The notes beneath the pieces were generated by a model that saw only the letters and a list, made by a program, of their open reading frames with translations, ran no database searches and was not told where the DNA came from. A DNA stretch of 64,000 nucleotides from Cymbomonas tetramitiformis (lineage: Eukaryota; Chlorophyta; Pyramimonadophyceae; Pyramimonadales; Pyramimonadaceae). This document shows positions 1 through 64,000 of this stretch, piece by piece (within the stretch, counting starts at the first letter, position 1; each line of letters starts with the position of its first letter). A program made the translations under genes and the position numbers. The stretch spans positions 1 through 64,000 of the forward strand of contig LGRX02035288.1 of the NCBI GenBank assembly GCA_001247695.2, in the 5' to 3' direction.

Positions 1-1440
1 CGTGCACGCAACGAACACCGAGGCTCGCTGCCGAGGCACGTGCACGCAGCGAACACCGAGGCTCGCTGCCGAGGCACGTGCACACAACGAACACCGAGGC
101 TCGCTGCCGAGGCACGTGCACGCAGCGAGCGCCGAGGCTCGCTGCCGAGGCGCGAAGAAGCTGCGAGCACGGAGGGTCGCTGCCGAGGCACGTGCACGCA
201 ACGAGCACCGAGGCTCGCTGCCGAGGCACGTGCTCGCAGCGAGCACGGAGGCTCGCTGCCGAGGCGCGTGCACGCAACGAACACCGAGGCTCGCTGCCGA
301 GGCACGTGCAAGCAGCGAGCACGGAGGCTCGCTGCCGAGGCACGTGCTCGCAGCGAGCACGGAGGCTCGCTGCCGAGGCACGTGCACACAACGAACACCG
401 AGGCTCGCTGCCGAGGCACGTGCAAGCAGCGAGCACGGAGGCTCGCTGCCGAGGCGCGAAGAAGCTGCGAGCACGGAGGCTCGCTGCCGAGGCACGTGCT
501 CGCAGCGAGCACGGAGGCTCGCTGCCGAGGCACGTGCACACAACGAACACCGAGGCTCGCTGCCGAGGCACGTGCAAGCAGCGAGCACGGAGGCTCGCTG
601 CCGAGGCGCGAAGAAGCTGCGAGCACGGAGGGTCGCTGCCGAGGCACGTGCACGCAGCGAGCGCCGAGGCTCGCTGCCGAGGCACGTGCACACAACGAAC
701 ACCGAGGCTCGCTGCCGAGGCACGTGCACACAACGAACACCGAGGCTCGCTGCCGAGGCACGTGCACACAACGAACACCGAGGCTCGCTGCCGAGGCACG
801 TGCACGCAGCGAACACCGAGGCTCGCTGCCGAGGCACGTGCACACAACGAACACCGAGGCTCGCTGCCGAGGCACGTGCACGCAGCGAACACCGAGGCTC
901 GCTGCCGAGGCGTGTGCACGCAGCGAGCGCCGAGGCTCGCTGCCGAGGCACGTGCTCGCAGCGAGCACGGAGGGTCGCTGCCGAGGCACGTGCACGCAGC
1001 GAGCGCCGAGGCTCGCTGCCGAGGCGCGAAGAAGCTGCGAGCACGGAGGGTCGCTGCCGAGGCACGTGCACGCAACGAGCACGGAGGGTCGCTGCCGAGG
1101 CGCGTGCAAGCAGCGAGCACGGAGGCTCGCTGCCGAGGCGCGAAGAAGCTGCGAGCACGGAGGGTCGCTGCCGAGGCGCGTGCACGCAGCGAGCGCCGAG
1201 GCTCGCTGCCGAGGCGCGTGCTCGAAGCGAGCACCGAGACTCGCAGCCGACGGGCAGGAACGCAGCGAGCACGGAGGTTCGCTGCCGAGGCGCGAAGAAG
1301 CTGCGAGCACGGAGGTTCGCTACCGAGGCGCGTGCTCGCAGCGAGCACCGAGACTCGCTGCCGAGGCGCGTGCTCGCAGCGAGCACCGAGACTCGCTGCC
1401 GAGGGGCAGGAACGCAGCGAGCCCGCCCTCTTACGCACGG
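1..1440. repeat. 38-bp tandem satellite, about 38 copies
   Basis: A 38-bp unit built around gaggctcgctgccgaggc repeats from the first base to about 1440, with variants such as gcgcgaagaagctgcgag. The array probably continues left of the window. The unit has no stop codon in any forward frame and 38 is not divisible by 3, so all three forward frames stay open for about 1.4 kb and spell nearly the same repeating peptide. I read this as satellite DNA, not a gene. Order decays towards 1440, as at the edge of an array. Confidence 0.95.
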
Positions 1441-2045
1441 ATACGTAGTAGTCTTGTGGGCATGAACGGCCCTCTTACGCACGGGATGGCATCCACCAGT
1501 GTCGATGCGAGTGCGGTTGGAATGAGGCGAGACGGGTGACAACAATTATGAAAGCCCAGGCCGGCCTGGACTATGTGGAGCCTGCCTCACGCAATCGATG
1601 TACGGCTGGTGGCATTTTCTCTGCGGGCTTGTGTACGCATGCGCGCGTATATGCCCTCATGCCATCTGGCGACGTGCATCAGCCTGCTCTCCCGGACATG
1701 CCGCCTCATCCCCGGAGTGCATGAGGGAAATTAGCAGCATCAAAGTTAAGACGCGCCGATGTAGACTTTCTGGGAGACATCTCATTTACACGTTGGGCGT
1801 GCACGGAGCACGGAGCGCACCGCCCGCAAGGAAGCTTCGAGCTCACGGCACCGCCGCCGCGCGAGAACATGGGCAGGTGAGTAGGGAAGAGATAAGATTC
1901 CTTATGCTACGTGTTCGACGCGAGCTGTCAGCAAGTTTGTCCGTATCGTGATATTATTTGCCTGAGATTCGCGGCATTGTGTTGCATATGGCAAACGTTG
2001 TCAACGCCAGTCAAATAGTGCTCCAGCGTGATTGCACTTTAAGAA
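1441..2045. other. intergenic, nothing recognised
   Basis: Unique sequence between the satellite and the zinc-finger exon. Short ORFs here (for example 1536-1951) have no recognisable motif. No promoter element stands out. Confidence 0.5.
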
Positions 2046-2183
2046 ATGCCAAAAAGGTTATACTGTGAGCACTGTGACCGTTGGATACCTGAACTCCCCG
2101 GATCTCGGTCCAAGCACATACGAGGCGCGCAACATCTGCGAAACAAACGGCAGTGGTATGCGAATAATTCCAATCTTGCAGAG
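2046..2183 (+). CDS. U1-type (matrin-like) zinc-finger protein, first exon
   Basis: The ATG at 2046 opens a reading frame that starts MPKRLYCEHCDRW and continues with a C-x2-C then H-x5-H pattern and a basic tail (HLRNKRQWY). This is the single zinc finger of the U1-C/ZMAT5 type, found at the N-terminus of U1-C and of the U11/U12 snRNP 20K protein, which act in pre-mRNA splicing. A GAG|GTTAGC donor at 2183/2184 would end the exon in phase 0. Past it the frame runs open to 2324 without family resemblance. I could not find the second exon, which in ZMAT5 carries a CCCH finger, so the gene may be a fragment. A BAH-like gene follows on the other strand. Confidence 0.5.
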
Positions 2184-2297
2184 GTTAGCGCTCAGTGCAC
2201 AGGTACTAAGCTTCACGCGAGCCCGTTCCTCTTGCTCTCACGGAGTAAATACATTCAGTCCAAAAAGTGGGAGCGCACGTGGATCGAACGCGCAGAG

Positions 2298-3002
2298 TTA
2301 ATCACGCACCTTTTCAACCTCTAAAGCGTTCGTTGGGGGCGCTATGGGTGGTGTCGTCCACCTTGGGTTAGTATTTTTAATCACAGGTCTGCCTTGAAAA
2401 TCTCCGAAAAATATTTTTCGACGGCAGAACCATGTGTTGGTAGGAACCCAACCCTCCCATGGGTACATTGAGAAAAAGCTGGCTTGGCTAAGGACTGCGG
2501 CTTTGCCCATGAAGTGCTTCTCAGTAATCTCCACCACCTCGTCGGTCAGGTAAAGTTCGTTCGGCAGGCATTCGCCGTTCCACTGCTTGTTGACGTTGAA
2601 CTCCTTACCACCCCATTTCCTCAAAACGGGCACACGTGTTAATAGTCGACTCAAAAGTTCTTTACCAGCTGCCTCGGAGATTTTGAATCTCTCTCCGAGG
2701 GTTTGCGGAGACTCCAAAAAACGAACGAGGAGCTGAATCACGTGACCCGCTCTCAAGCGGATTCCTTCAACTCGACAAACCCAGAAGGGGGCCGCACCAA
2801 AACCGGGCTCGATCATAATGAAGTCGCCAAGGCTGACCTCACGAATGATGTAGCCAGCTACACGTCGGCGTTGGCCTTGTCCAGCAAAGTGTGGTTCGCG
2901 CAGATCTATGGAGTTCACTGGCCACGCATCAATAGGCGGTCGTCGGGCATCCTTCGCCTCAGCTTCACACACTTCTACCCGGCGTCTAGGGCGACGTGTC
3001 AT
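2298..3002 (-). CDS. BAH-domain-like protein
   Basis: An uninterrupted 234-codon frame with an ATG at 3002. The basic N-terminus (about 1-50) is followed by VSLGDFIMIEPGFGAAPFWV, a stretch of hydrophobic strands, then LYLTDEVVEI and HFMGKAAVLS, and later WFCRRKIFFGDF. That order resembles a bromo-adjacent homology domain: a GD..V start, a y.vgri core, an eL.lsd strand and a ..GK..V strand. BAH domains bind nucleosomes or other chromatin proteins in the nucleus, so a chromatin role is inferred from fold alone. Alternatives are a transposon-encoded BAH-like protein or an unrelated beta-rich domain. No partner gene is evident nearby. Confidence 0.45.
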   Translation of the reverse strand: MTRRPRRRVEVCEAEAKDARRPPIDAWPVNSIDLREPHFAGQGQRRRVAGYIIREVSLGDFIMIEPGFGAAPFWVCRVEGIRLRAGHVIQLLVRFLESPQTLGERFKISEAAGKELLSRLLTRVPVLRKWGGKEFNVNKQWNGECLPNELYLTDEVVEITEKHFMGKAAVLSQASFFSMYPWEGWVPTNTWFCRRKIFFGDFQGRPVIKNTNPRWTTPPIAPPTNALEVEKVRD

Positions 3003-3521
3003 AGTTATTTCCTAAAGTGCAGGCTATTATCAATAAATGCTGTGAGATTTTTATAGGATTCTACGACGAACGAAAGAACGTATTTCGTCTGCTGCAGGCC
3101 TGCAGCTGTGAATTATTTTGGAACATGCAACAGAAAGCGATCGTGAGTTCGTATAAACGGGAAAGTAACGGCGTGTCGAACGTTTGGGACGCTAAGATGA
3201 AAGATCGAATAACTTTGACGGTCTCATTTAAATCTCTCTTTTTTTTGGTTTAAAGTCGGAATTACCTAAGAGAACATGACATATCTGATACGGACCGGTG
3301 GGAGAATATATAGGGAATATTATCTTCGATTACAACCCAGATACGATAATAGCATCCACTTGTGCACCGCTCCTAAGATATTGTTTGGGTTGCGGATCGA
3401 TTGGAATTGTTCACGTGGCGAGTGGCATCTGTATTATGCTGGCAATAAAAACCGGAATCAGAGGGGGATCGTATAGTCCCACCCCCTAATTTCAGGCGAT
3501 TTCAGAATGGGGCGGCTGGCG
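3003..3521. other. intergenic
   Basis: AT-rich spacer between the BAH-like gene and the 3' end of the primase-helicase. It contains aataaa at 3444-3449 but no ORF with recognisable content. The fall in GC near 3.0-3.5 kb may mark the left edge of the virus-like module. I saw no terminal repeat here. Confidence 0.4.
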
Positions 3522-5720
3522 TCATGCTTCCAACATCTCATGAATTCGTTTGTAAACCTCACATGACATAGGGTCAAATTCTTGTGATACCTCGGTTTCA
3601 TCTTCTAATGGTTTCCTCAACCTTTGTGCTTTAAGATATTGGTTCTCAAAGACGAACCCCTGATTTCTCATTATGTTAATGAAGTGAGCTCGTTTATTGG
3701 TGTTGTAACAAAGCTCCTTGTACTCAAATCGTGCCCGAGATTCTAAGTATTCCTCGGCCAATTCTTTTGGGATTGATGGCAACTTAAATAGTTCTAATCC
3801 CATTGTGTGGGTGCTCTCTAAATCCTTTCTCACATTTTCAAGTGTCTTCGGGTTTGGTTTGTATTTTTGCTTATAAAAGAAGACGTATACACATGTGATG
3901 TTCCTCTCTCTCGATATTTGTTGGGCCATGCCCAATGGGTTGATGGTGTGTTCTTTATATATTGCAAACACTGGGCGTTTCATCTCTTGATTGTTGCTAT
4001 CGATCCCATATACTACTTTTGGAGAATATATTATCTTTTTGGTAGCGTTGAAATCAGGTAGCTTGTCGGTCTTCTTGGTGATCAATACTAAATCGTCATG
4101 GTGTGGTTTTAAATATGCATACAACTCTTCGGCCAAGGTAGCCGAGTCCATTGGAATCAAGTACTTCTCTTGTTTTAATATCATCTTTCTCATGTCTTCC
4201 TCCTTCTCAATCTCATAGATCGGAACACCCGAAAAATGTTTGTGCTTGTTGTATATGAATATGTACTCCTTGTTTATTGTATTCAAAAATTCAATAGAAT
4301 CGTCACATATATCTTGATCGCTTGCAATGTAATTCCTACTTGTGTTTAGTATGTGTTTGAGATACGGGTAGATGTGACTCCTAATTGTATTCAAGGTTGT
4401 AGACCCTATAAGATGGTCGTGTATAGAATTCCACTCATCCATAAAAATGGTATACTCTTTCAAATCAAATCTACTCAACATGCACAAGCTATCTAATTGA
4501 ATGATAATGTTATCTCCTTGCTTCAACGAGTCATCCTCATCGTTATAAATTTTACAATTGATCCCCGCCTCATTGAACTTTGTATAGTGATCTTCGGCCA
4601 AGCTAACTCTTGACACAATGCTTATGAACTTCATTCCATTTCTCTTTTCAAAATTGGCTTTAGTGTGGTCCATAAATGTCGTTGTTTTTCCGGTGGCACA
4701 ACCCGACTTGATGATATACGATTTACCAAATTCCAAGATGTCCGATCCTTGTTTCTTTTGTAATTTCGGACGCCTTATGACATCATGAGGTTTGATCTTG
4801 TTCCTTGGAAGTCTTTTCATTTTATGATGATGGACGGCTATCTTCCTCTTTGCTTTGGAAAGTAGCCATGTGATTGAATCGAACTCATTGGGTTTGCATG
4901 CATTCCATATCTTGATGTTGTTATCATGATCATACTTTGGTTTGGTCTTTGAAAATTCATCCCATTTTGTATTTTGATTCAATCCCTTCATGGCATTGGT
5001 AAAGAGCCGAAAATCTTGGTATGTATCAATGATATCATGAGGTAGCATGCTCAATATGTTATCAATGTCTTTATCGCTTAAGTCATAATATACCTCTCCT
5101 TCTTGAGTGTATTCCTCTTGAGGCTTGATCTCAAACTTTCCGGTTTTTTCATTTTTTTTAGAAGTGGATGTGTAAATGTGTTCCAACAAGAATTGCTTTA
5201 TTGCCTCGGGCATTTCCTTAATGGATGTATCATGGTAAACGGTGTAATCCTTGTGAATGATTCCTTTATCTATATCATATATGTGTGAATGTGGTGCTAC
5301 AATGTATCTTCTATTTGAGATGATGTCAATTTCATGGGCACTCCTTGAACTAGGAAAATCCTTGTCATATTTGAAATACAAGTGGAATCCTCCTCTACAA
5401 GATTGAGCGGTGTAGGTATTGAACACCCTTGGATCTTTCCCGAAAGCAAGAGTCCATAAATGATTATCCATATCCCACTTGTTGGTATCCAAGTCTACCA
5501 CAATCATGTTGTTGACTTCACCACCAATGATACCAACATTGAAATTTTTGTTTGGCTCTATACCTTTGAATTGCTTCGTTTTGTCGGTATAGAAACCTTT
5601 ACTATCTTTATGTGGTTTTTTAGAATTGGCCATCAACTTAAACTTGATCATATCTTGAAGGGGACGAGTATCATCATACATAGTGACAATACTTTGGTGG
5701 GACATCTTTCTTATATACAT
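3522..5720 (-). CDS. viral-type primase-polymerase fused to SF2 helicase (origin-binding-protein-like)
   Basis: This intact 732-codon frame encodes a two-part replication protein. Residues about 1-150 look like an archaeo-eukaryotic primase/prim-pol: a VVDLDTN metal motif at 74-80, GGFHLYF with the histidine at 113, and SNRRYIVAPHS at 135-145. Residues about 210-295 resemble a PriCT-type linker. The C-terminal half is an SF2-like helicase with Walker A SGCATGKTT (339-347), a motif Ia-like SIVSRVSLAEDHY and a DExx box IFMDEW (425-430), as in herpes UL9-type origin-binding helicases. Such fusions are known from large DNA viruses and their satellites. It would prime and unwind viral DNA. The gene is AT-rich, unlike the surrounding genome, which suggests transfer from a virus. 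The ATG at 5720 is used; one at 5705 is also possible. A small basic-protein gene lies just upstream on the same strand. Confidence 0.75.
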   Translation of the reverse strand: MYIRKMSHQSIVTMYDDTRPLQDMIKFKLMANSKKPHKDSKGFYTDKTKQFKGIEPNKNFNVGIIGGEVNNMIVVDLDTNKWDMDNHLWTLAFGKDPRVFNTYTAQSCRGGFHLYFKYDKDFPSSRSAHEIDIISNRRYIVAPHSHIYDIDKGIIHKDYTVYHDTSIKEMPEAIKQFLLEHIYTSTSKKNEKTGKFEIKPQEEYTQEGEVYYDLSDKDIDNILSMLPHDIIDTYQDFRLFTNAMKGLNQNTKWDEFSKTKPKYDHDNNIKIWNACKPNEFDSITWLLSKAKRKIAVHHHKMKRLPRNKIKPHDVIRRPKLQKKQGSDILEFGKSYIIKSGCATGKTTTFMDHTKANFEKRNGMKFISIVSRVSLAEDHYTKFNEAGINCKIYNDEDDSLKQGDNIIIQLDSLCMLSRFDLKEYTIFMDEWNSIHDHLIGSTTLNTIRSHIYPYLKHILNTSRNYIASDQDICDDSIEFLNTINKEYIFIYNKHKHFSGVPIYEIEKEEDMRKMILKQEKYLIPMDSATLAEELYAYLKPHHDDLVLITKKTDKLPDFNATKKIIYSPKVVYGIDSNNQEMKRPVFAIYKEHTINPLGMAQQISRERNITCVYVFFYKQKYKPNPKTLENVRKDLESTHTMGLELFKLPSIPKELAEEYLESRARFEYKELCYNTNKRAHFINIMRNQGFVFENQYLKAQRLRKPLEDETEVSQEFDPMSCEVYKRIHEMLEA

Positions 5721-5772
5721 GTACTTCTCTTTTCTTTAAGTAGTTTATATGCATGGACGAAACGAAAAAAAT

Positions 5773-5973
5773 TTATATTTGCAAGATTTTTTCTGCCTCC
5801 TTTTTCAGCCTATACTTTTCTCGTCTTTTGGCATTGATCTCATCCTTATGTAGGGCGTAGAATGTCCTTGAAGACTTTTTGACAAGCTCTCTAACTTGAT
5901 CTCTATGGGCGTCTCTATACCGCTTTTGGGCGACTTTCAAGGCTTCGCTACGAGCCATTATTGATATATACAT
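5773..5973 (-). CDS. small basic protein, virus-like
   Basis: This frame has 66 codons from the ATG at 5973, or 61 from the ATG at 5958 (MARSEALK). It is rich in Lys, Arg and Tyr with repeated helical blocks (YRDAHRDQV, EINAKRREKYRLKKEAEK). Short proteins of this Y-x-x-x-H-x-x-x-(x)-R..Y pattern are common in algal DNA viruses and virophage-like elements and probably bind nucleic acid. It is co-oriented with the primase-helicase 52 bp downstream and shares its base composition, so the two may be one viral transcription unit. A 53-bp palindrome begins 28 bp upstream of the ATG. Confidence 0.55.
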   Translation of the reverse strand: MYISIMARSEALKVAQKRYRDAHRDQVRELVKKSSRTFYALHKDEINAKRREKYRLKKEAEKILQI

Positions 5974-6000
5974 GCAATATAACCTTTAAGTTTTTTTATT

Positions 6001-6363
6001 TGTCATAAAGTGAGACTTAGAATTACTATATACATCAATCTCTAATTGTGACAAGGTCTTAAGGTCAAAATCGCAAAAAATTGAGCCGGAGATTTTAGCC
6101 CTAAAATGGTCAAATTTGAATGTCACAAAGTGATATAAGGTACATCAACACCCTAAAATATCCTAAAACGTAATATGCCATCTCACTAAACCCTAAGCAG
6201 TCAAAAATTGCTCAAACATGATCGGAAAACTCGAAAAATGACCCTAAAATCGGTCAAAATCGCAAAAAATTGAGCCGGAGATTTTAAACCCTAAATGGCT
6301 CATATGAGGTTGTCATAAAGTGGAACTTAATATTACTATATACATCAATCTCACTTTATGACA
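6001..6363. promoter_or_regulatory. palindrome cluster 1: 53-bp TGTCA...TGACA repeats
   Basis: Full copies lie at 6001-6053 and 6311-6363, with a degenerate half-copy from 6121. Each begins TGTCATAAAGTG, contains a core like ttagaattactatata, and ends with the inverted TGACA. In the copy at 6311 the arms are perfect for 12 bp (tgtcataaagtg and cactttatgaca). Between copies the motif TCGCAAAAAATTGAGCCGGA occurs twice, near 6068 and 6248. The first palindrome sits 28 bp upstream of the small basic-protein ATG on the minus strand. The same repeat stands upstream of the methyltransferase at 9.7 kb. A promoter/operator or an origin element are both possible. Confidence 0.7.
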
Positions 6364-6944
6364 CCCGCGAAAAATACTACCAAAAATGGGCGAAAACAGA
6401 GATCAAAAATGTTAAAAACTGCAGCCTGCAGAATGATCATAAAATGTTTTTCTGTTTTTTCTCTACCTTTTCAGAGTCCGAAAATGATCTTGTCATCATT
6501 GTCATCTGCCACGTGCAAATTATCTCATCCACGTGCTCACCTTCCGGCTGCTCGTTTGCACTTCCGGTGATCGACTGGTGAAAAGATCCAAGCTGGCATG
6601 AGCTGTTACGCACTTGACCAGCATGTCACCAGAAGGATGACCAGCAGATGACCAGCAGTGCCGAAGAGGAGCGGTACGATGAGCACGTGGAGGAGCACAT
6701 GGTGAATGAGTAACATCTGACGGTGTCACGTAAAGATTTGTCACGAACTCAGAATTACATATTAACATTCATTTCTGCTGCACTCCGGTCAAAAACCTAA
6801 TTCATTCCCAGTGAGTCTGCAAGCGTTTCTGAGCGTGTCAGAGCGATATATCTTGTGTGTATTCTGGCCTAATTCGCGTTACCGCTTACGGATTATGGTA
6901 GCTTCGGCGTAGTCTTATCTTTGACAAGTCAACTTGTTCGCATC
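6364..6944. other. intergenic, likely 5' region of the FG-GAP gene
   Basis: GC content rises again after about 6500. No coding sequence is supported. The sequence just upstream of the ATG at 6945 should hold the promoter of the FG-GAP gene, but I cannot point to a clear TATA box. Confidence 0.35.
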
Positions 6945-8735
6945 ATGCGTGGTTCCGTGTTCTTTATCGCTTCTTGCTTCGTTTCATCCGTTTGGGCGAG
7001 TGGGAACCACGGCGAGTTTGTTTTGACGGACCCTCTTCAAGATGGAAACTGGTCATCTATCGTCGGTATGAAGCCGGGATATCGTGTCTTCACGAATGTT
7101 GCGGGTAGGGGCCTCATGGAAACGTTAACAGTAACTCACGCGGACGGTATGTTTGTTGCTGGAGAGAAGATGGCCACTGTTCGCGAGGTTCAGAATGTTT
7201 GGAGCGAAGTGGAGCGTACCCGTTCAGAGCTAAGCAACACACGTATGGAACTTACTGCCGTTAAGTCATATTGCTCGCATCCGCCCACTTGCACTCAACC
7301 TGGCGGTGACAAGCTTAATTTCAATGGATCACACTGGTTGTGTGTTTGTAACGCCGGATACTATGGTGAGTCGTGCCAGTTTAGTCCAACAGATGTTCCC
7401 ACTGCGAACCCAAGTACGAAGGAACCTACAAGCACTTCACCAACAACCGTTATTCCAACACACCCTCCGAGTACGCTCGTACCCACGAGCACGCCAACGG
7501 TTCCCCCCACCATCAGTCTCACAAGTGCTCCAATAGTTTCAACTACATTCGTGCCAACACATTCACCCACACCTGCAAACGCTTGGCTCACTCGTCTTGC
7601 AAATATGCAAAAGGTTCAGGCGAATGACATCAGCCCTTATGACAACTTCGGATACAGCGTCGCATTATCGAGTACTCACCTTGTGGTCGGAGCAATAAAT
7701 GACGACGACCTCGGTATATCTTCGGGATCCGTGTATTTGTACAGCGTCACCGACTCAGGAGCAACGTTTGTACAAAAGGTTACAGCGATTGACGGCCACT
7801 CTAATGACAACTTCGGAAACAGCGTCGCATTGTCAAGCACTCACCTGGTGGTCGGAGCACACAATGACGACGACCTCGGTCCTTCCTCGGGATCTGTGTA
7901 TTTGTACAGCGTGTCTGACTCAGGAGCAACGTTGGTTCAGAAGATTACAGCAAATGACGGCAGCTCTTTTGACTATTTTGGTTTGAGCGTCGCATTGTCG
8001 GGCACTCACCTTGTGGTCGGAGCAGGCGGTGACGACTCTTCTCGGGGATCCGTGTATGTGTACAGCGTGACCGACTCTGGTGCAACGTTTCTTCAAAAGG
8101 TTACAGCGAATGACGGTAGCTCTGCTGACAGTTTTGGATACAGTGTCGCTTTGTCGAGTACCCACCTTGTGGTCGGAGCAGGCGGTGACGACTCTTCTCG
8201 GGGATCCGTGTATGTCTACAGCGTATCTGACTCAGGAGCAACGTTAGTGCAAAAGGTAACAGCGAATGACGGCAGGTCTGGTGACAGGTTTGGAAATAGC
8301 GTCGCATTATCGAGTACCCACCTTGTGGTTGGAGCAAGTCGTGACGACGACCTTGGTTCTGATTCGGGATCCGTGTATGTCTACAGCTTGTCTGACTCTG
8401 GTGCAACGTTTTTGCAAAAGGTTATAGCGAATGATGGTAGCTCTGGTGACTACTTTGGAAAGAGCGTCGCATTGTCGGGCACTCACTTGGTGATCGGAGC
8501 ACACCTTGACGACGACCGCAGTACCGATTCCGGATCCGTGGAGGTCTACAGCGTGTCTGACTCGGGAGCAACGTTTGTGCAAAAGATAACAGCGATGTTA
8601 GCGAATGACGGCTCTTATCATTATTATGACTACTTTGGATGGAGCGTTGCCTTGTCGGGCACTCACCTGGTAGTCGGAGCATACGGTGACGGGGCATATC
8701 ATTACGCTTCTCGAGGAGCCGTGTATCTTGCTTAG
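6945..8735 (+). CDS. secreted FG-GAP repeat adhesion-like protein
   Basis: The best start is the ATG at 6945 (MRGSVFFIASCFVSSVWASG), a clear signal peptide; an upstream in-frame TTG is not needed. The order is: signal peptide; a short N-terminal domain with a coiled coil (about 80-110); a cysteine-rich EGF-like segment (CSHPPTC to GESCQF); a Thr/Pro-rich mucin-like stalk; and about seven repeats of roughly 57-60 residues. Each repeat carries FG.SVALS.THLVVGA and D.GSVY.YS, the FG-GAP blades of an integrin-alpha-type beta-propeller. The protein is therefore extracellular or displayed on a cell or virion surface and suited to adhesion. Base composition differs from the AT-rich neighbours, so it may be host-derived cargo. 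The repeats are very alike at the DNA level, which implies recent internal duplication. Confidence 0.75.
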   Translation: MRGSVFFIASCFVSSVWASGNHGEFVLTDPLQDGNWSSIVGMKPGYRVFTNVAGRGLMETLTVTHADGMFVAGEKMATVREVQNVWSEVERTRSELSNTRMELTAVKSYCSHPPTCTQPGGDKLNFNGSHWLCVCNAGYYGESCQFSPTDVPTANPSTKEPTSTSPTTVIPTHPPSTLVPTSTPTVPPTISLTSAPIVSTTFVPTHSPTPANAWLTRLANMQKVQANDISPYDNFGYSVALSSTHLVVGAINDDDLGISSGSVYLYSVTDSGATFVQKVTAIDGHSNDNFGNSVALSSTHLVVGAHNDDDLGPSSGSVYLYSVSDSGATLVQKITANDGSSFDYFGLSVALSGTHLVVGAGGDDSSRGSVYVYSVTDSGATFLQKVTANDGSSADSFGYSVALSSTHLVVGAGGDDSSRGSVYVYSVSDSGATLVQKVTANDGRSGDRFGNSVALSSTHLVVGASRDDDLGSDSGSVYVYSLSDSGATFLQKVIANDGSSGDYFGKSVALSGTHLVIGAHLDDDRSTDSGSVEVYSVSDSGATFVQKITAMLANDGSYHYYDYFGWSVALSGTHLVVGAYGDGAYHYASRGAVYLA

Positions 8736-8874
8736 ATAGACCATGCTATTGTGTACGTTTACTTGTTTAACCTTTCAATATGCCTGTGTGTAAGTGTAAA
8801 TCTTTGATAATATTTGGGTGAAAAAGCTTTGGACATCATACTCTTTCCGTATTTCAATTCCCATAGAATTGCAA

Positions 8875-9624
8875 TTAGCATCGTTTCAATACCCCATTGT
8901 GGATTTTGCATTTTGTTTTTAATAATGATGTTGCTGCTTCAGTATAATACTTATGATCTATTTCAACCCCAATAAATTTGCGATTATTGTTATTGCATAC
9001 CCGACCGACCGTGCCGATACCCATGAAAGGGTCTAACACATTATCATGATCATTTGAATAAGTTCTAACAATCCATTCTAATATATCATAAGGCTTCGCA
9101 GTCGGGTGCTTGCTTTTGTAATTTCCGTTGGCAATAGTTATCACAGATTTCGGAAACCGTTTCCCGTCCGATATTGTGTTAATCCTGGGGCTGTTTCCGG
9201 TGTACAGCTCGGTGCGTCTACCCGGGACACGTGTGTACGCAATTCCATCGGTCATCTGTGGATTATAAGTAGGTAACTTATCATAGAATACATACAGCAT
9301 CTAGTGACTGCGTAGTGGCATCTGATTACAATGATAAAACCCAGAACTAACCGTTTTATGCCAGACGATATCATATCTGAACATCTTTTCATTGCTGGAT
9401 ATTAACTTATGTCCGAACCGAGTTGTGCAAAAGAATACATATGCAGTGCGTGGTTTACCAATACGTTTCAATTGTTTCCATAATCGATCTAAATCAATAA
9501 CTTGATTGTCAAATTTGCACGCTGTTTGATTGTACGGTAGGTCCAAGATAATTAAATCAATTGAATTAGAATCGATGTTCGGTAAGATATCGAAACAAGC
9601 AGCATTAAATATCTGGGTCGTCAT
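8875..9624 (-). pseudogene. DNA N6-adenine/N4-cytosine methyltransferase, interrupted by one UAG
   Basis: Read from the ATG at 9624 (MTTQIFNAACFD), one frame of 250 codons encodes a class-beta amino-methyltransferase. The catalytic motif IV is LDLPYNQT (a DLPY variant of DPPY) near residue 38, and the SAM motif I, LDPFMGIGTVGRV, lies near the C-terminus, in the order typical of this class. A single in-frame TAG at 9301-9303 splits it after MPLRSH, in a region where related enzymes are expected to read straight through. Both halves are otherwise intact and in the same frame. Either the copy is a recent pseudogene or the stop is read through. It would methylate DNA in the virus or host nucleus. 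Five palindromic repeats lie upstream, the nearest 48 bp from the ATG. Confidence 0.75.
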
Positions 9625-9671
9625 AAAATAAGGTGAGAAAAAGAGCCAAGATGTTAGCACTCAAGATCGGT

Positions 9672-10187
9672 TGTCATAAAGTGAAAGTTAGTATTACTAT
9701 ATAGATGAATTTCTAATTATGACAAATATCGCAAAAAAAGCATGAAACGCCAGAAATTTTTAGTTAACCATTGCATCACTTTTTTCGAAAAAGATCATTT
9801 TGTCAGAAAGTGAAACTTAGAATTACTATATAGATCAATCTCTAATTCTGACAGATTCTCCGATTCTCTTGTGCACCACGGGACACGACCGGACGCCGAC
9901 CTGCGTGTCACAAACAGCAACTTAGAATTACTATATACACCATTCTCAGATAATGACAGCAGATAAGTTCAAAATCGCAAAAAATCACAAACCTGGGTGA
10001 GATCGCAAAAAAATGCAGACCTGGGTGAGAAAATTCACAGTTGTCACAAACAGAAACTTATATTTACTATAATGATGATTCTCAGTTTATGACAAGCTGT
10101 ATTTCCAGATCGCAAAATTTCCAGATATCTACTTGTGTCACAAAGTGGAACTTATATTTACTATAATGATGATTTTCAGTTAATGAC
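9672..10187. promoter_or_regulatory. palindrome cluster 2: five 53-bp TGTCA...TGACA repeats
   Basis: Copies lie at 9672-9724, 9801-9853, 9906-9958, 10042-10094 and 10136-10187. The arms drift (TGTCATAAAG, TGTCAGAAAG, TGTCACAAAC) but the outer TGTCA/TGACA and the TTA..ATTTACTAT/TTACTATATA core are kept. The length stays at 52-53 bp, which argues for selection on spacing or for a short mobile unit. TCGCAAAAAA-like motifs sit between them (near 9729, 9973, 10003 and 10111), two followed by acctgggtgag. The copy at 9672 is 48 bp upstream of the methyltransferase ATG, mirroring cluster 1. Confidence 0.75.
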
Positions 10188-10327
10188 AACATATCAACAA
10201 TAACTAGCTTGCGAGCTGGGAAGCGAGCAATGCAAGGCGGGCATGGGACGCAGGTACGGCGGTGACTACGGTATCGATCGTGGTATCGACTGAAGCAATG
10301 CTGCCGTAGATAACCCATAGGTACTCA

Positions 10328-10440
10328 CTACATGGGAAGCGTTCCGAAATACTGGGAAATCCTGGCAAAATACAGAAGATACTTAAGGAATACAGATGTA
10401 TTTAATAAGGATACTCCCCCTCTACACGCTTCCCATGTAG
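10328..10440. repeat. 15-bp perfect inverted repeat pair
   Basis: ctacatgggaagcgt at 10328-10342 is the exact reverse complement of acgcttcccatgtag at 10426-10440, 83 bp apart. The spacer is AT-rich. The pair lies just upstream of the DDE-like gene and could be a miniature element, a cruciform-forming regulatory site or a transposon end. I found no matching copy downstream of the gene. Confidence 0.7.
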
Positions 10441-10663
10441 TTGCATTTGTTGTTCAAACCCTAAGGGGTGCTATATGGGCGTCCCGCGAATGCCCCGCGT
10501 AGGAGTAATATATCGATCTGAGAGTTGTTGGACGGCCCTGAATGATTATGATACATGTATATATATGTTATGTAAATATATTGGGGCACGATATCATTGG
10601 TACACGTCACCCAGCCGCCACCAAATCTTCATAAGATTCGATTTGGTTCAGGGTTTCGGGCAC

Positions 10664-10670
10664 TATATAA
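10664..10670 (+). promoter_or_regulatory. TATA box of the DDE-like gene
   Basis: TATATAA in the context cactatataagc, 42 bp upstream of the ATG at 10712. The spacing suits a eukaryotic core promoter with a very short leader and supports 10712 as the start. Confidence 0.5.
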
Positions 10671-10711
10671 GCATTTCGGAGCCCCATAATTTCATTTTTC
10701 AAGTTTTCACA

Positions 10712-12994
10712 ATGAAGCTCCCGTCCCACAAAGCCCTCTGCTATATCCTATTATGCCTAATGTCCAGCTCTAACGCAGGCATGGTCACTGGTGAACTTAC
10801 GGCTAGTGGAGAAGAACCGGTTGTTCAACTACGCACAGCCAAGGGCAAGTTCCAAAAGAAGGCTAAACAGCCTGCACGGCCTGTTGAGCAACCTGCCGTG
10901 CCTGCAGACACACTCCAGAACACCAGGTTAGAAAGGAAAGTGGTGCAATACCAAAAGGAACTTGCCATACTCCGTTCCCGAGATGACAAGCAAAATGAAT
11001 CCGTTACAAGTATTGCAGCAGAGCGCGACCAACTGAAACAAGATTTACATGACTTGCGCGTCAAGCATTCAAATAGCATCTACAATCTCAAACGTGGAAG
11101 TGGCGAAGCAGTTGTCACGGAGAGGTCAACCTCTAGGCCTCAAGGAACTAGTCTATCTACTTGCACATATCATGCAGGCCGGTTGCAAGATTTCATCGAG
11201 TCAGAGATTCCTACGGAGATCAGGGATGAGGTGCTCACTCAATTGATGAAACGGAGAGCTTTCCGACCTTCTGTGACGAAAGCCGTTCTTGACACACCTG
11301 CAATAGTCAACCCAATACGACAGGATACGGTGAAGGCTATAGAGAGCAGGTGGACAGCTGAAGTCGGATTAGCAATACGGATCAGGTGCAAAATCCCAGA
11401 ACGAAAATATCAGTATCTAATCAACTGCTTGTCGAAAGAGTGGAACGGGGATGCCTACGTGCTTACAGAAATATTTCCCGGCGTAGCTATGCCGTCACTT
11501 CGGACACACGCTAGTAAGTCCGAGACTATCAAACTGCAACGGGAGATATTTAACACCCTAGACCCAATCTCGGGGGAATGTGAATCGGTCACCGTGAGCC
11601 TGGACAAAGTGCTGACGACTTACCTGGGGAAATACACTCCGCAGACGACAAGTCTGGTGGTCTTCGTATCTGGGGACGGCGCCAGTAAGTTCCGAGGTGT
11701 CAATCTCGTGGACATAGCTGTGAAGGTCCTGCGCACCGAGGAAGAAAAGGGCACACAATATTCAGGAGCAAACAGCACTATGGAACTGAATCCGGTTGTC
11801 ATGTATGAAGGCAAAGAGGACTATGACGATGTCCGAGACATGTGCTCACGCCTATTCAGTGATATGCAAACTATACACACCGACGGCTTGACAGTGAACG
11901 ACACCAAGTACACGGTTGCCTGGAAAGCGGGCGGGGACTACAAATGGATAAACTCATGGTTGGGACTCTCGACAGCTTCACATACGTATTGTTGTGCGTG
12001 GTGCCTATGCAAGAAGGACAAACTACATGTCAAACAGGCCTCAGCTGCACGTGTCGACCAAGAGATGTTTGAGTGGGCCCACGTGCCTCACCCCAATACC
12101 CAGTTTCCCTTCAAGTGCCCGTGTTGCTCGAAGGTCTTTCCAACTGCGAAACACATGACAGACGAGACTCTCACCAAAGCCGAGTTGGCAACACATCAAA
12201 TGAAACACTACGGTCAGAACCATCACAAGGCACCACTGTGCATCCTTATTTCCATCTCCGACTTCGTGCCGGATATTCTACATTTTTTGTTACGGGTCGT
12301 GCAGCAACAGTTGGAGTGCACAGTGCTTTGTCTAATAAAAAATGATGAAGATCAAAGCAGAGTTATAGCATGCCTGAAGGACAAAGTTGGATGTTTTGTG
12401 AAAGTGAAGAAGCAATCAAAGAATATAGCCGTGAAGAAAGAGAAGAAACCAAACCTCATAGGTCGGGAGTGCAAGCATCTTCTAAAGTTGTACTTCTTCG
12501 TGCTCTTGGCAATCCTGAAGGAGGGCACACAACAATTCAGGGACGCAGTTGCATCTTGGAAGGCGCTCGAGGCTCTGTGGAACGAGGTGGTCACTCCTAT
12601 ATGTGAGGGTGAAACACGAGAAGACAAGGCGGAACGAGTCCAACAATTGGCAAGCATTTACATCACTGCTTTCATCAATGCGGCATCAGCAGACAGGGTC
12701 ACGATATATATGCACGTGGCATACCGTCACTTTCCGGAGATGATCGTTCGCCATGGGAACCTTCTCGATTTTGCTGGCGAAGGGCTTGAGAACCTGCACA
12801 CCACCATCGCCGCCGCGGGTACCAACAAACGTCAGCGCACAGACACAACGAACAAGCGCGGCCGGACCTTCCAGGCCTTTGAGCAGGTGGCAGTGGCTCA
12901 TGCACTGGACGAGATAGTTCCGGCCCGAAAAGACTTGAGGGCTCAACGGGATTTAGCAAGCAGGGTGAATAAGCGCAAGGAGCACGCTGAGTAA
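10712..12994 (+). CDS. DDE-transposase-like protein with RAG1/Transib-like motifs
   Basis: I choose the ATG at 10712 (760 residues) because a TATA box lies 42 bp upstream; the frame stays open further 5'. Residues 1-23 (MKLPSHKALCYILLCLMSSS) resemble a signal peptide, odd for a nuclear enzyme. About 70-125 is a coiled coil. The core has the landmarks of an RNase-H-fold DDE recombinase with an inserted zinc-binding helical domain: VSGDGAS (Asp322), AGGDYKWI..LGL (Asp409) followed by YCCAWC, a CPCC...H...H finger, LHFLLRV, and YMH..YRHFPEMI..G with FAGEGLE (Glu690 or 693). The order and spacing echo RAG1 (a CDGMGD Asp, then GYD.KL with YICTLC, then PEII..G with SEGNE). Related uncharacterised transposases in protists and invertebrates share the GGD.K / C.WC pattern. 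The exact family is unsure. No flanking terminal repeat was found downstream. Confidence 0.55.
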   Translation: MKLPSHKALCYILLCLMSSSNAGMVTGELTASGEEPVVQLRTAKGKFQKKAKQPARPVEQPAVPADTLQNTRLERKVVQYQKELAILRSRDDKQNESVTSIAAERDQLKQDLHDLRVKHSNSIYNLKRGSGEAVVTERSTSRPQGTSLSTCTYHAGRLQDFIESEIPTEIRDEVLTQLMKRRAFRPSVTKAVLDTPAIVNPIRQDTVKAIESRWTAEVGLAIRIRCKIPERKYQYLINCLSKEWNGDAYVLTEIFPGVAMPSLRTHASKSETIKLQREIFNTLDPISGECESVTVSLDKVLTTYLGKYTPQTTSLVVFVSGDGASKFRGVNLVDIAVKVLRTEEEKGTQYSGANSTMELNPVVMYEGKEDYDDVRDMCSRLFSDMQTIHTDGLTVNDTKYTVAWKAGGDYKWINSWLGLSTASHTYCCAWCLCKKDKLHVKQASAARVDQEMFEWAHVPHPNTQFPFKCPCCSKVFPTAKHMTDETLTKAELATHQMKHYGQNHHKAPLCILISISDFVPDILHFLLRVVQQQLECTVLCLIKNDEDQSRVIACLKDKVGCFVKVKKQSKNIAVKKEKKPNLIGRECKHLLKLYFFVLLAILKEGTQQFRDAVASWKALEALWNEVVTPICEGETREDKAERVQQLASIYITAFINAASADRVTIYMHVAYRHFPEMIVRHGNLLDFAGEGLENLHTTIAAAGTNKRQRTDTTNKRGRTFQAFEQVAVAHALDEIVPARKDLRAQRDLASRVNKRKEHAE

Positions 12995-13058
12995 ATAACA
13001 TATTTCCAGTTTTGTGATAACATATTTTCCAGTAACATATTGTAAGTGTGTGGCTTAC

Positions 13059-13896
13059 CTTGTCTTCGTGATATCTCTTGGTGTTCTAGATGGTGTGCCC
13101 AAACTTCTTGCAACATCCGTTGGTAGGTGGGGCAAAAGCCATTGAACGCGTTGGCACGCATCTGCTCGTCGGCGCGGGTGATCATGTTATTCGCTGCTTG
13201 CACGACCTCGGGGTCCACCTCATACCCCTTGTCTAAATACCGCGAAGGGTAACACCCCGCTGCCTTGGTGATATATGCCTTGGGGTGGAAGTTGATAGGT
13301 CGTGTTACCGCCCACGTTTTGAGGTCCTCGGGGTAGTCAGTTGACAACCGAAACCGCCCGCCAGCGTTCAAGATCCCCGTGTGGAAGGTTACTTTCATTT
13401 TGTGCTCGCCCTCGGGTGTTTCGGTGTGAATAAAAGTCACGGGGGCAAGTATCATCACTATCTCCCCAGTGGCCAACAGCTTTGATGCCCCTATCCCAGG
13501 CCGGGATAGCCCAGTTAACTGCTGAAACCCAAATATCTGATCGACTAACCCTTGGTCGTTCACGACGTAATAGTGGGAGTTCCCACGCCTAGCAGAGCCC
13601 GTGGGCTTTTTAAACATCACTCCCATAGGAACTATTTCCCTGTAATACACTGCGTAAGGGTAATTTCGAACCCATAAAAACTTATAGCTGGCCGGGGTGC
13701 TGTTCAGGGCTTTGTATGCCTCCCTCCTAGAGTAGATGAGAAAAGTGTCGCCTTTCACGACCACGGAGGAGTTAAAAACGGGAGAATGGCACTCTATACA
13801 CCGTCTATTATCAACTATTGGTTGCCCAAGCATGGACTTCCATTTTCTCACGCAGTAGCAATCCTCGCAGACATACATCGGGACAGGGTTCGCACA
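13059..13896 (-). CDS. cysteine-rich unknown protein, large exon
   Basis: An open frame of about 280 codons. Near its start CEDCYC and CIECHSP form a four-cysteine zinc-ribbon-like pair. The rest is a globular domain with many aromatic residues (YKFLWVRNYPYAVYYREI) and no motif I recognise. Splice signals look good: ttttag just upstream of 13896 as acceptor, and ACAAG|GTAAGCC at 13059/13058 as donor. The next exon must lie at lower coordinates, in or beyond the region occupied on the other strand by the DDE-like gene, so that gene may sit in this gene's intron or have disrupted it. Past the donor the frame stays open to 12943. A possible further exon lies at 14014-14083, but its phase does not join simply. 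Confidence 0.5.
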
Positions 13897-16361
13897 CTAA
13901 AATACACCTGAAAAGGAGCCCCACACCACGGTGTAAAAATAAGTTAATACAAAAATATTGAGAGCCGCACTCAGAATTCGGCCACGGGCATTCGATTCCT
14001 ACTAAAAAGTTACCTAATGAACAACCTTCTACGGGCAACTCTATCCGTAAGCGGCAATGCGATTTCCTGGGCCGAATCACTTCCTGAAAAAGAAAAAGGC
14101 AAAATATAGGGGCGCGGGCCTTCGAAAATAATAAAGAACGCACCCGGTTTCAACCTCTGGCAGTGGAACGCGAGCGTGGAGTGAAAAAAACAATTTAACG
14201 AAGGTAAAAACAATAATATTTTCAGCCGCCAGCGTCTCTTCGCGTCGAATGAAGAATTGCCGCGTGTCCGCGTGTGGGTCACTGTGGCGCCTGCGTTGTC
14301 AAGCGATTTCGGCTTGACAATAACGGAAATTCGCGGGACTCTCTTACGAATATGACATACTGACCGGTGCCATGTGTAATAATATGACAGGACAAGAGTC
14401 AACGGTCATGCATGTCATCAAGACATACAGTTGGTCTGTTACTGTCATGCACCTTCGGTGTGTATGGACATGAGTATGATCGGCATAGCCGGTACGGTCG
14501 ACATTCGAATGGATGTCCGAGGCACGACACTGCTTCTTGAAGAAGACATGATTGTTGCAACAAGAAGCATCTATCGCAGAGCATATGCTGAGCACGTATG
14601 CGAGGTGTCTACGTCGTGTTCCCAATGTCATGGGAACGAGGTTCGTATGCTCATGGGAACAGTGGGGTTCGTAACCCGATGATGGTACCAGTAAGTCTGG
14701 CGCTGTTCCTATAAGAGTGGGGTCGATTGTTGACCAGAGGTATTCTGTGTTCAGTACAGAGTACACTCACCACTCCCCATCCATATCTCTTCCGAGCGTT
14801 AGTACGCTAAACAGTAGATCTCAGATCAATCAAAGTCAGGCAAGATGGATGCATCCGGGGGACCGCATCTTGTTCGGTACCCCCCTCCCTTGGTCCCTTC
14901 AAGACCCTATAGACTCCTTTGATGGGTCCCACTATGGGCCCCATTCACTCTCCTTGCGCCCTTGTTTGTCCTCGAGACATGTGGAATTAAAATGGTGGGC
15001 ATTCCTTGGGGTTGGGGTAGGTCTCATCTTTGCGGGATGCATTAATAATATATTTCAAGCAATGGATAAAAACGGACGGGAAGGAAGGCTGCCCGCCACC
15101 TTACCACTGTGGCACCAAGGTGGTGATTTCACTCCCCCCTCCCCCGATGATGCTTTCCCGACCCAGAATCACGGGAAGGTAGATCTTTGGGAATCAATTT
15201 AGTCACTGAATGTCCTTCCCCTGAGTAAATTGGTACATGGTGTACGCAGGCTGAACAAACTTTTAAGCTAGTCAATCCACGGGACCATAACAAGCTCAAA
15301 CTCAGGTGGCATCCAAAAACCAAAAAGGGAGAAGATGTCCACCGGAGCAAATGCGAAGGCAGCCCCTCTTTCCCCGCACCTCTTGCAACACGTGTCTCCT
15401 TGCCTGCCTCTCCTTATGTGTGCCTCCAAGTGTCGGGTTGGCCATCGAAATCTGTAGATTACTTACAACAAAGGATGGTGCTTGCAGAGACCATCGTCAC
15501 CGTGCAAACTTTCGTCTGCTTGCCTGTGTGTGCTGGAGGTGGTGCTTGCAAGCGTCCCCCCGACTGGCACAACGCCGCGGTGACCGCTGGGATAGCATGC
15601 TACCACAAACAGGAGGGGAAGGGATGACTAAAAGTCGAAGAAGCTAAGCTGCAGGCGGCCATCAAAAAATGGTGTTAGTCACTTTCGAGGCAATTCCCAA
15701 TCCACCCCCCCACTAGGTCCTACTTACATCCATGACCTTTTTGCACAATCATCCTCCTAGGAACCTGCCGTACCTGCAAAGCTTTCTTGTACCTCACGAC
15801 GTTGAGCGGTCGCAAAATGAGGTGGAGTGACACATATGGTGACATGCATAATGAAACGATTGTGAAAATAATTTTTGTTCGCAAATGTTCGCTAAGTTTC
15901 TAAGAATTACCGCATTTTCCGAATTTGAAAACTTTTTGTTCCGCGCTTGGAAGCACAAGGGTCGGCCTCTCACCGGTCTGCCATCTGCACTACCAGGCTC
16001 CCCCAAGGCTCGAGGTCTCACATCCATTACCACGCTCAAGGTTTTAAACCTTCCAACACGGTACACTTACAGGGGATGACAATAGGTTTGCCAATTACCT
16101 GACAGTTCTCGGGATGCCGGCCCGGAGGAAAGGTTTTAAACCTTCACCGCCTCCTCGGAGTGCTTAGAGCTTTTACCCAGATCTCCAACTGCTGCCCGGT
16201 CGTGCCAGGTCCGAGCCAATGCTCTCGTGAAATGGATTATACAGATTTCCACCTGTTGCCTGGTCGCACCGAGGCTAGAGCCACTGCTCGGTTGGATAGA
16301 TTATCCAGGTTCTCACCTGCCGCCTGGTCATACCGAGGCTTAGAGCCACTGCTCAAATGGA
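13897..16361. other. long intergenic stretch with dispersed repeats
   Basis: No gene is supported. ORFs at 14344-14766, 14717-15202 and 15306-15647 have no family resemblance. About 15,707-15,803 holds a dispersed repeat (actaggtcctacttacatcc to gtacctcacgac) whose inverted copy is at 21,486-21,585. Near 15,465 is aaggatggtgcttgcag, a third relative of the inverted pair at 18.8/21.4 kb. From 16,160 imperfect tandem units of about 70 bp lead into the next ORF. Confidence 0.5.
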
Positions 16362-17456
16362 TTAAGAGCCTCCGGCGGCCCTGGTCGATGTGGGGACCCG
16401 ATCCCCCACGTTTGGGCAAGACGTAGCAGTGCTGGCCCTTGTCGCTGTCGTCGCTGGAATTTCGCGATAGCCTCCGGCGGCCCTGGACGACGTGGAGACC
16501 CGATCCTCCACATTCGGGCAAGACACCGCTGCGCTGGGCCCCACTACTGTCGTTGGCAAAATTTCGCCATAGCCTCCGGCGGCCCTGGACGACGTGGAGA
16601 CCCGATCCTCCACATTTGGGCAAGAAGTGATGGGCGCAGGTCCCGAGGCTAATAACGCAGACAAAATCGCTGGGTCAGGAGCACCGCTCTGCGTGACGTC
16701 AGTAAAGAACACTGCAGGAGATACTGCGCAGGAACCAGCGCTGAGCTGTGAAGCCGGCAGCAAGGGTCCTACTGGTGTTGGTTCTCCTCCCCCCCCCTCA
16801 GGGCTGGTAGATCCTGCAGGGTTAACAGGGCCCGGGTGCAAGGGTGCCTGTCCAGGTGCGGCAAGGAAAGCAGGCGTAGAGGAAGGCTGCACCGGTTCAG
16901 GTGTGAGGGCACCGAAGGGAACCGGTGACACGGGTCTCACTGCAACGGGGGCAGCCGGCACCTGCGTTTGCCATAGCGATCTCGGCTGCAGTTGGTGCTG
17001 GTGCGGTTGCTGTTGGTGCCAAAGCAATTGTCGTTGCAGTTCCAATTGTCGCTGGTGGTGCACGAACTGCTGAAACTCCAGCTGCTGCGACGTTTGCGGT
17101 TGCAATTGCGGCTGGCTCACAAATTGCTGTTGTGGAAAAATCTGCTGTTGCGGCGTCTGCGGTTGCAATTGCGGCTGGCTCACAAATTGCTGTTGTTGAA
17201 AAATCTGCTGCTGCGGCGTCATCATTAACCCGGCGTCGAAAACAGCTCCCGGAGGGTACGCAGCGAATTGTGCAGAGTTGTCGTACGGAAATTGCGGAAA
17301 CCCAGCTGATTGCGGTACGAGTGACGGCGGAACCCCGAAATGAGCGCCCAAATTTGACACCGCTGATACAAACGGCGTCCCTGGCTGCGGAGAAGCACCC
17401 GTACTAGCGACGGGCAGATGCGCCCCAGAGCTACTTAAATTGCCGTCGTTCATCAT
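16362..17456 (-). CDS. low-complexity Q/P-rich protein, possibly transposon-encoded
   Basis: A 364-codon frame starting with two ATGs at 17456/17453. Residues about 75-165 are Gln-rich with repeats (QQQIFQQQQFVSQPQLQPQ), then comes a Pro/Ser/Gly region. The C-terminal 100 residues are three copies of a 34-residue unit starting SCPNVEDRVSTSSRAAGG, which corresponds to a 102-bp DNA repeat. There is no enzymatic domain. It could be a gag-like protein of an LTR element, since a primer-binding-site-like sequence lies 635 bp upstream on the same strand, or a chance ORF in repeat DNA. The end of the frame merges into non-coding repeats. Confidence 0.35.
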   Translation of the reverse strand: MMNDGNLSSSGAHLPVASTGASPQPGTPFVSAVSNLGAHFGVPPSLVPQSAGFPQFPYDNSAQFAAYPPGAVFDAGLMMTPQQQIFQQQQFVSQPQLQPQTPQQQIFPQQQFVSQPQLQPQTSQQLEFQQFVHHQRQLELQRQLLWHQQQPHQHQLQPRSLWQTQVPAAPVAVRPVSPVPFGALTPEPVQPSSTPAFLAAPGQAPLHPGPVNPAGSTSPEGGGGEPTPVGPLLPASQLSAGSCAVSPAVFFTDVTQSGAPDPAILSALLASGPAPITSCPNVEDRVSTSSRAAGGYGEILPTTVVGPSAAVSCPNVEDRVSTSSRAAGGYREIPATTATRASTATSCPNVGDRVPTSTRAAGGS

Positions 17457-18090
17457 TGCTGCGTCGCACTAGCTGACGTGTTTCGGCGACAAATTCCGGT
17501 CAGAATACGAGCGATTACCGTTGAGACAGCTGGCAAATTAAAATCGCGCGAAAAGGTCGCCCGGAAAAGAAGATTTCCCGCGCAACGAAACGCTGCCGCC
17601 GTTGATTACTTCTCTAGCTTTGCGCACGGATACGGCAGCAAGCTAGAGCCGGAGACAGACGTCGATTCACACACGAATTTGCCGCAGAAAGACAATTCGT
17701 GCGGAAAGATCACCGTACGAAGCAGAAAAGCACCAAAATACGGTGCAGAGGTCGTCGTCCAATTGCTGTCGTACGGCTGTGTCGGTACGGATTGTCACGG
17801 GCGCCTGCCTCGTTGAAAATTTGTTGAATTTAAGTCAAAATTCCAGTCGCGCGAAGAATCCTTCGGAAAGGTCGCTCAGACCGGAAGGAAAATTGGACCA
17901 GCGGCAAGCTGTGTAGTCGTCATTATGTCGGCACAGTGTCGATATGTTATGCAGATATACAGTGTTCTCAAGAGAACAGGTTGTGCCGTTGTCGAGGCAC
18001 GATTCCTTCGCCCAAGGGCGGAAAATTCAGGCTAAAATTATGTTGGTACAACGCGTTGTAGAACGCAGATACTAACGGAAGTCGTGAACC

Positions 18091-18110
18091 ACGACCACGC
18101 TGATACCAGT
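18091..18110 (-). other. primer-binding-site-like sequence of an LTR retroelement
   Basis: On the minus strand TGGTATCAGCGTGGTCGTGG begins two bases after a CA end (accgaaca). TGGTATCAGa is the usual primer site for initiator-Met tRNA in Ty1/copia and many other LTR elements, so nine of ten bases fit. The sequence to its right (about 18,113-18,720) would be the LTR and the Q-rich ORF at 17,456 the gag. I did not find the second LTR, so the element would be broken. Confidence 0.35.
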
Positions 18111-18816
18111 TGTTCGGTTGTGAGGACTGAACCAGTCTCACAAGGGTGCAAGTAACACTTACAGGGAATATGGTACTGGGACCATGGGTTGATATCGGAA
18201 GACTTTGTATACTGTCGGATATTTCGTATAACTTAGGTGAACTTTCACTGTTTGAAGTTACAAGACACCAGAGGTCAGTGCCAATGTGTAACTAATTCAA
18301 AAACTGACATGAGAGCTTGTTCAGCTCTTTAAGTAGTAACATGTCGACTCGAATTCCCTCAGATCTCATCCGAATTCGACAGTCACAGTGCTCAGTCACT
18401 TCATGTTCACATATCCTATGACCTGTCTTGTCATTTAGCCCTTGGGCTGCAGCTGCCAGTCATACAATGATCTCTGCTCTGAATTGCTGAATAGTCATAG
18501 ATCTGATGATGTGGCAAGAACTGGGGCTCTCCTGGTTTCCCTCCAGTTCTGTGTGGCTGTTTGAATATAAAATGGTTCCCCCCATTTCTGGAATGGTTTC
18601 CCACCAATTCTCTCAACCTGATCTGCTGTGGTTGCAGATGTTCAAAAAGTCACAAGCTGTCAGTCACCCTCGTCATACCTCGCGGTCATACTGGTGACTG
18701 TCATCGGTGCTGTCACTCGTCATTCTGACACGTCTGTCTCTCGTCTGACTCGCGATACACCCTAGTACAGGTCCATTATGCATTTTAGTGCCAGTAATTT
18801 TGCGACGGCTCCGTTA
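18111..18816. other. possible solo or 5' LTR remnant
   Basis: Non-coding, with no ORF of interest. Its left end abuts the primer-site-like sequence. No internal repeat pair confirms LTR boundaries. Confidence 0.25.
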
Positions 18817-18867
18817 GAAAAAATGGGTACAAGTTACTTACTACCAAGGATGGTGCTTACAGGGACC
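18817..18867 (+). repeat. inverted repeat, left arm (partner 21,433-21,485)
   Basis: About 50 bp from aaaaaatgggtacaagttac to cttacagggacca matches, in reverse complement and with few changes, the stretch at 21,433-21,485. The arms enclose about 2.6 kb holding the 20-bp minisatellite, the hAT-like MITE and the G-rich tract. A weaker third copy is near 15,460. They could be the terminal repeats of a larger element, or just two dispersed copies. Confidence 0.6.
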
Positions 18868-19176
18868 ACGCACGTGCCGTTGGGAGCTTTTGGTAGGTTT
18901 CAGCCCCAGCAGAGAGATGGTAGCGAGAGGCAGCCGCGGGTGTAGGTAGTTGGACTGACCAGAGTGCCAGGTCGTAGTGGGACTGTAGCTTGGGGTAGGG
19001 GCTCAGAGGTGGTTTCCCTGCGAGCATATTATATCTGAGTACCCCCTGGGTTGGTAGTCCCGTCTTGTTCAGGACGGTAGGATGTTGGTGTTATTTGGAC
19101 TGGTGGACTGCTAGACTTGTCGTATATCATTATTTTTATTCCACACGCAGTGCAGCGGCCGGATTTGGATTTGGCC

Positions 19177-20510
19177 TGAATGCTAATCGTAGGTCCTGAA
19201 TAATAATCGTAGGTCCTGAATGCTATTCGTAGGTCCTGAACGCTAATCGTAGGTCCTGAATGGTTAACGTAGGTCCTGAATGGCAAACGGTGGTCCCAAT
19301 GGTAAACGTAGGTCCCCAATGCTAATCGTAGGTCCCGAATGGTAAACGTAGGTCCCGAATGGTTAACGTAGGTCCCCGACGCTAATCAAAGGTCTCAATG
19401 ATAATCGTAGGTCCCGAATGTTAATAGTAGGTCCTGGTCGTCAACGTAGGTCCTGAACGCTAAATATAGGTCCTGAATGGCTAACGTAGGTCCTAATGCC
19501 AATCGTAGGTCCCGAATGGTGAACGTAGGTCCCGAACGTTAACTTAGGTCCTGAATGGCTGTAACGGTAACCCGGAATGCCAATCGTAGGTCCTGAATGG
19601 TAAACGAAGGTCTTGAACGCTTAACGTAGGTCCTGAATGGTAAACGTAGGTCCTGAATGGGATACGTAGGTCCTGAATTATAAACATAGGTCCTGAATGT
19701 TTAACGTAGGTCGTGAGTCGTTTACGTAGGTCCTTAATGCTTAATGTGGGACCTGAATGGTAAACATATGTCCCGAATGTTAAACATAGGTCCTGAAGGG
19801 TGAACGTAGGTCCTGAATGGTAAACGTAGGTCCTGAATGCCAGACGTAGGTCCTGAATAATAAACGTAGGTCCCGAATGGTAAACGTAGTCCTGAATGGT
19901 AAACGTAGGTCCTGGAATGAAACGTAGGTCCTGAATGCTAGACGTAGGTCCTGAACGCTAAACGTAGGTCCTGAAACGCTCAACGTAGATCCTGAACGCT
20001 AATCGCGTAGGTCCTGAACGGTTATTGTAAGTCCCGAATGCTTAACGTAGGTCCTGAACGCTAATTGTAGGTCCTGAATGGTAAACGTAGGTCCTGAATA
20101 CTAAACGTAAGTCCTAAACGCTAATCACAGGCAGTGTATATTGCTTACCGTGGCGGGCCGACCCGGGGCCGTAGCTCACCACTCCGGGCCGAATGCGGGC
20201 CGATGGGATGTATGGGTGCGGGCCGTGACGTTTGATATGAAAATAGCAAAATTTATGCAAAATTATGCGATTTTTGCATTATCACCATACTTAAAATTTA
20301 AATTTCGCGCCTGCGACGGGCAATTTTGGAGATTGGCCGTATTGGCCGAAAGCGGGCCAGTGGATTTGCCCGTTGCGGGCCGTAAAGAAAAAAAGAAGCA
20401 ATACACCCTGATCACAGGTCCTGAATGCTAAACGTAGGTCCTGAACGCTGAACGTAGGTCCTGAATGGTTATCATAGGTCCTGAATGGTTATTGGAGGTC
20501 CTCATTGTTA
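19177..20510. repeat. 20-bp minisatellite (gtaggtcctgaatggtaaac)
   Basis: Units of about 20 bp, consensus close to gtaggtcctgaatggtaaac, run from about 19,177 to 20,123 and resume at 20,411-20,510 after a 279-bp insertion. Variation is mostly in the last ten bases (gctaatc, ggttaac, ttaaac). No coding function is evident; ORFs through it are chance. Confidence 0.93.
20132..20410. mobile_element. hAT-like MITE, 279 bp, 8-bp target duplication
   Basis: This segment interrupts the minisatellite and is flanked on both sides by ATCACAGG (20,124-20,131 and 20,411-20,418), an exact 8-bp duplication. The ends are inverted: CAGTGTATATTGCTT on the left, and CAGGGTGTATTGCTT as the reverse complement of the right end. 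CAG termini with 8-bp duplications are the hallmark of hAT transposons. There is no ORF inside, only several GGGCCG motifs and an AT-rich centre, so it must be moved by an enzyme encoded elsewhere. Confidence 0.85.
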
Positions 20511-20724
20511 CATATGGTACCCGGGTGTTTACCACTCCTCCTTCACTTCCCCCCTCGGCGTTCCTCCTCGGCGCCTCTCTTGTGTCGTGCCCGGGTGGTC
20601 ACTTAGTAGTGCGTCAGCCCCCCGGTCCTGCATTACGTCATAAAGTACTTGCGGTGTGGAAACATAGTTCTCGCCGGCAAACATAAATATTAGGCCCGAA
20701 ACGGAAAAAAACAGGAGTGCAAGA

Positions 20725-20850
20725 GGGGGCTGAGGGGGAGGAATGGGGGAGGGGGGAGGGGGAGGGGGGAGGGGGGAGGGGGGGAGGGGGGGGAGGGGGA
20801 GGGGGGGAGGGGGAGGGGGAGGGGGAGGGGGAGGTGGAGGGGTGGAGGGG
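20725..20850 (+). repeat. G-rich tract, (GGGGGA)n-like
   Basis: More than 100 bases made almost only of G runs of 3-8 separated by single A, C or T. The plus strand could fold into G-quadruplexes. ORFs through it (poly-Gly one way, poly-Pro the other) are compositional. Confidence 0.85.
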
Positions 20851-21432
20851 GGCACACGGAGGCCGTTGGCTGAAGGAGGCCAGCGGGTTCACCTCCTACG
20901 GAGGCCGGTGGCGGAAGTGTGGCAGGGGGGTCCTCTCCTACCGTGGAGACCAATATACCCTCCTGAGGTAGTGCGCCCCGGGTCCCGCACCACAACAGAG
21001 CTCACTTACTTGCTTCGCGGTAAAGGTACGTCTAGGATCGGACGCAACTTCAATCAACGGCAACGGCAATCAACGGATATTTACAATCCATGCAACTGGT
21101 TATTTCTAGTTCCAATCTAGGTCTATTATCTGGCAAATTGTCAGTAACGCAATGGAAGCGTGGTGGGCCCATAACCTACTGATACTCCTACTCAGGCTAC
21201 AGTGAAAGCACTAGAACACTCAGGGTTCGCAGACAAGTAATCTATATGAAAAGATAATGAATACGGAAAGAGCACGACTATATCGAGTCGTCTAGCGCGT
21301 GTCTAGGAACATCTGGGTGAATGTGACAGTCCGTCACGCCGAAATCGATACAACTGAGAGTGCAGGTGACAGTCATACTACTAGTGGTCATACTACTATA
21401 GCATACTGTACGGCTGAATCTCAGCACATTCT

Positions 21433-21485
21433 ACCATGGCCCCTGCAAGCACCATCCTTGGTAGTAAGCAACTTGTACCCATTTT
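21433..21485 (-). repeat. inverted repeat, right arm (partner 18,817-18,867)
   Basis: Reverse-complement match to the left arm, here read tggcccctgcaagcaccatc to tgtacccattttt on the plus strand. It is followed directly by the dispersed repeat at 21,486. Confidence 0.6.
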
Positions 21486-21585
21486 TTATAACCGGTCGTG
21501 AGGTACAAGAAAGCTTTGCAGGTACGGTAGGTTCCTAGGAGGATGTGCAAAAAGGTCATGGATGTAAGTAGGACCTAGTGGGGGG
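21486..21585 (-). repeat. dispersed repeat, inverted copy of 15,707-15,803
   Basis: gtcgtgaggtacaagaaagc through aggacctagtggggg is the reverse complement of the copy near 15.7 kb, nearly identical over about 95 bp. It may belong to the same transposon family as the adjacent arm. Confidence 0.75.
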
Positions 21586-21699
21586 GAGGAGGATTGGGCA
21601 ACTTCAAGCATCCGGGAGAGGACCTTCTGAGCGGTCTTCTGAGCGGCACCGGTCCCTCCCGTAGGTGCCTCAGCCGCCACAATTGTTGCCTGCCATGCC

Positions 21700-22110
21700 A
21701 CAAAGACCACCTCACTAGAGCATTTAAAGACAGGGGGGGTTGGTGGTAGGTCCATGGACCCAGGGTGGGTTCCAGGGCTTGGTGGTGGGTCCATGGACCC
21801 AGGGTGGGTCCAAAAGTCAATCCTTCCAGCAAGGCTCAGTCATTGCAACGCAATGGTGCTTCAGGACACTCACAAAGACCACCTCACTAGCGAGAGCATT
21901 TAAAGACAGGGGGGGGTTGGTGGTAGGTCCATGGACCCAGGGTGAGTTCAAGGGCTTGGTGGTAGGTCCATGGACCCAAGGTGGGTCCAAAAGTCGATCC
22001 TTCCTGCAATGCTCAGTAATTGCAACGCTATGGTGCTTCAGTACACTCACAAAAACCACCTCATCAGAGCATTCAAAGAAAGGGGGGGTCGGTGGTAGGT
22101 CCATGGACCC
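21700..22110. repeat. tandem repeat, about 185-bp unit, 2-3 copies
   Basis: Repeating blocks contain ggtggtaggtccatggaccc, gtccaaaagtc.atccttcc and cacaaagaccacctca. Each unit also holds internal copies of the tccatggaccca motif. No gene is supported. Confidence 0.8.
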
Positions 22111-22280
22111 AGCGCGGGTCCAGCCGACGATCCATGGGAACTATCTATTGAACAAACCCCTAAAGCAAATTAAATATACCAAAAATAACGCACGCGTAAA
22201 CACTACATATGCATAAAAGCTAGGAGTTATGGACAGCTACCTTAATGGCCTGTAAATATGAGTCCATGGACTCATACTTC

Positions 22281-23003
22281 TCACCCGCCTCCTGCGTAAT
22301 AGAAAGGCGAGGCAAAGGAAACCTCATTGGTAAACCACCAAAGACACCAAACAAGTAGTGAACACAAACGACGGTCGCTTTCAAGGTGGCGCTGGTGCAG
22401 GCGGGGAAGATCGGGAAGCTGAAGTGTTACGAACGGAAAATAATAGCGCACCATTTCGAAAACATTCTCGATCTTCCCATAGCGAGGGGCCTCCTCCTTG
22501 ACAAATTCCTCGTAGGTGTCATAGGTGCAGGCGCGAGCCCTTAGGCTGCAAAGCCACCGGCAGGGTTTTGCGCCCTTACGCCCTACACACATCAAAACCA
22601 CAAAATGCGGTACAGGCGGATTGTCCTTGGTTTCAAGCAATAAGAGGAACCTCCGTCCCTCAGTCCCCTGAGCCGGGGGAGCGCAAACCACGTTCGTGTA
22701 ATCGGCGAAGGCGGGCCCCGTGAAGTGATGATCACGCAAAGCAGTCCCAAAGAAGGCCAACTGCGCTTTCACCACAAGGGCGTCGTACATGATGGCGTTG
22801 CCATCTTTATCCAGTTCATACTGGGTTTCCATAAAATATGTTTGCAGCTCATGTTTCCTTATACCCTCCACGAAGGATTCCGCGAACTCCTAGAACTTCT
22901 TGGCGGGGAGCTTGTTGGATTGCATCAGGTTGCGGATTGCAAACCATGCGCAATTCGTAACTTTTTGCGGGCCAAAGAACTGAAATTTCTTGAAAGAAGA
23001 CAT
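22281..23003 (-). pseudogene. unknown protein, one in-frame UAG
   Basis: From the ATG at 23003 (context acaacaATGTC, start MSSFKKFQFFG) one frame of 241 codons runs to 22281 with a single TAG at 22890-22892, codon 38. The downstream 200 codons look like genuine coding sequence (MYDALVVKAQLAFFG, FVVLMCVGRKGAKPCRWLC, a run of aromatic residues near the end). I do not recognise the family. Both sides of the stop are in phase, so the lesion is one base change, as in the methyltransferase at 9.3 kb. Four phased palindromes lie 145-217 bp upstream. It could be a dead gene or one expressed by readthrough. Confidence 0.5.
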
Positions 23004-23147
23004 TGTTGTAGAGAATATTATGTGCAAGAAAACAGTCAAACTTTGCGGAAGTGTTCGTTGAGTAGGGGTATCCGACACGTTACTGTATTTACAAAGAATG
23101 AATGCCGAAATTTTCGATCAGATTTCCAAAGACCGTATGCCATCGAT

Positions 23148-23220
23148 GTCTTTCAAAGACAATGCCATGTCTTTGAAGACAGTGACACGTCTTTAGAGAC
23201 ATGTCATTGTCTTTAAAGAC
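23148..23220. promoter_or_regulatory. four GTCTTTNRAGAC palindromes phased at 20-21 bp
   Basis: gtctttcaaagac (23,148), gtctttgaagac (23,169), gtctttagagac (23,189) and gtctttaaagac (23,209) begin 21, 20 and 20 bp apart, about two helical turns. Each is a near-perfect palindrome, so a dimeric factor could bind all four on one DNA face. The nearest gene start is the minus-strand ATG at 23,003. A chance minisatellite is the alternative. Confidence 0.65.
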
Positions 23221-24364
23221 ATAGATATTAATGATATATATACGTGCTTTCACTCCACGTCCCAGGAGAGAGGGATATTCTAGTATAAGCCCGTTGGGCA
23301 CGCTTAGTGAAGAATAGTGCGAAACCCGTGCTCATTGTTTGGAAATTCGTTCTCGTACAATTTAGCAGGATGCGTTCTGTCGGTGTATCCGGTCAAGGGT
23401 CAGAACGGTTGGCTCATGCAATAAAGATATCTCACATTAAAAAAGGGGGGAAACATACCGACACCTAAATCCAAACTTAATTCTCGGACAGATCAAGTCG
23501 CTCTGTAATCTATTATAGATTCCTCCAACTTAGAATTTTGTGCATGTATCTTTTCCAAGCGAGAAGACTTTCCTTTATTTAGGGGGGGGGACACAAAAAA
23601 TATTGTGGGGAGTTCATGTCAAATTTTCAATTAAAATATCTGCCTTAGTATATGCAATTTTCAGCTTCGAACGTTTCCTGGAAGGGCCAATTTCCTGGGC
23701 ACTTTCGTTGGTGAAGATTGGAACCGTCGGGAAAAGGGATAGGGGAAAATAATGTGATTTGCTGACGTGTATATTGGGGCGTCCCAGGATAAACACACAC
23801 AAACACACAAGTGCAGCTGATCTTCTGTGGTTATGGGATGCCAAAGGAGTCAGTCCAAGGATACACAAACACACACAGTTATAGGAACAATATGCGTTCC
23901 CTAAAAGAGAATGGCTGGAGAGAGAACACTCCATTCAACTTATATACATTTTTCACACACTTAACGCAACACTCAAAGGCAACCACCAGGTACAGTGGTC
24001 TTGTTCAACAACAACCTTTATATGGGCTAGGAGGGTGTTGTTTGTCCGGATGCCGTAGCGCAACAAAGGCCCTAACGAGGCTGCTCGTCTGTTGAGATTC
24101 CTCTCAGGCCTCCGAGTTGTCACGTTGAGGAGTACAGCGTGCAATGTTTGGTTCAAACACAAGGTAAACATGCGTTGAGGAGATCGTGAACCGCAGCTCT
24201 CAAAGTTTGTTGGTCAACTGCACACAGATAGAGCATTGTTACAATGTTTCGCTCTGCAATAAGCTACTTTATTTAAGGCCGTGGCCCATCTTTCATGGAA
24301 GTGGAAAGAAAGGTGTGATAGCATCAAAACCAGCGGTTTTTGTACGTAATTGACATATTTACAC
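23221..24364. other. intergenic
   Basis: No supported gene. It contains a run of nine G at 23,582 and CA-rich stretches (acacacaaacacac near 23,795 and 23,864). ORFs are short and featureless. Confidence 0.4.
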
Positions 24365-26166
24365 CTAGCTTTCATATTGATCTTCGTTAGAGTCTAAATC
24401 TTGTTTTCCATCACGCTTTCGCTTATTCGGAACTCTGTTGCTAGTTGGACTCATCAAAAGCACCATGCTTCCCAGCTTTTTGCACACTGCTGTAGCTTCC
24501 ACATCCTCACCAAGCTCTTGCTTCCGGCGCACACATTCTGCTAGTAGGTTTGGGAGTTGGGTGAGAAACGGCTGCTTGAAGACGAACGTGTTTGTAGAAG
24601 TTTCCAAAACAGGAAATTCGAAATTGCAGTCACAGTCAGCAGATAAGATTTCCACGCGGTGCTCTGTCTTGAAAAGCTCTTTTAACATTTTAGCCAGGGT
24701 ACCGGCTTTGTTCTTACTCGCTTCACTAAGCGAGGCCGGGTCTTGCTGCCGCAGCTTTGCAAGTGCCGTCCTTGCTTGCTCTCTTTGCTTTTCTTCCACA
24801 TCTGCCTGCATTTTCTTAATCGAAATGAACCTCGGATCACGGGAGAGAACTTCATAAAGGTGCTGGTTTACAACTACGGTCTGCTCTTTAAAGTGTTTCA
24901 TGGTTGCACGCTGTTCTGCGGTAGTTGTCGGTTGTTTCTCAGGATGTTCTCGACGGAAGTTATCGAACCAGCTCGAAAATACCACTTTAGAAACGCGAAG
25001 GATCGCTGCCAGCGGAGACATCCAGTCGGAAGCGTTTCCTTTCACTATCGTATACACTTGTGAGGGCAGAGCCCGGAGAAGCTCTCTTGTTGCGGCAGGT
25101 AATTCAGGGTCTTGGCACATTTCGGAGTTATTAATCAAGCAGTGTGCCAAAATTTGAGCTCCCTTCAAATACAGCTGGTTAACATTCGTCACTGCCTTCC
25201 TGTCCCGGTCCAGCGCGACATCGTAGAAGTCGAAACCGAAATCACCCATGACGCCTGGGTTGCTCTTCACAAAGATTCCTTTGACAAAGACTTCAGCACT
25301 TTTGTCTAGGATGATGCGTCCGTGTGGGGTATCCACCAGCGGCTTGTCATCGGGAGCAAGATCGAGAAACTTAGCTCGACACATTTTCCATTCCAAGTCT
25401 TTGATTCCTTTGATGACCACCTCCGTGAAGTCATGTTCAGCCATCGGCGAAGGCCGCTTGTCCAAAGTAACATACAGACATTTCCTGTTGCCAAGAGGTT
25501 GAACCAGGCTCAGGTATGATCAGAGGTGACAAGACATAACACAATACGTGCCGAGTAGTGGGTAGCATCCTCCATTTCGACACTGGTGATGCCGTGACGA
25601 AAAGCAGTCGATAACAGCACTTGTCAAGGGCATGAGAGCTAAGTTTAGGAAGGATGCCGAACACACTTGTCTCCGAAACGATGGTCGATGGTTAAGTCGA
25701 AAGTCCACTGCTCGTCGCCAGTTTTAATGGTGACGTCCTTCTCTGTTCGCGCGAGAGCGAGAGATGCTAGTTTCATCCCCTCACCGAAGCGCCCAGCGAT
25801 CTCCTTGTCGTTCACAGAGTGTTTGCCGGCGTCCGAACCTCCGAGAAGAAGACATTGACGGGTCATTCGGCCCTTGTTCGCAAGCACCAGCACACCATTT
25901 TCTAACTTGATTTCTCCGTACACCGTCTGAGGGTGACTTGTGCGCGCAAACTGGACGGCATAAGTACCTGGTTCCTCCCTAATAAGCGTTCGTCCCATTT
26001 CTTCAGGCTGAACCCCATCAGCGCGCCCTGCTGTCACTATTCCATCCTTGAAATTCTGATAGAGCTCTCGGATACCTTCCCACACGTTCCAGTCCGACAC
26101 ATAGTTCTCTGTGACGGTAAGGTTGAGCTTGGCATCCAGTGCGATTCGAGATGTACCAAATGGCAT
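24365..26166 (-). CDS. GHKL-type ATPase, two exons (539 residues)
   Basis: Exon 1 (26166-25667) starts MPFGTSRIALD and carries the Bergerat ATP-binding fold: an N-box WEGIRELYQNFKDG, then NKGRMTRQCLLLGGSD and EIAGRFGEGMKLASLAL, which match motifs G1 and G2 of Hsp90/MutL/MORC-type ATPases. Exon 2 (25484-24365) continues with VVIKGIKDLEWKMCR, FVKGIFVKSN and LDRDRKAV. It then runs through a helical, charged region (about 345-400) to a Lys/Arg tail (NKRKRDGK) that looks like a nuclear localisation signal. The intron 25666-25485 has GT-AG ends and both exons are in phase 2, giving one frame. This pairs with known eukaryotic GHKL proteins of unclear role. Chromatin or DNA handling in the nucleus is inference. 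Confidence 0.65.
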
Positions 26167-26648
26167 GGTTACTAGATGAAAATAAACCAATATATGGGTT
26201 ATACGTGCAAGTGCGCAGGCATAGAAGAGAGATAGAGCTACTGTAACCCCTGCTCTATAAGGACGGACTCGGGCAATTTTTTAACACAATTGGCGCCAGA
26301 ACTTGAAAATCTTAAAATTTGACCCTAAGAATCGTTTGTCGATTTTTTATATGCTTAATAAATGAACATTGAAAATTATTTACGCTCTGAAGATCGTGTT
26401 CTAAGGGTTATCTGATTTAGCTCCGCTCTGCTGAGCTACCCTGGCTACCCCTAGCTACCCCCTAGCTAATTTCTGCTGAACTGAAATCTCAATTTCTGGG
26501 TGTGTTCACAAACACAGTCCCCGTGTTTACGAACACATTTGAGTTGAACCCTAACTAACCCCACACTCACAAGTGTCTCGGATAGGGAGCAATCAGAACA
26601 GTGGTTGTAATCAGGAAAATATATCGAATATAAATAAATAATCGACGA
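26167..26648. other. upstream region of the GHKL gene
   Basis: AT-rich non-coding sequence up to the TTAA that borders the composite element. It contains a short direct repeat around ctaccc(c)tagctacccc (26,440-26,470). No gene. Confidence 0.4.
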
Positions 26649-26652
26649 TTAA

Positions 26653-27113
26653 CTCTATGACGGTCCGGTTTTTTTCAGCCTTGCGACCCACGTACGCGTA
26701 AGACCCGAACCCTGAGAGCCGGCCTGCATTTCGAACCTCCCCACCCTGCCCCCCCGCCAACCACCAAAAACGTATTATTTCGCCACTCTGCTAGTGTGTT
26801 GGGACACCTCGCGCGCCGCACGAATCGAAGCGGTTCGCTCGCTACGCCCTGCTCCGTCAGCGCAACCATGCTCGGGCCACACCCCCTCCAATGCCCCCAC
26901 CTACCACGGTCTACATCAACAACCTTTTGCACTAGAATTAGGGGTGTGCCGAGCCTCCATGTGGCAAGGCGCGGTAGCCCCACATCCCACCCGATGTCCT
27001 TCGTCATCCCCACCATGCATCTTGCCTTGGCCATCGAGCTACACGCCGCTACAGCACGCCAACTGCACCCTACCTGTCGTCCCACCAATTCCGGGGGGTG
27101 GACCGTCATAGAG
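26653..27113 (+). mobile_element. MITE A, copy 1
   Basis: 461 bp with perfect 14-bp terminal inverted repeats, CTCTATGACGGTCC and GGACCGTCATAGAG. GC-rich with no credible ORF. Its left flank is TTAA, the border of the composite; its right flank is ATATcctgccc, the start of repeat B. Confidence 0.85.
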
Positions 27114-27262
27114 ATATCCTGCCCTAGCCCCCCTTCGAAATCGGCGGATCCATGGGGCTCCAAGCCACCCCAGCGGTCGAGTGACCCTTCAGGGCATGTG
27201 TTACATTGTTTTCGATGCACATGGCACCACGAGACCGAGTTTGGATTCATTGGCCATATCGT

Positions 27263-27722
27263 CTCTATGACGGTCCGGTTTTTTCAGCCTTGCGACCCAC
27301 GTACGCGTAAGACCCGAACCCTGAGAGCCGGCCTGCATTTCGAACCTCCCCACCCTGCCCCCCCGCCAACCACCCCAAAAGTATTATTTCGCCACTCTTC
27401 TAGTGTGTTGGGACACCTCGCGCGCCGCACGAATCGAAGCGGTTCGCTCGCTACGCCCCGCTCCGTCAGCGCAACCATGCTCGGGCCACACCCCCTCCAA
27501 TGCCCCCACCTACCACAGTCTACATCAACAACCTTTTGCACTAGAATTAGGGGTGTGCCGAGCCTTCATGTGGCAAGGCGCGGTAGTCCCACATCCCACC
27601 CGATGTCCTTCGTCATCCCCACCATGCATCTTGCCTTGGCCATCGAGCTACACGCCGCTACAGCACGCCAACTGCACCCTACCTGTCGTCCCACCAATTC
27701 TGGGGGGTGGACCGTCATAGAG
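27263..27722 (+). mobile_element. MITE A, copy 2
   Basis: 460 bp, same ends and orientation as copy 1, with only scattered differences. It sits in repeat B between ..ggccatatcgt and atatcctgccc. Confidence 0.85.
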
Positions 27723-27992
27723 ATATCCTGCCCTAGCCCCCCTTCGAAATCGGCGGATCCATGGGGCTCCAAGCCACCTCAGCGGTCGAGTGACCCTTCA
27801 GGGCATGTGTTACATTGTTTTCGATGCACATGGCACCACGAGACCGAGTTTGGATTCATTGGCCATATCCTGCCCTAGCCCCCCTTCGAAATCGGCGGAT
27901 CCATCCATGGGGCTCCAAGCCACCCCAGCGGTCGAGTGACCCTTCAGGGCATGTGTTACATTGTTTTCGATGCACATGGCACCACGAGACCC
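27723..27992 (+). repeat. repeat B, two tandem units including an empty MITE site
   Basis: The unit of about 145 bp runs from atatcctgccctagcccccc through gcggatccatggggctccaa and cagggcatgtgttacattg to tggattcattggccatat. At about 27,860 two units meet as ggccATATcctgccc with no MITE between them: the unoccupied site. Occupied sites read ggccATAT, MITE, ATATcctgccc, so the duplication is ATAT. Other B segments are 27,114-27,262, 41,275-41,567, 42,030-42,080 and 45,582-45,681. The second unit here is cut at 27,992 by the 12.8-kb insert. Confidence 0.85.
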
Positions 27993-28575
27993 GAAGATAG
28001 TCGTAAGAAAGTCGGTGGCAGCAAATCAAAAAAAGCAGCGCCGGAACGGGCCAAATTTGTGATCGAACCGGATTACCGCGCGATTCGTCTTATGTCCGAG
28101 TTGATAAAAACGCATAACCTGATTCAAGAGAGCCAGTACAGGCGCACCTCGCATAGCTCCACGCCGAGTCACTAACGCGCGCGCGATCAAACCTGGTCGA
28201 CGACTCCCGAGAGTGTCGCGAAGCATCCTCGGACCGAGCGACGCGCTGTCGTACGTCACATCGACGAGGACATCGTAGAGATCATCATGGATTTGGACCT
28301 CGAGAACGGACGACTGCAAAAGACAAACGAAAGTCCGCGGCGCCGATTGTGTTGTTCGAGGTCGGTGCTCTCGTCGTGCCCGTCTCGACAAGCGCGACGC
28401 TCTTCGAGAGCAGGCGTTGTTGCAATTGCACTTTCGTGAACGAACGCGAGAAAACGCGCGTTCATCTTTCGGAGGTATTGCGAATGCGCCCCGAAAACAA
28501 TTCCAGGAATGCGAGCATCAGGCTGTTGCGTCGTCATCGGATGAAGCGAGCGAAACGTACACCGACACGCTAGCA
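27993..28575 (+). pseudogene. broken gene fragment at the left border of the insert
   Basis: The frame entered from the junction reads EDSRKKVGGSKSKKAAPE and on to a TAA at 28173-28175. In the same frame coding-like sequence continues (WSTTPESVAKHPRTERRAVV, then IDEDIVEIIMDLDLENGR) until about 28,340. There a frameshift leads into a third piece ending near 28,575 (DKRDALREQALLQLHFRER). One stop and one frameshift therefore break a charged, helical protein whose 5' end is missing. Family unknown. Its truncation marks the insert border. Confidence 0.45.
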
Positions 28576-28789
28576 TAAAATGTACACCGCGCGTGTGCAA
28601 GTCGAGCGAGCGTCGGAGAGAGAGAGAGAGCACCGTTCTTGTAGTTTCGCCGAAGCGATCTTGCGACCCTTAAGATAGCCACCTTTTTTTACGACTCTTT
28701 ATATTTACAAACTCGATCGTCGAATGTCGAAACGCGCCTCGATTCACAACTCGCATACGGCGCTTACGTTAACAACCGATCGATGCCAT

Positions 28790-29128
28790 CTATCCGCCGC
28801 TGCACCCTATGAGTCCACTCCAATACCTAAGAGTCCACGATGCGTTTACAAACTCCTTCATGGGTACCTTCGTCGTCACATCAGATCCAAAGATCGTGTT
28901 GCACACGGTAGCTAAGGGCTCCGCGCTTCGAAAGCATTTGCGGATGAGCGCGATATCGCGCCTCGATAACGCTTGTGAAATGGTCACCGCGCTCGTGCGA
29001 GGTACCAGTTTCGCGTTGAAATCCGTGCCCATAATAACGCATAAAACGACGAAACGCGCGAGATCCTCGTCGTTGTACATCGTATCGACACGGAACAAAA
29101 GTTTGTTTTCGGAATTCCACAAATTTGA
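28790..29128 (-). CDS. possible XPG/FEN1-like nuclease fragment
   Basis: Coding-like from about 29,125 (NLWNSENKLLFRV) to the stop at 28,790. The stretch DLARFVVLCVIMGTDFN followed by a basic helix and RRDIALIRKCF resembles the XPG-I region plus the start of the helix-turn-helix of flap endonucleases (..LC.LLG.DY...). The N-terminal catalytic half is not present upstream, where an ORF on the other strand occupies the space. If correct it is a remnant of a viral replication or repair nuclease. The glycine loop after GTDFN is not canonical, so the call is tentative. Confidence 0.3.
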   Translation of the reverse strand, partial: SNLWNSENKLLFRVDTMYNDEDLARFVVLCVIMGTDFNAKLVPRTSAVTISQALSRRDIALIRKCFRSAEPLATVCNTIFGSDVTTKVPMKEFVNASWTLRYWSGLIGCSGG

Positions 29129-29269
29129 CCTGGTCGCATCTTTACCGACGGAACGCGCCGGTTGTGGGGTGATGTGTGGAAGCTGTGTGGAAGCTGGTCG
29201 CGGACCGCGTGGAAAAAGGGCCTTTATCACAACATCAGGGCTTTGCGACCGGTTGTGCAAGCGGACCGC

Positions 29270-29488
29270 ATGGCCGGCGTGCGATGCTTTCGTGAAGTGG
29301 TGCGAGCGGTGGAGGAACTGTGCGTCCGACTGCCGAGCGTGGAGGCCTTACGAACCATCCGAATGAGCCTGCAGATGTACGAGATATTGATGGACTGCAC
29401 GACCGATCGCGCCAGCACGACCACCGACTATAAAGTGGGGATCGCCGGCGGAGAATTCGTGGGCCTGCCGTCGCCTCTGTGGTACTGA
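29270..29488 (+). CDS. small unknown protein or C-terminal fragment
   Basis: From the ATG at 29270 (MAGVRCFREVV), 72 codons to 29488, ending in a distinctive YKVGIAGGEFVGLPSPLWY. It has helical content and no recognised motif. The frame is open upstream to 29162 without family signal. It may be the end of a larger lost gene. Confidence 0.35.
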   Translation: MAGVRCFREVVRAVEELCVRLPSVEALRTIRMSLQMYEILMDCTTDRASTTTDYKVGIAGGEFVGLPSPLWY

Positions 29489-30022
29489 GAGCGGTGGGCA
29501 CTCGAAGAGCGCTTTGACGGAATGCAATTGTACAGAAGTGAAGTAGATGAAGAAACCGCTTATTCGTAATGTCGACATTTTTTTGTGCATAGACACGCTC
29601 TTATAAACCTCGTCTTATCACATTTGCGCGCGTGTTTGACTGTGCACGCAAAAATACAAATATTCGAAATCGAGTTTTTTACGTCTCCGTACATCCGTAT
29701 TCTCTTTCAAGCATCCTCGCGTGATTCGATAAGCGCCACTCCTCGTTTTTCGCTCATCTCTCGCTCCAAACGGCGTCACCGTCATCGCACTATGCAAGTC
29801 GTCGACACGACGCGATAGATAATCAACCTGTCGCCTCGTGCATGACCGAATCGGCGTAGAAATACTTCTCTAACGGCGACACACACACGAGCGGCGGTAC
29901 TCGAGTCAAATCGGACTAGGGGACTAGGCAAGGGCCTACACCGGGATTCCCGGGAGGGCTGCTTGGGCTACTCCTAACATGTGAGACCCACTATTTGTGT
30001 ACAACGCATGTCCACGCACTTA

Positions 30023-30730
30023 TCACGATTGGGCGGCCCGCCCGGAAAACGATGCTGGTAGCGCCCCTTGTGCTCCGTCCACATCCTCCTGAGGTGTGCG
30101 ATCGTCCAGTGCTTCTTCAAGTTTCTGCTTAAACTCATCCGACCTTACATAAGTGTCCAACATTTGTTCTGTCATCGCATGAATCAAGTCCCTTAAATGG
30201 CTGCTCGTCTTATCAGTATACTCCTCAAAACGGCCGTCAAGCTTAGAGAGTCCTGCTCGTAGCGCGTCCATTTCGACGATTGCCGCATTGTAAGAAGTTT
30301 GGAATTGCGTGAGTTGAGCGTCGAGTGCAGCTAACTGGTTGGTGTGGGTCACGAGCTTTGCTCTCGCGTTTTCAATGGAGGGAAGGATGTCAGCAACTGA
30401 CATCGAACGATTCCCGGGCATATGCAAATCGACGATCGCATCATGACGAATTGACATCGTTTCGTGGATGTGGTTCGCCTTCCGCGCGATTGATGAAACA
30501 CGAATCATTACGATCTTACTGGTATCTATACGCCCCACACCGCTGATCGCACCTTTCGTTTGCTCACCGGCGTTTAGAACTGTCACTGTCGGAGCAGGGC
30601 TAAGAAGATGAGGAAACGCGATTTGATGAGTGTGAAGTGGGAAGGTTGTGGAAGAAAAAAGCTCGCTCTTGACGCCGTCTACGATGGCGGCGCCGCTATC
30701 CGTCCGAATCGCAAGCTTTGAAACTTGCAC
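30023..30730 (-). CDS. unknown protein with C-terminal coiled coil
   Basis: 235 codons, intact, but the only start candidate at the 5' end is GTG (30730) directly after a stop. The true start may be in an upstream exon, since ctttaagag before it could be a splice acceptor. Residues 1-115 look globular and beta-rich (VTVLNAGEQTKGAISGVGRI, DLHMPGNRSMSVADI). Residues 118-205 are a coiled coil (AKLVTHTNQLAALDAQLTQF, FEEYTDKTSSHLRDLI). A structural or trimeric fibre-like virion protein would fit, but that is inference. Confidence 0.5.
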   Translation of the reverse strand: MQVSKLAIRTDSGAAIVDGVKSELFSSTTFPLHTHQIAFPHLLSPAPTVTVLNAGEQTKGAISGVGRIDTSKIVMIRVSSIARKANHIHETMSIRHDAIVDLHMPGNRSMSVADILPSIENARAKLVTHTNQLAALDAQLTQFQTSYNAAIVEMDALRAGLSKLDGRFEEYTDKTSSHLRDLIHAMTEQMLDTYVRSDEFKQKLEEALDDRTPQEDVDGAQGALPASFSGRAAQS

Positions 30731-30813
30731 CTCTTAAAGAGCGCGGCATGTAGAGGGAGCCTAGCCCCCACAATGCACCGATTGGTATAAAAAGCGGTTC
30801 CACATGCGAATAT

Positions 30814-30873
30814 CCCGGCCCAGAGCAGGGCCGGGGAAATTAATTTACCCATACGCCCGACGGGCGTGATTTT
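30814..30873. terminator. two GC hairpins, the second followed by a T run
   Basis: cccggccc (30,814-30,821) and gggccggg (30,828-30,835) form an 8-bp stem. acgcccgacgggcgt (30,853-30,867) is a tight hairpin followed by gatttttt. Palindromes at transcript ends are typical of some giant-virus mRNAs (the hairpin rule). However, both flanking genes are on the minus strand and this lies between them, so it could serve the RING gene's 3' end only from the other strand's view. Confidence 0.35.
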
Positions 30874-31084
30874 TTCTTTTTCTTTTTTCTTTCCGAGGAT
30901 TATCCAGGACGGTTAAATATACAGCGGGAGGTTCTACTCGTAAACACCTATCGACAATCACAAAGCAAATCCTTTCACAGCACCCTTGTAAGCGGTCCGT
31001 GAAAGTGGTCCTTCTAACGGGAACATTTGCAGCCCAGTCTCTACATCGTCAGTTCGTTGCCCGCATTTAGTATGCGACGCGGGG

Positions 31085-32288
31085 TTAGCCCTCCTCGGCA
31101 GGGCGCTCGCGTACGCTACGCATCACGCCGGGGATGAATTGGTGCATCCTCTCCGTGTCGTCGACCGCGAAGGCGTTGTCCGAAAGCACCACTCGCTGGA
31201 CGTGCCTGACCTCCGGGAAGCGAGCGAGTATCCTCTCGCGGTAGCTTTGTAGAAAGTTCGCTCGGGACGTGTCCGAAGCGAGTCGGTCCCGCTTGTCGAA
31301 GCGCAATACCTCGCAAAGCCAGTGTCTCTCCGTGTCCCGCAACGCTCCCATATCGGCGATCAGGTTGAGCTTGGACGCCTCGTCCGCTTTCGCTCGCTGC
31401 AGCAGAGGTCCGTGCAGATGAACCCACTCTCTCACGAGGTGGTCGGCGTGCCAAGCCGTGCGACATGTGTGGCACGCCGGTTCGACGCTCGCGACGCCCT
31501 TAAGGCGCAGGTTTCTCAAACACCGCAAACACGCGTGATGCCGACAATGCACCGAGGCCACGGGCAGAAAATGCGGCTCCATGCAAATGGCGCAGATGGC
31601 CTCCTCCTCGGACTCCGAGACTTCCGCGAGCTCGCTGACCGGCGGCGTGCTGACGAACGCGAAATGATAGGGATTCTTGCGCACGACACCTTCGTACAGC
31701 GTGTGGGAGGGTCATGAAAGTCGAGGTGGCGGACTCCAATCGCTTCTCGAACTCCACGAGGAGGTCCTCGACGTTCACGTTACCGGAGTAAAGCGTGGTC
31801 GGTGAAGCCGAAGGTGTCGGCTTGTGCCGCTCGCACTGCGACACCGTGCGCCCGTCGGGGCGCTCCTGAAGGATGCTCGCCTCGATATCAAGGCGGCAGC
31901 AGGGGCACTCGGGTCGAAGGCAGAGGCGACGCCGGGTCTCCTCCTGCCGAGCCGGGCTGGACTGGCTCCACCTGGCTCGACTCCCGAAGGCGAGGCACAG
32001 CTCGGCCATCTCGTTCCTGCGCGCCGCGATCGCGGGTGAGTCCGAAGCGACGGAACCGTCCGAAGCGTAAACAGGCCGACGGTCGAGAGCGTACCTCATG
32101 GAGAGCCCCCGAAACCGCGCCTCGTGACGAGGCTTCTTCTTGGGCGCCCCTGGCGGCGAGGTGGGCGAACTCCGGGGGGTGGGCTCGGGGCTGCTGTAAC
32201 GGTCACGACGCGGCGCGGTCAGGATGCGTCCCGGAGTGGAGCACCGAAGCATGGACGGGGAGAGCGAGCGACAGCGCTTAGGAGCCAT
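31085..32288 (-). pseudogene. RING-finger protein in two overlapping frames
   Basis: The first frame starts at the ATG at 32288 (MAPKRCRSLSPSML). It is Ser/Pro/Arg-rich with a Cys cluster (CLRPECPCC) and remains coding-like to about 31,715 (NVNVEDLLVEFEKRLESATS). A second frame takes over from about 31,715 to 31,085. It holds a C3HC4 RING: CAIC, then C-x-H-x2-C-x2-C (CRHHACLRC), then CHTC, near its residues 31-76, followed by a charged helical tail. The second frame has no ATG at its start, so a one-base frameshift in a single gene of about 390 residues is the simplest reading. RING proteins are usually E3 ubiquitin ligases, and large DNA viruses often carry them. Confidence 0.55.
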
Positions 32289-32403
32289 GACGCGAAGAGA
32301 GGAGGTAAGTTGTGGAGGGCGCAAACACTGGCGATTCGGCAGCGAAATGAGGCGATGCACCATCGGCTCGGTTTAAATGGTCCAGCGAACGACCGTCGCC
32401 GCC

Positions 32404-32522
32404 GATCACGCTCGGCGGCCGATCACGCTCGGCGGCCGATCACGCTCGGCGGCCGATCACGCTCGGCGGCCGATCACGCTCGGCGGCCGATCACGCTCGG
32501 CGGCCGATCACGCTCGGCGGCC
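32404..32522. repeat. iteron-like array, seven 17-bp repeats
   Basis: gatcacgctcggcggcc is repeated seven times head to tail without a single mismatch (7 x 17 = 119 bp). It lies 116 bp upstream of the RING gene's ATG, between it and the next minus-strand gene. Perfect identity implies recent expansion or function, as in iteron-type origins or promoter-proximal binding sites. Confidence 0.9.
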
Positions 32523-32661
32523 ACAGGTGGAACAGCGGTTCGGATGTAAAAAGGGCAAACCATCATAAAATCGCTTCACAACCGAGCGACGCACCAAAAC
32601 AATCACACCTCCCCCAGCTTACTCGCTCTTTCCACGGAAGAAACATGTCTCTGAAACGCAG

Positions 32662-33207
32662 TCACACTTCCAACCCCGCCGGTGCTTCGCCTGTTTGGTA
32701 CTGATTACGAGCGGCCTCGGTCACATCACCAAAAGACATTGTGCCGTTATCGATGACGTCCAACTTTTCGGGCCAGCGACGGACGATTTCCAGGATGCCT
32801 TCCGGGGGATGCAAATCGAACTTCAAGGCTCTTCTGTACCGTTCGGACACGCTCATGCCAGCTCGCGGTCCAAACTTTCTCGCGAGTTGGAAGGCGTTCA
32901 CACGCTCGACATCCTGAACGGTGATTCCGCGAGCGGCGCTCGAAGAGCGTATGCGCGACGCGTGCTCCTTGGCGCGCCTCCTACGTAGCGTGTCTTTGAT
33001 CAGACCGCACCGCGATTTTAAACGTTCCACATTCTGCGCGACAAACGTACGAATGCTATCTTGACGGGATTTGCCCGCATAGAGTTCGCTATCGCGACTC
33101 ACTTCTTTCAAGCACTTTTCCATTTTGATAAGACGAATCCGCAACGCCCGTTCGCCTTCCTCGTGCAGATAAGGATTCCCATCATCCGCGCTCTCGAGTA
33201 CCCGCAA
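32662..33207 (-). CDS. unknown basic helical protein
   Basis: 181 codons, coding-like throughout (ALRIRLIKMEKCLKEVSR, RYRRALKFDLHPPEGILEIV), strongly basic in the middle (IKDTLRRRRAKEHASRIR). No ATG at the 5' end; the frame begins at a TTG after a stop, so the first exon or the start is missing. No family recognised. DNA or RNA binding is possible from its charge. Confidence 0.45.
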   Translation of the reverse strand: MRVLESADDGNPYLHEEGERALRIRLIKMEKCLKEVSRDSELYAGKSRQDSIRTFVAQNVERLKSRCGLIKDTLRRRRAKEHASRIRSSSAARGITVQDVERVNAFQLARKFGPRAGMSVSERYRRALKFDLHPPEGILEIVRRWPEKLDVIDNGTMSFGDVTEAARNQYQTGEAPAGLEV

Positions 33208-33603
33208 GATTCATCCGAGACGTGTCTAATTTGCTTTCGTCTGAGAAGGACTTACGCGCCGAACTGATGGACATATTCTTAGAGAAATACGTAAAAATGA
33301 CAAAATACCGAGATCACGCTTGCCACGTTACGTTTAATAAGAGTGTCTGGAAAGCAATCAAAACAGCAGAAACAGCCCAGCAGCAGTGAGGGCACGGATG
33401 ATGGCGACGATGAGCACTCCTCCGGTGTTGACGAGAGTCTATATGACCGTGGGATGCGTTTGGCATCGCAGAAGGAACACTTAGCGACTAAGTCCGGGCT
33501 TCGAACCAAGCGTTTGCGACGCGCCGCGCACAAAAACGTCTCGGCTTTGGATGCAACGACACGCATCGAACCAGTGCAATGCGCAGCACGGGCGCTTATT
33601 TGA
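33207..33603 (+). pseudogene. frameshifted gene fragment
   Basis: The first frame from 33,207 is coding-like (RFIRDVSNLLSSEKDLRAEL, then FLEKYVKMTKYRDHACHV) and stops at 33,388. About 40 bases earlier (near 33,345) a +1 frame takes over and continues (SGKQSKQQKQPSSSEGTDDG, then GMRLASQKEHLATKSGL) to the stop at 33,603. One frameshift in a single gene of 130 or more residues explains both. N-terminus unknown; it abuts the divergent minus-strand gene. Convergent with the TylF-like gene. No family recognised. Confidence 0.4.
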
Positions 33604-33617
33604 TATCCGCTCAGGAT

Positions 33618-35079
33618 TCACTCCTCCGTGGAGACATAATCGAAACTTCGTCTGTAGTGAAATATGCAGTTTTTATTTGAGCTTGTCCATTTGACAACGT
33701 CATCAGCCGTCATGGTGAAACCGTGCTCGGGGGTCACACCGGGGCCCATGGCCTCCACCACAAAGTACGGCCGCCAGCCTGTGTGGGTGTGAACCATATT
33801 GGAAGCACATGGTCCACATACACAGCGGAACCTGACGTTGTACTTAACGGACATTTCTTTGTGCGCTTGTGCCTCACCGCCATGGGCGTACGGATCCACA
33901 GCCGGCCGGTCCATCACCTGTTCTGCTCTCGGACTCACGTACTTTCCATTTTTGTCCTGTCGACGGTGTGACGCACATGGCACTACCCACCAGTCGTCGT
34001 ACCCAATGAGCGTCCCAACCTGAATTAGCCCCTCGCGAAACATCCAATCTAGAGATTGCACCGTCGATGTGTGCAAATCACAATCGATGTCTACATAAAG
34101 CGCCGGAGCCATTCTGCGTGGAAGGAAGCGGTCCACGGTGTCCGCATTGAGCGATTCGTTGTAAAAGCCCTTAACAAATTGCACTTCATCCGGCCCCCCA
34201 AGACTCCGAGTCAACCCCTCCATAGTCACACCTTTCAAGGTGGCATTATACTGACCGACACTCCAGTGTCGCAATCTGGGAACACTCTCAGTTTCTTCTG
34301 GAAGCCCTTGGAAGCTGTCGAAGCCCCATATAAAATTTGAGGGAAACGTCCCTTTGATTTTCTTGAGCGTGGTTCCCTCAAATACCCCAAATTGGTACAC
34401 GTCGCCAGTCACCTGTAAAACAGGCAGGACGTTCACGAGAGACCATGTCACAGCCTTCACCGGAGATGAGGCAAAAATTCCCCATTTGTCCATTTGGGTT
34501 TCAGGACCAGAATTTACTTCAAAATGACACATGTTATCACCGAAACTGCGCAACATCTTCAACCGACGTGAAAACTCATCCAAGCCTTCTTTTCCAATTG
34601 GCTCACTGTGATCTGCCATATCGCTGTCCACGACCGCCCAATCCGGTAACCAACATTTTAAGCTGAGTGCAACCTAAAGCAAAGAAAGGTGCATTAAACT
34701 ACACCGGTACGTATAGTGAACGTCACACGAGTAAACTACCTCTCCGTACAGATCAAGCGCTGCACTTGGATGTGGCTGTGAATACACCAGACATAAGGAA
34801 TGCCGAAATCAAGGACCAACGAATGTGCGTGGCAGCTTATTGTCAAAGAATGTGCTCTCACAGCCATGCCAAGTAGATTTTTTACGATGGAGCCATTCTC
34901 TCGTAAGGTAGCCTACCGGTGCGCTGTGTCTGCAAGGCTGGGTTTTGTGGAGCGCTGGCTTTTCCGCAAGTGCAAGATACATACCTGGAGTTACTGCGCG
35001 TTACAGGTTGTGGATTCTTGGAGCAGGGTTTGTGGAGACTTGTAAAGATGGTGATAATGCTGAGCAGGCACACCGCCAT
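33618..35079 (-). CDS. TylF-like methyltransferase with membrane anchor, two exons
   Basis: Exon 2 (34662-33618) encodes a macrocin-O-methyltransferase (TylF) fold: GDVYQFGVFEGTTLKKI for SAM binding, then GFDSFQGLPEETE, then VDIDCDLHTST, an acidic metal-binding motif. TylF-type enzymes methylate sugar hydroxyls. The frame is open at its 5' end but lacks an ATG there. An exon at 35079-34985 starts MAVCLLSIITIFTSLHKP, a signal-anchor, and ends at a strong donor (ccag|gtatgt). The acceptor ctcag at 34,663 is in matching phase (both 2), giving a 379-residue type II membrane protein with a 322-bp intron. That would place a sugar methyltransferase in the Golgi lumen. A spliced gene in a virus-like segment suggests host origin or capture from a host. 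Confidence 0.6.
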
Positions 35080-35568
35080 AGTTGCCTGCAGTAGCAAGGC
35101 GTTCGCAACACTCTGTTCTCGGCGCTCTCCACAAGCGCGAGAGCAACGAAGATTTGGGGGATTGATGGATAGGACAAGTACCTGGATGACCCTGATGGCG
35201 GGCGTCCTGTAGAAGTCCATATCTGAGGGTCCCCGCGAGCACGCCACACAGAGAACCACGTGTGTGCTCGGTCAAGCGCCCTCGGCCTTTGCGTTTGTGC
35301 TCGCAACCGTCGCCAGTCACCTGACCGTGTAATCGCAACCGGCTCTTGACATTGTTCGCCACACAGGAGAAGGCGGATTGCACTTGGTGTCGTATATATA
35401 CGTGTGCCCCGGATTCGGAGTATCGAAGCGCTTAAGTGCGCGTGTACGTTCCGTCGCGTACGATCCGTACACGTTCGTTTGGTGTACGGGTGCTCCACCG
35501 AATATAAGGTGCTGGACGGAGTAAGTAAATCGGGCGAATGGATGGTTCGTATAATCGAAATTCGGTGA
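35080..35568. other. intergenic, 5' region of the TylF-like gene
   Basis: No gene supported; overlapping minus-strand ORFs here are weak. tatatata-like sequence near 35,393 (cgtatatatacg) could be a TATA element for the minus-strand gene. Confidence 0.35.
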
Positions 35569-38500
35569 TTAAGTCGGTGTTAATTTTGTCGGGGGCACGT
35601 ACCACCCTGCCGGGTTGGTCCTCGAAAGAGCATCGGCGGTGGCTTCGACGATACGAAGCTGTCTCGCGTGCGACACTGGGGACTCCAAAGCGCGTTCGTC
35701 CACGAAGCGACCGTTCGGGACCGTGCGGAGCACGGGCGTGGAGGGCCGCGCAACCTTCTGCTCCAGACGGCTCCAGTACGACAACGTGAAGCTTTCGAAG
35801 GGGGCCCCGCCCAGACCCAGCACTCGATCGTCGGTCGATAGGCGCAGACCGCCGCTCGAGGAGTTCATCACGAGGCTCCCACCGGCGAAGCGTCCGTGCG
35901 GCGTCACGGAAAATTCGAGCGCGGGTCGTCCCCGCGTGAGGTTGAAACTTCCTTGCGGAGCTTCTCGCCCGTTCCCGTTCACCGCGCGCAGGGGATCCTC
36001 CTCGTCTTGGAACGTGAGGCGGTATCGGAGGGCGTCGAATCTCGGGTCCGTCGTTCGAGTGACGAGGCGACGCTCGCTTTCGGGCACGCCTTTTTGGCAC
36101 ACGCACTTGACGTGCGCGAAGCGGTCGCAACCGTGCCAAACGTTTTTCGCGTCGTTGTAATAAAGCTCCGCCACGTTGTGCGCGCGAATCACGTACAGAC
36201 AGCCGGACGGGTAGGCGACGGTGTCGATCTCCCCCGCGACGACACCGCCAAGTTGCTCCCGCACACGATCGCCGAGGCACGTTTCCTTGTTCGCTCGCAA
36301 AGCTTCCGAGCACGCAAAAGCGCTGAACCCCCAGGCGCTCACGGACGAGGAGTCGGTGGCGTTTCCCTGCGCGTCGTCCGCGGATGAATCGACCGTTCCG
36401 ACGTAGTCGCCGTACCACACCTCGGCGCCTTGGACGAGCCCCGACGGCATGTAGTAGTACCCCGCGGTGAGCTTGATCAGGAAAGCGTCCGCGAGTGGTA
36501 AAGCGGACTTGGCTTCCGGTTCCGACGCGAACACCGGAAAGTACCCTTCCACCATCACGCCGCGAGGAGGGGCGGGAGGCAACGCGGGAGGCGACGGCGG
36601 GTTGGACAGAGGCTCGGACGGGTAGTATACGAGCGCGCTCTCCGTGATTCCGCCGGTCGTCGACGCGCGCACGCGAGCGGACAAGCATGTCGCGGTCGCG
36701 TTTCCGGTGAGGTTCACCCAGCCGTCATCAGGGGAGATCGCTTCCGTCACGTCGATGACCGTCGCGAACGTCGAACTCGCGTTGCCGAAGTCCTCGTAGC
36801 AGGTCACACTCAAGGATTCCAGAAGGCCGTCGTTCATGGCGAAGGCGATGCCGTCCACGTATCGCGCTTCGCCAAATCTGTAAAGCATGTTGTACCTTCC
36901 GTCCGAAGTGAACCATCCGGTGCTGTCGGACCGGTCGAACAGATCTGTCGGACAGCCCGCCTCGTGCCGAACCGGGGTGTGATTTCCGTGGTTCAGGGTG
37001 TGATTTTCGTTCGGAAAGCCGAAACGCACGACACCCTCGGTCCCCGAGGTCGCGTTGCAGTCCCACTCCCCCAGGGCGAGGCTGCAGTTGTGAGGAATCT
37101 CGTGCTGCGAGCCGAGATATCCGCGACGGTAAAGTGGATAATAGCCGTCCAGCGACCGGGCTTCGTCCTCGTCGTACGGAGAGATGTAGAGCGTGTCGCC
37201 GTTGGAGAGAGAGTAGGAGCGATCGTACGTGCTCAGGACCCACGCGTCTTTTTTATTCGTGTCGCACGCCGTGTTATCCGACGCCCGGTTCAGAGCGTGG
37301 TTGTCCGTCACTATGATGTGCTCGCCGGTGTACCACTCGGGAAACTCGAACCATCTCTGGTCGGGCACGACGCGCACACCCAAAAAGTAAGCGCCGATCT
37401 CGTAACCGTCATAAATCTTGCCACGATACATGTGTTGCGGAGTGTACGCCGCCAAACTGAAGTGTGCCGGGTCGGCGACCTGGATGTAGTAGTTCGACTT
37501 TTCGCCGGGGCGCGTGACCAAGTAGGTGTCGCGCATGCTCTGGATGTCGGCGAAGGTGCGATCCGCAGCGTTGGCGGTACCGTAATTGGGAGAGCGATAC
37601 TCGTACATATGGCGTCCGTTGCCGGAGACGTCCTCCCACCAATTTTCTGTGTGCATCGGGTACCACGCCAGCACATCTTGCAAGAGAGGGTCTTCGGTTC
37701 CGGCGAAACCCTCCTCTTTGTAAATACGCGACAGCTCGCCTTCGTCGAGGGATCGATTGAAAAGTATGAGGTTGTTGTACGGATACGAACCGACGTCAAA
37801 TCGATTGTAATCGAAGCCACACGAAAAGGATGCCCGATCCCAGGTGGGCCAATAATTCCAATTCTGATTAGAAAAATCGTTTGCGCTGTTGGGGATTTCT
37901 TCAAACGTGTCGTTGTATCCTATGTACACGCGCAACTTCTTTTGCTTGTAGGTGACCGCGAACATTTGCGCGGAGCCTTGCAATCCGTCGAAGTGGTCTT
38001 GTTCGTAATAACCGTCGTTGTAACTTGTGTGCATGTCGTTGTAAAAGGCTTGACCGGAATCCGCGCTTCCGAATCCGGTGTAGAAGTATACATAAGGGTA
38101 GGCGGAGGCGGCCCGAGCGGGAGTCACGGCGATCTGTCCAAGCCAGAATACATCTCGGTCTCCGTCGGTCAGTCCGCAGCCTCCTCTTCTGGTCATGCCC
38201 CAACGGTTGCTAGCGTCGTAAGGAACGCCGGCCGCCAAAATGGTGAAATAAACAAACGTAAATCCTGTGGAATCGTCTTGGTTCTTCGTGTTGAACGCGC
38301 GCGCGAGCTCTTCGTCCGGCTCGGACATGATTCCGTTGTGCCGATCCCAATCCGCCGGGAAATCGGTCGTTTCCAGTCGCGCCTTGTAGCCGTATCGATA
38401 TTCGTTGGTGGTTGTGTCCACGTCCCCTCGTCCGAAGACGTACCAGTTGCTGGTGCTTAAAGATCGGACGCCGACTCGCGGAAGCGTGAGCAGACTGGGG

Positions 38501-39078
38501 GGCGTTGGCGGCATTCTCGGAGGCGCGGGCGGAGGCGAAGGTGACGAAGGTGGCGAAGGTGGCGGCGACAGGGTGGGGCCGACATACTCCGTCGCGAAGA
38601 TTCGCAGTTCCATGATCACGGTCGGAACGGAGGCGTACGCATCTCGAATGCCGAAAAATATGGCATCCGTGGTGACGACGGGGTCGAAGGTCACCATGAG
38701 CGATCGGCCCTCCCCGTCTCGATAGTTTTCGAGGAATCTCGTCTTTTCAAACTCGTCCCTCAAGGAGTCCTCCTCGGGTGGGTAGTCGCACAGGGAGAAG
38801 CGATGGTTCGGTATTTCGTACCTCTTGGACGAAACGTCGGTGACGTTCGCGCGCACTTCGGTGTCCGAAGACGCCGCCGTCCAGTTCGAGACCGCGCGCC
38901 AGGTCACTCCGTCATCGCTCGCGACCAAAAGTCCCGCCGCGGGGAACTCGCCCTGACTGTGCAACGTGACGGAACGCAGCGCTTCGGGGGTGAGCAGATC
39001 GACGTACAGCACGGGCTGCGTCCACGACGGCCACAGGTAAAGGTAGTCCTCGAACGTGTGGTCGTTCAAGCTCGTCAC
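35569..39078 (-). CDS. giant surface protein with proline linkers and LamG-like domain
   Basis: 1169 codons without interruption. Residues about 1-165 look like a discoidin (F5/8)-type domain (MELRIFATE at its end). Then comes a linker PPPSPPSSPSPPPAPPRMPP; a long aromatic-rich beta domain (about 210-480) with concanavalin/LamG-like strands (LILFNRSLDEGELSRIYKEE); a second module with disulphide-type cysteines and many N-glycosylation sites; and a second linker (NPPSPPALPPAPP near 825). After that is a C-type-lectin-like stretch (CLYVIRAHNVAELYYND, CDRFAHVKCVCQK) and a LamG start (FESFTLSYWSRL) that ends early. Such architectures occur in algal walls and on algal virus particles. No ATG at the 5' end (GTG at 39,078 after a stop) and a truncated last domain suggest a damaged or spliced gene. 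Confidence 0.55.
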   Translation of the reverse strand: MTSLNDHTFEDYLYLWPSWTQPVLYVDLLTPEALRSVTLHSQGEFPAAGLLVASDDGVTWRAVSNWTAASSDTEVRANVTDVSSKRYEIPNHRFSLCDYPPEEDSLRDEFEKTRFLENYRDGEGRSLMVTFDPVVTTDAIFFGIRDAYASVPTVIMELRIFATEYVGPTLSPPPSPPSSPSPPPAPPRMPPTPPSLLTLPRVGVRSLSTSNWYVFGRGDVDTTTNEYRYGYKARLETTDFPADWDRHNGIMSEPDEELARAFNTKNQDDSTGFTFVYFTILAAGVPYDASNRWGMTRRGGCGLTDGDRDVFWLGQIAVTPARAASAYPYVYFYTGFGSADSGQAFYNDMHTSYNDGYYEQDHFDGLQGSAQMFAVTYKQKKLRVYIGYNDTFEEIPNSANDFSNQNWNYWPTWDRASFSCGFDYNRFDVGSYPYNNLILFNRSLDEGELSRIYKEEGFAGTEDPLLQDVLAWYPMHTENWWEDVSGNGRHMYEYRSPNYGTANAADRTFADIQSMRDTYLVTRPGEKSNYYIQVADPAHFSLAAYTPQHMYRGKIYDGYEIGAYFLGVRVVPDQRWFEFPEWYTGEHIIVTDNHALNRASDNTACDTNKKDAWVLSTYDRSYSLSNGDTLYISPYDEDEARSLDGYYPLYRRGYLGSQHEIPHNCSLALGEWDCNATSGTEGVVRFGFPNENHTLNHGNHTPVRHEAGCPTDLFDRSDSTGWFTSDGRYNMLYRFGEARYVDGIAFAMNDGLLESLSVTCYEDFGNASSTFATVIDVTEAISPDDGWVNLTGNATATCLSARVRASTTGGITESALVYYPSEPLSNPPSPPALPPAPPRGVMVEGYFPVFASEPEAKSALPLADAFLIKLTAGYYYMPSGLVQGAEVWYGDYVGTVDSSADDAQGNATDSSSVSAWGFSAFACSEALRANKETCLGDRVREQLGGVVAGEIDTVAYPSGCLYVIRAHNVAELYYNDAKNVWHGCDRFAHVKCVCQKGVPESERRLVTRTTDPRFDALRYRLTFQDEEDPLRAVNGNGREAPQGSFNLTRGRPALEFSVTPHGRFAGGSLVMNSSSGGLRLSTDDRVLGLGGAPFESFTLSYWSRLEQKVARPSTPVLRTVPNGRFVDERALESPVSHARQLRIVEATADALSRTNPAGWYVPPTKLTPT

Positions 39079-39259
39079 ATCGAGGTGCGACGCGTACGTG
39101 TATCACGAATTTTGACAGGCTCGATCAAACGAGAACATCGATGGCACACCGCGTTTGTGGGACGAACGTTCGTGTATGTCAAGCCCACCGTTTCATTTTT
39201 AAGTCGCGCATCGGATCGAGGACGAGCCTCCGCCGTACGAAGCATCCTTGCACGTGCCG

Positions 39260-39781
39260 ATGACAAACCCACCATCCATTCACGTCTCGCTCGGAGCGAG
39301 ACGAAAGAGGGGTGCGAGAAAAAGGCGTCGCGATCGTAGAGTATGCGAGAGACCGGTCGCCGTTGTTTCGACCCAGCTCGTCGAGTCGGAAGATCTCGAA
39401 TCGACCCAAAGCGTGCAAGGGACATTTACCGTGGTAGAGATAGAGCTGTCGGAAGGCATGGTGTCGCTCACGCAAAACTGGGAAAGCGTCGATCGCGACA
39501 CCGGGACATCTTTCGAAGCGTTGCGCGTCCGGTCGGGATATCGCGAGGATCAGACAGCGTCTTGGTGCGAGCTCGTGCACCGCAAGCTGAGGTTCGTGGT
39601 GATGCGAAGTAAGATAGAGCTTGGCAGCCGCTTTCTCGTAGCCAAAATAAACGGCCTACAAGCGGCGTCGCAAGCCGTGTATTCGGATGTACGACGGAGC
39701 GCGACCTCCGACGCGATTGACGCTTTGTCCGAAAGTCTGAGAGTAGCGGAAAATATACGTAAGCTCAAACGCTTAATCTGA
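39260..39781 (+). CDS. unknown protein
   Basis: From the ATG at 39260 (MTNPPSIHVSLG), 173 codons. The first 40 residues are Arg-rich and may be a chance extension. From about 45 on it reads as a folded domain (VQGTFTVVEIELSEGMVSLT, SWCELVHRKLRFVVMRSKIE) with a C-terminal helix. Divergent from the giant surface-protein gene, whose 5' end is 182 bp away. No family recognised. Confidence 0.45.
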   Translation: MTNPPSIHVSLGARRKRGARKRRRDRRVCERPVAVVSTQLVESEDLESTQSVQGTFTVVEIELSEGMVSLTQNWESVDRDTGTSFEALRVRSGYREDQTASWCELVHRKLRFVVMRSKIELGSRFLVAKINGLQAASQAVYSDVRRSATSDAIDALSESLRVAENIRKLKRLI

Positions 39782-40093
39782 AAAGGGCGCCCTTGCCTAC
39801 ACGTCGTGCGATGGCTGATCGATTAAAATCAAGCTTTGCGATTTCACCAAAAGAACCCTGTCCGCACTCGATGGCGCACGTCGAACCACGGACAACTGCG
39901 CGTGAGCGTGTTTGTCGAAGTAACAAAGGCGCACCGATCGGTCGCGATGTTGGGTAACCGCTTCTTAGCTGTACACGCTTGGTAAGAATTGTAACATATC
40001 CGATGCGCGTTTCGGAGGTACCGTCGCACGCTTTTTTTGAGGAAAACAAACCATACGCGGCACGTCGGAAGGAGAGAGAGGGAAAAGGAAAAC

Positions 40094-40495
40094 TCACGCC
40101 TCATCGAGCGTACGATCAAACCGATTTCTCCGGCTCTGCTCCGAGCCGAGCGGCACGTCGGAACACTGCAGAGAAATCGATCGCGACACGTGCGCAAAGC
40201 ACATTCGGCGTGCTCCGTGGTCGGCGCGATCGCGTAAAATTAAAAGGAGCGTCGCCCAACTCGGAACGCGCCGATGTGCGAGCTTAAGGGGCTTCTTGAC
40301 GATGGACGTCGCTAAGACGTACGCAGCGCGTCCCGCGACCCGATTGCGGCCTACGATAACCTCACGGCACCGCGAATGCATGATGACGGTGCTTCGGCTG
40401 ACCATGTTTGCTTTTGGCGCCTTAAATCCGTCGCGCACGAGTTTCCCCGATTCCGCTCGAACGTTGACCACGCTCGCACCACTAGACTTCGCCAT
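40094..40495 (-). CDS. small basic unknown protein
   Basis: From the ATG at 40495 (MAKSSGASVVNVRAESG), 133 codons. The first 80 residues look coding and basic (FKAPKANMVSRSTVIMHSRC); the tail is less convincing. It starts 46 bp after the stop of the next gene upstream on the same strand. Function unknown. Confidence 0.35.
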   Translation of the reverse strand: MAKSSGASVVNVRAESGKLVRDGFKAPKANMVSRSTVIMHSRCREVIVGRNRVAGRAAYVLATSIVKKPLKLAHRRVPSWATLLLILRDRADHGARRMCFAHVSRSISLQCSDVPLGSEQSRRNRFDRTLDEA

Positions 40496-40540
40496 CCGAC
40501 CGCGCCGATTGAAATGGCGTCGGGTACCACACAATGGACG

Positions 40541-40785
40541 CTAAGGCGGGCACGTTCGATCGTGCAGAACGTCGAAGGTCATCGAAAAGTCGAATCGCAC
40601 AAACACGGTGTCGAACCACACACGCCCGACGTCGTACAGGAAATAATTTGAATGAACAGCCGACGCCAAACGGGACTCGTATCGCGCAATTTCAAAAGAG
40701 GGAGGCTTTCCGAATACACACGAAGCGATCGGCGCTATCGGGTACCGGCGATCTCGAAAACGGAAACCGATCACGCATATATAGA
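40541..40785 (-). CDS. truncated gene at the right border of the insert
   Basis: C-terminal fragment, about 80 codons up to the junction with repeat B, with a plausible protein sequence (SNYFLYDVGRVWFDTVFVRF). The 5' part is absent because repeat B begins at 40,786; the frame merely runs on into the repeat. This is the counterpart of the truncated ORF at 27,993 and supports the segment being an internal piece of a larger molecule. Confidence 0.4.
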
Positions 40786-40806
40786 GTTTGGATTCATTGG
40801 CCATAT

Positions 40807-41274
40807 CTCTATGACGGTCCGGTTTTTTTCAGCCTTGCGACCCACGTACGCGTAAGACCCGAACCCTGAGAGCCGGCCTGCATTTCGAACCTCCCCACCC
40901 TGCCCCCCCGCCAACCACCCCAAAAGTATTATTTCGCCACTCTTCTAGTGTGTTGGGACACCTCGCGCGCCGCACGAATCGAAGCGGTTCGCTCGCTACG
41001 CCCTGCTCCGTCAGCGCAACCATGCTCGGGCCACACCCCCTCCAATGCCCCACCTACCACAGTCTACATCAACAACCTTTTGCACTAGAATTATTAGGGG
41101 TGTGCCGAGCCTCCATGTGGCAAGGCGCGGTAGCCCCACATCCCACCTGATGTCCTTCGTCATCCCCACCATGCATCTTGCCTTCGCTTGGCCATCGAGC
41201 TACACGCCGCTACAGCACGCCAACTGCACCCTACCTGTCGTCCCACCAATTCTGGGGGGTGGACCGTCATAGAG
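40807..41274 (+). mobile_element. MITE A, copy 3
   Basis: 468 bp with the 14-bp inverted ends, flanked by ATAT on both sides (ggccATAT and ATATcctgccc). Small insertions (an extra tta and a cttcg duplication) distinguish it from copies 1 and 2. Confidence 0.85.
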
Positions 41275-41567
41275 ATATCCTGCCCTAGCCCCCCTTCGAA
41301 ATCGGCGGATCCATGGGGCTCCAAGCCACCCCAGCGGTCGAGTGACCCTTCAGGGCATGTGTTACATTGTTTTCGATGCACATGGCACCACGAGACCGAG
41401 TTTGGATTCATTGGCCATATCCTGCCCTAGCCCCCCTTCGAAATCGGCGGATCCATCCATGGGGCTCCAAGCCACCCCAGCGGTCGAGTGACCCTTCAGG
41501 GCATGTGTTACATTGTTTTCGATGCACATGGCACCACGAGACCCGAGTTTGGATTCATTGGCCATAT

Positions 41568-42029
41568 CTCTATGACGGTCCGGTTTTTTTCAGCCTTGCG
41601 ACCCACGTACGCGTAAGACCCGAACCCTGAGAGCCGGCCTGCATTTCGAACCTCCCCACCCTGCCCCCCCGCCAACCACCAAAAACGTATTATTTCGCCA
41701 CTCTGCTAGTGTGTTGGGACACCTCGCGCGCCGCACGAATCGAAGCGGTTCGCTCGCTACGCCCTGCTCCGTCAGCGCAACCATGCTCGGGCCACACCCC
41801 CTCCAATGCCCCCCACCTACCACAGTCTACATCAACAACCTTTTGCACTAGAATTAGGGGTGTGCCGAGCCTCCATGTGGCAAGGCGCGGTAGTCCCACA
41901 TCCCACCTGATGTCCTTCGTCATCTCCACCATGCATCTTGCCTTGGCCATCGAGCTACACGCCGCTACAGCACGCCAACTGCACCCTACCTGTCGTCCCA
42001 CCAATTCTGGGGGGTGGACCGTCATAGAG
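41568..42029 (+). mobile_element. MITE A, copy 4
   Basis: 462 bp, same ends, ATAT on both sides. The repeat B to its right is interrupted at 42,080 by the LTR retrotransposon. Confidence 0.85.
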
Positions 42030-42080
42030 ATATCCTGCCCTAGCCCCCCTTCGAAATCGGCGGATCCATGGGGCTCCAAG

Positions 42081-42343
42081 TGACAAGACCAGTGAAATAT
42101 ATATATATATATAAGGGCGGAATATAGATATATATCAGTGTCTCAAAAGGACTCAGAAACAAGCAGTGAATTGTCGGAATAAGCTGAGATAGATAAAACA
42201 TTACATGCTTTTATCTGTGCGGTGAGACAGTCGGCTGTCAGGGAGATGACAGATGACAAGATGGCAGGGTCACTCAGGGCAAGGGGTGAGCAAAGGATCT
42301 GGACTCCTCCCATACAGTGGGGGGAAAGTCACAGTACCCGTGA
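42081..42343 (-). repeat. LTR, left copy
   Basis: Begins tgacaagaccagtg, includes an (AT)n tract at 42,100-42,112, and ends cagtacccgtga. It differs from the right copy mainly in the AT tract and a few substitutions, so insertion is recent. Read in the element's direction this is the 3' LTR. Confidence 0.88.
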
Positions 42344-42531
42344 CACCACCTCACCCAAAAGGTGTTAGTGGGATGCCAGATGAATGCAAGCCCTAACCTA
42401 GCCCAAGGTTACTTCAAATTGTTAGGACCTAAGGAGCCTTTTCCAGCTCAACTAGAGGCACATCCGTGCGTGGGCGTTGTCCTAACACTCTAAGCACCAC
42501 AGACTAAAAGGAAGGCTGCAAACAATCTCAA

Positions 42532-43358
42532 TTAGGTTTCAGCCGCGCGATCAGGTGTCAGCGCAGGCTCCCGGAAGGCGGGGTACATGGAGTCGTCGGG
42601 CTCATCCAGCGCAAACTGATCGGCATCCTGCGGCACGGCATGGAGGGCAACGTCGTCGTCGATCGACGGTCCAACCCAAGATGCCTGCTGCTCAACTCGG
42701 AATGTCATGAAGCTGGCGACGCCTGTCGGAGGCGGCTCCGTAGGCACCACAGACTCCGGTACCGGAATATCCAAGTACACTAGATATCAAGCTGCACCAC
42801 CAACTCGGAGAGGCGGCCGGTGTCGTCGGTACCACGATAATGATGTTTCTTGGAACCAAGGATATCCTCGCGGATACCCTTGGCCCAAGCCCGATGCAAG
42901 CGCCCCTTGTACACCGCGTCAACCGTGGCATGTTGGTCGACTAGGTGCTTCCGCAACGCGACAGCGGTGTCGGAGTTGCTGGAAGCAGCAGGGGGCACCA
43001 CAGGTGGGGTGCTAGCGGTCGGAGTGTCCCGAACCGCATCCAAAAGCCGTATTGAGGCGTCCAAATCGGAGTCCCTCAATAGGCGTTTGCGAGCTCGTGT
43101 AGATGTCGCCATACTTTTGAAAGCCATAGAAAAGATGATGCGCGGTAGCACGTTTGGGTGTTGTGGCGGAAACGGAGCGAAGACGTAACGGCAAAACGTG
43201 CGGAGCGGCGAAACGAGCGTGGGGCACTTGCAAATGTCGATGTGGTCGAAGGTGTCCGGAGCACCAGCCCAAAATACGTAAACCAGCGGGATCAGGGCAG
43301 GTAAAGTAACGCAAATGAACATTGCCAAAACCGAGCAATAGCAACGCGCGGTGCCCAT
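42532..43358 (-). pseudogene. captured gene fragment inside the retrotransposon
   Basis: Two coding-like pieces. From the ATG at 43358: a membrane segment (VLAMFICVTLPALIPLVYVF), then a Thr/Pro-rich and helical part ending at 42,780. In another frame from 42,780 to 42,532: YLDIPVPESVVPTEPPPTG and an acidic tail. The sequence ccggaatatccaagtacact and the bases after it occur both near 42,762 and near 43,512, flanking the first piece as an approximately 30-bp direct repeat. It resembles neither gag nor pol, so I read it as host sequence picked up by the element. Function unknown. Confidence 0.35.
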
Positions 43359-43668
43359 GACTCGCAGCCGCAAGAGACGTCTACCGTAAAGTCATGTCCA
43401 AATCCTAGTCGCACCCAAACGCGCAAGTGCGCACCACCCCTTCAAGCGGCTGCTTAGCCAATCATGGCCAAGATAGCAAGTGGAATGAAAACGTGGATGG
43501 GGCCACGACCTACCGGAATATCCAAGTACACTAGATATCAGAAAGTCCCGTACTCGTGTGGATAAACTGTATAAGATAAATAAACCCTAAGCTAGATATA
43601 CCCGGAACGGTCTCGGACGGTCTCGGAGTCTAGCCTACCTGTGACACAGCGTGTGTCACAGTACGAAC

Positions 43669-45056
43669 CTACAGATCAGTCAGCAGTCCAGTGTTGGTCC
43701 TAGCTAGGGATCTGTCATAGGGGCCTGACCGGGACTCCCAGTCAGGGCTGCCTATACAGATTTCAGCATCCGGTGCAGGTGCCTGTGCGGCGTCAGGCTC
43801 TCCGAACACGGCAGCGGAAGCCGACGCGGCGGCAGCAGGCGGCGGGCGCGAGCGGTAGGGGGGCGCGCGCCCTTGAGCAAATGCCTCACGGCATGTGTAC
43901 GGGCACGCCCCTTTAGTGTCGGGGTGCGTGTCCGTCAGATTCCAAAGGCGAAAGCAGACCAGGCAGGGGTAACCAGTGCCCGTCCACCTCTTGGTGAGCG
44001 CGCCAGGCTGCGCGGTCCACTCACCAACGGGCTTGATGTCGGCGTTCTTGGCGGACAGCGAATTGAACGTGGGCTTTTTGACTCTGTACTCGGCGGGTTG
44101 AGAGTCAGTCGAGCGGGTGGCGAGGGGATGCTCCTCCCTCCATACCGTACGGATACGGAGGCAGAGGGCGGAGAAAGAGTAGACCTTGCCACCACGGAGC
44201 TCTCGGATGATGTTCAGGTACAACGGGGTGACGAAAGGCGATAGCTTTGCAGAGCTGGCCAGGACGTGCCACAGGTCCTTCACCCTCTTAGCCTCGCTGT
44301 AGTCGGGGTTCAGATGGGCGTGCTTGTCGCCCAGCTTGCAGATGACGGTAAGCTGAGGGGCGGGGTCGGAGTCCTCGTCGACCACGGATGCCCGCAGCTT
44401 CGACCAATACCTGTCTGTGTCAGGGTCAGGCACCCCCTCCACCTCGTACCGTAGCCGCTGGAGGACGTACCGGCCGTCAACGGGATGGGAGCGCGCGGCT
44501 TCGTGGTACAGCGCCAGTGCTGTGCCACGAAGCACCACAGGCAGAATGGTAAAGAGGATCTCGTTCAGGGTGATGTGGTAGAACTCGTGATCGTTCTCCA
44601 GGTCGAGGAGCTTCGAGAACTCAGCGTAGGAGATGGGGAAGAGGACATGTCCCAACCCAGCGAGGAGGACGGTGAAGTCAGACTCGGCCTCCTCGTTGTC
44701 CGCAGGGTGAGGCCGGTTTTCGGGTTGAAGCCGCCGGATTTCAGCACAGTCACGAGGTCGGTGGAATAGGCGAAAGCGTAGGAGAGGTTCTCCGCGAACT
44801 CCTCCTCGCGTCCCAGCTCAACAAGAGTCGAGACAAGGACGGATGGGTCGTTGAAAAACTCGAATGGGGAGGGGGCAGGCCGCGACGATGTAGGGGTCGA
44901 ACGCTGCGAGGCCATTGTGGCAATTCTCCGCTTCTCTGGCGTGCTGCCTGGCGTTGGTGAGCGCCCATCACCTGGGGTCGGCGAAGGCGAGCTGGCACCA
45001 GCCTTACGGGCTGTGCGAAGGGCTTCGGCAAGGGATTTTTGGCGGAGCTGAGACAT
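43669..45056 (-). pseudogene. Gag-like protein of the LTR element, one frameshift
   Basis: The first frame starts at the ATG at 45056 (MSQLRQKSLAEALRTARK) with a Ser/Pro-rich head. It stays coding to about 44,710 (VLKSGGFNPKTGLTL), where a one-base shift moves to the frame that runs to 43,669. The second part is helical (GHVLFPISYAEFSKLLDLEN, VKDLWHVLASSAKL, YLNIIRELRGG), as expected of a capsid domain. It ends with a knuckle-like YPCLVCFRLW..H...CPYTC, then a Pro/Ala-rich tail. Together about 460 residues. The shift could be inactivation or a ribosomal frameshift, though gag itself is not usually split this way. Confidence 0.6.
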
Positions 45057-45321
45057 GGGTAAAAAAAATTAACCCAGGCAGGCGAAAAGCTGACCGCGAA
45101 TGGGAGGCGCAAGAAATAATGTGCAAACGGTCTGGGAGCCGATCAGGGTGTCGAAATGGGTGCCGAAAGAAGAGCGTAAGCAAATTATAAGCGTAGCTCC
45201 GGGTACGTGCTGGGCGACGTGAAGATGAACTGTTGGGAACCGTCGGGAAGTAGAATCGAACTGGGGGCCGAAGCGAGCGAAAGCCGAGCGAGGAAACACC
45301 ACAAGTGGTGGAACCGTAACC

Positions 45322-45581
45322 TGACAAGAACAGTGAAATATATATATAAAAGGGAAGAATATAGATATATATCACTGGGCTCAAAAGGACTCAGAAACAA
45401 GCAGTGATCTGTCGGAATAAGCTAAGATAGATAAAACATTACATGCTTTTATCTGTGCAGTGAGACAGTCGGCTGTCAGGGAGATGACAGATGACAAGAT
45501 GGCAGGGTCACTCAGGGCAAGGGGTGAGCAAAGGATCTGGACTCCTCCCATACAGTGGGGGGAAAGTCACAGTACCCGTGA
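45322..45581 (-). repeat. LTR, right copy
   Basis: 260 bp matching the left LTR. In the element's direction this is the 5' LTR; the gag ATG is 266 bp inside it. Confidence 0.88.
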
Positions 45582-45681
45582 CCAAGCCACCCCAACGGTC
45601 GAGTGACCCTTCAGGGCATGTGTTAGATTGTTTTCGATGCACATGGCACCACGAGACCGAGTTTGGATTCATTGGCCATAT

Positions 45682-46163
45682 CTCTATGACGGTCCGGTTT
45701 TTTTCAGCCTTGCGACCCACGTACGCGTAAGACCCGAACCCTGAGAGCCGGCCTGCATTTCGAACCTCCCCACCCTGCCCCCCCGCCAACCACCCCAAAA
45801 GTATTATTTCGCCACTCTGCTGGTGTGTTGGGACACCTCGCGCGCCGCACGAATCGAAGCGGTTCGCTCGCTACGCCCTGCTCCGTCAGCGCAACCATGC
45901 TCGGGCCACACCCCCTCCGCCAATGCCCTTCACCTACCACAGTCTACATCAACAACCTTTTGCACTAGAATTAGGGGTGTGCCGAGCCTCCATGTGGCAA
46001 GGCGCGGTAGCCCCACATCCCACCTGATGTCCTTCGTCATCCCCACCATGCATCTTGCCTTCGCTTGGCCATCGAGCTACACGCCGCTACAGCATCAGCA
46101 CGCCAACTGCACCCTACCTGTCGTCCCACCAATTCTGGGGGGTGGACCGTCATAGTGATAGAG
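45682..46163 (+). mobile_element. MITE A, copy 5, right border of the composite
   Basis: Left flank ggccatat as in other copies. The right end reads CATAG-TGATAG-AG followed by TTAA: the normal CATAGAG end with a 6-bp insertion. Beyond it the sequence is unique, so this copy closes the 19.5-kb structure. Confidence 0.75.
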
Positions 46164-46483
46164 TTAAGGCTCTGACTAGTGAGAATACTACGACTGATAA
46201 ACTCAAAACCGAAAAGTGAACTTCTCGTTCTGCACCTCCCAATTCTGTACCTCGTCGCGGTGAACTGGGTATGGGTTCGTGGCTTGGTGCTCCAGAACCT
46301 GCATCAAGTTTCCGTTGGCCTTCATCGATAATTACACTCTCAACTGGCGAACTAGCAAACAACTAAGTATTATCACCAATGGATCAACTCTACACGGGAG
46401 ATAGTAGTTTACTTTGACCGGGAGGCGTGGACCTATTATCACCCGTCGGCATTCTAGTTCCTGGGTTCCAAATAAGATATGCG

Positions 46484-48690
46484 ATGCGAATAAACACCTT
46501 CCTGTATGGGCTGTGCTTTGTGGCAGTACTGGTTATCATGTCGAGCCAGCAGCTCGCCCACGACCTGATTCTAGCAGGCACCAGTATTCCCCCGGAACCT
46601 CGCAGTGTTCGCTTTCCAGTCCGCAAAGTGAAAGACAGAGTACCAACTGCTGCGCCAACAGGGTCAACAGATGTGCCAGCGTCCTTTGACGCTCACTCAA
46701 ACGCATCCGGTACGCATTCAACTCACTTGTTTCAGCAATTTCAAATCAGTTTTGGCACTCGAATCGCTCGATCGCGATGACTGACTTTCCCCTGATCGTT
46801 GCCGGGGCGTGTCTTTTCTCCTTGTCCGCGCTTGGGATATTTCTAAGTTTACATCTTCTTCATATGAGGGATTTGCACAGTAACGCGAGGCTCCCTAAAG
46901 CGACGCTCCCTCGGCGATATGCGACAGTGTGCTAGCTCGTCTCCCATGTCATGAATCTACGGTCGTGTGTCTGTGCTGCAGCTGCGAGCTCCGGGAAGCG
47001 CTTTGCATTTGTCGCGGCCAACGCGATGGATATGCGGAGAAGTGGAGTTTATATTCTGCCAACGCTTCTCCCCAGAATAAAGGGAGCTCTCGACCGATAT
47101 TGGAAGCTTCCGACGACAAGTCCTGCCTATGCCAAACCTTGGGCCTCCTGCGCAGTGGTACGGGTCCCATACTGCCCCTTTGTAACAGTCACCTTTAACT
47201 TCATCTTGCGGGATATGAGCTGCACTTTTAAGTGCCCGAATATCCATCTCTCGTGGTCCGCAGTGGTACTCCTCCACGCGGGCTGAGCTTGCATGACTGC
47301 TGCTGTCACTCATGGCGCGCCGCCAGTCTCTGCGGGTTGGTACGGCTCCCCTGCTTTCAGCGTGGCCTCTGTCGCCGGCACTCTCGGTCGAATTGTGCCC
47401 TACGTCGACCTGCATGTGTGTGCCCCTGGATGCACGTGTTGCGCTAACCCTCTGCACGATTGTGACCAAGGACCTGTGGTTTCTCAGTAAAACATAAGAA
47501 TTGCAGCTGAGTGTTTCTTGTAGCGGCATGTTGGATCCCACCGTAATGGCGTAGGTCGGGCGTCTCAGGTGGGTAACAGTGGAACAATGCTCGGAGCTCA
47601 GTATGCGGATATGATTGACGCGAACGCGATGGTCATGCGCATGAACAATGCACCGAAGCATGGCTTCGAGGAGCACGTCGGGCGCCGTACCACCGTGGCG
47701 TTCATCAACGGGCACCGGATCCATCACTGCGCCTCTCAGCCGGTGTGCACCTCGCACACTTCCCGGGCCTCCTGCGCACCTCGCACTTACCCCAAGGCCT
47801 TGCACATAGCTTGCACTCGCCCCTGGACCTCACCTACACACGCACGCGTGCACCTTCCTCCCTGTTCCGCCCATCAGCCTCGTAAGCATCCTAGTTAACG
47901 TCCTGAAGAGACGGATGGGCGATGTATGCTGTGGGCACAGGACTGCCCATGCTATCCCTATGGATACGAGACCCCAATTATTACATATTTGTGGGAACAA
48001 TTCCACTATGAGGACTTAAAGTGCGGCGCCCTCTCGGCAGGGACTCGCCTTGCTCGCTATTCTTTTGTGTGAGCTGATTGTAGCCCTCCCTGCGTTTACT
48101 CGTAAAGCTGTCTCTTGCCCAAACGTTTTTTCCTTCAAAAAGCGTGGAACTGAAGGAATGGAACTTAATCCAACGTGCAATCTAACACTTGTACCTTGTG
48201 ACGAGACCTGCGCTCTTCCACCAGACGCTCTCATCCCACAGCTTTATTCGGTCAGACATACGATAGGAGCCAAACAAAACTCTTTTCGCAGACTTGCGCT
48301 CAGAAACTGTTTGTCACTATCTCTGCAAGCTAAGTTTAAGAGCCCACCCAAATTGCAACTAAATGCAACTTGCGAGTGAAAGTGTTTTTGCATGACTTGT
48401 CAGGGTTGTGCTGAATTTCATGGATCCATTCTGCATGGTACGTTCGCACAGGTTTTGCCGCCAGAAGCACCCTCGGGAGAAGTTCATTGTACTGGATGGA
48501 GCTATGAAGGATCTGTCAACAAGGTACCTGTCACATCAGGGAGCGGCTGGAGGCTCACCGTCCGAAACTTTTCTGCCGCCATCGGGCCATCCTCCTCTCA
48601 AACGCAGCAGTCAGTGCAAGGGCGGTATTCGTGTGTTGCGCTGGGGCCTTTGCATTACCAGGATGAACTGCTACCGTGTCACTTGTTCTC
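46484..48690 (+). pseudogene. GT29 sialyltransferase-like gene, fragmentary multi-exon
   Basis: Three exons can be recognised. 46484-46709 starts MRINTFLYGLCFVAVLVIM, a Golgi-type signal anchor with a Pro/Thr stem, and ends at a gt donor. 47569-47737, after ctcag, encodes the sialylmotif L: VGNSGTMLGAQYADMID, then MRMNNAPKHGFEEHVGRRTT. 48404-48523, after tgtcag, encodes the stretch between motifs L and S (FIVLDGAMKDLSTR) and ends at aacaag|gtacct. Coding-like sequence to about 48,690 with a tcg|gtgagc donor may hold a degraded motif S. GT29 enzymes transfer sialic acid or similar sugars from CMP-donors in the Golgi. Exon order is right, but phases between exons 1 and 2 could not be matched, so an exon is missing or the gene is broken. 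Confidence 0.5.
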
Positions 48691-48699
48691 GGTGAGCTT

Positions 48700-50095
48700 G
48701 TAGTTGGGAAGAAGGACAGTTGATCCGCAGCCATATGCATCTGTGCCTGTACATGTGCTACCAGTGTAGCTGCACTTGGATCGATTCCCCAGTAGGCCCC
48801 ACAGCACTCCCATGATGGGCATCACAGGCTCTTCGCATAGAATCCGTTGCTGCACCCTGTAAAGGCGGGTGTATGCTCAGCACGACACGTAGATTGTGAG
48901 AGAGGTGGCATTGTTTCCCCCCAAAACGTGTGTGCTTTAACGAGGAGACAAAAGCCTCGACGTGCTGTAGAATGAGTGTGAGTCCTGAGATGCAGCGAAC
49001 TCATATTTCAGGTTGTGGTCTCCGGAGGATGACCCCGGAACCCTAATTCTAAACAGATTCCGGTCTGCGCGCATAACTTGCGGAACAGCTTGAGCGACCC
49101 AAGTGCTGAACGCGCACCCATATCCTTTTCGTGGGAGAGACGAGCACCCATGATTCCAACCTATCGGATGTGTTGTGAGTGATGTCGGTGGCGGGTATTG
49201 TCGGCAGAATGGTCGCCCTGTACTCGCGCCGCCTCGAGGATGAGGCCTTGCAAGCGTTCCAGGAGGTGCCTGTAGCATATCTCCCAGACCGACCATTCAG
49301 TCGTGTGCACGGTATGTAGATTATTGAGTGCACCGGCAGTCGTGGAGGGAAGGCCTCTCCCCTAGCCATGCATGCATGTTCCAGTGGTTCGCCAAGTGCC
49401 GAGAGCTGACTGGGCCTGCGGGGCACCGCGTTGACTGAATAACTAAGCCCCGCATGGGTGATCGGCAAGGAGGCCAGGCGAGAGAGAGGGGAGAGATCGA
49501 GGAGGTGAGCGCGGAGCCGCAGCGTCGGAAGAGGCCCCCCGAATACAGCTCGGGCCTGGAGGCCGTTCTCGTGAGCCTGGCCCTCTGCCATCAGGTACAA
49601 TGCCCGCCTGCAAGAAGCCTGTGATCGTACGGTCCGACGGAAGAGACGCTTGATCAAAGGCGAGAGAGTGACATGGAATTGAGAGCCGCCATTTAGCGGA
49701 TCGCGGGTAGCGGTGCACTCGACTGAGTGGCACCTACGTGTCTGTGATGTTGTGTTGGTGGCGTGTCAACTTGATTGGACGCGTGGACAATTCAGACTTT
49801 CTCTTGCGCTTGTGGCTTGGCGCGTCATCTCCTTGAGCCGCCGGGGTGGTACGTGTGGTTGTTCCTTGGGCGCCGCGCGTCCAAGGAATGGCCTACTTGA
49901 ACGACTCGGCACGTCGCGGCGCCCATGTCGTGCCGTATATCATATATGCCATGTATTTCTTGATGCAGCCAGTTATCTGTGCATTGCCTTTGAATAAATG
50001 GCCCCTTCCAGTAGGAAGAGTCACATTTTTTCTTTTTTCTTTTAAATGGGCCCGAGCCGAATGTACCTCACGCCATAATTTGGCACTTACAAATG
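48700..50095. other. no supported gene
   Basis: Continuation exons of the GT29-like gene were sought and not found. The minus-strand ORF 49,049-49,657 is of unusual composition and has no motif. Confidence 0.4.
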
Positions 50096-50098
50096 GCG

Positions 50099-50380
50099 AT
50101 GTAGGGTGTGTTGGACCTGATGGGATAGGCATGTAGGGTGTGTCTGATCTTTTGGGCGTGCTTGATTGAATAGGCATGTAGGGTGTGTCAGATGTGATGG
50201 GCGTTTTGGGCGTGCCTGATTGGATAGGCTTGTAGGGTGTGTTGGACCTGATGGGATAGGCATGTAGGGTGTGTCTGATCTTTTGGGCGTGCTTGATTGA
50301 ATAGGCATGTAGGGTGTGTCAGATGTGATGGGCGTTTTGGGCGTGCCTGATTGGATAGGCTTGTAGGGTGTGCCTGACTG
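50099..50380. repeat. 131-bp tandem repeat, 2.2 copies
   Basis: gtagggtgtgttggacctga recurs after 131 bp (50,101 and 50,232). Within each unit the phrase ggcatgtagggtgtgt also repeats three to four times, so it is a higher-order minisatellite. Confidence 0.85.
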
Positions 50381-51644
50381 GATAGGAGGGCGGGCTTGAT
50401 GTGACTAGGTGAATATATATGGATTTGGAAAACGGGATGGAGTGCAGCATCATTATTGGGAAAACACGACCCTTCATGAATATGGTTTCCGTGCGTTCAC
50501 CCCACCCCTCCTGTTCTTGGCAACCTTTAGGCGCACCCCACCCCTTTAGCTCCTGCAGGGGATGGAGGGAGCTAAAGAGCTCTAGCATTTCTTTCGCACC
50601 CATCACCAGATTGCCAAGAGGCATGCGACAAGACAGTTCATTTGAATTAGCTTAAGAGCTAATTCAACATCACATGCTTCTAAGAGTATGTGAGAGGGAG
50701 CCTCTTTTGGATTTTGGGCCGCGCTGATTCGCAGCTTGATATGTGTTTCCCGGCCACTTCGCAGCTTCTTGCTGAGAATGTTCGAGTCTATTTTGGGAAG
50801 GGTGAGGTTGGAACGCAACGGAGGAGCCGGGGAATTCTGACCGATCGATCCTCTAGATGCACAGCGCCGGGGATCTCGATCTGTCACATCTCCATCCCAA
50901 TGATCCGTGACAGCTGTGCTTAATCTACCGTTGCAAAAACCTCGAAAACTCCGCATCACTTTAGCTCTTTCTTTTGCACCCGTAACCTAATTGCCACGTC
51001 TCGGAGACAGCAGGTGCACTTCACTCCCCCACCTCGCTCCATGCGCTCCATCTCAGAGAGCTCCGACCAACGCACCTCTCCATGTGCTCGTCGGGAACAG
51101 CTTTCAGGTCAATGTAAGAGTGGATCGCTGAAGGCAGCTGAGATCAGCCACCCCAGGGAGCAGCACTTACTGCCCTGGCGCAGGTGCAAGTGCCCTTGCG
51201 GCTGGTGTGACAAAAAAGATGCCCTCCAGCCAGATGATCAGACCCCAGCTTGCACAGGGCGGGCGGCGTCCAATCGCTGGTTTGGGCCGTGGTCATGTTG
51301 CCCTGCTCCTACGGCAGCGTCCAATTGCTGCGTCTGCCCGCATCGTCCGCAGTTGACAGTGTCTGCTGCCACACAGTGTCCGTGGCCCACTGCCGCATAC
51401 TGCAGCAGCTGCGCCAAGCTTAACACCACCGCTGCATGCACTGCGCGCTGCCGGTTGAGGACGTGCCGCCTGCCCGTCCCCTCGCGAGGCCCCATGCTCC
51501 CTCTGCATAGAGTCCCCCATGTCCAGTGGCCCAGTACCACTACGGGCACAACGTAGGCGCGTGCCTGCAGCAGCACCGCCCTCTCCCAAGCCTACCGGAT
51601 GCAAGGCCAAACTGTGGGCGCGCACCTGCCCCCACCTTTGCAGG
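50381..51644. other. no supported gene
   Basis: GC-rich with several Cys-rich ORFs (for example 51,014-51,556) that have no consistent motif spacing. Contains ctagctcttt/aaagagctc inverted words around 50,565 and 50,650. Nothing further. Confidence 0.35.
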
Positions 51645-51843
51645 GGAGACGCTTCTCCTTGGCCGTGTGGTGGCGCTCCTTGTCGCCTTTGACGTCGGTG
51701 GCATATTTCAAGCCGTCTTTGTCGGTGTCTCTCGCCTTTCCTGGGTACCCGACATTGTCGATGGGCCAGCACACCTCCACCTGGCTTCCCGGCGCCAGCT
51801 TCGGATAAAGTTGACAGCCGGAGCCCACCCTGTATCCTGGAGG
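51645..51843 (-). CDS. Tudor-like domain exon(s)
   Basis: About 65 codons with the pattern GSQVEVCWPIDNVGYPGKA, then DTDKDGLKYATDVKGDKE and HTAKEKRL. It matches the small Tudor/PWWP-like barrel common in algal nuclear proteins (G..VEVyWP.d..wYpG.v, then Y.DGD.E...l..E). Such domains read histone methylation. The usual WYPG is GYPG and YDDGD is degraded to DVKGD, so it may be decayed. ctacctccag just upstream could be an acceptor. The open frame continues into a minisatellite on its 5' side and is not a real extension. Confidence 0.4.
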
Positions 51844-51896
51844 TAGTAACTTACCAGGAGCTGGAGATGCGGAACACTTTGTGTGGAGAGGGCGAG

Positions 51897-52797
51897 GGCG
51901 CTGGCATGCCTTGAAACCCACCCAGCGCCGCGCTGGCATGCCTTGACACCCACCCAGCGCCACGCTGGCATGCCTTGACACCCACCAAGTGCCGCGCTGG
52001 CATGCCTTGACACCCACCCAGCGCCGCGCTGGCATGCCTTGACACCCACCCAGCGCCACGCTGGCATGCCTTGACACCCACCCAGCGCCACGCTGGCATG
52101 CCTTGAAACCCACCCAGCGCCGCGCTGGCATGCCTTGACACCCACCCAGCGCCGCGCTGGCATGCCTTGAAACCCACCCAGCGCCACGCTGGCTTGCCTT
52201 GACACCCACCCAGCGCCGCGCTGGCGTGCCTTGAAACTCTCCTAGCGCCGCGCTGGCATGCCTTGAAAACCTCCTGGCGCCGCGCTGGCATGCCTTGAAA
52301 CTCTCTCCCAGCGCCACGCTGGCGTGCCTTGAAACCCACCCAGCGCCGCGCTGGCATGCCTTGACACCCTCCCAGCGCCGCGCTGGCATGCCTTGAAGCC
52401 CTCTCTCAGCGCCGCCCTGGCTTGCCTTGAAAACCTCCCAGCGCCGCGCTGGCATGCCTTGAAACCCACCCGGCGCCGCGCTGGCATGCCTTGACACCCA
52501 CCCAGCGCCACGCTGGCATGCCTTGACACCCACCCGGCGCCGCGCTGGCGTGCCTTGAAGCTCTCCTAGCGCCGCGCTCGCATGCCTTGACACCCACCCA
52601 GCGCCACGCTGGCTTGCCTTGACACCCACCCAGCGCCACGCTGGCGTGCCTTGAAACTCTCCTTGTGCCGCGCTGGAATGCCTTGAAACCCACCCAGCGC
52701 CGCGCTGGCATGCCTTGAAACTCTCTCCCAGCGCCACGCTGGCATGCCTTGAAACCCACCCAGCGCCGCGCTGGCATGCCTTGAAACCCACCCAGCG
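51897..52797. repeat. 32-bp minisatellite, about 28 copies
   Basis: Consensus close to ggcatgccttgacacccacc then cagcgccgcgct, repeated from 51,897 to 52,797 with a/g and c/t variants. All three minus-strand frames are open across it because the unit lacks stops; the resulting KACQRGAGWVSRHAS peptides are not evidence of a gene. Confidence 0.93.
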
Positions 52798-55700
52798 CTT
52801 CGGAACTTCGGATAATGATGGCATTTGCCCAGCATCTGTTATCGGAGGCGCATAGCGAAGCTCCTGCGTATTCGCCCGCCTTAGAAGCACCAATCCATCA
52901 TGCGGTGAAGGGCTACACTGCCTGGCCACCAAGGCATGACCTCAAAGCACTGCAATCTCATTTCGGAAGCTTTTCCGTTGTCCCACATGCACCAACTTTG
53001 TTTTAAGCTGCCATCATCAATGCAGGTTGAGAGGGAGTTGATAGGTGAGGTGACGTGCAGATGACTATGCTGCAGAGCAAGCCTTCTACCAAGACCTTAC
53101 AGAAGCTGCAGAAATACCCCTCCTCACTGGCCGCTTTCAAGTTCCCCTTGTAAAATTCTTCCCGTAGATGTTGCAAATGCATGCATTGTGTGTTTTTCGT
53201 CACATGCTGCATTATGAATCGTACATTGGTCTATTGTATTGATGAAGACCCGGATAGTAGAGACTAAGCACGTTTTCATTATTGGATGATTGTTTATTTG
53301 CATATATAAGGTTGCTGTATGGTATGCATAGTTGTGATACAGCAGCAAGACAGGATGTAGAATGAACCAAAGGATAGAGTTGGTTTCCAGTCATGATGAG
53401 GTGATGGATTGCAGTTTGGCTAACATATGTGGTAGACTGACTAATCGTGTATGTGCGCGTAATGAGGGCATGGTGTTTCTCTCTCCTAGACCTTTGGAGC
53501 ACTGGAATACAGGTCCCACAATACAGACTCATTCGGGCACGTGCATGCGGCAGTATGAAAGTCCACACTTGTTGTATGTTGGCCCAATCACAATTCACAT
53601 AGCATACATATTCTACAATGCATGCCGTGGTAACATTAGGGACCCGTGGTCCACCAAGCATCGCATTAATCCTTGTTGGAAGTCTTGGCAAAGCTCGCGC
53701 CAGCGAGCATCGCGAGAATTACGTCTGCATAGATCCTTCACGGATCATAATTGGTATATATTTCATTTACAAACACTCATACCACCCTATGTCATGGATC
53801 ATATGCGCGGTGCTAACGGTGCATAGTTATCGATTTTTTAGTTGGGAGAACAATTATTCGTTGAGGGACAATGTATGAGTAGGTACAAGCGGGGGATAGC
53901 TGTACAAAGCACGCACGAACTAAAAACACCCTCATCCATGCGATGACGTGAACATCATTGACTTGCTACCTGTATTGATCGATTTTGCGATATGCCCGCC
54001 TATCGAGCAACAGGGATATGATATTCCAATAGCACATGAAGATAGTTAGCGACGTTTTGATTAACAATGTCGCCAATGGTTTCATCGTTGCGCAACACTG
54101 AACGACACCGCATAGGTCATCCTTGGTGATTGATCCCAATGGTGTTCGATTGCCCTTTGGCTGACGACGCGTCAGTAGAATCAACGTGAACGATAAATCG
54201 ACGCCTAGTACCGACACCATCGTTGAGCATGGTAAACTTTGATAAGGTACAATAGGTCAACGTCGGTGTCGTATCAATAATGGAATCCGACGTAGCACCG
54301 ACGATTTGATGATATAGTGGTGCCTGCTGGTACGCACATGGAATATCGGTATTGTTCTATCAATGCATGGCTTCCCTGATCCCGCGACCATTCAAGGTGC
54401 CACCAACAGCGGCCGTAGCGACGTTGGTCAACGAGCGCAACGATGGGCCCTCCGAGTAGGTCCCTCCGAGAGCGCATGAATCAACCAAACACCACAGCTA
54501 TTGGCAAGCATCAAGCACATCTTCTCGGCAACGCAACAAACATTAGTTTTCTTGTTCGACCCAAGCGATAGAAGAATAAAGTGGTGGTGCAAATTGTACG
54601 TCTGCATGGACCCATATCACCAAATCAAATTTGCAAGGCTGTGGGGCGTTAAACGAAATCCATTCAAGCGAGTAACCCATCTACCATTACCTAATCACAC
54701 GCGTTTTCTACCGATATCGGTTGGTCTGCATCTTATACTCGTTATCGTTGTCATCTGCGCCGCGGGCGAGGAGCCGATCGCGATTGGCTAGCGTGGTGGA
54801 TGACGAATTTTCGTTTTGTTGCCACCTCTGTAAATAATTCTTGCCGTAACTTTTGCAATTGCGGCAGTGTTTGGTTGGTTCATGCAATGATATAACCTTT
54901 GTTCGTTCCCGCGTAAGTGTTGCAGCCCGGGAGCGCTTGCTCCCAGCTTGAGATGCGCACACATCGCTGGTATACATATTCGATTTGGGGAAGCGTATAT
55001 GGATCTGCGTGTCGGAGTGTGGTTTCTATTGAAACTGATAAGCTGTTGTGTGTCGGCAAGTGAATTGCCCGAGATATATAAAATCTCCGAAAATATTTCC
55101 GCGCGTGCATCATTGCATACTATACAGAAAGCGACGGAACTCATGATAAAGCTAGAAAAAAATACATTCCACCCTTTGAGTAGATTGGTTAGTTAGGAAA
55201 TGCCGCAGACGTGGGGGCCCTTGGAAGTGAATCTCACAAAGCATTTCGCGTGAACAGTGAATATGAAAATACGAAGATTCGCCGGAATTCGTTGACGAAA
55301 TGATATGTGATGGTGCCACGTTCTGTCGCATCATACTCAGATATCATTAACTAGATATCTCGGGAGAAGTGGGCGAAATATTATGTTGACTCGACTTAGC
55401 AGAATTTAGATGAAGATAAGAATTAAGATGATTCCTGAGACCTATACCCAAAATTGACGTTAGTCAAACGCGGCTACATAACAACAATTAAGGGATGCTC
55501 AAAATTTGGGGATATCTTAAAACATGTTTTGGGATTGGGAATATTATGTTATCAACGAATTCAGTTTGATGCAACTTAAATTTGTGACAAACCGAAGTTG
55601 CAAAAAAGAAGTGTGTTCGGGATTTCGGGAATGGGAGTTTGCTAACATAAAGTATGTGTGATAACAATAAAATGTCAATATCGCGTTTATGTGGCATGCA

Positions 55701-56837
55701 ACAGGTCGTGTGCTCATGCAATCGTGCTACATAACACCATGCTTGACACAATATGCTATCGCGATGCGCTGCGATGCCGTGTGGATGTGCGCTCGCGTCG
55801 GGGAAGCGGTCGTGGGACAAGGCAGTCACGAGCTCAAGGTCACTAGTTCAAAATCTAAAGTAATTCTTCGAAGTTTCAAACTTGACATGGATTGCGCAGA
55901 GTATTATATTTGCAGGCATTCGCGCTTTCCCCCCTGTGCTCTGACCAGTGACTTTGTACGTGTACGTCTATTTCGCGCACATCTTTGGTATATATTGTGC
56001 GATGCGCTTTCGGAATTGGGTGTCGCGTGCTTAGCTGGTTCCAGTTATTGAGACCGTATGGTTAAGAGTTGTTTGAGGCTTGCAACTTTCTGCCAGACAT
56101 GTGTTATTCTTGATGCGCCAGTGTTGTCGGTGGCAGACGTGCGAGGGATCGCTCTTTAGGCATCGGAATGTAGCTTCCAGGACATGAACCCTTCCGTTTA
56201 CGTTTTTGCCATCCCTCACTGTTCTGAACTGGACTTGCAAATAGAATCTGCGCTCCGTATGCGACGCTGACTATATCCTTGTTTTGGGACTTTTGTTTGT
56301 TGATGATCGCGTGGTAATATTGCGACTGGGGCTTGTCTCGGGATAATTCCTTGGTCTTCATTGGCCATGCTACGGTTGTTACCTGCAGTTGATGTATTTT
56401 CCCCAGTGTCGCCTGTGGTGAGTGTAATCGCTTTGACCGCAGGGTTATTACAAGTAAAGCGTCCGGTGAAATTCACGAAAAGCAGATGTGCTTCACATTC
56501 GCTGCACCTACTTATCTATTAGTAAATTTGTTCGTCTATCTCCGATTGATAGTCGTAATCGTGTACTCGGTCAGGCTTTAGAACAAGGACAACCGTGTTC
56601 GGGAATCGAAGTTATATTTCAAGGCAGTGCGCACAATCCCTGCACCTGCGCGACCTTTAGTAAACTGTTTGGTATGTTACTCATACACGCAAACGTGCAT
56701 TTGTGCAGGATTGGCACCCAGACAAGAAATTCATTTTTCGTGTCTGCGAATCTCTCTGTACAAGAAAAGTGAAAACTGAACCACAGCCTTTTCGAATCGA
56801 TTGCCTACGTCGTGCTAATCGGAGAGTATGTACCCAT
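52798..56837. other. 4-kb stretch without a supported gene
   Basis: Unique sequence of mixed composition. ORFs such as 53,362-53,826 and 53,618-53,878 overlap in different frames without recognisable domains. No repeats of note, no RNA gene recognised. Spliced genes with short exons could hide here. Confidence 0.4.
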
Positions 56838-56910
56838 ATAGATAGATAGATGGATAGCTTAGTCTTGGAGCTCTAAGAGTATAGATAGATAGATAGATAG
56901 ATAGATAGCT
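56838..56910. repeat. GATA microsatellite
   Basis: Two (gata)n tracts, about 56,838-56,856 and 56,880-56,908, separated by unique sequence. Confidence 0.9.
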
Positions 56911-58138
56911 CCGTGCAGTATATAGTTTCAGTATGTATAGCCCCATGCAGTATATATAGCTCAGCGCAGATATATAGTCAAAACGTATATTGCCCAGATT
57001 GTCCAGTCTAAACGATTGTATAGCAGATAACCGTAGAGCCGGGATATAGAGACACTCAAACTTGAATTTTCTTGACGCTACGAGTACGTACATCAATGTT
57101 TTATTTTAACAATTATTAAGTTTAGACTCCCCAAACTTGAGACTCCTGCACGAAGCAATAGCAAAACATATCATTATCGATCGTTGAACGTTATTTGTTA
57201 TGGATCGATGGAATAACATTGTCATTATTGACACAGGCCGTACGTAACGCAAGCACGAGGACTCGGGTCATAAATTTGTTGCATTCGTGATATAGGTGTA
57301 TGGTCGGGGCCTACACCGGGACTTCTGGGAGGGTTGTTGGATTATGCCCCCCGCGCTCTGTCATACTGGTTGTGACAAATGCTCAGTAGTCTAGCCTGAC
57401 CGAACCGTGGCCGATGACCGAACAGCGACACCGTGAGTCTCGAACTCGAGCCCGTTACATATTTGGGTGTAGGTGTGTTTAACTACCTTGATATTCCGTC
57501 GGAAAGGTATTCCCTGCTGAGTTTGGATATCCGATTCTATCCAACAATGATTGCTGCCCATATCTCAGAACATCATGGTCACGTCGCGATTTCTGTTCGC
57601 AATGTGACTGTGAGCCTTCCCAGACGGTGCCCAATACCGTTTTACCTTACCCGGCCTAAACATAGTTGAAATAATATATAATGGATATTTTACCTTCCCT
57701 TTGCGTGAAGTACGTGGGCCCGTGACCTATTGGGATATGCCCTTCGAGATGGTATATCATATAACGTGGCTAATGTAATGGCGGGATATCATTTTTTAGA
57801 GTACAATTTCGACTTTCACACACCACGACAACATAACTCATGGTACATGTAACTTCCGTATTACAAATACTGCATTGTACTAGTGCATTAAACCACATTC
57901 TGTTCAAGATAGTTAATGTTTGTTCTCACAACGAGCGTTTTTCTCGAGAATCAAAAGCAACAAGCTATTTCCAAGAAGACGTATCCGGGCTTCGAGCTCC
58001 AGGTTTTATGCAAGTCTGGCATTATGCATCCGAGCGGCACGGAAGGTTAATAAGTACAAGCACGTTTTGCACACATCTTGTCAACACGGTGCAAATATTA
58101 TGCTTCAAAAGCAGCGAAGCATCACACAATTACGCAAC
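56911..58138. other. no supported gene
   Basis: Holds a 30-40 bp word (gcctacaccgggacttctgg at 57,310) also found near 29,938 inside the virus-like insert. The 3' exons of the EF-hand gene should lie in the right part on the minus strand, but I could not define them. Confidence 0.35.
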
Positions 58139-59096
58139 CTTGTCCACTTGGAGTATAGTTGTTGCAAATTTTTCCAAATAAACTGCCCTCTTCATCCAAC
58201 ATCGAATACCAGATTGAAACAGCAAACACAATTTCTGTAGGTTTAATCACGCCGTCGATGACACCGTCCTGTAAGGGTAGCACATAAACGTAGTAAACAG
58301 CTATTGACCGGCTTTGCAATGATGACGACTGGCAACAAAAACAAGCGGGGCGTGCTTCGCATCTATGGCTTGGAAAAGCGCGCGAGATGGGGATTGCTTC
58401 GAAGTCCGTCGCAACAACTTTCCAAGCCGCATGATGTCCGCACAATACACGAAATAAATGCACACTGGCTACCGGACCTTTCCATCAGCAAAACGAAGGA
58501 CTTGTTCGAGGTCAGAATCAGAAGGAGGTTCGCCGTCGTTCAGATCTTGTAGAAACTGAAAGAACGATTCCTCAGCCCTCTTAGCAGGTACGGGATTCAT
58601 CGCAGCAAAGATTATATTTCAGAGCAGCAAGCGATGGAGGAAGTTCTTCATACGAATATACTTTCAAAAAGAATTTTCAGCAATGTGAGTGCTTGTTTGA
58701 AGCAGACAGAGTCATTACCTCTTTCAACTCTTCACGGGAAAGAGTGCCGGTTTGGCTTTTGTCATATTTCGACATTACTTCTTGAATATAACCTTTATTT
58801 GACTGGTATGCACTCCAAGCATCTGCAGCAACCAAAAACTCTTTACGACTGACACCGCCGTCCAGAACACCATCATGAGAGTCCGCGATGTGCAAGACAA
58901 GAGAAACTTCGTCGTCAGATACTGGTGTTTCTTCATTTAAAAACTTTAGAAACTCCGCTAGCTCTGCTCTATTGAGCGAGCCACTCCTGGTTTCGTCAAA
59001 TTGTCGGAAAACTTCGTCAATTTTTTTTTGTTCTTCTCGTTTCTTTTGCTTTGCCGCGTCTCTTTTTTTTTTGGCAACATATATAGCTGCTGCCAT
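58139..59096 (-). CDS. calmodulin-like EF-hand protein, at least three exons
   Basis: Exon 1 (59096-58719) starts MAAAIYVAKKKRDAA, a short N-terminal segment plus a basic helix, then EF-hand 1 (FDETRSGSLNRAELAEF), a lengthened EF-hand 2 (ADSHDGVLDGGVSRKEF) and EF-hand 3 (YDKSQTGTLSREELKE). Exon 2 (58555-58478) continues FLQDLNDGEPPSDSDLEQVL. Exon 3 (58268-58139) gives EF-hand 4 of the lengthened type (DGVIDGVIKPTE) and SIWYSMLDEE. All introns are GT-AG (163 and 209 bp) and the first two junctions are phase 0. Exon 3 ends in phase 1 at caag|gttgcg, so at least one more exon exists. The paired canonical and lengthened hands suggest a duplicated unit. Role: calcium sensor, partner unknown. Confidence 0.8.
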
Positions 59097-59437
59097 TATT
59101 CACAAGTGAAGGTAGAAGTATACCTAGATTGAAGATACAAATATTATGAAGATGCAAATATTATAATCTTCAAGATACAAATAGGGTTGAGTTTGCCCGG
59201 AGTTAACGCAAATCTGTAATCTCGCTCACGACACTCGACTGAAGCTCTCTTCTGAGGCAATCTCCTCTCAACGGAACATACAAGATACATTGAACATTCA
59301 TTTTGATTTTGCATTTTCACCTGTGAAAAAAAACTGTTTTTCCTGATCGACTCGATTTTCTGATCGAATGTGATCGATTTTATGATCTGCACTTCTGCAG
59401 AGCGAGAGGTCAAAGCAGGGGGAGTCGTATAGCATCA

Positions 59438-59620
59438 GAGCTGGTCCCTTATATCGATTTTCGGGTTATAAGGGTTCGCCATTATAAGGGTGACCCGAGC
59501 TGATATAATGGTTATACCACCCTTATATAAGGGTCAATATAATGGCATATAATTATATAAGGGTCCGCAACCCTTATATAATGGTCTAGACGCTTATAAG
59601 GGCGATATAAAGGGGAAAGG
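59438..59620. mobile_element. possible pogo/Tigger-like remnant
   Basis: cagagctggtcccttatatc followed by repeated (t)tata(t)aaggg words on both strands, resembling the long terminal repeats of Tc1/mariner-pogo elements (CAGT...CC..TATAA.G..). No transposase and no clear TA duplication, so it may equally be a low-complexity repeat. Confidence 0.25.
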
Positions 59621-60721
59621 AAAAGGGGAAAGAAAAAGTAGAAAAGGAGGAGAACCGCCACAAAAGAACGAAGATGCTTGCTTGTTAGCACGCGACGAAG
59701 CATAACAAGCAAGCACAAACCACGCAAGTAAAAGAAACCGAATCTCTGTTAGTGATAAGTCTCGTGTAACGTTCAAAATACACGAGTAATCACTCAGTAC
59801 GAATAAGAAAACCCGCCAATAAGAAAGTAGCCAGCTTTGTTGGGTGGAGAGGGTGCCCGATTTGGTGAATATTGCTGGCTGGCTTTCCTCTCGACAGTGT
59901 TAAGAAATAAGAGAATACGGTGTTAAGCTAAGAAAATGGGGGTGCTGGCGGGGGTACCAGATTTGGCGAATATTGCTGGCTGGCCCCAAATCTCCGGTTT
60001 TCTTAACACTGGGTGATTACTGTGACACCTCGTAAATCTAAATATCACAAAACCGAAAATGAATAGTCAAGCGACCAATAAAAACGCGATATTTCAACGG
60101 TGACAAGGAGACGGTTCCGCCAAACGGGACGAGGAGACATAGACAGGACACAGGAGACGAAGACCCTCGAGGAGAGGGAGATTATGATGATCGAGAGGAC
60201 AGGATAGATTCCCGCTCGATCGGGCTGTCTGGATCGCGTGAGAATTCGCCCATCGTCTCAACGTCAGCGTCATCTCATGAGAAGACCAGCGCAGCGTCCA
60301 GCCGAGCGCCCGCGCCCGTCGGCGTCGCGTGCGGTGGAGCCTGTCCAGCCGAGCTCTGTCCAGCCGACGATGTTGGAACCTGAACGCTCGGCTGAAGAAT
60401 GAAGTGAGACGGAACAAGTCTGACGCTCGCATGCGCTCGGCTGAGACTGGAACCAGTCGAGTGCAAGCGCACGGCATTGGCATTGGCAGGCAACTCTCTA
60501 CTCTGTATATAAACTAATCATAACTGCGACAGAACTTGAACTCAACTGCCCGCTGCTCAAACATTGAACACTCTTCTTTCCATCTAGTGCAGTTGTACCG
60601 AAACCAAAACACCTAATGTGGGATGGATTGAGGTAGTATGCGTTAATGCTTTACTCTATGGATACGTCGACGCTTTGGTTTACACCAGTTCCAGCATTTT
60701 AATCACAGTTTCAGTTTCGCA
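59621..60721. other. intergenic, 5' region of the GT29 gene
   Basis: Contains a repeated phrase (ttggtgaatattgctggctgg at 59,861 and ttggcgaatattgctggctgg at 59,963) about 100 bp apart. tgtatataaact near 60,502 is a candidate TATA box about 220 bp before the ATG. No gene. Confidence 0.4.
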
Positions 60722-62076
60722 ATGAGTACAAATAAGAGCTTGTGGAGTGCAGTCCCACGCTTAGTGCTTGTCGCATGTCTCACGATGACCATAACACTCG
60801 ACACCCGAGGGGTGAAGGCTGTAGAGAATGTCACAACGCACGACAGTCCTTCTGTCCTTGAGAGTCTCAAACTCATCCACTCGCATTCTGAAGGAATCAT
60901 CCAAGAACATGGGAGTCTACAGGCAGAGACTCCCGCGCCTAAATTAAAGACTCCCGCGCCTGTCCAGCAGCCCGTTGTATTGCAGGAGCACCGTGGTCCT
61001 ATCCCAAAATTGTCACCAAGACCTACAAATGTGTCACAGGATGCGCGAAAATTGCAGCAAGTGAATTCGCTTGCAACCGCTGGGTTTCCAGGCTTCGAAA
61101 GTTTAAAACCCATCTCAGAAGCTGGTCTTAAAATAGCCATAGTAGCCAACGGGAAGTCAGTATTAAGTGAAAAAGGCAAGGGTGCGCTGATCGATGCACA
61201 TGACCTGGTTTGTCGGTTCAACTATTTCAAAACAGCAGGATACGAAGATTTCGTTGGAAAAAGGGTAGATCTCTGGTTTCTGGGAGAGCTTAAGGAGCCT
61301 GGTCCACGGGGCACGCGTGGGGTTCTGGGCCCTCGCGGCGGCACCATGGTAAGACCTTACTAACGCTTTTTACCTCATCGGTTTCTCCACACTTGCACTT
61401 TGCGCTGTGCTCGTTATGACGTTAGTAGAATTCGTTCAGCTGTGGCTGTCCTTGAGCTGCCGCCAAGCTGCCCCGACGCTTTTACACTGAGCTCTCGCTG
61501 GGCCTCTCCCTTCTCACGGTGTTTTGAAGGCCGATCGCCGCGATCTTTTCTAATCACACTCCGCCTTCGCACTCGTCCCCTTGGTTCACTGCCGTTAACT
61601 CCGCCAGCTGCTGCTCATTTGTTCCGCAGGATTTGTCACAGAAACCGCAGAAGTACATAATTCCGATCGTGTACCCGACCTCGCCTGCCTGCGCGAAGAA
61701 GGCGCGGCTCGCTATGTGCCAGCCTGACAAGGGCAGTCGGAAGTATCGGAAGGCCACCGAAGCGCTTCTGCGCAAGTCGTACGCGAAATATAAAATGGCG
61801 GATAAGCTGGAGTTTATGCCCACCCAAATAGAGCAGCTCTTGCAGTTGAAGTACAGATACGGCGAGCGGTGGCCGTCCTCTGGCATCCTCGCTCTGGTCT
61901 ACCTGTTAGAGATGTACCCGAATGCTATTATCAGCACGCACGGTTACGATTTCGCCTCGGCCTCTCTCGGGCATTATTGGGAAAAGGTGACGGCGCGCAA
62001 ACGAGGCCCCCTTTCCCCGGGCAGCCGTTCGAGACCTCGGACACCTCGCGTGGGCCCAATCTCGCCCGTGACGTGA
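60722..62076 (+). CDS. GT29 sialyltransferase-like protein, two exons
   Basis: Exon 1 (60722-61348) starts MSTNKSLWSAVPRLVLVACL: a cytoplasmic stub, a signal anchor, a Pro-rich stem, then sialylmotif L (LKIAIVANGKSVLS, then LIDAHDLVCRFNYFKTAGYE). The intron 61349-61629 (281 bp) has gtaaga and ccgcag ends, phase 0 on both sides. Exon 2 carries sialylmotif S (WPSSGILALVYLLEMYPNAI, THGYDF) and the HYWEK of motif VS. The catalytic landmarks are thus present, and the enzyme would act in the Golgi lumen on glycans. After HYWEK the frame runs on 31 codons without likeness, and gaaaag|gtgacg may be another donor. Tandem repeats begin at once, so the 3' end may be lost. Without the splice, exon 1 would stop at 61363. 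Confidence 0.75.
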
Positions 62077-62089
62077 TAGCCACGTGTCG

Positions 62090-63110
62090 GGGAGGACTCC
62101 CGATCTGGTTTCTCGGAAGAGCCTCGCACAGCAAAGAGCCTTTCCGTGGTACCCTGCGCCGCGTGTATAGAGAGGGTGTCGAAAATTGGACGAGCCTCAG
62201 ACCTCATCTCACGTTGCACCGTCTCTTATGACATGCAGATGTCGGGAAGTGTCTAGGAAGTCCTCTCACGCGGCACGGTCTCCAATGAGATGACGAAGTG
62301 GAGGGTTGCCTTAAATGATTTTTTTTTGGGGTTAAGAGCTCGCACAGGAGGGGACCCTGCCGTGTCAGCTCGCGTCGTCTCCGAAGGTCTGCCGCAGTGG
62401 GGTTTGTTATCGACTCGCGCTGCGCCGTCTGCAAAGAGGTGACGAAGTTGGGGGCGGTGCTTTAGATGTCTTTTCACGCTGCGAAAAAAGCTCGCACCGG
62501 AATGAGCCTTTCTGTTTCACCCTGCGTCGTGTCCGGAGATCCGACGCAGTGGGGGCTTGTCCACGTCCTCGTGTCACGCTGCGCCGCCCGCAGAGAGGAG
62601 AGGAAGTAAGGACATGCCTTACATATCCTCTCACGCTGCGAAAAGAGCTCGCACCGGAAGGAGCCTTTCCGTGTCACCCTGCGTCGTATCCGGAGATCCG
62701 TTGCAGTGGAGGTTCATTCACGCCATCATGTCACGCTGCGCCGCCTGCAGGGAGGTCACGAAGCGGAGAAGCATGCCTTGGTCTTCCATTTCGCACCTTT
62801 TTCGGAGAGGTGACAATTTGGTTACGGTTGATAGATGCTCTTGCTTTAGGGAGGTGTTGTTGAAGGGAGGCACCCTGGAGATCCTGTCACACTGCATCCC
62901 TTGCAGGGAGATTACCTAGATCGGGGCCTGACTGAGATGCTACACCTTCTGCAGAGGGGTGACGAAGTGAGGAGGTTCTTTGGATGTTGTTTGACGCTGT
63001 GCCTTCTCTCGAGAGGTGAAGTGGGGACGTGGCTTAGATGCCCTGTCATGCTGCGCCTTCTTAAAAGAGATGACAAAGTGGGGAGGAGCCTCTGATATCC
63101 TTCCCCTTGT
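62090..63110. repeat. degenerate tandem repeat, about 157-bp unit
   Basis: Blocks containing gagcctttccgtgtcaccct and tcacgctgcgccgcctgcag recur; gagcctt at 62,504 and 62,661 gives a period of 157. Copies decay to both sides. The first copy overlaps the sequence right behind the GT29 motif VS, so the array may have invaded the end of that gene. Confidence 0.7.
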
Positions 63111-64000
63111 GCAATTTCGATTTTAAAAGCTTGCTAGGCCAGCAATAAACTTGCATCCGTTTTCAACTTTGACCCACAGGTGGAACTGACCTTTGCATGT
63201 TGACTATGGTGGGGATCTTGAATTTGCTTTCTTTGGGCTATCTTCATGCATGTTGACATATTCTGATAACAGTAGGTGTTTGGCTGTAATATTTGTTTGC
63301 AGATCAAGAAAAAGTCTACAGTCCACTCCATGAAGCGAGAGGGCGGGTTTCTGGACCAGCTGATGGCAACAGGACGAGTTGTAAGATTGTAAACAGGGAA
63401 AATATTGGGTACTCAAAGGAAATGCTAGACCCATACTACTCTCATATCATTTCGTGAAGCTCTATTATTGTTGTGCCGATGAACACTAACATTCACTATA
63501 CATTTTGAAAGGCTGCAGAGTGTCTGATGAACATCTCGTAGCTGTAGATAAAAGGACACAAATTTCCTTTAAAATGTTAAGAGATATTTTGATATCTTTG
63601 ATGTAACATAGTTGTTTCATAAACAGTTTGTGAATTGAAATTGGGATTTGAAAACGGGGAACTTTCAATAAAAAATGTCAATTGAAGTTACTCCGTCGCT
63701 TGAGCACTTGTAACAACATTATCAAATTTGGAAATCAACCTGGCGGAATTTTCAGGGACATGCGCGGTGAGTTTGAACGGTTTTGGGGAAGTAAATGATA
63801 TCCTTTGGATGAAACGTGACTTTGGCAAATAGAAATGCGCATAAAGAAGCTTTTGAAAAGTCCCCCCATACTTTACCTATTTTCACATTTGATAATATTT
63901 TGGATTTATTTTAGTGTGCACGTAGGCCCGTGCCAAATATCGCAGTATCAGCGTCGGCACCTTGTCTAATAGCATTATGAGCGTAGGCAAATGAGTTTAA
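63111..64000. other. no supported gene
   Basis: AT-rich sequence with short ORFs only. aataaa occurs near 63,668. Nothing else recognised. Confidence 0.4.

Follow-up and report, generated by a model that had tools for sequence, protein, structure and literature searches.

What kind of unit is bounded by two copies of the same short repeat at a TTAA duplication, and did those repeats carry in the virus-like DNA that lies between them? The question is raised by a 19.5-kb block in a 64,000-nucleotide stretch (the window) of contig LGRX02035288.1 from the green alga Cymbomonas tetramitiformis. The original prediction described the block as bounded by the ends of a single MITE family, here repeat A, and suggested that such MITEs might have transported viral DNA. 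We find that the borders very probably belong to a single composite DNA transposon in multimeric form, A-(B-A)n, later broken by two unrelated insertions, and that the A and B repeats probably did not bring in the virus-like DNA.

The block is real and its predicted coordinates hold, with an A left end after TTAA at one side and an A right end before TTAA at the other. Five A copies (~460-482 bp) and six B units are arranged as A-B-A-BB-A-BB-A-B-A between the duplications (Table 1). Each A has 14-bp terminal inverted repeats of its own, and B comprises 138-143 bp between ATAT words; with the inserts removed, the array (A-B-A-B-B-A-B-B-A-B-A) is ~3.2 kb long. At the left border CTCTATGACGGTCC directly follows TTAA, and at the right border ATAGAG precedes it. 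Eleven matches to CTCTATGACGGTCC with up to three mismatches occur in the window, nine of them exact, compared with a mean of 4.03 in shuffled sequence. On the plus strand the 10-mer ATAGAGTTAA is present a single time, and on the minus strand it matches at the left border alone. Next to the right end, A5 has a 6-bp local change in which GTCATAGTGATAGAG replaces GTCATAGAG. All components that had been predicted between the borders are present, except that neither the LTR element nor the foreign stretch lies between A ends: each is contained within a single B unit. The LTR element is 3.5 kb long, with LTR segments that are 90-98% alike.

Table 1. Coordinates of the array, its target duplications and its inserts in the window.
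Feature	Coordinates	Strand	Evidence
Left target duplication TTAA	26649..26652	.	sequence; same 4 bp at 46164-46167
A1, the first A, LTDR-like; TIR CTCTATGACGGTCC	26653..27113	+	terminus match
B1 with flanking ATAT, plus CGT before A2	27114..27262	+	
A2	27263..27722	+	
B2; one ATAT (27865-27868) joins B2 to B3	27723..27868	+	
B3 left part, cut after GACCCGA	27869..27994	+	130 identical bases, 27865 to 27994, relative to B5
Virus-like insert, 12,789 bp, inside B3; GA at 27993-27994 and 40784-40785	27995..40783	.	CpG observed/expected 1.41
ORF with DNA polymerase delta subunit 4 domain (PF04081)	32662..33210	-	E 5.2e-9; relatives P0004, P0005
TylF-like methyltransferase ORF in insert	33618..34619	-	PF05711 E 1.7e-6; phrog_6608 E 1.5e-10
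Large ORF in insert, 1177 codons stop to stop	35569..39102	-	relative P0002 (another contig) matches part at 99%
B3 right part	40784..40806	+	23 identical bases
A3	40807..41274	+	
B4	41275..41420	+	
B5, uninterrupted sister of B3	41421..41567	+	
A4	41568..42029	+	
B6 left part, ending CCAAG	42030..42080	+	
LTR element inside B6; CCAAG at 42076-42080 and 45582-45586	42081..45581	.	
B6 right part	45582..45681	+	2 mismatches to B4
A5; right end altered by 6 bp	45682..46163	+	
Right target duplication TTAA	46164..46167	.	sequence

The family is abundant in the genome. Exact A termini number 1340 (665 + 675) in the 851.7-Mb assembly, compared with 2 (1 + 1) for a control pattern, and 865 of them (419 + 446) are preceded by ATAT, the inner context. 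We fetched loci on 40 of the 41 contigs represented among the first 100 listed places of the A terminus. Seventeen of these 40 loci, hand-chosen for clear window-type A and B sequences, were entered in a table of outer ends, and nine retain both ends. The other eight (C81, C119, C321, C330, C532, C789, C1290 and C1292) lack one or both, being truncated, interrupted, reduced to A-B or B-A, or cut off by a contig end. The 23 loci outside the table are other subfamilies, fragments, diverged A copies, a contig-end copy (C932) and a complex array (C1482); among these, outer ends were read for C657.

A perfect 4-bp duplication flanks all nine relatives that retain both outer ends. Seven are A-B-A, one is A-B-A-B-A and one is a solo A. 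Because a single outer duplication encloses each of the nine, A-(B-A)n itself appears to be the mobile unit, and the A ends that adjoin TTAA in the window look like true transposition borders. Thus, the earlier idea that flanking A copies can delimit a larger mobile unit is retained, as the seven A-B-A relatives illustrate, while its viral cargo is not. Copies of A with a target duplication other than 4 bp had been named as evidence against that idea; all 10 duplications, including that of the window, are 4 bp long. C657 is an A-B-A of another subfamily in which ATAA precedes the left end but TGGG follows the right end, so that it has no matching duplication. It was at one point considered an element with a 5.5-kb internal part, a reading rejected once its first A was recognized as interrupted. 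Strict specificity for TTAA does not survive the comparison: the 10 duplications follow the pattern NTAN and include ATAA, TTAT, ATAT, CTAG and GTAT besides TTAA. The assembly yielded no empty TTAA site joining both flanks (24-mer, up to two mismatches), and insertion of the window array is accordingly deduced from its duplication rather than from an allele.

Four subfamilies share one 14-bp terminus and the plan A-ATAT-B-ATAT-A, and the window's subfamily has little in common with the others beyond the last 15-23 bases. This distribution bears on a different origin for the block, in which only A was brought to TTAA by transposition, as a solo copy, and B was added when this copy underwent homologous recombination with a circular or tandem B-A array. 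Such an event would likewise leave A at both borders within one duplication, and the private changes of A5 do fall mostly in its right half. However, only one of the nine relatives is a solo A and seven are A-B-A, and the repetition of the same plan in subfamilies of other sequence suggests that the composite is what spreads; we therefore regard this origin as unlikely. Recombination with a solo A could still apply to the growth of the window multimer in particular. Position-specific clustering of the A copies, meant to date the multimer, gave a tree with nearly no resolution (one of 27 inner branches starred), which does not separate transposition of the whole array from later growth.

The virus-like insert splits one B unit, and its ends are not in contact with A ends. 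When the two halves of B3 are rejoined through the GA overlap, they equal B5 at 151 of 151 bases, and the breakpoints are complementary to 2 bp. This identity makes the insert look recent. The CpG ratio shifts at both junctions. Across the left one runs a CGA that B has in common with the viral relatives, and this junction has a single match in 851.7 Mb (up to one mismatch). The left 600 bp of the insert recur at 99% in C442 and C23007, where the sequence runs on upstream of the left cut in an open frame. On the other side, C18211 matches part of the insert's last 600 bp at 98% as far as the right cut and then continues into other sequence. Neither A nor B occurs beyond the insert ends in the 250-300 bases read from these related copies. 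The insert is a broken fragment of a longer element, and it entered B when the array was already in place.

Gene content gives weak hints that, together with composition, make the insert virus-like. Searches of the PDB with its ORFs returned weak matches, among them polymerase delta subunit 4 (E 0.058), as well as matches to methyltransferases (E 0.0011-0.011), and a RING match in Pfam fell below the cut-off (E 0.014). The large ORF has no Pfam match above the cut-off and no match in the PDB or among phage records. The scanned ORFs of the insert include no capsid, polymerase or packaging gene. IMG/VR scans were empty for P0001, for the POLD4-like ORF and its alignment, for the methyltransferase and for the ORF at 28790-29080.

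These junctions also decide against transport of the virus-like DNA by the A ends, in which the whole 19.5-kb unit, with that DNA already inside, moved into TTAA. The outer ends do look competent for transposition, and elsewhere in the genome single outer duplications enclose A-B-A and A-B-A-B-A units. Nonetheless, a donor locus should share the left B3 junction, which is single in the assembly, unless the unit moved by cut-and-paste; the insert is apparently recent; and the nine two-ended units elsewhere span only about 0.46-1.7 kb. With B3 split and the viral relatives running past both cuts, we reject the A ends as carriers and consider such transport highly improbable. Least probable of all is an assembly artefact joining repeats of different loci. 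The units do differ very little from one another, and the long-read assembly published for this alga, from which the window presumably derives, is a fragmented hybrid according to excerpts of its report (PMC10675990). Yet the three nested borders (TTAA/TTAA, the complementary B3 halves and CCAAG/CCAAG) are each self-consistent.

Under the composite-transposon reading, A would serve as a long terminal direct repeat (LTDR) and B as the internal part (INT), and insertion of A-(B-A)n at a TTAA site would have duplicated those 4 bp. Recombination, or the pairing of A ends that lie far apart, might account for growth of the array. Two independent events would have followed: the capture in one B of a 12.8-kb piece from a longer virus-like element, probably through end joining where the DNA had broken, and the insertion of the LTR element into another B. 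No transposase domain was detected in the ORFs scanned in the window, a protein search with the read-through ORF over A-B-A-B gave no match, and an IMG/VR scan with a 21-mer of the A terminus returned nothing. B, at ~140 bp, is too short to encode a transposase or His-Me nuclease, and mobilization may occur in trans, by a transposase from elsewhere.

Composite transposons are routine in bacteria and rarely described in eukaryotes. KolobokP, from animals, is the one eukaryotic composite lineage that we found in print. Excerpts of its description (PMC9587614) give an LTDR-INT-LTDR plan in seven animal phyla, LTDRs of about 450 bp (the major type) or about 660 bp, solo LTDRs and (LTDR-INT)n-LTDR multimers, and target duplications of 3-5 bp. 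The algal elements resemble it in plan, in the short inverted repeats on each A, in A length, in solo and multimer forms and in 4-bp duplications. One KolobokP family also keeps a 4-bp AT word bounding INT, TATA, once at INT-INT joints (PMC9587614), as ATAT is kept once at B-B joints here. Conversely, the host is a green alga, to which the protein matches also point, the A-B-A unit (~1.07 kb) is shorter than the non-autonomous families reported in those excerpts (1,738-3,261 bp), and B contrasts with an autonomous INT that encodes a transposase and a His-Me nuclease (PMC9587614). The same source gives Kolobok termini of 5'-RR and YY-3' and TTAA-specific duplications for both Kolobok and piggyBac; the algal termini are 5'-CT...AG-3', and the five other NTAN words set the family apart from both.

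Teratorn, reportedly a piggyBac-herpesvirus fusion, is the nearest known case of viral DNA joined to a transposon. Unlike Teratorn, the locus shows no piggyBac transposase or herpesvirus gene set among the window ORFs scanned, and its virus-like DNA lies inside B3, apart from the transposon ends. Closer in host are the CHeCMEs and other endogenous viral elements of C. tetramitiformis, which the excerpts of PMC10675990 describe as virus-derived repeats of unusual composition and for which they mention E3 ligase genes. The insert shares with them the alga and, putatively, the character of a virus-derived repeat of unusual composition; genes for heliorhodopsin and HK97 capsid, markers of CHeCMEs or mirusvirus-like elements, and for SF1 helicase and portal did not turn up when insert ORFs were scanned with Pfam and PHROGs.

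The locus carries a caution: finding virus-like DNA between two transposon ends does not show that those ends brought it in. The repeated A-B-A mobile unit is of an unusual kind, and a composite transposon is a more interesting find than MITE-bounded viral transport. We tentatively raise the possibility, doubtful as it is at present, that the family represents a eukaryotic composite-transposon lineage that lies outside both Kolobok and the animals, defined by LTDRs with full ends, a plan kept across subfamilies, NTAN targets and one to several A-B repeats per unit. If so, its multimers could take along foreign DNA that had once landed inside them. With four subfamilies, 1340 termini and duplications at nine of nine two-ended relatives, the algal family makes the formation and persistence of composite transposons testable in one genome.

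Between 26649 and 46167 of the window, the 19.5-kb block put forward in the original prediction is present, with TTAA at each end, and its units run in the order A1-B1-A2-B2-B3-A3-B4-B5-A4-B6-A5. The A units span 460-482 bp, start with CTCTATGACGGTCC and finish with an inverted copy of their left end, A5 being exceptional in a 6-bp change adjoining the right end. B units have a core of 138-143 bp and are separated from A by ATAT (with an extra CGT before A2), and a single ATAT is kept at B-B joints. The ordinary part of the block consists of two nested insertions (see table), one of which is an LTR element in which a perfect 30-bp direct repeat occurs at 42760 and again at 43511; no Pfam-recognised domain was found among its scanned ORFs.

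Features of the window and outer 4-bp duplications of related loci on other contigs
Feature or contig	Coordinates (strand)	Position	Outer 4-bp duplication
38-bp tandem array	1-1422		
Prim-Pol/PriCT_2/helicase ORF	3522-5720		
FG-GAP repeat ORF	6921-8735		
DNA methylase ORF	8875-9300		
12,789-bp virus-like insert	27995-40783	within B3	
Large ORF	35569-39078 (-)	within insert	
LTR element	42081-45581	within B6	
Glycosyltransferase family 29 ORF	60722-61363		
C128			ATAA
C154			TTAT
C365			ATAT
C417			CTAG
C739			ATAA
C842			GTAT
C1095			GTAT
C1156			TTAA
C1260			TTAA

The 14-base A terminus gives 665 + 675 matches in the 851.7 Mb assembly, compared with 1 + 1 for a reversed control, and 419 + 446 of these 1340 matches lie directly after ATAT. 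Loci were fetched from 40 of the 41 contigs represented in the first 100 matches. Seventeen of them, with clear window-type A and B, were tabulated for outer ends; nine retain both ends, eight are without one or both, and the remaining 23 fetched loci lie outside this tabulation. All nine relatives with both outer ends (A-B-A in seven, A-B-A-B-A in one, a solo A in one) have identical 4-base flanks to left and right. The window block is a tenth case, and all ten duplications are centred on TA (NTAN). At C657, a locus of another subfamily among the 23, ATAA on the left and TGGG on the right do not form a matching duplication. The A-B array is a mobile unit. A search of the assembly for an empty site, one of the checks proposed with the original prediction, found none for the window insertion. 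Two of the eight loci without one or both ends, on C321 (B-A) and C532 (A-B), have the forms expected if A-B-A loses one A.

Loci on C657, C1288 and C553 have an identical A terminus and the A-ATAT-B-ATAT-A plan, with different sequences. Window A and B do not match them at E 1e-5 on either strand; in a direct one-strand comparison window A has 15-23 end bases in common with them, and window B shows no match. Units of C553 and C1288 are 67.5% identical over 499 columns; C657 and C1288 are 72-81% alike. Intermediates between subfamilies exist, since C774 carries a copy 74% like window A. On C553, 12 exact right ends are spaced mostly ∼615 bp apart. Satellite-like arrays with units of ∼607-615 bp, each ending in the shared transposon terminus, occur at C553:29000-38098 and on C1288.

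The two halves of B3, rejoined with a GA overlap, equal B5 at 151/151 bases, a fit that independently chosen breakpoints would give within 2 bp in ∼3% of cases. The left 600 bp of the insert has 99% copies on C442 and C23007, plus four weaker partial matches (69-80%). On both contigs the sequence extends upstream as one open frame (250 bases read), which is cut at the window junction. The right 600 bp matches C18211 in two parts (98-99%, ∼1.8 kb apart) and, for one part, C25090 (98%); past the cut point C18211 continues into a TA repeat and then other sequence. Relatives extend past both cut points, so both ends of the insert are breaks and the insert itself is a piece of a longer element that is dispersed in the genome. 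In the short flanks of the relatives beyond the insert's ends, the best A/B match has an E value of 0.58. Three bases (CGA) at the left junction are common to B and the insert's relatives, and the insert probably entered by end joining. The original idea that MITE ends transported viral DNA is not supported: the insert lies within B3, its relatives continue past its ends, and its left junction occurs once in the genome (≤1 mismatch allowed).

The insert has a CpG observed/expected ratio of 1.41, against 0.79-1.03 for the array, the LTR element and the stretches outside the insert; the exception is the 38-bp tandem array (∼37 copies, GC 0.71), at 1.24. Inside the insert the ratio falls to 0.77-1.0 between 33.6 and 35.4 kb, in the neighbourhood of the ORF for a TylF-like methyltransferase (Pfam, E 1.7e-6); this host-like stretch (33600-35400) is perhaps a separate acquisition. 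The large ORF matches hypothetical protein CYMTET_54336 with 100% identity over 98% of the ORF, which assigns the window to Cymbomonas tetramitiformis. The related protein P0002, on another contig, shares 99% with part of this ORF (37606-39100) and then continues as unrelated repetitive protein sequence, which suggests rearranged copies of these elements. The insert also encodes a DNA polymerase delta subunit 4 domain (Pfam, E 5.2e-9), shared with Cymbomonas CYMTET_3854 and with a protein of a 3,663-bp contig from source 'lgn'. The gene looks split within the insert (32662-33210 and ∼40376-40495 (-)), because a weak match to the CYMTET_3854 start at 40376-40462 (48% over 29 residues, E 3e-4) lies apart from the remainder at 32.7-33.2 kb; the related proteins P0004 and P0005 are unsplit. 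A literature search pairing POLD4 with giant viruses found nothing. Below-cut-off Pfam matches are to RING (E 0.014) and glycoprotein B (E 0.0085). No hallmark virus gene was found among the scanned insert ORFs, and the virus-like label, which therefore comes from composition and weak hints, is not proven. Left of the block, the Prim-Pol (E 7.9e-12), FG-GAP and DNA methylase ORFs suggest a second, separate virus-like stretch. Near the window's other end, one ORF has a sialyltransferase domain (E 1e-7).

The array probably works according to a model discussed for KolobokP, composite-like DNA transposons of animals (PMC9587614), which a single paper names in the literature searched. The A termini would be recognised by a putative transposase provided in trans. 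Since every A has both termini, any left end could pair with any right end, making A, A-B-A and longer multimers all movable, and B-B with a single ATAT would result where an inner A is lost. The termini (CT..AG) and NTAN targets do not fit Kolobok as described in that paper. Our searches found no literature on MITE multimers and, among the matches listed for composite transposons or long terminal direct repeats, no algal host. What makes the block interesting is that a green alga carries a composite transposon with a KolobokP-like plan.
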